Shown here piece by piece: positions 1-64,000 of a DNA stretch of 64,000 nucleotides. Each line of letters starts with the position of its first letter. Positions within the stretch are counted from its first letter, which is position 1. A program made the position numbers and the translations under genes. This DNA is from Asterias amurensis (lineage: Eukaryota; Echinodermata; Asteroidea; Forcipulatida; Asteriidae): the NCBI RefSeq assembly GCF_032118995.1, contig NC_092660.1, positions 18,524,501 to 18,588,500 of the forward strand, in the 5' to 3' direction. A model generated the notes under the pieces. It was given only the letters and a program-made list of their open reading frames with translations, was not told the DNA's origin and did not search any database.

Positions 1-180
1 GTATAGACTGGGCATCAGTGTAAGCTACGACCGTGCCATTAACAAGAAGCTTGTCTGCCCTGCAAATCTAACATAAGGTCGATGGTAAACTTGTCTCAGA
101 TGCCTCCTTAAGATCCTGCTGCTCTTGACGCCCTCTTTCCCCTTTTACACGAAAAGGCTACAACCATTGACATGATCAAG

Positions 181-1250
181 CATAATGCTTGATAGGATGG
201 ATATCCAAAGGCAGATAACAACATATCTCAATCCATGCCAAACACCGCTAATTGCTGTGGACCAACCACTGTCTGTCCATGCCAATTTTGTTCAGTGGCG
301 TTGGCCCGAGACATTGTATTGGGGAAAAGCACTTTTTAGTAACGTTGGTGGTCTCCAAATTGAGATGACTCTATAGATGGAACACAATTGGAGACTTTCT
401 TGAAGGATCTGGTTGGACCGCTGCCTTATGTGAAGCTGGTGTGGGCTCCTCAGGTACAGCAGACTCCTTCCTCTAAGCTGCTCACCTCACTAGAACCAGG
501 CATAGTCACAGTTACAGCCCCAACAGTTGCATATCTGCAGAGAGAGATGTCTGGCAACTGAAGGTGGAGTCTGACAGTGGGATTTCTTTTGAAACGTGGA
601 AGCAGAAGATGATTACGGCAAGCTCTACATTTCAGTACTGGGATATCATCTTGAAATATGAAACACTTTTGCTGATTTTCATCCGTGCTCATGGTATCCG
701 AGATTTTGATCTCTTTGGGGAGGCTTTGAAGGCATTGGTGTCTTGGTTCTTTGTTCTGGATCACACCTACGCTCGCTGGATCCCCATTCACACCCGAGAC
801 ATAAAGGCTCTACCACAAAATATCAAAGAAGATGTCATACAAATGTGGGTTCTTCAAAAGACTCAACACGAGTCCTCTTGCATGCCTCTTGACCATGGTC
901 ATGAACAAAACAACGTTGGTAAAGGGTCTGGTGGCGTGGTAGAACTTACCGAAAACCCAGCTGCCTTCAGAATATGGATGGTTTCAGGTCCACAACAAGC
1001 AAGACTGCTGAAGGAATTTGAGGACCAGTTCATGGACGGAGAAACGTCAACATTTACAAGCAGCATGAACAGGGATGACTATGCAGGAGGTTTTAAGGAA
1101 ACAAGTGAAGAGCCTCACTGAAGCAATCTCAGAAATGGGTAACCCCTTTCATTGAAGATTCTTCAGAACTGCTTGCTTTCGACACTTGAAATTGTGCTAA
1201 TAAAGATGTTGTTTCCACAGTCCCAACAATCGAAGCCCTTGGCATTTCCC
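181..1250 (+). mobile_element. Fossil ORF of a multicopy, element-like protein family
   Basis: Two open stretches (185-376 and 564-1121) belong to one family. The first contains 'NFVQWRWPETLYW' and 'GGLQIEM'. The second contains 'WFFVLDHTYARWIPIH', 'MPLDHGHEQNN' and 'GSGGVVELTENPAAF'. I recall, without being able to search, a large family of uncharacterised proteins in cnidarians, molluscs and echinoderms that share the signatures 'HEQNN' and 'KGSGG..GLTENP.AF..W' and that behave like a multicopy element. Its exact class is unknown to me. The copy is broken by several breaks and lies alone at the window edge. I treat it as an old decayed copy, not a working gene. Confidence 0.5.
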
Positions 1251-1753
1251 AGTACCAGAAGCATGTTAAGGATGTGATTTTAGACCGAAGCACCAGCATT
1301 CATAAGCCCATCAAAAGAAATTCTGTGGCCATTTGGAAGCGTCTGAAATCAAAGCCAAACACAAGTGCTAAGCAGCATCGTTCTGTTTTGCATATTTCGA
1401 ACCAGGATACTGAATTTATTATTATAGTGGCCATCTTGGATTTCTGACAACACATAATTACCTAGGCACATCATCAGTTCATTAATGTTTTTTAAGTGCA
1501 GGATATGTAAACAAAACCACCAAAGTAAATATTTCAAAATGACCTTTGCTTAAATGATAAAAATGTACCGAAATTAGTGCTTAAATATAGGATTTTGCAG
1601 CCATTTTGAAATTATGTAAATTAGGTACCTTCCAAAAATATTTGTTTGTGTCACCCCTTCTAAAATTGATTTCTGGGGCCTATAGAAGGTACCTACCAAA
1701 TTTGGTGCTTTGGGCCAGTCGGTCACGATTCTATCCATAAGCTACCTGACTAT
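1251..1753. other. Intergenic, no gene seen
   Basis: AT-rich sequence downstream of the fossil ORF. No convincing coding region, RNA gene or repeat was recognised. Confidence 0.4.
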
Positions 1754-2155
1754 TAAAGGCACTGGACACTGTGTGCAGAGCTGTTGATAAACATTTTTGA
1801 GAAACCCTTCCCTCTGAAGTATAGTTTTTGAGAAGGTTATTTCTCACTAAAATAAAAGACCTAAAGGCAGTAGACACTGTTGGTCAATACTCAAAAATAA
1901 TTATTAACATAAAACTTTACCTGGTAACAAGTAATGGGTAGAGGTTGATAGTATAAAACATTGTGAGAAACGGCTCCCTCTGAAGTTGCATCTGAAAGCA
2001 ACTTTGTGTGACAAGGGTGTTTTATCTTTTATCATTTTCTCGCAACTTCAACGACCAATTGAGCTAAAAAAATTCACAGTGTTTGTTTTTTTGCATAATG
2101 TTGAGATACACCAAGTGAGAAGACTGGTCTTTGACAATTACCAATAGTGTCCAGG
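1754..2155. repeat. TTAA-type MITE, 'GGCAGTGGACACTATTGG' family, two pieces
   Basis: A truncated copy (about 1754-1860) is followed by a second copy (1861-2155). The family is recognised by terminal repeats related to 'AGGCAGTGGACACTATTGG' and by internal blocks such as 'CCCTCTGAAG', 'CGCAACTTC' and 'GAGATACACCAAG' that recur at more than ten places in this window. Complete copies elsewhere end in TTAA...TTAA, consistent with a Kolobok- or piggyBac-like non-autonomous element. Confidence 0.75.
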
Positions 2156-2316
2156 GGTGGATTTCACAAAGGTAGTCCTAACTTAGGACCAGTCCTAGGC
2201 AATGCTAAGAGATAGGACCAGTCCTAAGTTAGGATGAGTTACTTAGGACTGGTCCTATCTCTTAGCATTGCCTAGGACTAGTCCTAAGTTAGGACTACCT
2301 TTGTGAAATCCACCCC
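2156..2316. repeat. Near-perfect palindromic fold-back MITE
   Basis: About 160 bp in which the left half ('GGGTGGATTTCACAAAGG', 'TCCTAACTTAGGA') is repeated in inverted orientation in the right half, ending in 'CCTTTGTGAAATCCACCCC'. It abuts the right end of the preceding MITE. No ORF. Confidence 0.75.
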
Positions 2317-3054
2317 AGTGTATTTAAGGCCTGAAGCATTTTTCAGGCATCTGAAGAAAGCATGTGTGCAAAAAAGGATTGCCTTGGTGCCCTGTGCTTT
2401 GGTTGTGGTGCCCTTTGCGAAGGTCCAATACAGATTACATTTTCCTCATAGAACTTCCCCTTACCACATGTACCAGAGGAAAATTTATGTGCCCCTTCAA
2501 GGCCAAAGTTGTGTGTTTGCTGCTGTACTTACATGGGAGTCGAGATTTGCTTGATCTAAAACAGATCTCCATACATCTATGCCATCAGAAACACTAAGAA
2601 AAAGGTTCAAAGAAAATCAATTCAAATAAATACTAATTACTTGAAAACTTGAACTTAGAGGACAAACTTGCAGCAAGTCAATAGAAATTAATCTGAAGTC
2701 TTCTGTCTCCTCCAGAAAAAAAAAAAAAAACTATCCCGTTCTGTGCCCTGTGCCACTGATTTAATGTAGTAATCAAGAATGTTTGTCGTTCCATTAACCT
2801 CAGGGATGGGTGGCTTGAGCATGTATGTAGGCATGTATGCTTTGTTTTTGAATGGGCAGGGGCATCACCAAGGCATTTTCTCCTTGATTTAAAAGGGCAC
2901 CCTATGGGGAAATTGTAAATATCTACTGGAGCATTAAATTCAAATGCACACCAGGGTGCACAGAGGCAATCACCTCCGTTCCCTCCATGATTGAAGTATC
3001 ATCAGCCCTGGCCCGGGCACGACTTTTAAAGTTTTTAATTGTATTGAGCAATCA
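2317..3054. other. Intergenic, no gene seen
   Basis: Short ORFs here (for example 2303-2554) show no domain, no codon pattern and no signal peptide. A poly(A) run lies near 2716-2730. Part of 2320-2370 resembles the interior of the TTAA MITE family ('TTTCAGGCATCTGAA'). Confidence 0.4.
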
Positions 3055-3151
3055 GGTCACTGTTTTTGGTTTATTTGTTGGTAGGTTGTCTGTTTATAAG
3101 CCTTGTTTATCAACAGACAACCCACCAACAAATAAACCAAAACCAGTTACC
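3055..3151. repeat. Inverted repeat with about 40-bp arms
   Basis: Left arm 3055-3094 and right arm 3111-3151 are near-perfect reverse complements containing 'TTTGGTTTATTTGTTGG', with a short loop. It is followed by a poly(G) run (about 3171-3188). Likely a small fold-back element. Confidence 0.65.
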
Positions 3152-3426
3152 TAATACAATTTAAAATTAAGGGGGGGGGGGGGGGGGGTGCAACATGCTT
3201 TTCCACCATAATATTAATTAGATTTGTATTGTCAGTAGTGAGTGGTTCTCTGAGTCTGACCATTCTGACAATACAAATCTAGTTTAGTTTATACTTGACA
3301 CTACACTGACAATGACATTGTAACAATTAATATCTGTGTTTACCCGCCAACAGAGGGCGCTGTTTACAGTGTTCATTAAAACATGACTTCTCCACAATAT
3401 TAAGAACCCCAGAAATGACTGACTAT

Positions 3427-3600
3427 GGCCCTTTACGAAACGACGGCTTCGGCTTTGGATTCAGCTCAGGCTAGCTTGGCCCCGCCGGTTGATTTGACAA
3501 TTGCGCATGCTTTGCGTATATGCGCCCAGGGCTTCAGACGAGAGAAAGGAGCCTCAAGCCAAATCCAAAGCCGAAGCCGCACGTAGTTTGAAAAAGGGCC
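3427..3600. repeat. Palindromic MITE with 'GGCCCTTT...AAAGGGCC' ends
   Basis: Left end 'GGCCCTTTACG' with 'GGCTTCGGCTTTGGATTC'; right end 'CAAAGCCGAAGCCG' and 'AAAGGGCC'. The interior contains 'TTGACAATTGCGC'. The same family recurs at 47349-47521 and nested near 16600, 29495 and 60780. No ORF. Confidence 0.7.
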
Positions 3601-3625
3601 TATCTATGAGAACTGACACCGAGTG

Positions 3626-3828
3626 ATAGCCCCATCAATAGTCACAGTGCCAAGCAATACGCTGGACTCCCTCCGCTAGCTTCTTGGCCCTATGCCCATG
3701 TAGTTTCAGGGCGTTATTTTTTTTTTTTTTTTAGAAACCATTAATTTCATGCCGAGATTTTGTCCCCAGTTGTCACTTAGCTCAATAAGCGGAGGGAGTC
3801 CAGCGTATTGGTACTATTGATGGGACTA
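3626..3828. repeat. Short inverted-repeat element
   Basis: Terminal inverted repeats around 'TAGCCCCATCAATAGT' (left) and 'ACTATTGATGGGACTA' (right), with inner arms 'ATACGCTGGACTCCCTCCGC' and its reverse complement. A poly(T) run sits in the middle. Non-coding MITE. Confidence 0.65.
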
Positions 3829-3853
3829 TGTTAAATATATATATATATATTAA

Positions 3854-4204
3854 AGGAACACGTTGCCTTGGGTCGGACGAGTTGGTCTATAAAAAGCGTT
3901 TATAACCGTTTGTTATAAATTGCATATTGTTGGAAAGATGTTTGAAAAGTAGAATACAATGATCCACACAAATTTGCCTCGAAATTGCACGGTTTTTCCT
4001 TTACCTCGTCGACGAACACGGTCGGTGGCCGACCGTGTTAGTTCGCAAAGTAAAATGAAAACCACGCAATTTCGAGGCAAATTTGTGTGGATCATTGTAT
4101 TCTACTTTTCAAACATCTTTTCAACAATAATAATGCATTTCATAACAAACGGTTACAAACGCTTTTCAAAGACCAACTCGACCGATCCAAGGCAACGTGT
4201 TCCT
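3854..4204. repeat. TTAA MITE, 'AGGAACACGTTGCCTTGG' family
   Basis: A 351-bp near palindrome flanked by TTAA (3850-3853 and 4205-4208). The terminal repeat begins AGGAACACGTTGCCTTGG. Open frames on both strands (3913-4095 minus and 3959-4213 plus) are mirror images caused by the palindrome, not genes. A sister insertion at 30574 has an empty site in the paralogous units, which proves the TTAA target. Confidence 0.85.
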
Positions 4205-4208
4205 TTAA

Positions 4209-5105
4209 TATGAGTGACACTGACTGACACAGGCTTAGTGTGTGTCACCCTGTGTGACACTGCTGACACTATCACTTTATCAGTTGCAGTGACACTCACT
4301 GATACTGACTGCTGACAAGACGACCAGACAGGATAAAAACAAAAAGGTTAGGCAATAATAACTTAAAAATAAAATAATGTTAACGTTTATATTTGTGTTG
4401 TTATTACTTGATACTTACTGAATAATCCAGCAATCCCTAATACATGATGTGTAACAGAGAAACCGACAACTACCAGAATCCACAGTGGTGAAAATCTGGC
4501 CTACTTCACCTTCCTCCGCCAAAGCTTTCGCAGACGACATGTTTTGGAACATGAAATTCACATTATACTGCGCCCTCTATTGGTTACAGATTTAATGGGG
4601 AAACCTTGTGGACGCTTGGTGGCAGCAGACTTATCAGAGCACAATGTGCTTACCAGAATAAGGTTGTGACGTCGACAGGTAGGGCATATCCGTTAATTTC
4701 TGCAAAGCTGAAAATTTTTAAACTTCATTTTCTTTGAAACTTGGCCCAGGCATGTGTGCACCACAGAAAATGCTAATTTAAAATACATGCAACATGATGT
4801 TCAAGTCACAACCTCAAACATTTTCATACCTCCATGCTCAAACAAATCAAACCCATTTTCAATTACGTAACTTCAGATTTCCAGTAAAGGACTGTTAGAT
4901 TATTATTAATGGTTTATTAAAAAAAAACATCTGCTTGCCGCAGTCCAAAGACTGAATTAAAATACAGACTTACATTTTTTTATATTAACAAATAATTATA
5001 AAAGCGAAAGACAAAAGAGACGATTAGATAAAACATAGACAATAAATTTTAAATTAACTAACAAACCCAACTGAGATCAACAAAAAACCTCAACAAACAA
5101 ACACC
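4209..5105. other. Intergenic, no gene seen
   Basis: Starts with short 'TGACACTG' direct repeats (about 4210-4310). The rest is AT-rich and shows no supported gene or RNA. Confidence 0.4.
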
Positions 5106-5172
5106 CCAACAAACAAACAAACAAACAAACAAACAAACAAACAAACAAACAAACAAACAAACAAACAAACAA
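5106..5172. repeat. (AAAC)n microsatellite
   Basis: About sixteen tandem copies of the tetramer AAAC/CAAA. Confidence 0.95.
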
Positions 5173-5279
5173 TTACTACTGTAAACAGCAACGGACTGAT
5201 ATTAAAATGTACGTCACACCATGGTCACGCACAGCCGGGTAGGGTTATAAGGGGGCTGCCGAGAAACATAAGAAGTATG

Positions 5280-5872
5280 TCAAAGTTCCATCTTGGTTCC
5301 ACAAGTTTTCTTTATGATGACCGTGTTCAGCGAGGCGCCCTTCATAATGATGGAACCATCGGGGGCGAACTTCCAGTTATCAGGGGGCGGTGTGTCTTTT
5401 GTCCAAAACCTCGGGGTGCCAAATGGTTCCAGTGCATTAGCTCCAACTGCTCGGACCGTAAAGTCGGGGCATTCAACAAATCCTATACTTTTGTAAAAAG
5501 AGATGACATCCTTGAAAACCCACCCAAAGATCTGTTGACACTCCAAGGTTTCAAACGCATATTTGTCGGCAAAATTCAGCATTTGTTTGTACAATCCCTC
5601 CATTTGTCTGGATTTGTCTAAACAAGCTGCCTCAAGATACACGCTTTTCGGTTGAATCGGGAACTTTACCGGAACAATCCGAAAATGTCCGAATCTGGCC
5701 GGTTCTCTCCATGGTCAATGAGAACTAACGAACACGGGAACCCAGTGCAGTTCTCGTTCTCCAAATGCTGCAGACGCTCAACCCTGGAACAGGGCCAGAC
5801 GCTCTTCAAAAGCTTCGAGCACGAGACGATTAGGTCCGGTCGAGTGTGAAGACAGCGAATGGATAACGACAT
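5280..5872 (-). pseudogene. NAA80-like: NAA80-like GNAT acetyltransferase, frameshifted copy
   Basis: Reading on the minus strand, the start at 5872 gives an N-terminus almost identical to the array genes ('MSLSIRCLHTRPDLIVSC'). The frame is lost near codon 62-66 and resumes in another frame from about 5642 to the stop at 5280, giving the normal C-terminus ('KKTCGTKMEL'). One frameshift therefore separates two otherwise good halves. It is inverted relative to all other copies. The acetyl-CoA loop is degenerate as in the array (Q-M-E-G-L-Y), but the helix motif reads 'SFYKSIGF', keeping the 'FY' that the array lost. It therefore looks like an intermediate between the canonical 7454 gene and the array. 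It could still yield a truncated protein; most likely it is a pseudogene. Confidence 0.85.
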
Positions 5873-5995
5873 GATGGCTCAAAAAAGTAAATCTTGTCCA
5901 AAGCAGCAGAGAAGTATGGCTAATATTATTCCCTCGGGGTTGTCGCCACTAAACTTGAAAACGACCATATACAGCTCCACACAGAAAAGGTCAAA
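5873..5995 (-). promoter_or_regulatory. Single diverged copy of the GNAT promoter repeat
   Basis: On the minus strand this reads the same order of blocks as upstream of the array genes: 'TGTGTGGAGCTGTAT', 'GTGGCGACAACCCCGAGGGA', 'ACTTCTCTGCTGCTTTGGA', then the start codon. Only one unit is present, so the multi-unit arrays elsewhere are probably a later expansion. Confidence 0.7.
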
Positions 5996-6045
5996 ATGCT
6001 TATTGTAGGAAGATAATCGTCCATACAATAGGCATTTTGACCTTG
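5988..6045. repeat. Hairpin-forming inverted repeat
   Basis: 'AGGTCAAAATGC' and 'GCATTTTGACCT' form the arms, extended by TATTGTA/TACAATA, just upstream of the broken GNAT promoter. Confidence 0.6.
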
Positions 6046-6894
6046 GAGCTGTATTTATGTATTGTCGTTTTATATTATCGCTCTGTGAATAATTGATTGT
6101 AGCTCGTCTCCAACCAAGGCCGATAGTCTAACAAAAATTGTCTTACAAACTCTCGCCCCCTAATAATAATACAATAAAATAAGTGTAAAAGTTTACAACT
6201 CGCCTCAGTCCAAAAGAACAAACTATCGCCCCTGCCGTGTCCGTGAAGCTTCAATAGCGCCCCCAGCGACGGCTGGGATACAGGACGCCGTGTTGAGAAG
6301 ATTGTTTAAAATTTAAAACCTTAATTTTGTTTAACAAAATTATTTTAATATTGTATGCTTTTGGATTGTGGTGATGGGTTGGTCCTTTTACTATTAAATT
6401 ACTTGTTTTTTATATTACGGTAGGCCCTCTCTTCCCCCCCTTTTTTTACAACTCTTCTACAACTAGTGCAGATGACTCTCACGAAAGCTAAAAGCAATTA
6501 ATTTTTTTTTGCGAAAGACTCTAAACTTTAGTTGAAACGTTTGGCCACAAACTGAAAATTTTGCTCAAACTTATGGAGCGATTTTTTTGGCGGTGGCGAC
6601 ACTGTCAGGGGAGACTTCGTGGGGGCGACTTTGAGAAGGGGCGGCTTTGTAAGTGAGGGGCGACTTTGTAGTGTGCAACTTCGTTGTGGGCGACTTTGCT
6701 GAAGTGTGTACATGCAGCACTGAGTGTTCACTTTGATAAAGTAACGTTTCTGCCAACGGGTCCTCAAACTGATAAGGTTAGGGCAACCCTCGAGAACGAC
6801 AACTTGTTCAATGCCCATTCGCTGAACTATCAGCATTTGGTCTCTCTAGTATAACTAAGAAAGGGCTTGCAAAACAACGCGTCCTTCCCTTTAT
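6046..6894. other. Intergenic, no gene seen
   Basis: AT-rich DNA with short homopolymers. 6590-6710 has imperfect tandem 'GGGGCGACTTTG' motifs that create minus-strand ORFs (6528-6836, 6571-6756). These are low-complexity and not supported as genes. Confidence 0.4.
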
Positions 6895-7245
6895 TTAGAC
6901 ACTATTGGTATTATGGTCAAAGACCAGCCTTCTCACTTGGTGTATCTCAACATAATAATGCATAAAAATAAACCTGTGGAAATTTGAGCTCAATTGGTCG
7001 TCGAGGTTGCGAGATAATAATGATTATAAAAACATCCCTTGTCACACGCAGTTGTGTGCTTTCGGATGCTTGATTTCGAGACTTCAAAATCTACTTCGTG
7101 GAAAATCACTTCTTTTTCGAAAACTTTGTTACTTCAGAGGGATCCGTTTCTCACAATGTTCTATACTATCAACAGCTTGTTACAAAGTAAGTTTTGATGT
7201 TAACAATTAGTTTGAGTAATATTACCAATAGTGTCCACTGCTTTT
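6895..7245. repeat. TTAA-type MITE, 'GGCAGTGGACACTATTGG' family
   Basis: Left end 'ACACTATTGGTATTATGGTC'; right end 'ATTACCAATAGTGTCCACTG'. It contains the usual 'CCTCGAC/GTCGAGGTTGCGAGATAA' and 'CAGAGGGATCCGTTTCTCAC' interior. It lies about 210 bp upstream of the canonical GNAT gene and may have replaced part of its original upstream region. Confidence 0.8.
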
Positions 7246-7453
7246 AAATCTCTTTTCATTATACATTTTGTTATTCAATCTTATACTTCAACAAATGCGC
7301 GCGAAAATTCGTCCAATCACTGTACAGTTCACACCAAGTTCAGGCTAGTTGCCTTTGGATGTATAATGTTTGTACCTTCCATGATTCAGCGCACCCGGCG
7401 GAGTTTTTTTGTCCAGTACACAGAGCGTACGGTTTGAGTTCGTTACAATAATC

Positions 7454-8035
7454 ATGTCAGAACTAAGTTGTCTACATTCTCGACCGGACTTAATCGCCTC
7501 GTGCTCGAGCCTTCTGAGAAGTGTCTGGCCCTGTACTAAGACTGAACGACTGCAGCTTCTGGAGACAGAGAACTGCACTGGGTTCCCGTGTTCGTTGGTT
7601 CTCATTGACCAGAAAGAGAACAAACCCGGTTCTGTTATAGGACATATTCGAGTTCTCCAATGCCCCGAGCCACCAGAGAGCGTCTACTTCGAAGCACTGT
7701 GCATTGATCAATCTCGAGTCGGTACGGGTCTGGGTGTTAAAGTCATGAAACACGCCGAAGAATACGCAGTTTCTACCCTCGGATTAAAGCAAGCTTTCTT
7801 GTGGACAGACATCAGTATGAAAGGCTTTTACAGCAAGCTGTCGTACCAGGAATTTACGAAATTCGGCATCACAACAGTCGGTGGAAATCTACTCGGTCAG
7901 TTCAGCGTAGCGTCCAACTGGCAAGGAAACGTCCCACAGTCTGGTTGGGAGTCCGAATACGAAGACGGTCACTTCGCTACTGAAGACGATTTGAGGGAAA
8001 AAATAATCATGAGGAAATACTTGACGAAGCTGTAA
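7454..8035 (+). CDS. NAA80-like: NAA80-like N-acetyltransferase with canonical acetyl-CoA loop
   Basis: Intronless 193-aa GNAT protein. The N-terminus ('CLHSRPDLIASCSSLLRSVWP') matches what I know of NAA80/NAT6, the enzyme that acetylates the processed N-terminus of actin ('LHRRPELLEACA...WPRS'). Strands 2-4 follow: 'FPCSLVLID', 'SVIGHIRV', 'SVYFEALCID'. The pyrophosphate loop is V-G-T-G-L-G (residues 89-94), with its two structural glycines. Helix 4 reads 'GFYSKLSY' (124-131), with the Tyr that acts as general acid in many GNATs. I chose Met at 7454 over the upstream Met (7409) because it aligns with the start of all array copies. It lacks the long proline-rich insert of vertebrate NAA80, so the substrate is uncertain. 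It is the only copy here that looks fully catalytic. Confidence 0.85.
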   Translation: MSELSCLHSRPDLIASCSSLLRSVWPCTKTERLQLLETENCTGFPCSLVLIDQKENKPGSVIGHIRVLQCPEPPESVYFEALCIDQSRVGTGLGVKVMKHAEEYAVSTLGLKQAFLWTDISMKGFYSKLSYQEFTKFGITTVGGNLLGQFSVASNWQGNVPQSGWESEYEDGHFATEDDLREKIIMRKYLTKL

Positions 8036-8632
8036 CTACTGACCAATCATGGGCTAAGTTCGGGCGGTGTGTTCTTGGCCCGAGTACGCTGTTCGCATGC
8101 CCAAACGATGATAACACGACCCGAGATCAATGCACTCAGAACAAGACCACACACCACCTTTCAGTAGGGATCAGTCTAGAAGTTAGAACAAAACTGTACA
8201 AAATGGCCGCGCTAAATCATCATCGTTCGGGTGGAAGGATACATTAACAGTGATCTGTGTTCTTGTGCATCCAAGAACACATGCACCGCCCTAACTCTAT
8301 CTGGGAATCGGCTGCTTGACGTTGCATTATTCACTGTAGGGGCAGACACGGACATGATTTGACCAACATCCATTACTACAACAGCCCCGAACAGACTATT
8401 CAAATATCTGTGTTACTGGAAGACCGTAGTTATTATAAAAATGTGAAAGGTCATTTAAATTTATTAAGGGCACACACTGGCATTTTTTCCCCAACACCAT
8501 CGGAGCCGTTGAATACGCACCATTGCTTCTAATTTGAACAGCAGCCATCAACAACCCCACACAGACTGTTCAAATGCCTGTGTTTGGTGGAAAGCTACAT
8601 AGTTATTATAAAATTAATATCATTATTGATGA
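8036..8632. other. Intergenic, with a diverged direct repeat
   Basis: No gene seen. 8380-8446 and 8548-8616 are diverged direct repeats sharing 'ACAGACT.TTCAAAT' and 'TAGTTATTATAAAA'. The palindromic-looking 'GTGTTCTTG...CCAAGAACAC' lies near 8260-8280. Confidence 0.4.
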
Positions 8633-8759
8633 ACCATGACGTTTTAAAAAGTTGTTGGTCATTCGGTTCCAGGTTGGTTTACTATTGTCTATCTGTTCGG
8701 TGTAAGTTTCAAATAGGAACGCGTTCCTTAAAGTTTTCTTATTACTCTTCTTACATCCC

Positions 8760-9537
8760 TTTTTAAAGACACTTGACACTTTTGGGGTAATTGTCAAAGA
8801 CCAGTCTTTTCACTTGGTGTATCTCATTATATGCACAAAATAACAAACCTGTAAACATTTGAATTCAATTGGACGTAGAAGTTGCTAGATAAAAGGAAAA
8901 AAACACCATTGTCACACGAAGTTGTGTGCTTTCAGATGCTTGATTTCGGGACCTCAAAATCTAATTCTGAGGTCTCGAAATGAAATTCAAATATTTTAGT
9001 GGAAAGTTACTTCTTTCTCGAAAACTTATTCAGAGGGAGCCATTTCTCATATTGTGTTATACTAACAAAAGCTCTCCATTGCTTGTTACCAAGTAAGTTT
9101 TTATGCTAACAAATTTTGAGTAATTAATTACCAATAGTGTCCACTGCCTTTAAAGCCAGTGGACACTATTGGTAATTGTCAAAGAGTAGTCTTCACAGTT
9201 GGTGTATCTCAACATATCCATAAAACAACAAACCTGTGAAAATTTAAGCTCAATCGGTCGTCAAAGTTGCGAGATAATAATGAAAGAAAAAAACACCCTT
9301 GTCACATGAAGTTGTGTGCTCTCTGATGCTTGATTTCGAGACCTCACATTCTATAAACTTGAGGTCTCGAAATCAAATTCGATGAAAATTACTACTTTCT
9401 CGAAAACTACGACACTTCAGAGGGAGCTGCTTCTCACATTGTTTTATACCATCACCCTCTCCCCGTTACTCGTAATCAATAAAGGTTTCATGATGATAAT
9501 TATTTTGAGTAATTACCAAGTGTCCAGTGCCTTTAAA
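8760..9537. repeat. Two adjacent TTAA-type MITEs
   Basis: Copies at about 8760-9153 and 9155-9537, joined end to end ('GTGTCCACTGCCTTTAAAG' then 'CCAGTGGACACTATTGG'). Each carries an internal inverted repeat around 'GAGGTCTCGAAAT'. The same tandem pair occurs at 20790-21560 and 51118-51895 in units B and D. Confidence 0.85.
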
Positions 9538-9577
9538 CAGGCTACGTGCAGCTACGCTATACGGTCCGCTTCACTTC

Positions 9578-9610
9578 AATTCAATTCAATTCAATTCAAT
9601 TCAATTCAAG
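9578..9610. repeat. (AATTC)n microsatellite
   Basis: About seven pentamers here, against about eight or nine at 21604-21643 and about sixteen, interrupted, at 51930-52013 in the paralogous units. The locus is therefore length-variable. Confidence 0.9.
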
Positions 9611-9719
9611 TTAACATTTATTTCATTCTCACTTGGGTAGCTTTGACCCGCTTCATTTCGCACCACTTCTCAAACCCCTTTTCCAGTCGATTTTTTCTTG
9701 ACTTTGCAGTCTTGATGTA

Positions 9720-10378
9720 GAAGAGTGAAACTTTCACTGTGGTGTCAGTTTTACTCTTTTGAAAGTCTTTCGAGAGTGAAAGTCAATCTGTGTCACTCTT
9801 TTTGAGTGAAATTTGGACTCTAAAATAATAGAGTTGAAAGTACCCGTCTTTCACTCTAAAAAGAGAAGCTGCCACAACATGGCTCTTTGCAAGAGTGGTA
9901 CGGTGGAAAAAACGAGTGATTTTCCACTCGTTTGACAAATATTTCCCATTTAAAAGCACTACGACATTAGCAATTTCGTAGTGCCGAATAAAAATTGCTG
10001 CCTGGCACACTTTCAATCTGAAAAAAAAATCCCCCCCCCCCGTTTTAAAAAATCCTGGATCCGCCCCTGGCATGGCATAACCTCCAGTGATGCCGGGCTG
10101 AAAACTTAAATTATAGTGTGACGTAAGATATAAAAACCCAGCTAACCGTATCACTCTAAATGGGAGAGATTTAAAGTTAATCAAAAAGATTGTTATTTAA
10201 TTTAAAAATAAATCCTAAGCATTTAAAAAATTATATCTGAAAGCTTTAGTTTTAAATCTTAAAATGGATTAGTCCCTGACTATAATCCTTTTAAATCTCT
10301 CCCATTTAGAGTTCGTATTCACTTATTGGTCGTTGTATTTCATGATAGATTGTTTTCTCCAGAGCTAGACATGTACCT
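9720..10378. other. Repeat-rich intergenic DNA
   Basis: Multiple copies of 'GTGAAA', 'TTTCACTC' and 'GAGTGAAA' in both orientations (9726-9880) suggest a degenerate inverted-repeat element. A minus-strand ORF (9783-10184) crosses a poly(C) tract and is not supported. Copies lie at 21752 and 52122. Confidence 0.5.
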
Positions 10379-10734
10379 ATACACTCTAAAAACTAAAGAG
10401 TTGAATCCAACACTTGCATGAGTTCGGTGAGTGACTAAACTTTGAAAGTGTTGGATCCAGCGTTGTGTTTGTTAAAAACTAGCAATTTAAATTGTTGATC
10501 CAACGCAAAAAGGGTTAATTCGACAATTTAAGTGTTATTTCAACATTTCTAAAACAAAATCCTTTGAATTGTTGGATCAGCTTTTTAAAAGTTAAACTGG
10601 CACTTAAATTGTTGACCGAATACCTTAAAATGCTAGATTTAACATATAAAATGCTGGATACAACACTTTCAAAGTGTAGTCACTCACCGAACTCATGCAA
10701 GTGTTGGATTCAACTCTTTAGTTTTTAGAGTGTA
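10379..10734. repeat. TA-flanked terminal-inverted-repeat element
   Basis: Terminal repeats of about 70 bp starting 'ACACTCTAAAAACTAAAGAG' and mirrored at the right end ('CTCTTTAGTTTTTAGAGTGT'), with TA at both outer edges. This suits a Tc1/mariner-like MITE. Orthologous copies are at 22446-22801 and 52814-53169. Confidence 0.75.
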
Positions 10735-11404
10735 GTTTCTGAGCAGACCTTCTTTTGTCGTAAACATTGGGGAAAAACCTGTAGGATTTGACTAGCTTGT
10801 TCATTATCAAGTGTGAGTTGTATTTTTTTTTCAACATTGATGACTTTTGTTTGTTTAAATTGCACCTTTCTAATTTTATCCGAAACCATTTAGTTTACAA
10901 TTCGTGTATATACTTTCTTACTGCTGTTGCCATTTTGTTTATCAATAAAATGACAAAACACGTTGATTCCATTGTTTTCTAATCAAATCATTATTTTATG
11001 CCCGTTGCATTTTCTACGGAACCCTGGAACTAACTTGTTGAGATCTGAGATAGTTATATATTGCAGGATGATGACATCATAAACTTGAGTTGGTGTCTTT
11101 GGCGACATCTCGGGATGAAGATCTTGAACTTTGATTGGTATCTTAACAAAAATATTGTATCTTCTTCTTCCACCTTCAAAAGATTGAAGATGTTACACGC
11201 ACTGCGTGTGTGCGCATGGGTTGGTTTGAGGTAAAACATGAACTATTGTGCCAGGTGCAGTTAGAATTACCTGTACTGTACAGGTGCGAGTAAAAAGCTG
11301 GAGATGAGGTTACTTCAGCCAGAGTTTTAGTAATAAAGGCCTATTATACACAGACAGCATTTCCACGAAAGTGAACGGCTTGCGTCTACCCCGTGACCGG
11401 GTCG
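10735..11404. other. Intergenic, no gene seen
   Basis: AT-rich sequence conserved between the three units (also 22802-23460 and 53170-53840). Short ORFs recur only because the DNA is duplicated. 'AATAAA' occurs at 10944-10949 on the plus strand without a gene in front. Confidence 0.4.
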
Positions 11405-11848
11405 GTCGAGTTGGTCTTTGAAAAGCGTTCTGTAACCGTTTGCTATAAAATGCATAATGGGTAGAAAGATGTTGTAGAATACAATGATCTACACAAATGA
11501 CCCTGCGCATATATTTCTGCGCCTTGAACACCCAGCAGGGTAGTTACGTGCGCATTTCAAGTCTTATTTTTATTATATTATTATATCCCTCGAAATTGCG
11601 TGGTTTTCTTTTTACCTCGTCGACTATTCACGGTCGGCCATTTATGGGAGTCAAATTTTTGACATGGCCGACCGTGTTTAGTTCGCGACGTAAAAGAAAA
11701 ACCGTGCAATTTTTAGTCATACTTGTGTGGATCATTTATCTATTCTGCTCTTAAAACATCTTCCTAACCACCATATGCATTTCATAACAAACGGCTTCAA
11801 ACGCTTTTTATAGACCAACTCGTCCGATCCAAGGCAACGTGTTCCCTT
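11405..11848. repeat. TTAA MITE, 'AGGAACACG' family, interrupted
   Basis: Right end 'CCAACTCGTCCGATCCAAGG' and 'CGTGTTCCC' match the family at 3854. The left end starts inside the terminal repeat ('GGTCGAGTTGGTCTTTGAAA'). The centre contains the 'CGGTCGGCCATTTATGGGAG' palindrome. Copies lie at 23463-23906 and 53840-54283. Confidence 0.7.
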
Positions 11849-12162
11849 AAGCACACGAAACGGTAACCGTAAATCGGCTGTTAAATGGAAGGGATTACAA
11901 AGTTAATCCAAAGGATTGTAAATAGGGACCAAACCATTTTTAGATTTAAAATTAATTGAACTCATTGTTCCTGTATTTTGAACGATCCAACGGAACGCAC
12001 GCGGAACTGTATAGCCGATGTCGTCGTATCGGACACGGCCTTTAATAGTAATACGCTGGTCGGTCTCATTCTTCGTGAACTCGATCAATTGAATTATCTA
12101 TTGACCCTTTCTGTGTGGAGCTGTATTTATGGTAGTTTGTCATCGTCGTATGGCCACTTACG

Positions 12163-12314
12163 CCGTCAAGTTTAGTGGGGACGTAACACCGAGGGAATAC
12201 TATAATACTTCTCTGCTACTTTAGACAAGATGTGCTTTTTGAGCCATCATGTCGTTATCCATAAATCTCACTTTTTTCCAGAAGCCTGAACCTTCAGGAA
12301 CAGTCAAAAACTAA
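12163..12314 (+). pseudogene. Orphan GNAT promoter and start-codon relic (unit A)
   Basis: The DNA reads like the GNAT promoter ('CACCGAGGGAATACTATAA', 'ACTTCTCTGCTACTTTAGAC') and runs through the start 'ATCATGTCGTTATCCAT' (ATG at 12249), then leaves GNAT homology after codon 5. The remaining frame would encode only about 21 residues to the stop at 12314. Its promoter resembles the old minus-strand copy at 5873 ('CAAGTTTAGTGG', 'TTTTTGAGCCATCATG') more than the array, so it is probably the stump of an older GNAT copy. Confidence 0.7.
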
Positions 12315-12374
12315 ATTTGGTCGCGACTTTTTGCGACTTTGGAAAAATATTCAATTTTGAATTTGTATACCCCT

Positions 12375-12691
12375 TAGTCTTGGCCCAAGACGATGGTGCT
12401 TGATTCTGGATAGTGTACTACGCGCGGTTGAATCGCCAAAGCGCGCCCGCCACGGTATGATTTAGTTACGTGGACGGCTTGAGCTCTAGACTACACAGTG
12501 TAGTCGGTTGAATCGCCAAAGCGCGCCCGCCACGGTATGATTTAGTTACGTGGACGGCTTGAGATCTAGACTACACAGTGATCTCAAGCCGTCCACGTAA
12601 CTAAATCATACCGTGGCGGGTGCGCTTTGGCGATTCAACCGCGCGTAGTACACTATCAAGAATCAAGCACCATCGTCTTGGGCCAAGACTA
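12375..12691. mobile_element. 317-bp fold-back MITE with 9-bp target duplication (MULE-like)
   Basis: Starts 'TAGTCTTGGCCCAAGACGAT' and ends in its exact reverse complement. It is flanked by the direct repeat TATACCCCT (12366-12374 and 12692-12700). Unit B has a near-empty site (around 24420-24432, 'GTACCCCTTTGAGAG'); unit D has the same element (54810-55126). Inside, a 70-bp block is tandemly doubled and then inverted. The 9-bp duplication points to a Mutator-like transposase source. Confidence 0.88.
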
Positions 12692-12899
12692 TATACCCCT
12701 ATGAGAGACGCCTGTTTTTGACTCAACCACCTGTATGACGGGTGCGTGTGTCAGCGGTCATATTGCTCTGTTCAGCATCAAAGAAAGGCCACCATTTATG
12801 AGTACCGCTTTTGGAAACCTTTATGACAACACACTTTGCATCGCAAAAATTTCTCACCATTTTTTCTTTGATATGCCTATGGTTAGACAAAAGTCGTGT

Positions 12900-13254
12900 C
12901 AACTGTACGCCGTCTGGCGACGACACCGAGGGAATACTATAATACTTCTCTGCTATTTTGGACAACTGTACGCCGTCAATATATAGTGGCGACGACACCG
13001 AGGGAATATACTATAATACTTCTCTGCTATTTTGGACAACTGTACGCCGCCAGTGTATAGTGGCGACGACACCGAGGGAATTCTATAATACTTCTCTGCT
13101 ATTTTGGACAACTGTACGCCGTCAATATATAGTGGCGACGACACCGAGGGAATATACTATAATACTTCTCTGCTATTTTGGACAACTGTACGCCGTCAAT
13201 ATATAGTGGCGACGACACCGAGGGAATACTATAATACTTCTCTGCTATTTTGGA
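12900..13254 (+). promoter_or_regulatory. Promoter-proximal tandem repeat, 5 units
   Basis: Tandem 61-75 bp units beginning 'CAACTGTACGCCGTC' and holding 'AATATATAGTGGCGACGACA', 'CCGAGGGAATA', 'CTATAATACTTCTCTGC' and 'TATTTTGG'. Five copies of 'CTGTACGCC' are present. The array ends 26 bp before the start codon of the alpha gene. Each unit carries TATA-like A+T runs. The match in position at all seven array genes is why I call it promoter sequence; transcription start sites are unknown. Confidence 0.7.
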
Positions 13255-13280
13255 CAAGATCTGCTTGTTGATGATCCATC

Positions 13281-13880
13281 ATGTCGTTATCCATTCGCTG
13301 TCTTCACACTCGACCGGACCTAATCGTCTCTTGCTCGAAGCTTTTGAAGAGCGTCTGGCCCTGTTCAAGGGTTGAGCGTCTGCAGCATTTGGAGAACGAG
13401 AACTGCAATGGGTTCCCGTGTTCGTTAGTTCTCATTGACCATAGAGAGAACCGGCCAGATTCCGTAATCGGACATTTGCGGATTGTTCCGGTAAAGTTCC
13501 CGATTCAACCGAAAAGCGTGTATCTTGAGGCAGGTTGTGTAGACAAATCCAGACAAATGGAGGGATTGTACAAACAAATGCTGAGTTTTGCCGACAAATT
13601 TGCGTCTGAAACCTTGGAGTGTCAACAGATCTTTGGGTGGATTTTCAAAGATTTTAACCCGTTTGTCAAAAGTATAGGGTATGTTGAATGCCCAGACTTT
13701 ACGGTCCGAGCAGTTGGAGCTAATGCACTGGAACCATTTGGCACCCCGAGATTTTGGACCAAAGACACACCGCCCCCTGACAACTGGAAGTTCGCCCCCG
13801 ATGGTTCCATCATAACGAAGGACGCCTTGCTGAATACGGTCATGATAAAGAAAACTTGTGGAACCAAGATGGAACTTTGA
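13281..13880 (+). CDS. NAA80-like: Array GNAT (NAA80-like), class alpha, unit A
   Basis: Intronless, 199 aa. The GNAT core aligns with the 7454 gene through residue 90. The acetyl-CoA loop is Q-M-E-G-L-Y (92-97), so the last Gly of the Q/R-x-x-G-x-G/A motif is Tyr. The 'FY' of helix 4 is replaced by F-V (128-129, 'NPFVKSIGY'). The C-terminus ('FWTKDTPPPDNW', 'KKTCGTKMEL') is new relative to the 7454 gene. The start context has A at -3 and is shared by all copies. Cofactor binding and catalysis are doubtful, yet the frame is intact in all seven array copies, so some function is likely. It is transcribed against the flanking SRCR exons. Two residues differ from its unit D sister (55866). Confidence 0.85.
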   Translation: MSLSIRCLHTRPDLIVSCSKLLKSVWPCSRVERLQHLENENCNGFPCSLVLIDHRENRPDSVIGHLRIVPVKFPIQPKSVYLEAGCVDKSRQMEGLYKQMLSFADKFASETLECQQIFGWIFKDFNPFVKSIGYVECPDFTVRAVGANALEPFGTPRFWTKDTPPPDNWKFAPDGSIITKDALLNTVMIKKTCGTKMEL

Positions 13881-14797
13881 CTTTTTTTACTTGCAGCCCC
13901 TCCCCCCCCCCCACACACACACACTATACATTGTAGCTGTGAAGTGACGTACATTTTCACCTGTGGGCTATCGACTTTGGCCGTGTAGTTATATGCTTGG
14001 AGTTTAAACCCATCAAACAAAATGGAACATTCAACCTCGGTGATTTCATCTCAATCAAAGCCATGAGTTTTGGCCCTGAGTGCGGGATGCTGGTTGCTTG
14101 ACAAGATGGCTGCATCGCAATAAGAAATGCTGTATAGAACAGCTACCTGAGCGGAATGTTTTCAACGGAAATGGTATTTTAACTTGTTTATAATGCACCT
14201 GATCATCATTTTAATGTAATTTTTATATGGTACACTTCTGAATTTTTCGCAATTATCGACTAAAACATCAGGCACCAACCTAAAGGTTTTGAAAAACTAA
14301 AAACACTTATGCCGTTGACGGCGCGCGTCAAAGGACAATGCCGCTGACGTCATCTCTGGGAGTTTGCTTTGTTATACCTCCACGCTGTAACAAAGCGGCT
14401 TTACAAATTGGAGCTCCCAACTATGACGTTTTGAGAGTGATTACGTAACGGGGCTTTTAGAGAATTTTTTAGGACAATAAGAGAATTTTCCTGGGGCCTA
14501 CACATGCCTCCAGCTCCTGCTCTATTGAACATAACATGAATATGTATAGCGTTTAACAAAGACAACGGTCCGAGTAGGGTGGAGCCTTCAGTATCCAACT
14601 TGTGATTGGGCGTTGGCAAGATCTGGACGTGCTACGGTGCTTTGAACGTGTAAAACGAATGATCACTAGTTGGACTCATCCAAAATGTCATGATATTATA
14701 ATTATGTAGTCGTGTTCCACCAGTTGCTTTCCAGTACAATTGTATCTTGACCCTTTCTTTGTGGAGCTGTATTTATGGTTGTTTTTCATCGTCCTGT
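13881..14797. other. Spacer between alpha and beta GNAT genes
   Basis: Begins with a variable poly(C)/(CA)n tract (about 13900-13925), then conserved 3' flank ('GTGAAGTGACGTACATTTTC') found after every array gene. No gene. 14401-14619 minus is an ORF repeated only by duplication. Confidence 0.5.
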
Positions 14798-15005
14798 CAA
14801 CTGTACGCCGTCTGGCGACGACACCAAGGGAATACTATAATACTTCTCTGCTATTTTGGACAACTGTACGCCGCCAGTGTATAGTGGCGACGACACCGAG
14901 GGAATTCTATAATACTTCTCTGCTATTTTGGACAACTGTACGCCGTCGATATATAGTGGCGACGACACCGAGGGAATATACTATAATACTTCTCTGCTAT
15001 TTTGG
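14798..15005 (+). promoter_or_regulatory. Promoter-proximal tandem repeat, 3 units
   Basis: Three copies of the 61-75 bp unit ('CTGTACGCCG...') directly before the beta gene. The middle unit has the variant 'CGCCAGTGTATAG'. The same organisation as at 58983 suggests those two are the closest relatives. Confidence 0.7.
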
Positions 15006-15032
15006 ACAAGATCTGCTTGTTGATGATCCATC

Positions 15033-15632
15033 ATGTCGTTATCCATTCGCTGTCTGCACACTCGACCGGACCTAATCGTCTCGTGCTCGAAGCTTTTGAA
15101 GAGCGTCTGGCCCTGTTCAAGGGTTGAGCGTCTGCAGCATTTGGAGACCGAGAACTGCACTGGGTTCCCGTGTTCGTTAGTTCTCATTGACCATGGAGAG
15201 AACCGGCCAGATTCCGTCATCGGACATTTGCGGACTATTCCGGTAAAGTTCCCGATTCAACCGAAAAGCGTGTATCTTGAGGCAGGTTGTGTAGACAAAT
15301 CCAGACAAATGGAGGGATTGTTAAAACAAATGCTGAAATTTGCCGACAAATATGCGTTTGAAACCTTGGAGTGTCAACAGATCTTTGGGTGGATTTTCAA
15401 AGATTTTAACCCGTTATTCAAAAGTGTAGGGTGGGTTGAATGCCCCGACTTTACGGTCCGAGCAGTTGGAGCTAATGCACTGGAACCATTTGGCACCCCG
15501 AGATTTTGGACCAAAGACACACCGCCCCCTGACAACTGGAAGTTCGCCCCCGATGGTTCCATCATAACGAAGGACGCCTTGCTGAATACGGTCATGATAA
15601 AGAAAACTTGTGGAACCAAGATGGAACTTTGA
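15033..15632 (+). CDS. NAA80-like: Array GNAT (NAA80-like), class beta, unit A
   Basis: 199 aa, intronless. It differs from alpha at clustered sites: 'HLRTIPVKF' (65-73), loop Q-M-E-G-L-L (92-97), 'LKFADKYAF' (101-109) and 'NPLFKSVGW' (126-134). The residues next to the acyl-acceptor site are therefore the most changed part. Like alpha it lacks both the third loop Gly/Ala and the catalytic-position Tyr. Nearly identical to 27928 and 59218. Confidence 0.85.
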   Translation: MSLSIRCLHTRPDLIVSCSKLLKSVWPCSRVERLQHLETENCTGFPCSLVLIDHGENRPDSVIGHLRTIPVKFPIQPKSVYLEAGCVDKSRQMEGLLKQMLKFADKYAFETLECQQIFGWIFKDFNPLFKSVGWVECPDFTVRAVGANALEPFGTPRFWTKDTPPPDNWKFAPDGSIITKDALLNTVMIKKTCGTKMEL

Positions 15633-16429
15633 CTTTTTTTACTTGCAGCCCCCCCCCCCCCCCCCCCACACACACACTATACATTGTAGCTGTGAAGTGA
15701 CGTACATTTTCACCTGTGGGCTATCGACTTTGGCCGTGTAGTTATATGCTTGGAGTTTAAACCCATCAAACAAAATGGAACATTCATCCTCGGTGATTTC
15801 ATCTCAATCAAAGCCATGAGTTTTGGCCCTGAGTGCGGGATGCTGGTTGCTTGACAAGATGGCTGCATCGCAATAAGAAATACTGTATAGAACAGCTACC
15901 TGAGCGGAATGTTTTCAACGGAAATGGTATTTTAACTTGTTTATAATGCACCTGATCATCATTTTAATGTAATTTTTATATGGTACCTCCACGCTGTAAC
16001 AAAGTGGCTTTACAAATTGGAGCTCCCAACTATGACGTTTTGAGAGTGATTGAGTAACGGGGCTTTTCGCGAATCTCTCAGAAAAGCGCTGGATAAGGAT
16101 ATTCAAAATGATTAGTTATTTTTTTTACCAATTGAAATTGAAATTGAAATTTATAATCATATGACTCGATTTCCTTATTCATTGAAAACACTTTAAGTGA
16201 AATTCAGCAAAGTTCACGACTTGACATTTTCGTTCAAGCAGATCTTTAACATTCGTGTATAACCTGCCCAAACAATTGTCAGATTATGTACGCTTGCAGC
16301 TGATTTTTTATATTTTTTTGTTTTCCACCAAGAAAGTATGCTATTGTTTTACGTATTATCATCTTACTGGTTCTTAATTTGATAAAGGCTGGCTGGTCCT
16401 GATTGTTTGGCACGTTGCATTGGATTGTG
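15633..16429. other. Intergenic downstream of GNAT beta
   Basis: Poly(C)/(CA)n tract, the common GNAT 3' flank to about 15985, then AT-rich DNA with an (AATTGA)3-like repeat at 16127-16150. No gene seen. Copies lie at 28528-29330 and 59818-60630. Confidence 0.45.
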
Positions 16430-16890
16430 CACGTTGTGCTATATAAACGGCGTTTGAAAGCGTTCGTTTGTTGGAAGGGTGCTTTAGAAGTATAATAATC
16501 CACACAAATGCTTCAAGATTGTGTGGTTTTCCTTTTACTTCGTGAATGTACACGGTCCGCTGATTTGCAAAACCAAAATGTTGACTCGACAAAATACTGG
16601 ACCGACTTTGGATTCGGCTTTAGGCTAGCTTTGCCCGCGGTTGTTTTGACAATTGCGCGTGCTGTGCGCATGCGTAGGCTCAGACGAGAGGATGGAGCCT
16701 GAAACCGAATCAAAAGCCGAAGCCGTCTTTTCGAAAAGGGCCGTAGTTCACGAAGTAAAAGGAAAACCACAAAATTTCGAGGCATATTAATATGTGAATC
16801 TTTATGTTCTACAACTCAGTACATGTATATTCATTACATAACAAACGCTGCCATACGCTTTCTGTAGCCCAAAGCGCCCAATCCAAGGCG
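16430..16890. repeat. Degenerate TTAA MITE with nested 'AAAGGGCC' element
   Basis: The outer palindrome ('AAGCGTTCGTTTGTTGGAAG', 'ATCCACACAAATGCTTC') is split by a nested element (about 16598-16743) carrying 'TTGGATTCGGCTTTAGGC' and 'AAAAGGGCC'. The same nested arrangement occurs in units B (29330-29790) and D (60640-61080), so it predates duplication. ORFs at 16508-16702 and 16513-16785 arise from the palindromes. Confidence 0.7.
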
Positions 16891-16939
16891 TTTATGTATA
16901 TGTATGGCTTGATATTATGTTATTGTTCACCCGGAACTT

Positions 16940-17385
16940 AAAGAAGGCACTTTGACTGACACGTTTGGTAGTTGTTAAAGACCAGTTTATTCTCACTTCT
17001 TGTATCCCAACATAATTATGCATAAATGTGAAAATTTTGGCTCAATGGTCATCGAATTGATGCAAGCAAATAGTGGAAGAAAAAAACACCCTCGTTGCAC
17101 CAAAATCGGTGTGCTTTCAGATACATAAATAAAATACCTCAGCTGAAGTATTTCTTTATTAGAATGACAAACAACCTACTAATTTTGCTTTTTACCCATA
17201 CACCGATATGTGTTAGCAATGTATACTCAGTACTTTCCCGAGTCCTGTGAAAACAAAATATCACAGGCATAAGTATTACTCGGGTGGGAATTTACCTTTT
17301 TCTCCAAAACTTACCAAGTAAGTTTGTATAATATTATAACACTTGTTTTGAGTAATTACCAATAGTGTCCAGTGCCTTTAAAGAG
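16940..17385. repeat. TTAA-type MITE with an inverted SINE piece inside
   Basis: Ends resemble the 'GTGTCCAGTGCCTTTAAAG' family. Inside, 17190-17290 reads in reverse the tail seen at 47750-47815 ('ACACATCGGTGTATGGGT', 'ACTCGGGAAAGTACTGAG'). Copies lie at 29840-30295 and 61110-61570. Confidence 0.65.
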
Positions 17386-17674
17386 TCTTTTCGAAACCTT
17401 GTCGAGTCGGCTTTCATCTTAAGCGGCTGTGTCCATCTTTCTGACTCTCAGCAATAAAAAGCGTTCATTTTGTGAAACTTGCTGACGGAGCAAAATCCAG
17501 AGCCAAACCTGCGGTTTCGACAAGACACTGTTTAATTAGCCTTTGGGCATGAATGGTTTCAGGCTTATCTTGATTTTTATATCCGAAAATATTACACATT
17601 AATTCCTTTGTTCTATGTAATTCACTGTTCATTTTCTTATGTAATATTGATGTTAACCAACATTAACTACATGC

Positions 17675-17898
17675 TAGACTTGATGACAAGTCGTTAGGCG
17701 CTGCCTATTTGTCTGCCTTTCATGCAACAGTCACAGTGCGATGTTACACATGCAACAGTCGTAGGTAGCGCGAGGCAGCTCTGCGACTGACGCACACACA
17801 CATACTGGGATCGAGGGTGTGTGTATATCGTCCCCGCAGCTACATCGCGCTGTAACTACACACCGCGCTTAACAATTACCGTCTTGACTTCAAGACTA
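17675..17898. mobile_element. 224-bp MITE with 9-bp target duplication, MULE-like
   Basis: Flanked by the direct repeat ACTACATGC (17666-17674 and 17899-17907). Units B and D lack it and show one uninterrupted 'ACTACATGC'. The ends read TAGACTTGATGACAAG (left) and CTTGACTTCAAGACTA (right), so the terminal repeats are imperfect but have the same TAG-CTTG-CAAG pattern as the 317-bp element at 12375. The two are probably one family. Confidence 0.82.
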
Positions 17899-17987
17899 AC
17901 TACATGCCTGGTGGCGACAAGTTTCGTAAGCCGACATTAAATATAGATGCATGTTGGTTACTTGAGTGATTTGATGTACACCGTTAT

Positions 17988-18373
17988 TAAAGGCAGTGGA
18001 CACTATTGGTAATTACTCAAAATATTTATTAGCATAAAACTTTTCTTGGTGACAAGTAATGGGGAGAGGTTGATGGTATAACACATTGTGAGAAACGGCT
18101 CCCTCTGAAGTGCCATAGTTTTCGAGAAAGAAGAAATTTTCCACGAATTTGATTTCGAGACCTCAGGTTTAGAACTTGAGTTCTCGAAATCAACCATCTA
18201 AACGCACACAACTTCGTGTGACAAGGGTTTTTTTTTTCATTATTATCTCGCAAGTTCGATGACCGATTGGGCTCAAATTTTCACAGGTTTGTTATTTTAT
18301 GCATATGTTGAGATACACCAACTGTGAAGGCTAGTCTTTGACAATTACCAATAGCGTCCACTGCCTTTAACTA
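17988..18373. repeat. TTAA-type MITE, complete copy
   Basis: Left 'TTAAAGGCAGTGGACACTAT', right 'AGCGTCCACTGCCTTTAA'. The TTAA at each outer edge gives the target duplication. It is in the opposite orientation to the 8760 copies and is missing at this place in units B and D. Confidence 0.85.
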
Positions 18374-18529
18374 TATACATTATTATTTTAATACAGGGGC
18401 TTACTAATTGATTATGGACCAAAAGCCTCATTGTAACATCTAGAAGAAAAAAATTATGCAGACATTCTTTAAACGTATTTGTGAAAGTGGCACTGTATAC
18501 TGTACAGGGGTGTTTAACTTCATTGTACG

Positions 18530-18535
18530 TTTATT
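18530..18535 (-). terminator. Candidate poly(A) signal of the SRCR gene
   Basis: TTTATT on the plus strand, AATAAA on the minus strand, about 365 bp after the stop codon at 18899. The same hexamer stands at 62432-62437 in the last module. In the 48.5-kb module the site reads 'CGTTTTTTCAATG' and is lost. Confidence 0.4.
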
Positions 18536-18898
18536 TCAATGTGGTCATTTAAGTACAACAAGTATATATCATTTAACACCGTTACATTATAAATTGTCAT
18601 AAAAACAGACTTATATTAGAAAATTATGTGTCGTAAAGGTAGAGTTAAGATACAGAATGACATTTTTTGTCATAACAAAACAGACAATATAGAGTTATAT
18701 TAAGAAATTGTGTGTAGTAAAGTTTGAGTTTAACATACAACATGACAACATTTAGGTTTGGGCGAAGCACTGCTCTCTGTACCCTTACCTTTGGGCAGAC
18801 AAAAGAGACAGGCAAAGGCCAAAAACAACTATCATGACAAACAAACGAGTACACATAAAAAGTAACATATTAAACTACCGCAATGAGTCATTGACACA

Positions 18899-19254
18899 TT
18901 ATGCATATTGGTAATCAAAGAAACCATATGAATGACTCATCGTCTGGCAACGGACTCCAGCATCCTCGGAATGGCGGCAATTGTGCACACCGACGGTGAG
19001 ATGAGAGCATGACCAGACCGAGTCTTCGGTCCCATCACACTGTACGTCATCAAGCCAGATCTGCCCCGTCCCAGTGGTGTACGATGAGCTCTGTAGATCT
19101 GTGCCGTCTGCGTAACCCAACTGACGGCAGACTACGGTGGCATCGTTGTCATCCCAGTAGTCGTCGCAAACGGTGCCCCACTGTCCGTCGTAGAAGACCT
19201 CCACTCTCCCCTCGTACGTGTGCTGACCACCGACAAGACGAATCACCGAAGTCC
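18899..19254 (-). CDS. SRCR gene, terminal coding exon (unit A)
   Basis: Minus-strand exon. The acceptor 'CTGTTTCTTTTGAAG' precedes 'GGACTTCGGTG' (phase 1). One complete group-A SRCR domain follows: 'IRLVGGQHTYEGRVEVFY', 'GTVCDDYWD', 'VVCRQLGYADG', 'IWLDDVQC', 'HNC', 'EDAGVRCQ', with six cysteines. The frame then continues into a 14-residue tail ('TMSHSYGFFDYQYA') and stops at 18899. SRCR proteins of this kind are usually secreted or membrane receptors that bind microbial or self ligands. No transmembrane segment follows, so this gene should end as a secreted protein. The tail differs from those in the sister modules. Confidence 0.85.
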
Positions 19255-19427
19255 CTTCAAAAGAAACAGCGCAAAGAAAAAACTTATCAATTTTATGTAC
19301 TTTGATAACGTCGCGAGATTCACTGAGATTTGATGGTTTCCAAAAGCAAGTCAGTCGTCTCACCCCAGTTCCAAAGTCACCTACGACAAAGTCGCACTGT
19401 TTTACCCCCTGTGGAGTATACCACTGT

Positions 19428-19498
19428 GCCTCGTAGCTCAGTTGATAGAGCATCTGCCCGGAGTGTCAGGGGTATTGGGTTCAAATCCAAATGAGGAC
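19428..19498 (+). ncRNA. tRNA-like sequence (SINE head or tRNA pseudogene)
   Basis: A-box 'TAGCTCAGTTGATAGAGC' and B-box 'GGGTTCAAATCC', with acceptor arms GCCTCGT and ATGAGGA pairing at most positions. The anticodon arm does not fold well. Sister copies are at 63264-63334 and, more diverged, 49432-49502. It lies in the intron between the two last SRCR exons. Confidence 0.5.
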
Positions 19499-19638
19499 TA
19501 TTTTTCTTTCAGCCCAGATTTTGTATTAACTTCTCATGAGGCCTAGTCTACCACACACGACCTCAACAAAGCTTATTGAGGAGGGAGGTTTCATTGACGA
19601 GTTGTGAATCCGTCTTAAATCCACCCCTTACGTCAATG

Positions 19639-19700
19639 TGTTCCAGTGGTTAGACTACAGGACTTGCATACAAGGTTGTGGGTTCGAATCCCCCACCCCA
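19639..19700 (+). ncRNA. Second tRNA-like sequence
   Basis: 'TTCCAGTGGTTAGACTAC' resembles an A-box, 'GGGTTCGAATCCC' is a strong B-box, and 'CTTGCATACAAG' gives a short anticodon stem. It lacks a full acceptor stem, so a SINE or pseudogene is more likely than a working tRNA. Copies lie at 49694-49754 and 63474-63537. Confidence 0.45.
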
Positions 19701-19891
19701 AGCTAACCGCTGATTCCACAATGACTATAGAATAACACTCGTCTAGTTACCGAATCATAATTGATTTGTGCGATTCAGAATCATAGACGTTAAACCAATT
19801 TTTGTATAAAAATGAGAGAGATTGGCTGTTGTCAGCTTTTCGTTTATATCCCCTTGTGGGAGTTTGCCAAGTTTCCTTGATGGGATGGTCA

Positions 19892-20287
<396 letters not shown>

Positions 20288-20353
20288 TCAAGGAAGAGAA
20301 TTCATTCATTCATTTATTTATTTTTTTTTTCAGAAAAGTTTACATTATATGAA

Positions 20354-20706
<353 letters not shown>

Positions 20707-20789
20707 TTACTATTGTCTATCTGTTCGGTGTAAGTTTCAAGTAAGAACGTGTTCCTTAAAGTGTTCTTATTACTCTTCTTACATCCCTT

Positions 20790-21560
20790 TTTAAAGACAC
20801 TTGACACTTTTGGGTAGTTGTCAAAGACCAGTCTTCTCACTTGTTGTATCTCATTATATGCACAAAATAACAAACCTGTAAACATTTGAATTCAATTGGA
20901 CGTAGAAGTTGCTAGATAAAAGGAAAAAAAAACACCATTGTCACACGAAGTTGTGTGCTTTCAGATGCTTGATTTCGGGACCTCAAAATCTAATTCTGAG
21001 GTCTCGAAAAGAAATTCAAATATTTTAGTGGAAAGTTACTTCTCTCTCGAAAACTTATTCAGAGGGAGACATTTCTCATAATGTGTTATACTAACAAAAG
21101 CTCTCCATTGCTTGTTACCTTGTAAGTTTTTATGCTAACAAATTTTGAGTAATTACCAATAGTGTCCACTGCCTTTAAAGCCAGTGGACACTATTGGTAA
21201 TTGTCAAAGAGTAGTCTTCACAGTTGGTGTATCTCAACATATCCATAAAACAACAAACCTGTGAAAATTTAAGCTCAATCGGTCGTCAAAGTTGCGAGAT
21301 AATGATGAAAGAAAAAACACCCTTGTCACATGAAGTTGTGTGCTCTGTGATGCTTGATTTCGAGACCTCACATTCTATAAACTTGAGGTCTCGAAATCAA
21401 ATTCGATGAAAATTACTACTTTCTCGAAAACTACGACACTTCAGAGGGAGCTGCTTCTCACACTGTTTTATACCATCAACCTCCCCCCGTTACTCGTAAT
21501 CAATAAAGGTTTTATGATGATAATTATTTTGAGTAATTACCAAGTGTCCAGTGGCTTTAA
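20790..21560. repeat. Two adjacent TTAA-type MITEs (unit B copy)
   Basis: Same pair as 8760-9537, followed by (AATTC)n at 21604-21643. Confidence 0.85.
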
Positions 21561-22445
21561 ACAGGCTACGTGCAGCTACGCTATACGGTCCGCTTCACTT
21601 CACTTCAATTCAATTCAATTCAATTCAATTCAATTCAATTCAAGTTAACATTTATTTCATTCTCACTTGGGTAGCTTTGACCCGCTTCATTTCGCACCAC
21701 TTCTCAAACCCCTTTCCAGTCGATTTTTTCTTGACTTTGCAGTCTTGATGTAGAAGAGTGAAACTTTCACTGTGGTGTCAGTTTTACTCTTTTGAAAGTC
21801 TTTCGAGAGTGAAAGTCAATCTGTGTCACTCTTTTTGAGTGAAATTTGGACTCTAAAATAATAGAGTTGAAAGTACCCGTCTTTCACTCTAAAAAGAGAA
21901 GCTGCCACAACATGGCTCTTTGCAAGAGTGGTACGGTGGAAAAAACGAGTGATTTTCCACTCGTTTGACAAATATTTCCCATTTAAAAGCACTACGACAT
22001 TGGCAATTTCGTAGTGCCGAATAAAAATTGCTGCCTGGCACACTTTCAATATGAAAAAAAATCCCCCCGCCCCGTTTTGAAAAATCCTGGATCCGCCCCT
22101 GGCATGGCATAACCTCCAGTGATGCCGGGCTGAAAACTTAAACTAAAATGTGACGTAAGATATTCGGGCTATGGAAAAACCCAGCTAACCGTATCACTCA
22201 AAATTGGAGAGATTTAAAGTTAATCAAAAAGATTGTTATTTAATTAGGGACCAATCGATTTTTTTAATTTAAAAATAAATCCTAAGCATTTAAAAAATTA
22301 TATCTGAAAGCTTTAGTTTTAAATCTTAAAATGGATTAGTCCCTGACTATAATCCTTTTAAATCCCTCCCATTTAGAGTTCGTATTCACTTATTGGTCGT
22401 TGTATTTCATGATAGATTGTTTTCTCCAGAGCTAGACATGTACCT

Positions 22446-22801
22446 ATACACTCTAAAAACTAAAGAGTTGAATCCAACACTTGCATGAGTTCGGTGAGTG
22501 ACTAAACTTTGAAAGTGTTGGATCCAGCGTTGTGTTTGTTAAAAACTAGCAATTTAAATTGTTGATCCAACGCAAAAAGGGTTAATTCGACAATTTAAGT
22601 GTTATTTCAACATTTCTAAAACAAAATCCTTTGAATTGTTGGATCAGCTTTTTAAAAGTTAAACTGGCACTTAAATTGTTGACCGAATACCTTAAAATGC
22701 TAGATTTAACATATAAAATGCTGGATACAACACTTTCAAAGTGTAGTCACTCACCGAACTCATGCAAGTGTTGGATTCAACTCTTTAGTTTTTAGAGTGT
22801 A
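22446..22801. repeat. TA-flanked inverted-repeat element (unit B copy)
   Basis: Same element and length as 10379-10734. Confidence 0.75.
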
Positions 22802-23462
22802 GTTTCTGAGCAGACCTTCTTTTGTCGTAAACATTGGGGAAAAACCTGTAGGATTTGACTAGCTTGTTCATTATCAAGTGTGAGTTGTATTTTTTTTTTC
22901 AACATTGATGACTTTTGTTTGTTTAAATTGCACCTTTCTAATTTTATCCGAAACCATTTAGTTTACAATTCGTGTATATACTTTCTCACTGCTGTTGCCA
23001 TTTTGTTTATCAATAAAATGACAAAACACGTTGATTCCATTGTTTTCTAATCAAATAATTATTTTATGCCCGTTGCATTTTCTACGGAACCCTGGAACTA
23101 ACTTGTTGAGATCTGAGATAGTTATATATTGCAGGATGATGACATCATAAACTTGAGATGGCGACATCTCGGGATGAAGATATCTTGAACTTTGATTGGT
23201 ATCTTTAAAAAAATATTGTATCTTCTTCTTCCACCTTCAAAAGATTGAAGATTTTACACGCACTGCGTGTGTGCGCATGGGTTGGTTTGAGGTAAAACAT
23301 GAACTATTGTGCCAGGTGCAGTTAGAATTACCTGTACTGTACAGGTGCGAGTAAAAAGCTGGAGATGAGGTTACTTCAGCCAGAGTTTTAGTAATACAGG
23401 CCTATTATACACAGACAGCATTTCCACGAAAGTGAACGGCTTGCGTCTACCCCGTGACCGGG

Positions 23463-23906
23463 TCGGTCGAGTTGGTCTTTGAAAAGCGTTCTGTAACCGT
23501 TTGCTATAAAATGCATAATGGGTAGAAAGATGTAGAATACAATGATCTACACAAATGACCCTGCGCATATATTTCTGCGCCTTGAACACCCAGCAGGGTA
23601 GTTCCGTGCGCATTTCAAGTCTTATTTTTATTATATTATTATATCCCTCGAAATTGCGTGGTTTTCTTTTTACCTCGTCGACTATTCACGGTCGGCCATT
23701 TATGGGAGTCAAATTTTTGACATGGCCGACCGTGTTTAGTTCGCGACGTAAAAGAAAAACCGTGCAATTTTTAGTCATACTTGTGTGGATCATTTATCTA
23801 TTCTGCTCTTAAAACATCTTCCTAACCACCATATGCATTTCATAACAAACGGCTTCAAACGCTTTTTATAGACCAACTCGTCCGATCCAAGGCAACGTGT
23901 TCCCTT
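23463..23906. repeat. TTAA MITE, interrupted (unit B copy)
   Basis: Paralogous to 11405-11848. Confidence 0.7.
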
Positions 23907-24220
23907 AAGCACACGAAACGGTAACCGTAAATCGGCTGTTAAATGGAAGGGATTACAAAGTTAATCCAAAGGATTGTAAATAGGGACCAAACCATTTTTA
24001 GATTTAAAATTAATTGAACTCATTGTTCCTGTATTTTGAACGATCCAACGGAACGCACGCGGAACTGTATAGCCGATGTCGTCGTATCGGACACGGCCTT
24101 TAATAGTAATACGCTGGTCGGTCTCATTCTTCGTGAACTCGATCAATTGAATTATCTATTGACCCTTTCTGTGTGGAGCTGTATTTATGGTAGTTTGTCA
24201 TCGTCGTATGGCCACTTACG

Positions 24221-24372
24221 CCGTCAAGTTTAGTGGGGACGTAACACCGAGGGAATACTATAATACTTCTCTGCTACTTTAGACAAGATGTGCTTTTTGA
24301 GCCATCATGTCGTTATCCATAAATCTCACTTTTTTCCAGAAGCCTGAACCTTCAGGAACAGTCAAAAACTAA
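24221..24372 (+). pseudogene. Orphan GNAT promoter and start-codon relic (unit B)
   Basis: Same relic as 12163-12314, with ATG at 24307 followed by only about 21 codons. Shared by all three units, so older than the duplication. Confidence 0.7.
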
Positions 24373-24625
24373 ATTTGGTCGCGACTTTTTGCGACTTTGG
24401 AAAAATATTCAATTTTGAATTTATGTACCCCTTTGAGAGACGCCTGTTTTTGACTCAACCACCTGTATGACGGGTGCGTGTGTCAGCGGTCATATTGCTC
24501 TGTTCAGAATCAAAGAAAGGCCACCATTTATGAGTACCGCTTTTGGAAACCTTTATGACAACACACTTTGCATCGCAAAAATTTCTCATCATTTTTTCTT
24601 TGATATGCCTATGGTTAGACAAAAG

Positions 24626-25791
24626 AAAATTAAAAAAATTGTAGGCACTTGCCCTACGCATATTAGTAGTTATAATAAAACTACTGCCGACCACTCACGA
24701 CATAGGACTATGATGACGTCATAGACATTTTAAACCATTACCATCGAATTCTTCGTATCCGAAAACCCCTTACAACCATTTTTCATCATAAATATTTTTA
24801 GCTGTTTCGTAGCGAAGCGCAGCGAAACAGCTCTTGTTTTTGTTAAAGTTTTTTTTATTATTTTTTTTATTTGTCTGTTTCAGTACTCGCAATTTTTTGA
24901 ATAGTTCCTAAAGAGCAATTGCAATGAAACTTTCAGGGATTGAAGGTTATGGTGCAATGATGATCCTAAAGCAATGACGTCATGATGACGTCATAACCGG
25001 TCACGTGACGTCATCTTAAAGGTGTTTTATGTTAAATGTTTGAAAATTTATAACAAATCAGCCAAAAGAGACCGTAGGTTTCTGTTTGCGGGATTGCGGA
25101 GGGATAAATTAGGTCTTCATTTTGTTTTCTGTGCGTGACCTCACATGACCTCTACTTCCGGTCGAAACCGGAAGTGGCCCTCTAATTCAAAATTGGCAAA
25201 AGATATGAAGTTGCTTTTAACGATGTTAGTGCCTGGCAAGAGTGGGCAGTTCAAAAAAAATACCAATGACGTCACAAAATGCAACAGCGCCCTCTAGCGG
25301 CAGGTTGAAAACTTGTCAAAATGGACTTTTTGAAGATGTGTGTGGTGAAACTTTTTGTAATCACTTCAAATTTTACACACACGTTAACTGTCAGGCAGCC
25401 ATCATATGTGTGAAGTTTCAGATCAATGACGTCATCGGGGGTTACGTGACGCGGCATTAAAGGTGCACTTTTTGAACTAATATAACTCCCTTAGTAATTA
25501 TGCGATCATGTTGAAACTTGATAGGTTGTTGGATATTAACAAGTTCTTAGGAAATGTGAAATGACGTCATGATGACGTCATCACAAGATTTTTTATGATT
25601 TTTTTCAATTTTTGCACCTTTAACACATAAATAGCTATCTGAACATGGTATAATCCAAAATATTTTTGTATTTATGCCACATTGGGCAAATTGGTTTGAA
25701 TAACCAACAAATTTAAAACTCTGTTGAGAAATTTGAAAATTTTAATGACGAAACAGCTCTGCATTTGTGCACAAATGCAATTTAGCTCTAG
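24626..25791. mobile_element. Unit B-specific insertion, Helitron-like 3' end, CRE-rich
   Basis: Absent from units A and D. The right end has a perfect hairpin (GCATTTGTGCACAAATGC, 25761-25778), then nine bases, then CTAG followed by T (25788-25792). This is the arrangement of a Helitron 3' terminus. The left end is not resolved. An inverted repeat AGCTGTTTCG/CGAAACAGCT lies at about 24800-24833. Eight copies of TGACGTCA are scattered inside. No ORF of helicase type exists, so it would be non-autonomous. A different element class is possible. Confidence 0.5.
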
Positions 25792-26073
25792 TTAAATATA
25801 ATTGTTATCAAAAATATGGTGAAATGTATTTTGGCGCACTTTGATTCAATTCTGGCTCACTGTGCGCCGGTCGGTCTCGACACATTAATGTTTGTGTGCA
25901 CTCGATCTATTAAACATGATCCCATAGTTATCGTCACAGTTGGACTCATCCAAAATGTCATGATATTATAATTATGTAGTCGTGTTCCACCAGTTGCTTT
26001 CCAGTACAATATGCATCTTGACCCTTTCTGTGTGGAGCTGTATTTATGGTTGTTTTTTATCGTCGTGTCAATT

Positions 26074-26219
26074 CAACTGTACGCCGTCAATATATAGTGG
26101 CGACGACACCGAGGGAATACTATAATACTTCTCTGCTATTTTGGACAACTGTACGCCGTCAATATATAGTGGCGACGACACCGAGGGAATATACTATAAT
26201 ACTTCTCTGCTATTTTGGA
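26074..26219 (+). promoter_or_regulatory. Promoter-proximal tandem repeat, 2 units
   Basis: Two 74-bp units before the alpha gene of unit B. The flank upstream ('TTGGACTCATCCAAAATG') is the one normally found before beta genes, so the alpha gene here stands behind a beta-type upstream region. Confidence 0.7.
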
Positions 26220-26245
26220 CCAGATCTGCTTGTTGATGATCCATC

Positions 26246-26845
26246 ATGTCGTTATCCATTCGCTGTCTGCACACTCGACCGGACCTAATCGTCTCGTGCT
26301 CGAAGCTTTTGAAGAGCGTCTGGCCCTGTTCAAGGGTTGAGCGTCTGCAGCATTTGGAGAACGAGAACTGCACTGGGTTCCCGTGTTCGTTAGTTCTCAT
26401 TGACCATAGAGAGAACCGGCCAGATTCCGTAATCGGACATTTGCGGATTGTTCCGGTAAAGTTCCCGATTCAACCGAAAAGCGTGTATCTTGAGGCAGGT
26501 TGTGTAGACAAATCCAGACAAATGGAGGGATTGTACAAACAAATGCTGAGTTTTGCCGACAAATATGCGTCTGAAACCTTGGAGTGTCAACAGATCTTTG
26601 GGTGGATTTTCAAAGATTTGATCCCGTTACTCAAAAGTATAGGGTGTGTTGAATGCCCCGACTTTACGGTCCGAGCAGTTGGAGCTAATGCACTGGAACC
26701 ATTTGGCACCCCGAGGTTTTGGACCAAAGACACACCGCCCCCTGACAACTGGAAGTTCGCCCCCGATGGTTCCATCATAACGAAGGACGCCTTGCTGAAT
26801 ACGGTCATGATAAAGAAAACTTGTGGAACCAAGATGGAACTTTGA
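26246..26845 (+). CDS. NAA80-like: Array GNAT (NAA80-like), class alpha, unit B
   Basis: 199 aa, intronless. Alpha features: 'HLRIVPVKF', loop Q-M-E-G-L-Y, 'LSFADKYAS'. The helix 4 segment is unique: 'DLIPLLKSIGC' (124-134), so the catalytic-position pair is L-L. It is the most distinct of the array copies in exactly the part predicted to contact substrate. Confidence 0.85.
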   Translation: MSLSIRCLHTRPDLIVSCSKLLKSVWPCSRVERLQHLENENCTGFPCSLVLIDHRENRPDSVIGHLRIVPVKFPIQPKSVYLEAGCVDKSRQMEGLYKQMLSFADKYASETLECQQIFGWIFKDLIPLLKSIGCVECPDFTVRAVGANALEPFGTPRFWTKDTPPPDNWKFAPDGSIITKDALLNTVMIKKTCGTKMEL

Positions 26846-27764
26846 CTTTTTTTTACTTGCAGCCCCCCCCCCCCCCCACACACACACACACTATACATTG
26901 TAGCTGTGAAGTGACGTACATTTTCACCTGTGGGCTATCGACTTTGGCCGTGTAGTTATATGCTTGGAGTTTAAACCCATCAAACAAAATGGAACATTCA
27001 ACCTCGGTGATTTCATCTCAATCAAAGCCATGAGTTTTGGCCCTGAGTGCGGGATGCTGGTTGCTTGACAAGATGGCTGCATCGCAATAAGAAATGCTGT
27101 ATAGAACAGCTACCTGAGCGGAATGTTTTCAACGGAAATGGTATTTTAACTTGTTTATAATGCACCTGATCATCATTTTAATGTAATTTTTATATGGTAC
27201 ACTTCTGAATTTTTCGCAATTATCGACTAAAACATCAGGCACCAACCTAAAGGTTTTGAAAAACTAAAAACACTTATGCCGTTGACGGCGCGAGTCAAAG
27301 GACAATGCCGCTGACGTCATCTCTGGGAGTTTGCTTTGTTATACCTCCACGCTGTAACAAAGTGGCTTTACAAATTGGAGCTCCCAACTATGACGTTTTG
27401 AGAGTGATTACGTAACGGGGCTTTTAGAGAATTTTTTAGGACAATAAGAGAATTTTCCTGGGGCCTACACATGCCTCCAGCTCCTGCTCTATTGAACATA
27501 ACATGAATATGTATAGCGTTTAACAAAGACAACGGTCCGAGTAGGGTGGAGCCTTCAGTATCCAACTTGTGATTGGGCGTTGGCAAGATCTGGACGTGCT
27601 ACGGTGCTTTGAACGTGTAAAACGAATGATCACTAGTTGGACTCATCCAAAATGTCATGATATTATAATTATGTAGTCGTGTTCCACCAGTTGCTTTCCA
27701 GTACAATTGTATCTTGACCCTTTCTGTGTGGAGCTGTATTTATGGTTGTTTTTCATCGTCGTGT
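26846..27764. other. Spacer between GNAT alpha and beta (unit B)
   Basis: Poly(C)/(CA)n tract followed by the conserved GNAT 3' flank, as in unit A. No gene. Confidence 0.5.
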
Positions 27765-27899
27765 CAACTGTACGCCGTCTGGCGACGACACCAAGGGAAT
27801 ACTATAATACTTCTCTGCTATTTTGGACAACTGTACGCCGTCAATATATAGTGGCGACGACACCGAGGGAATATACTATAATACTTCTCTGCTATTTTG
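27765..27899 (+). promoter_or_regulatory. Promoter-proximal tandem repeat, 2 units
   Basis: A short first unit ('CGCCGTCTGGCGACGACACC') and one full 74-bp unit before the beta gene. Confidence 0.7.
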
Positions 27900-27927
27900 G
27901 ACAAGATCTGCTTGTTGATGATCCATC

Positions 27928-28527
27928 ATGTCGTTATCCATTCGCTGTCTGCACACTCGACCGGACCTAATCGTCTCGTGCTCGAAGCTTTTGAAGAGCG
28001 TCTGGCCCTGTTCCAAGGTTGAGCGTCTGCAGCATTTGGAGAACGAGAACTGCACTGGGTTCCCGTGTTCGTTAGTTCTCATTGACCATGGAGAGAACCG
28101 GCCAGATTCCGTCATCGGACATTTGCGGACTATTCCGGTAAAGTTCCCGATTCAACCGAAAAGCGTGTATCTTGAGGCAGGATGTGTAGACAAATCCAGA
28201 CAAATGGAGGGATTGTTAAAACAAATGCTGAAATTTGCCGACAAATATGCGTTTGAAACCTTGGAGTGTCAACAGATCTTTGGGTGGATTTTCAAAGATT
28301 TTAACCCGTTATTCAAAAGTGTAGGGTGGGTTGAATGCCCCGACTTTACGGTCCGAGCAGTTGGAGCTAATGCACTGGAACCATTTGGCACCCCGAGATT
28401 TTGGACCAAAGACACACCGCCCCCTGACAACTGGAAGTTCGCCCCCGATGGTTCCATCATAACGAAGGACGCCTTGCTGAATACGGTCATGATGAAGAAA
28501 ACTTGTGGAACCAAGATGGAACTTTGA
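27928..28527 (+). CDS. NAA80-like: Array GNAT (NAA80-like), class beta, unit B
   Basis: 199 aa, intronless. Beta features: 'HLRTIPVKF', Q-M-E-G-L-L, 'NPLFKSVGW'. Differs from 15033 at single residues (Lys30, Asn39, Met189). The same loss of loop Gly/Ala and of the 'FY' Tyr applies. Confidence 0.85.
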   Translation: MSLSIRCLHTRPDLIVSCSKLLKSVWPCSKVERLQHLENENCTGFPCSLVLIDHGENRPDSVIGHLRTIPVKFPIQPKSVYLEAGCVDKSRQMEGLLKQMLKFADKYAFETLECQQIFGWIFKDFNPLFKSVGWVECPDFTVRAVGANALEPFGTPRFWTKDTPPPDNWKFAPDGSIITKDALLNTVMMKKTCGTKMEL

Positions 28528-29329
28528 CTTTTTTTACTTGCAGCCCCCCCCCCCCCCCCCACACACACACACTATACATTGTAGCTGTGAAGTGACGTAC
28601 ATTTTCACCTGTGGGCTATCGACTTTGGCCGTGTAGTTATATGCTTGGAGTTTAAACCCATCAAACAAAATGGAACATTCATCCTCGGTGATTTCATCTC
28701 AATCAAAGCCATGAGTTTTGGCCCTGAGTGCGGGATGCTGGTTGCTTGACAAGATGGCTGCATCGCAATAAGAAATACTGTATAGAACAGCTACCTGAGC
28801 GGAATGTTTTCAACGGAAATGGTATTTTAACTTGTTTATAATGCACCTGATCATCATTTTAATGTAATTTTTATATGGTACCTCCACGCTGTAACAAAGT
28901 GGCTTTACAAACTGGAGCTCCCAACTATGACGTTTTGAGAGTGATTGAGTAACGGGGCTTTTCGCGAATCTCTCAGAAAAGCGCTGGATAAGGATATTCA
29001 AAATGATTGGTTATTTTTTTTACCAATTGAAATTGAAATTGAAATTTATAATCATATGACTCGATTTCCTTATTCATTGAAAACACTTTAAGTGAAATTC
29101 AGCAAAGTTCACGACTTGACATTTTCGTTCAAGCAGATCTTTAACATTCGTGTATAACCTGCCCAAACAATTGTCAGATTATGTACGCTTGCAGCTGATT
29201 TTTTATATTTTTTTGTTTTCCACCAAGAAAGTATGCTATTGTTTTACGTATTATCATCTTACTGGTTCTTAATTTGATAAAGGCTGGCTGGTCCTGATTG
29301 TTTGGCACGTTGCATTGGATTGTGCACGT
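28528..29329. other. Intergenic downstream of GNAT beta (unit B)
   Basis: Same content as 15633-16429; no gene. Confidence 0.45.
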
Positions 29330-30295
29330 TGTGCTATATAAACGGCGTTTGAAAGCGTTCGTTTGTTGGAAGGGTGCTTTAGAAGTATAATAATCCACAC
29401 AAATGCTTCAAGATTGTGTGGTTTTCCTTTTACTTCGTGAATGTACACGGTCCACTGATTTGCAAAACCAAAATGTTGACTCGACAAAATACTGGACCGA
29501 CTTTGGATTCGGCTTTAGGCTAGCTTTGCCCGCGGTTGTTTTGACAATTGCGCGTGCCGTGCGCATGCGTAGGCTCAGACGAGCGGATGGAGCCTGAAAC
29601 CGAATCAAAAGCCGAAGCCGTCTTTTCGAGAAGGGCCGTAGTTCACGAAATAAAACGAAAACCACAAAATTTCGAGGCATATTAATATGTGAATCTTTAT
29701 GTTCTACAACTCAGTACATGTATATTCATTACATAACAAACGCTGCCATACGCTTTCTGTAGCCCAAAGCGCCCAATCCAAGGCGTTTATGTATGTGTAT
29801 GGCTTGATATTATGTTATTGTTCACCCGGAACTTAAAGAAGGCACTTTGACTGACACGTTTGGTAGTTGTTAAAGACCAGTTTATTCTCACTTCTTGTAT
29901 CCCAACATAATTATGCATAAATGTGAAAATTTTGGCTCAATGGTCATCGAATTGATGCAAGCAAATAGTGGAAGAAAAAAACACCCTCGTTGCACCAAAA
30001 TTGGTGTGCTTTCAGATACATAAATAAACTACCTCAGCTGAAGTATTTCATTATTAGAATGACACATTAATAACCTACTAATTTTGCTTTTTACCCATAC
30101 ACCGATGTGTGTTAGCAATGTTTTGTATACTCAGTACTTTCCCGAGTCATGTGGAAAAAAATATCACAGGCATAATTATTACTCGGGTGGCCGGGAGTTT
30201 ACCTCTTTCTCCAAAACTTACCAAGTAAGTTTGTATGCTTTTATAACACTTGTTTTAAGTAATTACCAATAGTGTCCAGTTCCTTTAAAGAGTCT
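29330..30295. repeat. Nested MITE block (unit B copy)
   Basis: Paralogous to 16430-17385: degenerate TTAA palindrome with nested 'AAAGGGCC' element, then a TTAA-type MITE with a SINE tail inside. Confidence 0.7.
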
Positions 30296-30573
30296 TTTCG
30301 AAACCTTGTCGAGTCGGCTTTCATCTTAAGCGGCTCTGTCCATCTTTCTGACTCTCAGCAATAAAAAGCGTACATTTTGTGAAACTTGCTGACGGAGCCA
30401 AAGCCAGAGCCAAACCCGCGGTTTCGACAAGACACTTTTTAATTAGCCTTTGGACATGAATGGTTTCAGGCTTATCTTGATTTTTATATCCGACAATATT
30501 ACACAATAATTCCTTTGTTCTATGTAATTCACTGTTCACTTTCTTATGTAATATTGATGTTAACCAACATTAA

Positions 30574-30956
30574 AGGAACACGTTGCCTTGGATCGGTCGA
30601 GTTGGTCTTTGAAAAGCGTTTGTAACCGTTTTTTATAAAATGCATATGGGTAGAAAGATGTTGTAAAAGTAGAATACAATGATCCACACAAACATGCCTC
30701 GAAATTGCGTGGTTTTCCTTTTACCTCGTCGACTAACACGTCGGCCATTTATGGGGGTCAAAATTTTGACTCCCATAAATGGCCGACCATGTTAGTTCGC
30801 ACAGTAGAAGGAAAACCATGCAATTTCGAGGCAAACTTGTGTGGATCATTGTATTCTACTTTCAAAACATCTTTCCAACCATATGCATTATATAAAAAAA
30901 CGGTTACAAACGCTTGTGTTTTGACCAACTCGTCCGATCCAAGGCAACGTGTTCCT
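30574..30956. mobile_element. Clean TTAA MITE insertion (383 bp)
   Basis: Flanked by TTAA at 30570-30573 and 30957-30960. Unit D reads 'CCAACATTAACTACATGCC' with a single TTAA at the same place, and unit A has the same single TTAA. The insertion therefore came after the units split and shows a TTAA target duplication. Ends AGGAACACGTTGCCTTGG / CCAAGGCAACGTGTTCCT. Confidence 0.93.
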
Positions 30957-30960
30957 TTAA

Positions 30961-31500
30961 CTACATGCCTGGTGGCGACAAGTTTTGTAAACCGACATTA
31001 AATATAGATGCCTGTTGGTTACTTGAATGATTTGATGTAAACCGTTATTAACTTTGTATATGGTAGTTATTTTAATACAGGGGCTAAACATTATGCAGAC
31101 ATTCTTTAAACGTATTTGTGATAGTGGCGCCGTTATAGTTTGCAGCAACACCATGTTTTAGTAGATGACATTATTTTTAGGATTACACAAAGTTTACTCA
31201 AATTTTAAATTGGCATGCGGTGATTTACTATGTGGTCATCTTTTACTAGATTATATTACTTCATGCACATCCTATTTTATTTTGCATGATTAATCCTTAT
31301 TAAAATATGCAGATATTATGTTATACTATTTGCTATATTTGATAAAAATATTTTTCTTTCAGCCCAGATTTTGTATTAACTTCTCATGAGGCCTAGTCTA
31401 CCACACACGACCTCAACAAAGCTTATTGAGGAGGGAGGTTTCAGTCGGAATCCATCTTAAATCCACCCCTTACGTCAATGTGTTCCAGTGGTTAGACTAT
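30961..31500. other. End of unit B and two junctions
   Basis: 30961-31352 matches 61854-62247. It is then joined to sequence matching 19503-19650 or 63338-63490, and that in turn joins the SRCR cluster near 31500. About 1.1 kb that includes the SRCR terminal exon and one tRNA-like sequence is missing. No gene in this stretch. Confidence 0.65.
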
Positions 31501-31604
31501 GGAACTATGAAAACTTCCAATAACTTACCAGTGCGCTATGCGCTATAATAAGAAGTCTATGGTGGCCCTGAAGGGACATCGCATATCGCAAACGTGTGCG
31601 CATA

Positions 31605-31730
31605 CGTATGCAATGTCGTGAAACAATTCGCGAATATGTGCGCAGACGTATGCAATGTCGTGAAACAATTCGCGAATATGTGCGCAGACGTATGCAATGT
31701 CGTGAAACAATTCGCGAATATGTGCGCAGA
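31605..31730. repeat. 42-bp tandem repeat, 3 units
   Basis: Unit begins 'CGTATGCAATGTCGTGAAAC' and includes 'AATTCGCGAATATGTGCGCA'. Two-unit versions lie at 38549-38632 and 41006-41089. Because 42 is a multiple of 3 it keeps open frames on the minus strand, which are repeat artefacts. It lies in SRCR introns. Confidence 0.9.
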
Positions 31731-31798
31731 CGTATGACACTGGGTGACGGATATGCGCTATAATAAGAAGTCACTGCTACTATTATTATGCTATACTA

Positions 31799-32173
<375 letters not shown>

Positions 32174-32234
32174 CTATAATAAGAAGTCACAGTTACTTTT
32201 ATTATGCTATACTACCACATTTCCAATACATTAC

Positions 32235-32469
32235 CAGTGACACCATTACACACAACACCAGCATTCTCATCATGGTTGCAATTATGCATCCCAATCCCAC
32301 TATGTGTGCACCCTACGAGCGTTGTATCGCTCCCGATACACGCGACATCATCCAGGAGTATCTCTCCATTCCCCCGGCCGAAGCGAGCCTCGGTTGTAGC
32401 CTCCAGGGCCTCGCTGAAGCCGAGCTGACGGCACGTCACGCTAGCGTCGACTAGGTCCCAGCTGTCGTC
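32235..32469 (-). pseudogene. SRCR half-exon, type B, 5' third replaced
   Basis: 3' two-thirds of an SRCR exon ('[16 protein letters not shown]' to 'VVCNGVTG', donor G|GTAATG). Directly upstream in transcription, at codon DD, the exon is cut by (GGACT)n (32470-32491) and the S cassette. The normal acceptor and first cysteine are missing. Confidence 0.8.
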
Positions 32470-33130
32470 GGACTGGACTGGACTGGACTGGCTATACAGT
32501 CACTCAAAAACCCAAACTTCAATCCTATTATTGCAGGTACAACTTAGGAATCGTTACATGTATTTCACTTTCGCTGGTCTGTTGTATACGATAAATGGTG
32601 TGGCATTTTATTCTTTTGTTGTCAGCCTACTCCTCACGGCAGCGTGCGTAGAGTCAAAGATACTATCTTTGGTAGAGTGTAATTCCTTTTAGATTCAGTC
32701 ACCCGGACGATGTCCCGCAGAGCGCACAGGCCTACTTTATATTATCAACACATCTCCTCCTTTTGTCATTTAAACTAACAGGAACAGGCAGAGTTAATGA
32801 GCTCAGTTTACAACGCGTTGCAACGGCCAACAACGCGTTGTGGAAATAAATTACCAAACTTCATTTTTACAACGCCTGCCAACGCCTCTGCAACGCGTTG
32901 GCTTATTTTGATACGGCGCCTTAATGGTGTTGTTAAAGTTGTGGTTGTTGTTATTGTTGTTTTATTGTATTGTTGTTGTTGTAAGGACCACGCCCCACCA
33001 AATGCACACCTCGTACCCCTCCCCTTGCAAATAATACCATCCTTCATTTTTTTTTTAACTACTTGCTAAAATGGAAAGTCACAGGCCTCTGTTGAAAAGC
33101 TATTGAAGCTGGACTGGACTGGACTGGACA
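32470..33130. repeat. (GGACT)n-bordered S cassette, copy 1
   Basis: Microsatellite at 32470-32491, unique core 32492-33105, microsatellite at 33106-33129. It replaces about 115 bp of SRCR exon plus acceptor and rejoins intron sequence at 'CACCATTGGTGACACTGGG'. The core includes CAACGCGTTG palindromes (32812-32900) and a GTT-rich stretch (32935-32985). ORFs 32797-33069 and 32808-33047 are low-complexity. Copies: 34282-34955, 36530-37208, 39517-40078 (truncated), 41972-42634, 43384-44045. Confidence 0.88.
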
Positions 33131-33168
33131 CCATTGGTGACACTGGGTGACGGATATGCGCTATAATA

Positions 33169-34018
33169 AAGTTTTATTTCGAGCATCGAAGAAAAACTCA
33201 TTTATCCACGGCAAATAGTGATCCGGTCCGCTAGGCCTCATTGTCTCCTTGTTTTGGAGACGCACGGTCTGGACTAATCATGATGCGTGTTTTAAAGGTT
33301 CTATCAATTTGAAGGACCAATCACAACCGGCGTGTAGGTCGATAACGCTTCGGTAAGCATTGTTCCAGTTCACTCTCTGTCTCGGTAACGGATAGAGAGG
33401 GTCAACATAATTTTTCTCCCCACCCACCTCTCCGACAATAAAGACACATTTATATCAGCAACTGATAATATTACCCTCGGCGATGATACATTAAAATCTG
33501 GATTAAGGTTGTTCTCTGCAAAATAGTTACAATGCTAACCAGTGATTAAATGATATGTGGGGAATGTTGTGGTTTGTAAAAACTGACTTAAATTATGATA
33601 AAATATAAATAATTAGCTTGAATTCATAGTTTTCAGGTAGACTCCTATGAGAAATGCTTCGGCAGACGCTCGGAGCAGGTGATGTATTATGTATACATGT
33701 GTACTTATAACAAGAGACAAGAATTAAGGTGTCAGCCATTACATCTCATGTGCATGCTTGTTTTTATTGCCAGGTCCCTTTGGCTTCACCGGTAATAGAC
33801 ACCGTGTGGTGGAGTCAGTGCTTTGGAGTAGACACTTCCAAACCCGTTTATTGGGATGCAATGTGTATTGTAAGTCCGCGGCGAACTTATTTGAATTGAA
33901 TAATTCTTAGACTCCTGGTAGACATCAGGAAGTTCCTCAAGTATTATCACTGGAGGTAAAGAATTGTGTGTAGTGGCATGAAATGTTGAAATGTTTTCTG
34001 TTGAACGAAAGAGTAAAA
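33169..34018. repeat. 850-bp T module between CTATAATA repeats
   Basis: Starts 'AAGTTTTATTTCGAGC' and ends 'GAACGAAAGAGTAAAA', flanked by CTATAATA (33161-33168 and 34019-34026). In the exon at 42727 the two CTATAATA are only about 25 bp apart. The same 850 bp recurs at 34995-35844 and 37248-38097, and its last part at 40079-40554. No gene; perhaps a hAT-like insertion with 8-bp duplication. Confidence 0.65.
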
Positions 34019-34046
34019 CTATAATACCAAACTTCCAATAACTTAC

Positions 34047-34281
34047 CAGTGACACCATTACACACAACACCAGCATCCTCACCATGGTAGCAATTATGCT
34101 CCCCAATCCCATTATGTGTGCACCCTACGAGCGTTGTATCGCTTCCGGTACACGCGACATTATCCAGGAGTATCTCTCCACTCCCTTGGCCGAAGCGAGC
34201 CTCGGTTGTAGCCTCCAGGGCCTCGCTGAAGCCGAGCTGACGGCACGTCACACTAGCGTCGACTAGGTCCCAGCTGTCGTC
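34047..34281 (-). pseudogene. SRCR half-exon, type A
   Basis: Type A sequence ('[19 protein letters not shown]', donor G|GTAAGT) cut by S cassette copy 2 at the same codon as the type B half-exons. The cut site is therefore shared by two exon types, which implies gene conversion or unequal exchange through the cassette. Confidence 0.8.
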
Positions 34282-34955
34282 GGACTGGACTGGACTGGAC
34301 TGGACTGGCTATACAGTCACTCAAAAACCCAAATTTCAATCCTATTATTGCAGGTACAACTTAGGAATCGTTACATGTATTTCACTATCGCTGATCTGTT
34401 GTATACGATAAATGGTGTGGCATTTTATTCTTTTGTTGTCAGCCTACTCCTCACGGCAGCGTGCGTAGAGTCAAAGATACTATCTTTGGTAGAGTGTAAT
34501 TCCTTTTAGATTCAGTCACCCGGACGATGTCCCGCAGAGCGCACAGGCCTACTTTAAATTATCAACACATCTCCTCCTTTTGTCATTTAAACTAACAGGA
34601 ACAGGCAGAGTTAATGAGCTCAGTTTACAACGCGTTGCAACGGCCAACAACGCGTTGTGGAAATAAATTACCAAACTTCATTTTTACAACGCCTGCCAAC
34701 GCCTCTGCAACGCGTTGGCTTATTTTGATACGGCGACTTAATGGTGTTGTTAAAGTTGTGGTTGTTGTAATTGTTGTTTTATTGTATTGTTGTTGTTGTA
34801 AGAACCACGCCCCACCAAATGCACACCTCGTACCCCTCCCCTTGCAAATAATACCATCCTTCATTTTTTTTTAACTACTTGCTAAAATGGAAAGTCACAG
34901 GCCTCTGTTGAAAAGCTATTGAAGCTGGACTGGACTGGACTGGACTGGACTGGAC
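34282..34955. repeat. S cassette, copy 2
   Basis: (GGACT)n 34282-34309, core, (GGACT)n 34925-34955. Core nearly identical to copy 1. Confidence 0.88.
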
Positions 34956-34994
34956 ACCATTGGTGACACTGGGTGACGGATATGCGCTATAATA

Positions 34995-35844
34995 AAGTTT
35001 TATTTCGAGCATCGAAGAAAAACTCATTTATCCACGGCAAATAGTGATCCGGTCCGCTAGGCCTCATTGTCTCCTTGTTTTGGAGACGCACGGTCTGGAC
35101 TTATCATGATGCGTGTTTTAAAGGTTCTATCAATTTGAAGGACCAATCACAACCGGCGTGTAGGTCGATAACGCTTCGGTAAGCATTGTTGCAGTTCACT
35201 CTCTGTCTCGGTAACGGATAGAGAGGGTCAACAAAATTTTTCTCCCCACCCACCTCTCCCACAATAAAGACACATTTATATCAGCAATTGATAATATTAC
35301 CCTCGGCGATGATACATTAAAATCTGGATTAAGGTTGTTCTCTGCAAAATAGTTACAATGCTAACCCGTGATTAAATGATATGTGGGGAATGTTGTGGTT
35401 TGTAAAAACTGACTTAAATTATGATAAAATATAAATAATTAGCTTGAATTCATAGTTTTCAGGTAGACTCCTATGAGAAATGCTTCGGCAGACGCTCGGA
35501 GCAGGTGATGTATTATGTATACATGTGTACTTATAACAAGAGACAAGAATTAAGGTGTCAGCCATTACATCTCATGTGCATGCTTGTTTTTATTGCCAGG
35601 TCCCTTTGGCTTCACCGGTAATAGACACCGTGTGGTGGAGTCAGTGCTTTGGAGTAGACACTTCCAAACCCGTTTATTGGGATGCAATGTGTATTGTAAG
35701 TCCGCGGCGAACTTATTTGAATTGAATAATTCTTAGACTCCTGGTAGACATCAGGAAGTTCCTCAAGTATTATCACTGGAGGTAAAGAATTGTGTGTAGT
35801 GGCATGAAATGTTGAAATGTTTTCTGTTGAACGAAAGAGTAAAA
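34995..35844. repeat. T module, copy 2
   Basis: 850 bp, flanked by CTATAATA (34987-34994 and 35845-35852). Confidence 0.65.
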
Positions 35845-35872
35845 CTATAATACCAAACTTCCAATAACTTAC

Positions 35873-36184
35873 CAGTGACACCATTACACACAACACCAGC
35901 ATCCTCACCATGGTAGCAATTATGCTCCCCAATCCCATTATGTGTGCACCCTACGAGCGTTGTATCGCTCCCGGTACACGCGACATTATCCAGGAGTATC
36001 TCTCCACTCCCTTGGCCGAAGCGAGCCTCGGTTGTAGCCTCCAGGGCCTCGCTGAAGCCGAGCTGACGGCACGCCACGCTAGCGTCGACTAGGTCCCAGC
36101 TGTCATCGCAGACCGTTCCCCAGTAACCGTTTGCGAAGATCTCCACCCGTCCTTTGTTCGGCGTGGCACCGCCAACCAATCGAA
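35873..36184 (-). CDS. SRCR exon, type A, intact
   Basis: 312 bp, phase 1-1. Acceptor 'TTTGCTTTATCAG', donor G|GTAAGTTATT. Six-cysteine SRCR domain: '[19 protein letters not shown]', '[20 protein letters not shown]', '[11 protein letters not shown]', '[16 protein letters not shown]'. Member of the gene starting at 44500. Confidence 0.88.
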
Positions 36185-36294
36185 CTGATAAAGCAAAGAA
36201 ACACCATTGGTGACACTGGGTGACGGATATGTGCTATAATAAGAAGTCACAGTTACTATTATTATGCTATACTACCACATTTCCAATACATTAC

Positions 36295-36529
36295 CAGTGA
36301 CACCATTACACACAACACCAGCATTCTCATCATGGTTGCAATTATGCATCCCAATCCCACTATGTGTGCACCCCACGAGCGTTGTATCGCTCCCGGTACA
36401 CGCGACATCATCCAGGAGTATCTCTCCGTTCCCCCGGCCGAAGCGAGCCCCGGTTGTAGCCTCCAGGGCCTCGCTGAAGCCGAGCTGACGGCACGTCACA
36501 CTAGCGTCGACTAGGTCCCAGCTGTCGTC
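36295..36529 (-). pseudogene. SRCR half-exon, type B
   Basis: '[19 protein letters not shown]' and donor G|GTAATG are present. The 5' third is replaced by S cassette copy 3 at the DD codon. Confidence 0.8.
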
Positions 36530-37208
36530 GGACTGGACTGGACTGGACTGGACTGGCTATACAGTCACTCAAAAACCCAAATTTCAATCCTATTATTGCA
36601 GGTACAACTTAGGAATCGTTACATGTATTTCACTATCGCTGATCTGTTGTATACGATAAATGGTGTGGCATTTTATTCTTTTGTTGTCAGCCTACTCCTC
36701 ACGGCAGCGTGCGTAGAGTCAAAGATACTATCTTTGGTAGAGTGTAATTCCTTTTAGATTCAGTCACCCGGACGATGTCCCGCAGAGCGCACAGGCCTAC
36801 TTTAAATTATCAACACATCTCCTCCTTTTGTCATTTAAACTAACAGGAACAGGCAGAGTTAATGAGCTCAGTTTACAACGCGTTGCAACGGCCAACAACG
36901 CGTTGTGGAAATAAATTACCAAACTTCATTTTTACAACGCCTGCCAACGCCTCTGCAACGCGTTGGCTTATTTTGATACGGCGCCTTAATGGTGTTGTTA
37001 AAGTTGTGGTTGTTGTAATTGTTGTTTTATTGTATTGTTGTTGTTGTAAGAACCACGCCCCACCAAATGCACACCTCGTACCCCTCCCCTTGCAAATAAT
37101 ACCATCCTTCATTTTTTTTTAACTACTTGCTAAAATGGAAAGTCACAGGCCTCTGTTGAAAAGCTATTGAAGCTGGACTGGACTGGACTGGACTGGACTG
37201 GACTGGAC
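36530..37208. repeat. S cassette, copy 3
   Basis: (GGACT)n 36530-36557 and 37174-37208 around the core. Confidence 0.88.
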
Positions 37209-37247
37209 ACCATTGGTGACACTGGGTGACGGATATGCGCTATAATA

Positions 37248-38097
37248 AAGTTTTATTTCGAGCATCGAAGAAAAACTCATTTATCCACGGCAAATAGTGA
37301 TCCGGTCCGCTAGGCCTCATTGTCTCCTTGTTTTGGAGACGCACGGTCTGGACTTATCATGATGCGTGTTTTAAAGGTTCTATCAATTTGAAGGACCAAT
37401 CACAACCGGCGTGTAGGTCGATAACGCTTCGGTAAGCATTGTTGCAGTTCACTCTCTGTCTCGGTAACGGATAGAGAGGGTCAACAAAATTTTTCTCCCC
37501 ACCCACCTCTCCCACAATAAAGACACATTTATATCAGCAATTGATAATATTACCCTCGGCGATGATACATTAAAATCTGGATTAAGGTTGTTCTCTGCAA
37601 AATAGTTACAATGCTAACCCGTGATTAAATGATATGTGGGGAATGTTGTGGTTTGTAAAAACTGACTTAAATTATGATAAAATATAAATAATTAGCTTGA
37701 ATTCATAGTTTTCAGGTAGACTCCTATGAGAAATGCTTCGGCAGACGCTCGGAGCAGGTGATGTATTATGTATACATGTGTACTTATAACAAGAGACAAG
37801 AATTAAGGTGTCAGCCATTACATCTCATGTGCATGCTTGTTTTTATTGCCAGGTCCCTTTGGCTTCACCGGTAATAGACACCGTGTGGTGGAGTCAGTGC
37901 TTTGGAGTAGACACTTCCAAACCCGTTTATTGGGATGCAATGTGTATTGTAAGTCCGCGGCGAACTTATTTGAATTGAATAATTCTTAGACTCCTGGTAG
38001 ACATCAGGAAGTTCCTCAAGTATTATCACTGGAGGTAAAGAATTGTGTGTAGTGGCATGAAATGTTGAAATGTTTTCTGTTGAACGAAAGAGTAAAA
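37248..38097. repeat. T module, copy 3
   Basis: 850 bp, flanked by CTATAATA (37240-37247 and 38098-38105). Confidence 0.65.
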
Positions 38098-38125
38098 CTA
38101 TAATACCAAACTTCCAATAACTTAC

Positions 38126-38437
38126 CAGTGACACCATTACACACAACACCAGCATCCTCACCATGGTTGCAATTATGCTCCCCAATCCCATTATGTGTGC
38201 ACCCTACGAGCGTTGTATCGCTCCCGGTACACGCGACATTATCCAGGAGTATCTCTCCACTCCCTCGGCCGAAGCGAGCCTCGGTTGTAGCCTCCAGGGC
38301 CTCGCTGGAGCCGAGCTGACGGCACACCACGCTAGCGTCGACTAGGTCCCAGTTGTCATCGCAGACCGTTCCCCAGTAACCGTTTGCAAAGATCTCCACC
38401 CGTCCTTCGTTCGGCGTGGCACCGCCAACCAATCGAA
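38126..38437 (-). CDS. SRCR exon, type A, intact
   Basis: 312 bp, phase 1-1, same splice sites as 35873-36184. Residue differences include '[14 protein letters not shown]' and '[18 protein letters not shown]'. Six cysteines kept. Confidence 0.88.
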
Positions 38438-38720
38438 CTGATAAAGCAAAGAAACACCATTGGTGACACTGGGTGAAGGATATGCGCTATAATAAGAAGT
38501 CTATGGTGGCCCTGAAGGGACATCGCATATCGCAAACGTGTGCGCATACGTATGCAATGTCGTGAAACAATTCGCGAATATGTGCGCAGACGTATGCAAT
38601 GTCGTGAAACAATTCGCGAATATGTGCGCAGACGTATGACACTGGGTGACGGATATGCGCTATAATAAGAAGTTACAGTTACTATTATTATGCTATACTA
38701 CCAAATTTCAAATACATTAC

Positions 38721-39516
38721 CAGTGACACCATTACACACAACACCAGCATCCTCATCATGGTTGCAGTTATGCATCCCAAGTTACGATGCGTTGGATCTG
38801 TCGCAAGTTCCTTGACAACGAGGAAGGACACGTCGTAAGTTACGACGGCCCATAGGGTCAACGTAAGAATGCGATGTTTCATGTGGTTACGCATAAAATG
38901 CATGAAAGGACATAACAATTACCACACGTAACTTCCGTGAACCAATCGGGAAGACACTAGACAACAAATGGAAATTTACACTCCCCCCCACAAAAAAAAA
39001 ACGAGTAAAAGAAAAGAAAACAAACACACACATAACAAACGAACAAACAAACTAAAACAACAAATAAATAATTATAAACCAACCAAGAAAACCCAAACCT
39101 AAACACTAGTCCGAAATGGTTGAGTGTCTGCCATCTTGAATGAACTATTATACACGACTGTTTCATGACCAAGCTGTACACAACATAAAACAGCCGCAGA
39201 ACTTTAGCAGTTCATCCTCGTCCGAAAGGTTGTTTTTATTAAGAATGAAAATAGTTTGTATTGCAACTCGTCGCGCTTACGACGTGTTTGGTGAAATGGA
39301 TTGTGGAACTCGTCGCAGCCGCGACGTGTCTTAGGTCTGCGACGCATCGCAAACCCTACGATGCGTCGCTACTTGCGATGAGTTTCGTGAAATCGGGGGC
39401 AGGAGTATCTCTCCGTTCCCCCGGCCGAAGCGAGCCTCGGTTGTAGCCTCCAGGGCCTTGCTGAAGCCGAGCTGACGGCACGTCACGCTAGCGTCGACTA
39501 GGTCCCAGCTGTCGTC
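38721..39516 (-). pseudogene. SRCR half-exon, type B, split by a 619-bp insertion
   Basis: 38721-38780 carries the exon's 3' end and 39400-39516 its middle. Between them, 619 bp of foreign DNA replaced about 58 bp of exon. The 5' side is cut by the (GGACT)n cassette at 39517. The exon is thus doubly broken. The insertion carries 'ACGATGCGT' motifs near both ends and an A-rich tract (about 38990-39075), and has no credible ORF. Confidence 0.75.
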
Positions 39517-40078
39517 GGACTGGACTGGACTAGACTGGACTGGCTATACAGTCACTCAAAAACCCAAATTTCGTTCCTATTATTGCAGGTACAACTTAGG
39601 AATCGTTATTTCACTTTCGCTGTTCTGTTGTATACGATAAATGGTGTGGCATTTTATTCTTTTGTTGTCAGCCTACTCCTCACGGTAGCGTGCGTAGAGT
39701 CAAAGATACTATCTTTGGTAGAGTGTGTTTCCTTTTAGATTCAGTCACCCGTACGATGTCCCGCAGAGCACACGTGACTACTTTAAATTATCAACACATC
39801 TCCTCCTTTTGTCATTTAAACTAACAGGAACAGGCAGAGTTAATGAGCTCAGTTTTCAACGCGTTGTGGAAATAAATTACCAAACTTCATTTTTACAACG
39901 CCTGCCAACGCCTCTGCAACGCGTTGGCCTATTTTGATACGGCGCCTTAACGGTGTTGTTAAAGTTGTGGTTGTTGTTATTGTTGTTTTATTGTATTGTT
40001 GGTGTTGTAAGAACCACACCCCACCAAATGCCACACCTCGTACCTCTCCCCTTGCAAATAATACCATCCTTCATTTTT
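39517..40078. repeat. S cassette, copy 4, truncated and fused to the T module
   Basis: (GGACT)n 39517-39544 with one GAC-TA variant. The core is joined near 40079 directly to the inside of a T module (remaining T: 40079-40554), so the right microsatellite and part of T are deleted. Confidence 0.8.
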
Positions 40079-40582
40079 TGATTAAATGATATGTGGGGAA
40101 TGTTGTGGTTTGTAAAAACTGACTTAAATTATGATAAAATATAAATAATTAGCTTGAATTCATAGTTTTCAGGTAGACTCCTATGAGAAATGCTTCGGCA
40201 GACGCTCGGAGCAGGTGATGTATTATGTATACATGTGTACTTATAACAAGAGACAAGAATTAAGGTGTCAGCCATTACATCTCATGTGCATGCTTGTTTT
40301 TATTGCCAGGTCCCTTTGGCTTCACCGGTAATAGACACCGTGTGGTGGAGTCAGTGCTTTGGAGTAGACACTTCCAAACCCGTTTATTGGGATGCAATGT
40401 GTATTGTAAGTCCGCGGCGAACTTATTTGAATTGAATAATTCTTAGACTCCTGGTAGACATCAGGAAGTTCCTCAAGTATTATCACTGGAGGTAAAGAAT
40501 TGTGTGTAGTGGCATGAAATGTTGAAATGTTTTCTGTTGAACGAAAGAGTAAAACTATAATACCAAACTTCCAATAACTTAC

Positions 40583-40894
40583 CAGTGACACCATTACACA
40601 CAACACCAGCATCCTCACCATGGTTGCAATTATGCTCCCCAATCCCATTATGTGTGCACCCTACGAGCGTTGTATCGCTCCCGGTACACGCGACATTATC
40701 CAGGAGTATCTCTCCACTCCCTCGGCCGAAGCGAGCCTCGGTTGTAGCCTCCAGGGCCTCGCTGGAGCCGAGCTGACGGCACACCACGCTAGCGTCGACT
40801 AGGTCCCAGCTGTCATCGCAGACCGTTCCCCAGTAACCGTTTGCAAAGATCTCCACCCGTCCTTCGTTCGGCGTGGCACCGCCAACCAATCGAA
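40583..40894 (-). CDS. SRCR exon, type A, intact
   Basis: 312 bp, phase 1-1, nearly identical to 38126-38437; the pair shows a 2457-bp duplication period. Donor G|GTAAGT, acceptor TTTATCAG. Confidence 0.88.
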
Positions 40895-41177
40895 CTGATA
40901 AAGCAAAGAAACACCATTGGTGACACTGGGTGAAGGATATGCGCTATAATAAGAAGTCTATGGTGGCCCTGAAGGGACATCGCATATCACAAACGTGTGC
41001 GCATACGTATGCAATGTCGTGAAACAATTCGCGAATATGTGCGCAGACGTATGCAATGTCGTGAAACAATTCGCGAATATGTGCGCAGACGTATGACACT
41101 GGGTGACGGATATGCGCTATAATAAGAAGTTACAGTTACTATTATTATGCTATACTACCAAATTTCAAATACATTAC

Positions 41178-41971
41178 CAGTGACACCATTACACACAACA
41201 CCAGCATCCTCATCATGGTTGCAGTTATGCATCCCAAGTTACGATGCGTTGGATCTGTCGCAAGTTCCTTGACAACGAGGAAGGACACGTCGTAAGTTAC
41301 GACGGCCCATAGGGTCAACGTAAGAATGCGATGTTTCATGTGGTTACGCATAAAATGCATGAAAGGACATAACAATTACCACACGTAACTTCCGTGAACC
41401 AATCGGGAAGACACTAGACAACAAATGGAAATTTACACTCCCCCACACAAAAAAAACGAGTAAAAGAAAAGAAAACAAACACACACATAACAAACGAACA
41501 AACAAACTAAAACAACAAATAAATAATTATAAACCAACCAAGAAAACCCAAACCTAAACACTAGTCCGAAATGGTTGAGTGTCTGCCATCTTGAATGAAC
41601 TATTATACACGACTGTTTCATGACCAAGCTGTACACAACATAAAACAGCCGCAGAACTTTAGCAGTTCATCCTCGTCCAAAAGGTTGTTTTTATTAAGAA
41701 TGAAAATAGTTTGTATTGCAACTCGTCGCGCTTACGACGTGTTTGGTGAAATGGATTGTGGAACTCGTCGCAGCCGCGACGTGTCTTAGGTCTGCGACGC
41801 ATCGCAAACCCTACGATGCGTCGCTACTTGCGATGAGTTTCGTGAAATCGGGGGCAGGAGTATCTCTCCGTTCCCCCGGCCGAAGCGAGCCTCGGTTGTA
41901 GCCTCCAGGGCCTTGCTGAAGCCGAGCTGACGGCACGTCACGCTAGCGTCGACTAGGTCCCAGCTGTCGTC
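41178..41971 (-). pseudogene. SRCR half-exon, type B, split by the same insertion
   Basis: Pieces 41178-41237 and 41855-41971 flank the same insertion as at 38781-39399, with identical junctions. The insertion came first and the 2.46-kb block was then duplicated. Confidence 0.75.
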
Positions 41972-42634
41972 GGACTGGACTGGACTAGACTGGACTGGCT
42001 ATACAGTCACTCAAAAACCCAAATTTCGTTCCTATTATTGCAGGTACAACTTAGGAATCGTTATTTCACTTTCGCTGTTCTGTTGTATACGATAAATGGT
42101 GTGGCATTTTATTCTTTTGTTGTCAGCCTACTCCTCACGGCAGCGTGCGTAGAGTCAAAGATACTATCTTTGGTAGAGTGTAATTCCTTTTAGATTCAGT
42201 CACCCGGACGATGTCCCGCAGAGCACACGTGACTACTTTAAATTATCAACACATCTCCTCCTTTTGTCATTTAAACTAACAGGAACAGGCAGAGTTAATG
42301 AGCTCAGTTTACAACGCGTTGCAACGGCCAACAACGCGTTGTGAAAATAAATTACCAAACTTCATTTTTACAACGCCTGCCAACGCCTCTGCAACGCGTT
42401 GGCCTATTTTGATACGGCGCCTTAATGGTGTTGTTAAAGTTGTGATTGTTGTTATTGTTGTTTTATTGTATTGTTGGTGTTGTAAGAACCACGCCCCACC
42501 AAATGCCACACCTCGTACCTCTCCCCTTGCAAATAATACCATCCTTCATTTTTTTTAAATACTTGCTAAAATGGAAAGTCACAGGCCTGTGTTGAAAAGC
42601 TATTGAAGCTGGACTGGACTGGACTGGACTGGAC
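41972..42634. repeat. S cassette, copy 5
   Basis: (GGACT)n 41972-41999 (with the GACTA variant of copy 4) and 42609-42634. Confidence 0.85.
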
Positions 42635-42726
42635 ACCATTGGTGACACTGGGTGACGGATATGCGCTATAATAAGAAGTCACTGTTACTATTATTATGCT
42701 ATAATACCAAACTTCCAATAACTTAC

Positions 42727-43038
42727 CAGTGACACCATTACACACAACACCAGCATCCTCACCATGGTTGCAATTATGTTCCCCAATCCCATTATGTGTG
42801 CACCCTACGAGCGTTGTATCGCTCCCGGTACACGCGACATTATCCAGGAGTATCTCTCCACTCCCTTGGCCGAAGCGAGCCTCGGTTGTAGCCTCCAGGG
42901 CCTCGCTGAAGCCGAGCTGACGGCACACCACGCTAGCGTCGACTAGGTCCCAGCTGTCATCGCAGACCGTTCCCCAGTAACCGTTTGCGAAGATCTCCAC
43001 CCGTCCTTTGTTCGGCGTGGCACCGCCAACCAATCGAA
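42727..43038 (-). CDS. SRCR exon, type A, intact (first intact domain after the signal exon)
   Basis: 312 bp, phase 1-1. Six-cysteine SRCR domain. No T module lies next to it, unlike the exons at 35873, 38126 and 40583, so this may be the original arrangement. Confidence 0.88.
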
Positions 43039-43148
43039 CTGATAAAGCAAAGAAACACCATTGGTGAGACTGGGTGACGGATATGCGCTATAATAAGAAG
43101 TCACAGTTACTATTATTATGCTATAATACCAAATTTCCAATACATTAC

Positions 43149-43383
43149 CAGTGACACCATTACACAATACACCAGCATCCTCATCATGGTTGCAATTATG
43201 CATCCCAATCCCACTATGTGTGCACCCCACGAGCGTTGTATCGCTCCCGGTACACGCGACATCATCCAGGAGTATCTCTCCGTTCCCCCGGCCGAAGCGA
43301 GCCCCGGTTGTAGCCTCCAGGGCCTCGCTGAAGCCGAGCTGACGGCACGTCACACTAGCGTCGACTAGGTCCCAGCTGTCGTC
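43149..43383 (-). pseudogene. SRCR half-exon, type B
   Basis: '[16 protein letters not shown]' to 'VLCNGVTG', with donor G|GTAATG. Cut at the DD codon by S cassette copy 6. Confidence 0.8.
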
Positions 43384-44045
43384 GGACTGGACTGGACTGG
43401 CTATACAGTCACTCAAAAACCCAAATTTCAATCCTATTATTGCAGGTACAACTTAGGAATCGTTACATGTATTTCACTATCGCTGATCTGTTGTATACGA
43501 TAAATGGTGTGGCATTTTATTCTTTTGTTGTCAGCCTACTCCTCACGGCAGCATGCGTAGAGTCAAAGATACTATCTTTGATAGAGTGTGATTCCTTTTA
43601 GATTCAGTCACCCGTACGATGTCCCGCAGAGCGCACGGGCCTACTTTAAATTATCAACACATCTCCTCCTCTTGTCATTTAAACTAACAGGAACAGGCAG
43701 AGTTAATGAGCTCAGTTTACAACGCGTTGCAACGGCCAACAACGCGTTGTGAAAATAAATTACCAAACTTCATTTTTACAACGCCTGCCAACGCCTCTGC
43801 CGTTGCAACGCGTTGTCAACGCGTTGTAACGCGTTGGCCTATTTTGATACGGCCCCTTAATGGTGTTGTTAAAGTTGTGGTTGTTGTTATTGTTGTTTTA
43901 TTGTATTGTTGTTGTTGTAAGAACCACGCCCCACCAAATGCCACACCTCGTACCCCTCCCCTTGCAAATAATACCATCCTTCATTTTTTTTTAACTACTT
44001 GCTAAAATGGAAAGTCACAGGCCTGTGTTGAAAAGCTATTGAAGT
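43384..44045. repeat. S cassette, copy 6, without right microsatellite
   Basis: (GGACT)n 43384-43402, then the core with extra CAACGCGTTG palindromes (43795-43835). The core ends near 44045 in unrelated intron sequence. Confidence 0.8.
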
Positions 44046-44301
44046 GTTTTAACATAAAAACAGCCGTCCAGGAATCAACATATAGGTCTATGGCCTAATT
44101 TTAGCTTTGTTCCATACGATGTCTGTATTATACAGGCTGTCATCTCTTTCGACATGTCATACTGCTGCTAGGCAATCAGTCATGAATTTATTGAAACTTT
44201 CACAATCTTAAAAAATAAATATATAAATATAAATAAAATAAAAAATATTTCGGGAGAGAGTAGGCCTATGTGTGAAATAGAACTGTTGAACTTTTACGTA
44301 C

Positions 44302-44500
44302 CATTGCTTGAACCGCCAGCCGAGCCGTCATCATCTGGACGCTGCGAGTCGCCATAATATGGATGCCTCGTGCTCATGAGGTGCCAGGGAGCCCTCGCCG
44401 AGACGGCCCCGGTTGAACTCAAGAAAACCACCCACCAAAAGGCGACTGGCAGCATGACCACTACGGTCCTTGACCGGGGAGACCGCATCAAAGCACCCAT
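44302..44500 (-). CDS. SRCR gene, first coding exon with signal peptide
   Basis: Start ATG at 44500 with G at -3 and G at +4. Basic n-region 'MGALMRSPRSR', hydrophobic core 'TVVVMLPVAFWWVVFLSS', likely cleavage after 'TGAVSA'. A hydrophilic linker with 'DDDGSAGGSSNG' follows. The donor reads AATG|GTACGTA, phase 1, matching the phase-1 acceptors of the SRCR exons in the same orientation. This sets the 5' end of a secreted multi-SRCR protein that reads through 42727, 40583, 38126, 35873 and perhaps 31816, then possibly to 19972 and 18899 across the GNAT pair of unit B. A further upstream Met (44593) opens the same frame but gives no signal peptide at the N-terminus. Confidence 0.75.
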
Positions 44501-45246
44501 CACCAAGCTAGAGAAATTACGCTCCGACTGGATGATGTGAAATAGGGTCAACTTCGAAGAAAGGGATGATATATTTGTTCGTGAATTGTACAACTCTGTC
44601 TGGTACTTGAACCACTGCGGGAATTCTATTAAACCAAATGTTTAACTCTCACCACATTCCTCACTTTTAAACATCTCTTAGGATGACACTTTCAGATGAT
44701 TTATAGACAAAGCAAACCGGAGTTAAAAACACAGCGTACCAAAACTCATAACAACAGAAAAAGGTGAACCAGAATTTCGCTAAAAAGTACCACTTCGAGT
44801 TTAAGGTCAACACCATGACAACTTGGTGTCAAATTGCCCACCCCGTGTCTTTTCGTTTTTCAAAGCCAATTGAAACAAAGGTCTTAGAAGGGGAAACCCC
44901 TAGCCACCCAACAACCCCCGCAGAGGTCACACGTGTGTTATGTGCCATTTCATAAATTATTATTTTGCAACATGTGCAAGAACACTGTGAAAGTAAATTG
45001 ACCTCACAGCCTCAAGCCCTACGGCCCAAAGAAAAGCTGCGTTATTGTTTTAGATTCGCCGCGTATTCTAGTGACGAATCGGATAAAAGATGCAGTTTTG
45101 AGTAAAATCACTTTTGAATTTTTTGACATTTATTCATTCACCTACATTATCACTTACCGAATGGAAGGTATGTTTTTAAGAATATTTGAGGTAGCATACA
45201 ACCACTCACTCGGTCGTCGACTTCCGCCCTAGTTCTCACTTCCCTT
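44501..45246. other. 5' flank of the SRCR gene
   Basis: Should contain the minus-strand promoter. I could not identify a TATA box or other site with confidence. No other gene. Confidence 0.35.
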
Positions 45247-45717
45247 GGTAATTACTCCAAATAATTGTTAGCACGGGAGAGCTGTTGATTATAACACATT
45301 TTTGAAGCAGCTCCCTCTGAAGTAACGTAGTTTTTGAGAAAGAAATTTGTCACCCAAATAATATTAAAAGACTTCAGGCCTCAAACCACTTTCAGGCATC
45401 TGAAAGCACACAATAATTTATTATGATTTTTGGGGTTGAACAAAGAACTGACTAGAGTGGGATTCGAACCAACGACCTACGCGTATCAACGTGCGGCGCT
45501 CTACCAACTGAGCTATCTATAGCCTTGTGTTCGCAGTTTTCCTATTTTGTCAGTATGTTTGTTAATAATAATTATTTTTGCAATACAAGGATGTTTTCTC
45601 TTCATATTCTTGCAACTTCGGTGACCAACGTCCAAATGTTCACAGATTTGTTATTGTATGCATATGTTGGGATACACCAAGTTGAGAAAACTGGTCTTTG
45701 ACAATTACCACGTGTCC
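45247..45717. repeat. Degenerate TTAA-type MITE split by a tRNA-like SINE
   Basis: Outer parts show the family blocks ('GCAGCTCCCTCTGAAG', 'GTTGGGATACACCAAG', 'CAATTACCACGTGTCC'). The inner 45445-45530 is a tRNA-like insertion. Confidence 0.65.
45448..45524 (-). ncRNA. tRNA-like sequence with good acceptor pairing
   Basis: On the minus strand: A-box 'TAGCTCAGTTGGTAGAGCGC', B-box 'GGTTCGAATCC', acceptor arms GGCTATA and TCTAGTC pairing at six of seven positions with one wobble. The anticodon arm is ambiguous, and the insertion sits inside a MITE, so a SINE head is the better guess. Confidence 0.5.
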
Positions 45718-46399
45718 GAGTCCACCCATGATTCTTTTTTTTTAGGTCCCCATCACGTGTCCTTCTTTGTTTCTTCTATTGTTCTTTCCGTTAAACCATC
45801 TCTGCCACCTCAAAATAAGAAAACTGACGCCCTCCCGACAGCTCCCGGCCTGCCGTAACGCAGTCGTTTTCTCCGGTGGGGGAGGGAGATCCATTTACCG
45901 GTCACGTTTCGACGAACCACGCTACGAAAACAAGTCGATAAATCTTCACTGCTGTTCCTCCCCAACTGCGTGGGAGAAAATCCAACCATCCCGGGTACAA
46001 TCATTCAGCATCATTCGATGAAGCAAGGTCAAGTCTGGGAAATTTGAGTCAAGGATCGAATTTGGTCGTTAAAAAAGCAAGGGGCTTGCAACTTCGGATT
46101 TCACAGAGTGAGTCCCACTCTGTATGCGACCCAAAATGAAACAAACCCACTTGAAACGTTAACAGCGACAAAACAATAATCCTTGTCGAGTGGACTCCAT
46201 TAATATCCCCATTTATCAACAAACCCCCAAACAAACAACCAAACGAACAAACAAACAATGAACAATGAACAAACAAAAACACGACCGAAAACACCAACAA
46301 CATTTCAGGCATAAACATTTCAATTATAAAAGACACAAATTCCATGGGAAAAGTGCTAAATAGAGAACTTTGGGGATAATAAAAACCACAACAACTACA
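45718..46399. other. Intergenic, no gene seen
   Basis: A minus-strand ORF at 46049-46345 derives from AAAC/CAAA-rich DNA and is rejected. No other support for genes. Confidence 0.4.
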
Positions 46400-46545
46400 A
46401 AAGCATGTGTCTATACAATCATATAAAATGCTTTTTGGAAGAAATCAGTTTTCAAAACATAAATTCTGTCTGTTTCCCTGAGGCACAAAGTCAGCTGGTT
46501 CCATAAAGGGGCAATGGCGGAAAGCTCTCACACCTTAAAGGGAAG
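46400..46545 (-). mobile_element. LINE 3' scrap (reverse-transcriptase ORF C-terminal end)
   Basis: Minus-strand translation gives 'ELSAIAPLWNQLTLCLRETD' followed by 'VLKTDFFQKAF', like the common 'FS.AAP.LWN.LP..LR...S...FK..LKT.LF' end of CR1/RTE-type LINEs. Short, with in-frame stops around it; no other LINE parts nearby. Confidence 0.45.
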
Positions 46546-46895
46546 ATACACGTTTGGTACTAAAAATTAACTTAAAACACTAGCATTGAAGAGCTGTTGA
46601 TAGTATAAAACATTGTGGGAAACAACTCCCTCTGAAGTAACGTAGTTTTTGAGAAAGAGGTAATTTCTCACTAAAATAATCTCACTACAGACTTCTAGCT
46701 ACAAGTCTTTTATTCATATCTGAACGCACACAAATTCGTCCAACAAGGGTGTTTTTTCTTTCATCATTTTCTCGCAACTTCGATGACCGATTGAGCTCAA
46801 ATTTTCACAGGTTTGTTATTTTATGCATATGTTGAGATACACCAAGTGAGAAGACTGGTCTTTGACAATTCCCAAACATGTACCTTCCCTTTAAG
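46540..46895. repeat. TTAA-type MITE variant
   Basis: Ends 'CTTAAAGGGAAGATACACG' and 'ACCTTCCCTTTAAG', with the usual interior ('GAGATACACCAAGTGAGAAG'). The terminal sequence differs from the main family, so it is a subfamily. Confidence 0.75.
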
Positions 46896-47348
46896 TCTCC
46901 AACTTAATCATCAAAAATGGTGTAAATTGCCATTGTACTCGATTTATCATTCTGAGAACAAAATAATATTGTTCTGTAAATGTTTTTAAAAACATTATTT
47001 TCCAAGAGTGTAGACATTTCCATTGTTGTTAAACACACCGCGCTGGTTGGCATGGACAGCCGAATGCACGCAAAACATTTTATCGTATTTTTTAATATCA
47101 GATACTCTGACCAAACTCAATTTTTTTTTCGGCTGAACTTTCATTTTCAATACCATAAAATACCTTCTAAGATTGGTTGCTTTGTTTCCAATCAATTCAA
47201 CACAACATTTAGTTGTGTGACATTCTTTTACAAACTGTGGCCAATAAACTATAGTTGACGCCCTCTGTTGTTGGAATTGATCCGAACAGTCCTGTAGACG
47301 GTCCTGGTCGTCGAGTAATACAAAACACGGTCACAAATCAAGACTGAG
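46896..47348. other. Intergenic, no gene seen
   Basis: AT-rich. ORF 46980-47258 has no recognisable features. Confidence 0.4.
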
Positions 47349-47521
47349 TGCCCTTTTAGAAAGCACGGCTTCGGCTTGGGTTCGGCTTCAGGCTCCAGCC
47401 CCTCTCGTCTGACGCCATGAGCGCGTACACGCAAAGCACGTGCAATTGTCAAAACAACCGCGGGGCCAAGCTATAGCCTGAGCCGAATCGAAAGCCAAAA
47501 CCGTGGTTTCTAAAAGGGCCT
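47349..47521. repeat. Palindromic MITE, 'AAAGGGCC' family
   Basis: Left 'GCCCTTTTAGAAAGCACGGC', right 'CCGTGGTTTCTAAAAGGGCC', interior 'GTGCAATTGTCAAAACAACC'. Same family as 3427-3600, in inverted orientation. Confidence 0.7.
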
Positions 47522-47689
47522 AAGAGCTAGGGGCCTCGATTGTAAACTGTATAGGCTATACTATACTAAGGCTAATTTTTGAAGTGTAAGAAAGGAGCAG
47601 AGGTCACTGAAGGAGGGGGATAGTCATCCTGGTCATACATCCAAGTACATGTTCAACAGTATACAAATGTACATGTAGGCCCTTGACAC

Positions 47690-47840
47690 CGCTCTAGAAC
47701 TGCAAGGGTCGTAGGTTCGAATCCCACCCGAGAAACATGCCTGGGATATTTTTTTCACAGGACTCGGGAAAGTACTGAGTATACAGTGCTAATACACATC
47801 GGTGTATGGGTAAAAACCTAAATTAATATTCTTTATCCCC
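47690..47840 (+). repeat. SINE fragment with B-box
   Basis: B-box 'AGGTTCGAATCCCACCC', then the tail 'CATGCCTGGGATATTTTTTT' and 'GTACTGAGTATACAG'. The tail alone is found inverted within the MITEs at 17190-17290, 30095-30195 and 61370-61470. Confidence 0.6.
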
Positions 47841-48449
47841 GATGCAAATTTAACATCTCTTATAGGTAAGGGAATATAATGATGTGAAAACGGTTGAAAT
47901 GCGACTGCCGTGAACTTACTGCATCGTTATTTGTGCAGCACGTTTTAAGGCACCGGACAACTTTTGTAATTGTCCCTCATACAAATGGTCTTGACTTATT
48001 TTGTTGTCAGGTCCACAATTCGTACGTAGCGTTTAAGCACAAAAGGCAAAACGGTTTTCCAATCACATTGCAGTTATTTTGTTCCCGTTCAGTGTCTGTA
48101 ATTGGTTCATCGCTTGTTCAAGTGTAGCATCAAGATTTTTCCCATGGCATTCAATCCGTGATTTGAGACTGCCATCCGAAGGTAAAAACATAAAAACAGT
48201 GAAATTATTTCCAATGAAAGTTTTTAAATCGTTTCAACGGGACTTGACTTTGGCTGAACAGGATTGTAAGTTGTTTTCAAGAGCAAGTTTGCAGCGTAAT
48301 GTAATCCTACATTATGTAAATGTTTATGCTAATGAGCGGAGGTTGATCATGCGTACTGCACGGCTTCAATAAAGCACTCACGATACTGACAATTGTCAAC
48401 TCATGTTTCATTTTGTTACTGTCGTACATACAATACAAATTAATGCCCA
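47841..48449. other. Intergenic, no gene seen
   Basis: Unique sequence before the SRCR 3' module homology begins near 48450. No supported gene. Confidence 0.35.
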
Positions 48450-48893
48450 GAACATGACAAACAGGTTTATAAAAAAGTCCCCATTTTAGATTGTCTTTCT
48501 TGAGCTTTGTGAGTTGCATATGATGTGATTTGTTAAACGAATAAACACTTATTGTAACACTTATACTGAATAGGGGTGTTTAACTTCATTGTACGTTTTT
48601 TCAATGTTGTCATTTAAGTACAACAAGAATATCATTTAACACCATTACATTTTTTGTCATAACAAAACAGACTATAGAGTTATATTAAGAAATTGTGTGT
48701 AGTAAAGTTTGAGTTTAACATACAGAATGACAACATTTAGGTTTGAGCGAAGCACTGCTCTCTGTACCCTAATCTTTGGACATACAAAAGAGACAGGGCA
48801 CAGGCCAAAAACAACTGTCATGACAAACAAACAAATACACATAAAAAACTACACATTAAACTACGGCAATGAGTCAATGACACATTATGCACA

Positions 48894-49258
48894 TTAGAAA
48901 TCAATATAAGAAGAAAATCCTTGCCATGGGAAAGGATGACTAAGCGTCTGGCAACGGACTCCAGCATCCTCGGAATGGGCGCAGTTGTGCACACCGACGG
49001 TGAGATGAGAGCATGACCAGACTGAGTCTTCGGTCCCATCACACTGTACGTCATCAAGCCAGATCTGCCCCGTCCCAGTGGTGTACGATGAGCTCTGTAG
49101 AACTGTGCCGTCTGCGTAACCCAACTGACGGCAGACCACGGTGGCGTCGTCATTATCCCAGTAGTCGTCGCAAACGGTGCCCCACTGTCCATCGTAGAAG
49201 ACCTCCACTCTCCCCTCGTACGTGTGCTGACCACCGACAAGACGAATCACCGAAGTCC
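48894..49258 (-). CDS. SRCR gene, terminal coding exon (second module)
   Basis: Same acceptor and SRCR domain as 18899-19254, but the tail after the last Cys reads 'QTLSHPFPWQGFSSYIDF' before the stop. It is nine bases longer than the unit A exon, an in-frame difference. The poly(A) hexamer of the sister module is mutated here. Confidence 0.85.
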
Positions 49259-49946
49259 CTTCAAAAGAAACAGCGGGAAGAAAAACATATAAATTTTATG
49301 TATTCTGCATAACCTCGCGAGATTCACTGAGATTTGATGGTTTCATGAAGGAAGTCAGTCGTCCCAACCCAGTTCCAAAGTCACCTACGACAAAGTCGCA
49401 CCCGTATCACCCCCTGGGGGAGTATACCACTGTGACTCATAGCACAGTTGATAGAGCATCTGCCCGGAGAGTCAGGGGTCTTCGGTTCAAATCCAAATGA
49501 GGACTATTTTCTTTAATCACAGATTTTATATTAGACACTCGGACTTCTTTCCTCAATGGGTACTATTCCCGACTACTATGGAACTTCTCACGAGGACTAC
49601 TCTGTACCACATACGACCCTTACAAAGCTTATTGAGGAGGGAGGTTGCATTAAAGAATTGTGAATCCGTCTTAAATCCATCCCATGCGTCAATGTGTTCC
49701 AGTGGTTAGACTACAGCACTTGCATACAAGGTTGTGGGTTCGAATCTCCCACCCCAAGCTAACCGCTGATTCCACAATGACTATAGAATAACACTCGTCT
49801 AGTTACCGAATCACAATTGATTTGTGCGATTCTTAACCATAGACGTTAAACCAATTTTCGTATAAAATGAGAGAGATTGGCTGTTGTCAGCTTTTCGTTT
49901 ATATCCCCTTGTGGGAGTTTGCCAAGTTTCCTTGATGGGATGGTCA

Positions 49947-50342
<396 letters not shown>

Positions 50343-50428
50343 TCAAGGAAGAGAATTCATTCATTCATTTATTTATTTTTTTTTTCAGAAAAGTTTACAT
50401 TATATGAAGTTTCGTGGCCTAGCGGTTA

Positions 50429-50971
<543 letters not shown>

Positions 50972-51117
50972 TTATGATGAACTTAACCATGACGTTTTAA
51001 AAAGTTGTTGGTCATTCGGTTCCAGGTTGGTTTACTATTGTCTATCTGTTCGGTGTAAGTTTCAAGTAAGAACGTGTTCCTTAAAGTGTTCTTATTACTC
51101 TTCTTACATCCCTTTTT

Positions 51118-51895
51118 AAAGACACTTGACACTTTTGGGTAGTTGTCAAAGACCAGTCTTCTCACTTGTTGTATCTCATTATATGCACAAAATAACAAAC
51201 CTGTAAACATTTGAATTCAATTGGACGTAGAAGTTGCTAGATAAAAGGAAAAAAACACACCATTGTCACACGAAGTTGTGTGCTTTCAGATGCTTGATTT
51301 CGGGACCTCAAATCTAATTCTGGGGTCTCGAAATGAAATTCAAATATTTTAGTGGAAAGTTACTTCTCTCTCGAAAACTTATTCAGAGGGAGCCATTTAT
51401 CATAATGTGTTATACTAACAAAAGCTCTCCATTGCTCTCCACCAAGTAAGTTTTTATGCTAACAAATTTTGAGTAATTAATTACCAATAGTGTCCACTGC
51501 CTTTAAAGCCAGTGGACACTATTGGTAATTGTCAAAGAGTAGTCTTCACAGTTGGTGTATCTCAACATATCCATAAAACAACAAACCTGTGAAAATTTAA
51601 GCTCAATCGGTCGTCAAAGTTGCGAGATAATAATGAAAGAAAAAACACCCTTGTCACATGAAGTTGTGTGCTCTCTGATGCTTGGTTTCGAGACCTCACA
51701 TTCTATAAACTTGAGGTCTCGAAATCAAATTCGATGAAAATTACTACTTTCTCGAAAACTACGACACTTCAGAGGGAGCTGCTTCTCACATTGTTTTATA
51801 CTATCAACCTCTCCCCATTACTCGTAATCAAGAAAGGTTTTATGATGATAATTGTTTTGAGTAATTACCAATAGTGTCCAGTGCCTTTTAACAGG
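51118..51895. repeat. Two adjacent TTAA-type MITEs (unit D copy)
   Basis: Same pair as 8760-9537, followed by an expanded (AATTC)n at 51930-52013. Confidence 0.85.
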
Positions 51896-52813
51896 CTACT
51901 TGCAGCTACGCTGTACGGTCCGCTTCACTTCAATTCAATTCAATTCAATTCAGTTCAATTCAATTCAATTCAAATCAATTCAATTCAATTCAATTCAATT
52001 CAATTCAATTCAAGTTAACATTTATTTCATTCTCACTGGGTAGCTTTGACCCGCTTCATTTCTCCCCACTTCTCAAACCCCTTTTCCAGTCGATTTTTTC
52101 TTGACTTTGCAGTCTTGATGTAGAAGAGTGAAACTTTCACTGTGGTGTCAGTTTTACTCTTTTGAAAGTCTTTCGAGAGTGAAAGTCAATCTGTGTCACT
52201 CTTTTTGAGTGAAATTTGGACTCTAAAATAATAGAGTTGAAAGTACCCGTCTTTCACTCTAAAAAGAGAAGCTGCCACAACATGGCTCTTTGCAAGAGTG
52301 GTACGGTGGAAAAAACGAGTGATTTTCCACTCGTTTGACAAATATTTCCCATTTAAAAGCACTACGACATTGGCAATTTCGTTGTGCCGAATAAAAATTG
52401 CTGCCTGGCACACTTTCAATCTGAAAAAAAATCCCCCCCCCCCGTTTTGAAAAATCCTGGATCCGCCCCTGGTTGGCATAACCTCCAGTGATGCCGGGCT
52501 GAAAACTTAAACTAAAATGTGACGTAAGATATTCGGGCTATGGAAAAACCCAGCTAACCGTATCACTCAAAATGGGAGAGATTTAAAGTTAATCAAAAAG
52601 ATTGTTATTTAATTAGGGACCAATCGATTTTTTTAATTTAAAAATAAATCCTAAGCATGTAAACAATTATATCTGAAAGCTTTAGTTTAAATCTGAAAAT
52701 GGATTAGTCCCTGACTATAATCCTTTTAAATCCCTCCCATTAAGAGTTCGTATTAACTTATTGGTCGTTGTATTTCATGATAGATTGTTTTCTCCAGAGC
52801 TAGACATGTACCT

Positions 52814-53169
52814 ATACACTCTAAAAACTAAAGAGTTGAATCCAACACTTGCATGAGTTCGGTGAGTGACTAAACTTTGAAAGTGTTGGATCCAGCGTTG
52901 CGTTTGTTAAAAACTAGCAATTTAAATTGTTGATCCAACGCAAAAAGGGTTAATTCGACAATTTAAGTGTTATTTCAACATTTCTAAAACAAAATCCTTT
53001 GAATTGTTGGATCAGCTTTTTAAAAGTTAAACTGGCACTTAAATTGTTGACCGAATACCTTAAAATGCTAGATTTAACATATAAAATGCTGGATACAACA
53101 CTTTCAAAGTGTAGTCACTCACCGAACTCATGCAAGTGTTGGATTCAACTCTTTAGTTTTTAGAGTGTA
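52814..53169. repeat. TA-flanked inverted-repeat element (unit D copy)
   Basis: Same as 10379-10734. Confidence 0.75.
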
Positions 53170-53839
53170 GTTTCTGAGCAGACCTTCTTTTGTCGTAAAC
53201 ATTGGGGGAAAACCTGTAGGATTTGACTAGCTTGTTCATTATCAAGTGTGAGTTGTATTTTTTTTCAACATTGATGACTTTTGTTTGTTTAAATTGCACC
53301 TTTCTAATTTTATCCGAAACCATTTAGTTTACAATTCGTGTATATACTTTCTTACTGCTGTTGCCATTTTGTTTATCAATAAAATGACAAAACACGTTGA
53401 TTCCATTGTTTTCTAACCAAATAATTATTTTATGCCCGTTGCATTTTCTACGGAACCCTGGAACTAACTTGTTGAGATCCTGAGATAGTTATATATTGCA
53501 GGATGATGACATCATAAACTTGAGTTGGCGTCTTTGGCGACATCTCGGGATGAAGATCTTGAACTTTGATTGGTATCTTAACAAAAATATTGTATCTTCT
53601 TCTTCCACCTTCAAAAGATTGAAGATTTTACACGCACTGCGTGTGTGCGCATGGGTTGGTTTGAGGTAAAACATGAACTATTGTGCCAAGTGCAGTTAGA
53701 ACTACCTGTACTGTACAGGTGCGAGTAAAAAGCTGGAGATGAGGTTACTTCAGCCAGAGTTTTAGTAATAAAGGCCTATTATACACAGACAGCATTTCCA
53801 CGAAAGTGAACGGCTTGCGTCTACCCCGTGACCGGGTCG

Positions 53840-54283
53840 GTCGAGTTGGTCTTTGAAAAGCGTTCTGTAACCGTTTGCTATAAAATGCATAATGGGTAGA
53901 AAGATGTTGTAGAATACAATGATCTACACAAATGACCCTGCGCATAAATTTCTGCGCCTTGAACACCCAGCAGGGTAGTTACGTGCGCATTTCAAGTCTT
54001 ATTTTTATTATATTATTATATCACTCGAAATTGCGTGGTTTTCTTTTTACCTCGTCGACTATTCACGGTCGGCCATTTATGGGAGTCAAATTTTTGACAT
54101 GGCCGACCGTGTTTAGTTCGCGACGTAAAAGAAAAACCGTGCAATTTTTAGTCATACTTGTGTGGATCATTTATATATTCTGCTTTTAAAACATCTTCCT
54201 AACCACCATATGCATTTCATAACAAACGGCTTCAAACGCTTTTTATAGACCAACTCGTCCGATCCAAGGCAACGTGTTCCCTT
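53840..54283. repeat. TTAA MITE, interrupted (unit D copy)
   Basis: Paralogous to 11405-11848. Confidence 0.7.
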
Positions 54284-54597
54284 AAGCACACGAAACGGTA
54301 ACCGTAAATCGGCTGTTAAATGGAAGGGATTACAAAGTTAATCCAAAAGATTGTAAATAGGGACCAAACCATTTTTAGATTTAAAATTAATTGAACTCAT
54401 TGTTCCTGTATTTTGAACGATCCAACGGAACGCACGCGGAACTGTATAGCCGATGTCGTCGTATCGGACACGGCCTTTAATAGTAATACGCTGGTCGGTC
54501 TCATTCTTCGTGAGCTCGATCAATTGAATTATCTATTGACCCTTTCTGTGTGGAGCTGTATTTATGGTAGTTTGTCATCGTCGTATGGCCACTTACG

Positions 54598-54749
54598 CCG
54601 TCAAGTTTAGTGGGGACATAACACCGAGGGAATACTATAATACTTCTCTGCTACTTTAGACAAGATGTGTTTTTTGAGCCATCATGTCGTTATCCATAAA
54701 TCTCACTTTTTTCCAGAACCCTGAACCTTCAGGAACAGTCAAAAACTAA
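54598..54749 (+). pseudogene. Orphan GNAT promoter and start-codon relic (unit D)
   Basis: Third copy of the relic, ATG at 54684. Confidence 0.7.
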
Positions 54750-54809
54750 ATTTGGTCGCGACTTTTTGCGACTTTGGAAAAATATTCAATTTTGAATTTG
54801 TATACCCCT

Positions 54810-55126
54810 TAGTCTTGGCCCAAGACGATGGTGCTTGATTCTGGATAGTGTACTACGCGCGGTTGAATCGCCAAAGCGCGCCCGCCACGGTATGATTTAG
54901 TTACGTGGACGGCTTGAGATCTAGACTACACAGTGTAGTCGGTCGAATCGCCAAAGCGCGCCCGCCACGGTATGATTTAGTTACGTGGACGGCTTGAGAT
55001 CTAGACTACACAGTGATCTCAAGCCGTCCACGTAACTAAATCATACCGTGGCGGGTGCGCTTTGGCGATTCAACCGCGCGTAGTACACTATCAAGAATCA
55101 AGCACCATCGTCTTGGGCCAAGACTA
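54810..55126. mobile_element. 317-bp fold-back MITE (unit D copy)
   Basis: Identical layout and length to 12375-12691, with TATACCCCT at 54801-54809 and 55127-55135. Confidence 0.88.
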
Positions 55127-55334
55127 TATACCCCTATGAGAGACGCCTGTTTTTGACTCAACCACCTGTATGACGGGTGCGTGTGTCAGCGGTCATATTG
55201 CTCTGTTCAGCATCAAAGAAAGGCCACCATTTATGAGTACCGCTTTTGGAAACCTTTATGACAACACACTTTGCATCGCAAAAATTTCTCACCATTTTTT
55301 CTTTGATATGCCTATGGTTAGACAAAAGTCGTGT

Positions 55335-55838
55335 CAACTGTACGCCGTCTGGCGACGACACCGAGGGAATACTATAATACTTCTCTGCTATTTTGGACAA
55401 CTGTACGCCGTCAATATATAGTGGCGACGACACCGAGGGAATATACTATAATACTTCTCTGCTATTTTGGACAACTGTACGCCGTCAATATATAGTGGCG
55501 ACGACACCGAGGGAATATACTGTAATACTTCTCTGCTATTTTGGACAACTGTACGCCGTCAATATATAGTGGCGACGACACCGAGGGAATATACTATAAT
55601 ACTTCTCTGCTATTTTGGACAACTGTACGCCGTCAATATATAGTGGCGACGACACCGAGGGAATATACTATAATACTTCTCTGCTATTTTGGACAACTGT
55701 ACGCCGTCAATATATAGTGGCGACGACACCGAGGGAATATACTATAATACTTCTCTGCTATTTTGGACAACTGTACGCCGTCAATATATAGTGGCGACGA
55801 CACCGAGGGAATACTATAATACTTCTCTGCTATTTTGG
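55335..55838 (+). promoter_or_regulatory. Promoter-proximal tandem repeat, 7 units
   Basis: Longest promoter array in the window: seven 'CTGTACGCC' units, mostly 74 bp, with single-base variants (for example 'ATACTGTAATAC' in the third). The sister array in unit A has five. Confidence 0.7.
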
Positions 55839-55865
55839 ACAAGATCTGCTTGCTGATGATCCATC

Positions 55866-56465
55866 ATGTCGTTATCCATTCGCTGTCTTCACACTCGACC
55901 GGACCTAATCGTCTCGTGCTCGAAGCTTTTGAAGAGCGTCTGGCCCTGTTCAAGGGTTGAGCGTCTGCAGCATTTGGAGAACGAGAACTGCACTGGGTTC
56001 CCGTGTTCGTTAGTTCTCATTGACCATAGAGAGAACCGGCCAGATTCCGTAATCGGACATTTGCGGATTGTTCCGGTAAAGTTCCCGATTCAACCGAAAA
56101 GCGTGTATCTTGAGGCAGGTTGTGTAGACAAATCCAGACAAATGGAGGGATTGTACAAACAAATGCTGAGTTTTGCCGACAAATTTGCGTCTGAAACCTT
56201 GGAGTGTCAACAGATCTTTGGGTGGATTTTCAAAGATTTTAACCCGTTTGTCAAAAGTATAGGGTATGTTGAATGCCCAGACTTTACGGTCCGAGCAGTT
56301 GGAGCTAATGCACTGGAACCATTTGGCACCCCGAGATTTTGGACCAAAGACACACCGCCCCCTGACAACTGGAAGTTCGCCCCCGATGGTTCCATCATAA
56401 CGAAGGACGCCTTGCTGAATACGGTCATGATAAAGAAAACTTGTGGAGCCAAGATGGAACTTTGA
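55866..56465 (+). CDS. NAA80-like: Array GNAT (NAA80-like), class alpha, unit D
   Basis: 199 aa, intronless; differs from 13281 only at Thr43 and Ala195. Alpha features: Q-M-E-G-L-Y, 'LSFADKFAS', 'NPFVKSIGY'. It lies behind the seven-unit promoter repeat. Confidence 0.85.
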   Translation: MSLSIRCLHTRPDLIVSCSKLLKSVWPCSRVERLQHLENENCTGFPCSLVLIDHRENRPDSVIGHLRIVPVKFPIQPKSVYLEAGCVDKSRQMEGLYKQMLSFADKFASETLECQQIFGWIFKDFNPFVKSIGYVECPDFTVRAVGANALEPFGTPRFWTKDTPPPDNWKFAPDGSIITKDALLNTVMIKKTCGAKMEL

Positions 56466-57380
56466 CTTTTTTTACTTGCAGCCCCCCCCCCCCCCCCACA
56501 CACACACTATACATTGTAGCTGTGAAGTGACGTACATTTTCACCTGTGGGCTATCGACTTTGGCCGTGTAGTTATATGCTTGGAGTTTAAACCCATCAAA
56601 CAAAATGAAACATTCAACCTCGGTGATTTCATCTCAATCAAAGCCATGAGTTTTGGCCCTGAGTGCGGGATGCTGGTTGCTTGACAAGATGGCTGCATCG
56701 CAATAAGAAATGCTGTATAGAACAGCTACCTGAGCGGAATGTTTTCAACGGAAATTGTATTTTAACTTGTTTATAATGCACCTGATCATCATTTTAATGT
56801 AATTTTTATATGGTACACTTCTGAATTTTTCGCAATTATCGACTAAAACATCAGGCACCAACCTAAAGGTTTTGAAAAACTAAAAACACTTATGCCGTTG
56901 ACGGCGCGCGTCAAAGGACAATGCCGCTGACGTCATCTCTGGGAGTTTGCTTTGTTATACCTCCACGCTGTAACAAAGCGGCTTTACAAATTGGAGCTCC
57001 CAACTATGACGTTTTGAGAGTGATTACGTAACGGGGCTTTTAGAGAATTTTTTAGGACAATAAGAGAATTTTCCTGGGGCCTACACATGCCTCCAGCTCC
57101 TGCTCTATTGAACATAACATGAATATGTATAGCGTTTAACAAAGACAACGGTCCGAGTAGGGTGGAGCCTTCAGTATCCAACTTGTGATTGGGCGTTGGC
57201 AAGATCTGGACGTGCTACGGTGCTTTGAACGTGTAAAACGAATGATCACTAGTTGGACTCATCCAAAATGTCATGATATTATAATTATGTAGTCGTGTTC
57301 CACCAGTTGCTTTCCAGTACAATTGTATCTTGACCCTTTCTGTGTGGAGCTGTATTTATGGTTGTTTTTCATCGTCGTGT
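56466..57380. other. Spacer between GNAT alpha and beta (unit D)
   Basis: Poly(C)/(CA)n tract and conserved 3' flank; no gene. Confidence 0.5.
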
Positions 57381-57441
57381 CAACTGTACGCCGTCTGGCG
57401 ACGACACCGAGGGAATACTATAATACTTCTCTGCTATTTTG
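57381..57441 (+). promoter_or_regulatory. Promoter-proximal repeat, 1 unit
   Basis: One short unit ('CTGTACGCCGTCTGGCGACG' onward) before the first beta gene, the minimum found at an intact array gene. Confidence 0.65.
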
Positions 57442-57469
57442 GACAAGATCTGCTTGTTGATGATCCATC

Positions 57470-58069
57470 ATGTCGTTATCCATTCGCTGTCTGCACACTC
57501 GACCGGACCTAATCGTCTCGTGCTCGAAGCTTTTGAAGAGCGTCTGGCCCTGTTCCAGGGTTGAGCGTCTGCAACATTTGGAGAACGAGAACTGCACTGG
57601 GTTCCCGTGTTCGTTAGTTCTCATTGACCATGGAGAGAACCGGCCAGATTCCGTCATCGGACATTTGCGGACTATTCCGGTAAAGTTCCCGATTCAACCG
57701 AAAAGCGTGTATCTTGAAGCAGGTTGTGTAGACAAATCCAGACAAATGGAGGGATTGTACAAACAAATGCTGAAATTTGCCGACAAATATGCGTTTGAAA
57801 CCTTGGAGTGTCAACAGATCTTTGGGTGGATTTTCAAAGATTTTAACCCGTTATTCAAAAGTGTAGGGTGGGTTGAATGCCCCGACTTTACGGTCCGAGC
57901 AGTTGGAGCTAATGCACTGGAACCATTTGGCACCCCGAGATTTTGGACCAAAGACACACCGCCCCCTGACAACTGGAAGTTCGCCCCCGATGGTTCCATC
58001 ATAACGAAGGACGCCTTGCTGAATACGGTCATGATAAAGAAAACTTGTGGAACCAAGATGGAACTTTGA
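57470..58069 (+). CDS. NAA80-like: Array GNAT (NAA80-like), class beta, first copy of unit D
   Basis: 199 aa, intronless. Mostly beta ('HLRTIPVKF', 'LKFADKYAF', 'NPLFKSVGW') but with the alpha-type loop Q-M-E-G-L-Y instead of Q-M-E-G-L-L. It could be a gene-conversion mosaic or the ancestral beta state. Confidence 0.85.
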   Translation: MSLSIRCLHTRPDLIVSCSKLLKSVWPCSRVERLQHLENENCTGFPCSLVLIDHGENRPDSVIGHLRTIPVKFPIQPKSVYLEAGCVDKSRQMEGLYKQMLKFADKYAFETLECQQIFGWIFKDFNPLFKSVGWVECPDFTVRAVGANALEPFGTPRFWTKDTPPPDNWKFAPDGSIITKDALLNTVMIKKTCGTKMEL

Positions 58070-58982
58070 CTTTTTTTACTTGCAGCCCCCCCCCCCCCAC
58101 ACACACACTATACATTGTAGCTGTGAAGTGACGTACATTTTCACCTGTGGGCTATCGACTTTGGCCGTGTAGTTATATGCTTGGAGTTTAAACCCATCAA
58201 ACAAAAATGGAACATTCAACCTCGGTGATTTCATCTCAATCAAAGCCATGAGTTTTGGCCCTGAGTGCGGGATGCTGGTTGCTTGACAATATGGCTGCAT
58301 CGCAATAAGAAATTCTGTATAGAACAGCTACCTGAGCGGAATGTTTTCAACGGAAATGGTATTTTAACTTGTTTATAATGCACCTGATCATCAATTTAAT
58401 GTAATTTTTATATGGTACACTTCTGAATTTTTCGCAATTATCGACTAAAACATCAGGCACCAACCTAAAGGTTTTGAAAAACTAAAAACACTTATGCCGT
58501 TGACGGCGCGCGTCAAAGGACAATGCCGCTGACGTCATCTCTGGGAGTTTGCTTTGTTATACCTCCACGCTGTAACAAAGCGGCTTTACAAATTGGAGCT
58601 CCCAACTATGACGTTTTGAGAGTGATTACGTAACGGGGCTTTAAGAGAATTTTTTAGGACACTAAGAGAATTTTCCTGGGGCCTACACATGCCTCGAGCT
58701 CCTGCTCTATTGAACATAACATGAATATGTATAGCGTTTAACAAAGACAACGGTCCGAGTAGGGTGGAGCCTTCAGTATCCAACTTGTGATTGGGCGTTG
58801 GCAAGATCTGGACGTGCTACGGTGCTTTGAACGTGTAAAACGAATGATCACTAGTTGGACTCATCCAAAATGTCATGATATTATAATTATGTAGTCGTGT
58901 TCCACCAGTTGCTTTCCAGTACAATTGTATCTTGACCCTTTCTGTGTGGAGCTGTATTTATGGTTGTTTTTCATCGTCGTGT
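58070..58982. other. Spacer between the two beta genes
   Basis: Same spacer as 13881-14797; no gene. Confidence 0.5.
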
Positions 58983-59189
58983 CAACTGTACGCCGTCTGG
59001 CGACGACACCAAGGGAATACTATAATACTTCTCTGCTATTTTGGACAACTGTACGCCGCCAGTGTATAGTGGCGACGACACCGAGGGAATTCTATAATAC
59101 TTCTCTGCTATTTTGGACAACTGTACGCCGTCAATATATAGTGGCGACGACACCGAGGGAATATACTATAATACTTCTCTGCTATTTTG
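58983..59189 (+). promoter_or_regulatory. Promoter-proximal tandem repeat, 3 units
   Basis: Same three-unit structure and 'CGCCAGTGTATAG' variant as 14798-15005. Confidence 0.7.
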
Positions 59190-59217
59190 GACAAGATCTG
59201 CTTGTTGATGATCCATC

Positions 59218-59817
59218 ATGTCGTTATCCATTCGCTGTCTGCACACTCGACCGGACCTAATCGTCTCGTGCTCGAAGCTTTTGAAGAGCGTCTGGCCCTG
59301 TTCCAGGGTTGAGCGTCTGCAGCATTTGGAGAACGAGAACTGCACTGGGTTCCCGCGTTCGTTAGTTCTCATTGACCATGGAGAGAACCGGCCAGATTCC
59401 GTCATCGGACATTTGCGGACTATTCCGGTAAAGTTCCCGATTCAACCGAAAAGCGTGTATCTTGAGGCAGGTTGTGTAGACAAATCCAGACAAATGGAGG
59501 GATTGTTAAAACAAATGCTGAAATTTGCCGACAAATATGCGTTTGAAACCTTGGAGTGTCAACAGATCTTTGGGTGGATTTTCAAAGATTTTAACCCGTT
59601 ATTCAAAAGTGTAGGGTGGGTTGAATGCCCCGACTTTACGGTCCGAGCAGTTGGAGCTAATGCACTGGAACCATTTGGCACCCCGAGATTTTGGACCAAA
59701 GACACACCGCCCCCTGACAACTGGAAGTTCGCCCCCGATGGTTCCATCATAACGAAGGACGCCTTGCTGAATACGGTCATGATAAAGAAAACTTGTGGAA
59801 CCAAGATGGAACTTTGA
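59218..59817 (+). CDS. NAA80-like: Array GNAT (NAA80-like), class beta, second copy of unit D
   Basis: 199 aa, intronless; as 15033 except Asn39 and Arg47 ('GFPRSLVLID'). The Cys-to-Arg change in strand 2 is unique among the copies. Confidence 0.85.
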   Translation: MSLSIRCLHTRPDLIVSCSKLLKSVWPCSRVERLQHLENENCTGFPRSLVLIDHGENRPDSVIGHLRTIPVKFPIQPKSVYLEAGCVDKSRQMEGLLKQMLKFADKYAFETLECQQIFGWIFKDFNPLFKSVGWVECPDFTVRAVGANALEPFGTPRFWTKDTPPPDNWKFAPDGSIITKDALLNTVMIKKTCGTKMEL

Positions 59818-60639
59818 CTTTTTTTACTTGCAGCCCCCCCCCCCCCCCCCACACACACTATACATTGTAGCTGTGAAGTGACGTACATTTTCACCTGTGG
59901 GCTATCGACTTTGGCCGTGTAGTTATATGCTTGGAGTTTAAACCCATCAAACAAAATGGAACATTCATCCTCGGTGATTTCATCTCAATCAAAGCCATGA
60001 GTTTTGGCCCTGAGTGCGGGATGCTGGTTGCTTGACAAGATGGCTGCATCGCAATAAGAAATACTGTATAGAACAGCTACCTGAGCGGAATGTTTTCAAC
60101 GGAAATGGTATTTTTACTTGTTTATAATGCACCTGATCATCATTTTAATGTAATTTTTATATGGTACCTCCACGCTGTAACAAAGTGGCTTTACAAATTG
60201 GAGCTCCCAACTATGACGTTTTGAGAGTGATTGAGTAACGGGGCTTTTCGCGAATCTCTCAGAAAAGCGCTGGATAAGGATATTCAAAATGATTGGTTAT
60301 TTTTTTTACCAATTGAAATTGAAATTGAAATTTATAATCATATGACTCGATTTCCTTATTCATTGAAAACACTTTAAGTGAAATTCAGCAAAGTTCACGA
60401 CTTGACATTTTCGTTCAAGCAGATCTTTAACATTCGTGTATAACCTGCCCAAACAATTGTCAGATTATGTACGCTTGCAGCTGATTTTTTATATTTTTTT
60501 GTTTTCCACCAAGAAAGTATGCTATTGTTTTACGTATTATCATCTTACTGGTTCTTAATTTGATAAAGGCTGGCTGGTCCTGATTGTTTGGCACGTTGCA
60601 TTGGATTGGGCACGTTGTGCTAATGTAGAAGGCGTTTGA
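59818..60639. other. Intergenic downstream of GNAT beta (unit D)
   Basis: Paralogous to 15633-16429; no gene. Confidence 0.45.
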
Positions 60640-61570
60640 AAGCGTTCGTTTGTTGGAAGGGTGCTTTAGAAGTATAATAATCCACACAAATGCTTCAAGA
60701 TTGTGTGGTTTTCCTTTTACTTCGTGAATGTACACGGTCCGCTGATTTGCAAAACCAAAATGTTGACTCGACAAAATACTGGACCGACTTTGGATTCGGC
60801 TTTAGGCTAGCTTTGCCCGCGGTTGTTTTGACAATTGCGCGTGCTGTGCGCATGCGTAGGCTCAGACGAGAGGATGGAGCCTGAAACCGAATCAAAAGCC
60901 GAAGCCGTCTTTTCGAAAAGGGCCGTAGTTCACGAAGTAAAAGGAAAACCACAAAATTTCGAGGCATATTAATATGTGAATCTTTATGTTCTACAACTCA
61001 GTACATGTATATTCATTACACAACAAACGCTGCCATACGCTTTCTGTAGCCCAAAGCGCCCAATCCAAGGCGTTTGTGTATATGTATGGCTTGATATTAT
61101 GTTATTGTTCACCCGGAACTTAAAGAAGGCACTTTGACTGACACGTTTGGTAGTTGTTAAAGACCAGTTTATTCTCACTTCTTGTATCCCAACATAATTA
61201 TGCATAAATGTGAAAATTTTGGCTCAATGGTCATCGAATTGATGCAAGCAAATAGTGAAAGAAAAAAACACCCTCGTTGCACCAAAATTGGTGTGCTTTC
61301 AGATACATAAATTAACTACCTCAGCTGAAGTATTTCATTATTAGAATGACACATTAATAACCTATTAATTTACCCATACACCGATGTGTGTTAGCAATGT
61401 TTTGTATACTCAGTACTTTCCCGAGTCATGTGGAAAAAAATATCACAGGCATAATTATTACTCGGGTGGCCGGGAGTTTACCTCTTTCTCCAAAACTTAC
61501 TAAGTAAGTTTGTATGCTTTTATAAGAGTTGTTTTTAGTAATTACCAATAGTGTCCAGTGCCTTTAAAGA
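60640..61570. repeat. Nested MITE block (unit D copy)
   Basis: Paralogous to 16430-17385. Confidence 0.7.
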
Positions 61571-62722
61571 GTCTTTTCGAAACCTTGTCGAGTCGGCTTT
61601 CATCTTAAGCGGCTGTGTCCATCTTTCTGACTCTCAGCAATAAAAAGCGTACATTTTGTGAAACTTGCTGACGGAGCCAAAGCCAGAGCCAAACCCGCGG
61701 TTTCGACAAGACACTTTTTAATTAGCCTTTGGGCATGAATGGTTTCAGGCTTATCTTGATTTTTATATCCGACAATATTACACAATAATTCCTTTGTTCT
61801 ATGTAATTCACTGTTCACTTTCTTATGTAATATTGATGTTAACCAACATTAACTACATGCCTGGTGGCGACAAGTTTTGTAAACCGACATTAAATATAGA
61901 TGCCTGTTGGTTACTTGAGTGATTTGATGTAAACCGTTATTAACTTTGTATATGGTAGTTATTTTAATACAGGGGCTAAACATTATGCAGACATTCTTTA
62001 AACGTATTTGTGATAGTGGCGCCGTTATAGTTTGCAGCAACACCATGTTTTAGTAGATGACATTATTTTTAGGATTACACAAAGTTTACTCAAATTTTAA
62101 ATTGGCATGCGGTGATTTACTATGTGGTCATCTTTTACTAGATTATATAACTTCATGCACATCCTATTTTATTTTGCATGATTAATCCTTATTAAAATAT
62201 GCAGATATTATGTTATACTATTTGCTATATTTGATAAAAATATTTGCCTTTTTTAAGCTTATGATATTACTCAAATAAGGTTAACATTATGACAAACAGG
62301 TTTATAAAAAAGTCCCCATTTTAGATTGTCTTTCTTGAGCTTTGTGAGTTGCATATGATGTGATTTGTTTAACGAATAACAATTAATGTAACACTTATAT
62401 ACTGTACAGGGGTGTTTAACTTCATTGTACGTTTATTTCAATGTTGTCATTTAAGTACAACAAGTATATATCATTTAACCTCGTTACACTATAAATTGTC
62501 ATACAAACAGACTTATATTAGAAAAGTATGTGTCGTAAAGGTAGAGTTAAGATACAGAATGACAACATAGGTTTGGGCGAAGCACTGCTCTCAGTACCCT
62601 TACCTTTGGGCAGACAAAAGAGACAGGCAAAGGCCAAAAACAACTATCATGACAAACAAACGAGTACACATAAAAAGTAACATATTAAACTACCGCAATG
62701 AGTCATTGACACATTATGCATA
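61571..62722. other. Intergenic, 3' flank of the last SRCR module
   Basis: 61853-61856 is the empty TTAA site matching the MITE insertion of unit B. SRCR 3' module homology starts near 62285. A candidate minus-strand AATAAA lies at 62432-62437. No gene. Confidence 0.5.
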
Positions 62723-63090
62723 TTAGTAATCAAGGAAAGAATAACCATAGAATCCTTGACTTATGGACTGACTAAACGTCTGGCAACGGACTCCAGCATC
62801 CTCGGAATGGGCGCAATTGTGCACACCGACGGTGAGATGAGAGCATGACCAGACCGAGTCTTCGGTCCCATCACACTGTACGTCATCAAGCCAGATCTGC
62901 CCCGTCCCAGTCGTGTACGATGAGCTCTGTAGAACTGTGCCGTCTGCGTAACCCAACTGACGGCAGACTACGGTGGCATCGTTGTCATCCCAGTAGTCGT
63001 CGCAAACGGTGCCCCACTGTCCGTCGTAGAAGACCTCCACTCTCCCCTCGTACGTGTGCTGACCACCGACAAGACGAATCACCGAAGTCC
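62723..63090 (-). CDS. SRCR gene, terminal coding exon (third module)
   Basis: Same acceptor and SRCR domain as the other two, with the tail 'QTFSQSISQGFYGYSFLDY' before the stop. Three bases longer than the second module exon, again in frame. Confidence 0.85.
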
Positions 63091-63263
63091 CTTCAAAAGA
63101 AACAGCGCAAAGAAAAAACTTATCAATTTTATGTCCTTTGATAACCTCGCGAGATTCACTGAGATTTGATGGTTTCCAAAAGCAAGTCAGTCGTCTCACC
63201 CCAGTTCCAAAGTCACCTACGACAAAGTCGCACTGTTTTACCCCCTGTGGAGTATACCACTGT

Positions 63264-63334
63264 GCCTCGTAGCTCAGTTGATAGAGCATCTGCCCGGAGT
63301 GTCAGGGGCATTGGGTTCAAATCCAAATGAGGAC
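63264..63334 (+). ncRNA. tRNA-like sequence (third module)
   Basis: Copy of 19428-19498. A second tRNA-like copy follows at 63474-63537. Confidence 0.5.
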
Positions 63335-63706
63335 TATTTTTCTTTCAGCCCAGATTTTGTATTAACTTCTCATGAGGCCTAGTCTACCACACACGACCTC
63401 AACAAAGCTTTTTGAGGAGGGAGGTTTCATTGACGAGTTGTGAATCCGTCTTAAATCCACCCCTTACGTCAATGTGTTCCAGTGGTTAGACTACAGGACT
63501 TGCATACAAGGTTGTGGGTTCGAATCCCCCCACCCCAAGCTAACCGCTGATTCCACAATGACTATAGAATAACACTCGTCTAGTTACCGAATCACAATTG
63601 ATTTGTGCGATTCAGAACCATAGACGTTAAACCAATGTTTGTATAAAATGAGAGAGATTGGCTGTTGCCAGCTTTTCGTTTATATCCCCTAGTGGGAGTT
63701 TGCCTA

Positions 63707-64000
<294 letters not shown>

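Follow-up and report, generated by a model that had tools for sequence, protein, structure and literature searches.

Results and Discussion

Are proteins that have lost two hallmarks of their enzyme family still enzymes, are they on their way to becoming pseudogenes, or have they been kept for something other than catalysis? This question is raised by a 64,000-nucleotide stretch of the Asterias amurensis genome (the window), in which seven genes resembling NAA80, the dedicated actin N-terminal acetyltransferase, form an array (Table 1). An earlier note on this DNA had described seven intact NAA80-like genes without a regular GNAT P-loop and without the 'FY' of helix 4, and had regarded them as pseudo-acetyltransferases that expanded under constraint. 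All seven reading frames are indeed full-length, with 199 codons on the plus strand, and although they vary at 31 sites they carry no indel, while the flanks show 4–11 indels outside simple repeats per 24–59 substitutions. DNA searches of the genome led to eight places each, namely the seven array genes and one broken copy, and among the 14 candidates found genome-wide, all of which were scored, no array copy beyond the window was found. In viral contigs 34 stretches fit a search pattern and none of them encodes a relative.

Table 1: Features of the window (positions are those of the whole stretch).
Feature	Position	Strand	Remarks
Eighth copy	about 5283-5872	-	frame broken near codons 61-66; QMEGLY; helix-4 FY kept
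Intronless NAA80-like relative	7454..8035	+	193 aa; VGTGLG and GFY kept; PF00583 33.5 bits
Segmental duplication unit 1	8632..17674	.	BLAST pieces between units 96.5-98.6% alike
Segmental duplication unit 2	about 20662-30573		BLAST pieces between units 96.5-98.6% alike
Segmental duplication unit 3	about 50985-61860		BLAST pieces between units 96.5-98.6% alike
74-bp minisatellite	12915..13257	+	TATA-like core; directly 5' of gene 1
Minisatellite equivalents	14813-15009, 26074-26220, 55350-55842, 58998-59194
Minisatellite core	27842-27870		single match
Array gene 1, type A	13281..13880	+	199 aa; QMEGLY; helix 4 'FV'
Array gene 2, type B	15033..15632	+	199 aa; QMEGLL; helix 4 'LF'
Array gene 3, type A variant	26246..26845	+	199 aa; QMEGLY; helix 4 'LL'
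Array gene 4, type B	27928..28527	+	199 aa; QMEGLL; helix 4 'LF'
Array gene 5, type A	55866..56465	+	199 aa; QMEGLY; helix 4 'FV'
Array gene 6, type B body with Y97	57470..58069	+	199 aa; QMEGLY; helix 4 'LF'
Array gene 7, type B	59218..59817	+	199 aa; QMEGLL; helix 4 'LF'
Codons 97-134, gene 1	13569..13682	+	replacement-rich; motif end, alpha3, beta5, alpha4 (secondary structure from a weak model)
Codons 97-134, genes 2-7	15321-15434, 26534-26647, 28216-28329, 56154-56267, 57758-57871, 59506-59619

P-loop, helix 4 and family identity

Where GNATs have the P-loop consensus Q/R-x-x-G-x-G/A (available part of PMC4964394), all seven array proteins read Q92-M-E-G-L-(Y/L)97, with Tyr at residue 97 in genes 1, 3, 5 and 6 and Leu in genes 2, 4 and 7. 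The Gln and the first Gly are thus retained and the loss is limited to the final G/A; an alignment with fly and human NAA80, which included three of the seven proteins, is gap-free through the motif. Neither Tyr nor Leu occurs at the sixth position among the 10 PF00583 matches of the genome. The helix-4 'FY' is also absent from all seven, being replaced by FV (genes 1 and 5), LF (genes 2, 4, 6 and 7, a mild Tyr-to-Phe change) or LL (gene 3). Both sequence observations of the earlier note are therefore correct, but its statement that this motif is needed by GNATs goes too far: the available part of PMC4964394 describes an atypical P-loop in the GNAT acetyltransferase MtAAC(2')-Ic, and there the conserved Tyr is the general acid in 62% of the characterised GNATs.

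The broken copy allows the two losses to be ordered. Its codon 129 is TAC (Tyr), which is TTC, GTC or CTC in the array, and because it has QMEGLY yet keeps FY, the P-loop changed first: as read from the copies, the final Gly was lost before the array and the broken copy separated, and the helix-4 Tyr afterwards. We also considered D124 of the array as a possible match to the Asp close to the pantetheine in Naa80 (PMC7078549) and dropped this claim, the alignment being gapped there.

None of the seven proteins reaches the cut-off of the curated GNAT profile, as four score 16.6–16.8 bits with PF00583, under the 20.7-bit cut-off, and three have no match at E <= 1. Their likeness to NAA80 is supported by the gene 2 protein (15033), the one of the seven used as query against the PDB sequences, for which fly NAA80 (1.4e-13, the best) and human NAA80 (2.7e-7) were the only significant hits. 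A weak model of the same protein (pLDDT 51, pTM 0.50), built from a shallow alignment of eight rows, gave NAA80 as all five best Foldseek matches at an rmsd of 7.7–14, and the order of its secondary structure elements fits the GNAT fold; the corresponding model for the relative at 7454 was useless (pLDDT 36). Sequence and fold searches thus both have NAA80 (NatH, NAT6; fly 5wjd/5wje, human 6nas/6nbe/6nbw) as their best match, and the array shares with it W-P...R-L in alpha1-alpha2. The array differs in having Tyr or Leu for the final P-loop Gly, in the loss of the helix-4 Tyr, and in being intronless and multicopy. In addition, NAA80 carries a profilin-binding polyproline stretch in the beta6-beta7 loop (available part of PMC7864067), whereas the array has PPP only and nothing long in the C-terminal part.

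Origin of the array

Apart from the 7454 gene, which is in the window itself, the remaining NAA80-family genes of the genome lie on other chromosomes, two intron-bearing ones on C1 and two intronless ones on C14. The gene at C1:12.31 Mb is identical to human NAA80 in 61 of 127 columns, has RGKGIG and GFY, and its locus shows PPPPPPPP in a downstream open frame, a putative exon. Read from the DNA, it contains two GT-AG introns, one within the Arg codon of '...AAR' and the other following '...ES', and both positions are also occupied by introns in the second NAA80-like gene, at C1:29.17 Mb. Because both positions common to the C1 genes are absent from the array, as also from the 7454 gene and the two C14 genes, the array is, by its gene structure, a retro-derived side branch of the NAA80 family that has lost the parental introns. 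In the tree the array groups with the 7454 and C14 genes (support 100) and these together with the second C1 gene (85), while human NAA80 pairs with the C1:12.31 Mb gene (96) and the array falls in a separate clade, so that it is not a one-to-one orthologue of NAA80.

The three intronless relatives (7454, C14:843.3 kb and C14:845.5 kb) form the sister group of the array, lacking the same introns and being similar in the N-terminal half. Unlike the array they keep GxG and the helix-4 Tyr and score over the PF00583 cut-off (33.5–43.5 bits). Between the proteins of genes 15033 and 7454, 50 of 67 residues are identical in columns 1–68 and 9 of 39 in columns 97–136.

Within the window the genes lie in three segmental duplication units, whose flanks diverge by 1.07–2.09% between units. 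Gene 3 shares an AT insertion in its 5' flank with genes 2, 4 and 7 and is therefore mosaic, and the 5' flank of gene 6 lacks the TATA-like stretch. Such mosaic copies suggest gene conversion, as far as the sequence can tell; a donor for a converted tract was not found elsewhere in the genome by DNA searches. Could the number of genes be inflated by allelic haplotypes set side by side in the assembly, leaving fewer than seven? Differences of 1–2% between units might correspond to allelic divergence in a marine invertebrate, and the word 'heterozygosity' is absent from the main text of the assembly paper. However, the 64 kb contain no run of N, the available part of that paper reports HiFi contigs with an N50 of 8.05 Mb and the use of purge_dups, types A and B differ inside each unit, and the gene spacing varies among the units. 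We consider such inflation very improbable.

Selection and divergence among the copies

Purifying selection acted on the lineage from which the array arose. On the branch joining the array and its sister group omega is 0.35 (p 3e-6 against 1), and the constraint is strongest in codons 1–96 (omega 0.20, p 1.7e-7), while codons 97–136 (p 0.18) and codons 137 to the end (p 0.12) do not reject an omega of 1. The constraint proposed earlier is thus supported for this lineage. For the seven copies it has to be qualified, as omega among them is 0.71 and indistinguishable from 1 (p 0.40), with the constraint uneven along the coding sequence. For the array tips, all codons together give an omega of 1.18 (p 0.74 against 1). 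Codons 1–96 give 0.58 (p 0.47), so that the copies show no constraint of their own in this part.

As the copies diverged, replacements clustered in the cofactor/catalytic segment (alpha3-alpha4), which in normal NATs is more conserved than any other part. Among the seven copies 10 of 19 variable residues fall within codons 97–134, a segment picked after the data had been seen, and no silent change is found there. Between genes 1 and 2 (13281 and 15033) it differs at 11 of 114 positions, against 4 of 339 in the flank (p 9e-5) or 12 of 600 in both flanks (p 3e-4). Outside the segment types A and B differ at 9 of 483 coding positions against 4 of 339 in the flank (p 0.57). Of the 18 variable sites there, 9 are replacements, fewer than the expected 77% (p 0.011). 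Placing the 19 variable residues at random gave 76 of 5000, the best window being codons 125–134 with 6 of 19. Simulations along the tree, which like the other cluster tests leave out conversion tracts of different age, gave for two statistics 11 and 14 of 2000 at an omega of 0.71 and 5 and 24 of 2000 at an omega of 1. Shuffling of the replacement and silent labels with a free window (44 of 300) and the site models (M8a/M8 p 0.10, M7/M8 p 0.26, M1a/M2a p 0.25) were not significant.

Enzymes, relics or binders

The reading that we prefer, with about an even chance of being right, is that the array is a retroposed and tandemly amplified side branch of NAA80 whose products are former enzymes acting as non-catalytic binders. 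A retroposed copy would have been amplified in tandem while ordinary NAA80 stayed elsewhere in the sea star genome. The proteins would still fold as GNATs and keep the half that binds substrate or partner (alpha1-alpha2, beta1-beta4), and would have abandoned the usual mode of acetyl-CoA use. On an actin-like N-terminus such binders might be competitors of NAA80 or its relatives, or might position them; alternatively, they might take a new partner via the changed alpha3-alpha4 face. A NAT fold retained without catalysis is seen in yeast Naa50, which is inactive yet functional, positioning and regulating NatA (available parts of PMC12830823 and PMC7010799); as a partner of NatA it is unlike the array, and the likeness drawn here concerns the proposed kind of function. 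The central GNAT domain of mycobacterial Eis is likewise inactive, with an altered P-loop, and is kept beside an active domain in the same protein, but it lacks the Q/R whereas the array keeps the Gln (PMC4964394, available part). Against our reading count the omega values among the copies and at the array tips, which do not differ from 1, the same result for codons 97–136 and 137 to the end on the joining branch, the site models without significance, the weakness of the protein models and the broken frame in one copy out of eight. Other GNATs, moreover, also depart from the P-loop or lack the Tyr (PMC4964394, available part).

If the proteins were still enzymes, they would bind acetyl-CoA or another acyl-CoA through a changed P-loop with Tyr or Leu at position 6, rely on another acid or on positioning alone, and act on an altered substrate, the replacements having retuned cofactor and substrate use. 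The retained Gln and first Gly, the mild change to Phe in four proteins, the changes located in the pocket segment and the precedents among other GNATs would all fit, but both hallmarks are gone together, PF00583 falls short in all seven, and the residue at the sixth position is without parallel among the 10 PF00583 matches of the genome, so we regard retained catalysis as unlikely. Unlikely as well, though slightly less so, is a young retrogene array that is simply drifting, in which a jobless gene was duplicated segmentally and partly homogenised by conversion, the frames being intact mainly through its youth. The omega among the copies, the flank-like divergence outside codons 97–134, the small divergence between units and the broken copy agree with it; 31 random substitutions would leave all frames without a new stop with a chance of 0.29, and a cluster like the one seen could also arise from a conversion tract that differs in age. 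Against drift stand the low omega on the branch to the array, the absence of indels where we estimate about 5–7 at flank rates, the scarcity of replacements outside the segment, and a segment that changes faster than the flanks, an effect that drift by itself does not produce.

This last feature might also be read as diversifying selection, the dead active site (alpha3-alpha4) having become a fast-changing recognition surface while the remaining protein is held back. We think this rather improbable; if true, the array would encode a multicopy set of binders, derived from NAA80 and engaged in an arms race. The opponent might be a pathogen factor that targets NAA80 or actin, or the setting might be the gamete-specific biology of actin.

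In the open-licence literature, covered partly by titles and the beginnings of abstracts, we found no account of an echinoderm or starfish NAA80 family; one paper matching both NAA80 and echinoderm has NAA80 in its reference list only. A pseudo-acetyltransferase family is our best, unproven reading of these genes, and it may well be wrong as easily as right. If it holds, the fold recognising the actin N-terminus could be reused without catalysis or with altered catalysis, and the array would offer variants made by nature in which binding of the substrate is uncoupled from acetyl transfer. That the P-loop was lost before the Tyr should be directly testable because this order can be read from the copies of one window.

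Results and Discussion

All seven 199-aa NAA80-like reading frames claimed in the earlier note are present, starting at 13281, 15033, 26246, 27928, 55866, 57470 and 59218 of the window (C13:18524501-18588500), which contains no N runs. The two motif changes reported for them were also found: the P-loop reads Q92-M-E-G-L-(Y/L)97 in 7/7 proteins, and codons 128-129 encode FV (2), LF (4) or LL (1) in place of the FY of helix 4. Taking the GNAT P-loop consensus and its role from the available text of PMC4964394, the array departs at the sixth position only, with Q and the first G kept, and the motif region aligns without gaps to fly and human NAA80. A PF00583 search of the genome (491,506,623 bases, 23 contigs) scored 20 candidates and gave 10 matches, the array copies and the gene at C1:29.17 Mb not being among them. 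Four of these 10 carry the exact motif, three have GxG without Q/R (retro relatives) and three GxC, and none has Y or L at the sixth position. GNAT-like domains with GxGLC loops were seen at C5:10430506, C5:10457456 and C19:5278008; two of the three are part of open frames 1133-1143 aa long and may represent a multicopy element.

As an eighth, frame-broken copy has Y97 yet keeps FY, the sixth P-loop position changed before the Tyr was lost. Codon 129 is TTC (4), GTC (2) or CTC (1) in the seven genes, and L97 arose later, in the type B copies 15033, 27928 and 59218.

Features in and around the array (window coordinates)
Feature	Position	Strand	Remarks
Broken array copy	about 5283-5872	minus	codon 97 TAC (Y); codons 128-129 TTT TAC (FY)
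Minisatellite, 72-74 bp, TATA-like core	12915-13257, 14813-15009, 26074-26220, 55350-55842, 58998-59194		2-6.7 units each, immediately 5' of five array genes
Paired SRCR-domain ORFs	18899-19453, 62723-63289	minus	PF00530 115 and 113 bits; downstream of array units 1 and 3

The ordinary NAA80 gene (about C1:12308.96-12311.12 kb) comprises three or more coding exons, carries RGKGIG and GFY, and is identical to human NAA80 in 61 of 127 columns, and a second multi-exon NAA80-like gene (about C1:29165.96-29174.47 kb) has RNSGLG and DFY. Read from DNA alone, both possess GT-AG introns at two matching places, in the Arg codon of 'AAR/AER' and after 'ES', and at both positions the array, the 7454-8035 gene and two C14 genes are uninterrupted. 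The simplest reading would be a single retroposition followed by duplications. In a protein tree including three of the seven array proteins, the array groups with 7454 and C14 (support 100), this group with the second C1 gene (85), and the first C1 gene with human NAA80 (96); the branch length is 0.53 for the array vs 0.21 for its sister. The array appears as a retro-derived NAA80-like family, lineage-specific as far as one genome shows. The C14 genes (L018:5334-5906 and 7475-8059) form an intronless tandem pair with a half-and-half, array-like pattern: alignment columns 1-68 hold 2 replacement changes between them, columns 137-200 hold 34.5.

The earlier note had proposed pseudo-acetyltransferases expanded under constraint, and the main dull rival is that the array is merely drifting. 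In an unrooted tree with 3/7 array sequences, the branch between the array and its sister group has an overall omega of 0.35, with 1 rejected (p 3e-6), and a value of 0.20 for alignment codons 1-96 (p 1.7e-7); 1 is not rejected in codons 97-136 (0.41, p 0.18) or beyond (0.43, p 0.12), and the difference between this branch and the rest of the tree is not significant (p 0.11). The constraint proposed is therefore borne out on this branch but not among the seven copies, where the one-ratio omega of 0.71 is not different from 1 (p 0.40), as drift would have it. A random substitution creates a stop with probability 0.04, and the probability that 31 substitutions create none is 0.29. Indels speak against drift: the flanks show 4-11 non-SSR events per 24-59 substitutions, a rate at which neutral evolution should have left an estimated 5-7 or so in the seven CDS, where none was found. 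The family is probably pseudoenzymatic, judging from its sequences.

The seven CDS differ at 31 sites in 600 nt, and the 19 variable residues fall into codons 1-96 (7), 97-134 (10) and beyond (2). Between 13281 (type A) and 15033 (type B) replacement/silent changes are 11/0 in codons 97-134 and 5/4 elsewhere, and none of the 21 pairs shows a silent difference in this stretch. Here 11/114 sites differ vs 4/339 in the 3' flank (p 9e-5) or 12/600 in both flanks (p 3e-4), whereas the remaining CDS (9/483) is no different from flank (p 0.57). For the array tips omega is at its upper bound in codons 97-136 (p 0.011 against 1), near 0 from 137 to the end (p 0.017), 0.58 in codons 1-96 (p 0.47) and 1.18 over all codons (p 0.74). 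In scan-corrected simulations of 2000 runs each, the two statistics were reached 11 and 14 times at omega 0.71 and 5 and 24 times at omega 1. Against this, the lack of silent changes taken alone gives p 0.087, label shuffling 44/300, and site models among the seven copies are not significant (M1a/M2a p 0.25, M8a/M8 p 0.10, M7/M8 p 0.26). Diversification of codons 97-134 is suggestive, not proven. This pattern is the inverse of that of NATs generally, whose best-conserved stretch begins where beta4 ends and extends to alpha4, according to the available part of PMC7078549.

PMC7078549 also describes a NAT peptide site lined by the alpha1-alpha2 loop, alpha2 and beta6-beta7. The 15033 and 7454 proteins are identical at 50/67 positions in columns 1-68 and much less so in the C-terminal part (16/61). 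Since their cofactor features are damaged, the array proteins would most likely serve as binders or regulators; yeast Naa50, in what is accessible of PMC12830823 and PMC7010799 an inactive NAT positioning and regulating NatA, offers a precedent. It is also possible that they are still enzymes with changed cofactor handling, as the accessible text of PMC4964394 describes an atypical P-loop in MtAAC(2')-Ic and Tyr as general acid in 62% of characterised GNATs, so that it is absent from the rest. A structure model of the 15033 protein from an 8-row alignment reached pLDDT 51 and pTM 0.50; its most confident part is residues 91-140, where block means are 66-76. Its Foldseek list, from a weak model and a partly sequence-based score, is headed by 5wje, 5wjd, 6nbe, 6nas and 6nbw, a ranking which supports kinship with NAA80; the pocket geometry is not reliable.

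The array genes are housed in three segmental duplication units with inter-unit BLAST pieces 96.5-98.6% alike and flanking parts diverging by 1.07-2.09%. Two copies are mosaics, 26246 having a type-A body with a type-B-like 5' flank and 57470 a type-B body that resembles type A at codon 97 and at sites in its 3' flank, and this makeup suggests ectopic conversion. Within the window the minisatellite core pattern occurs 17 times, always upstream of array genes (one for 27928, none for 57470), and the repeat may multiply the promoter. A further putative SRCR-like ORF lies at 50426-50953, and the stretch that separates gene blocks two and three holds, at 31785-43451, repeats of at least 300 nt with 60-99% identity.
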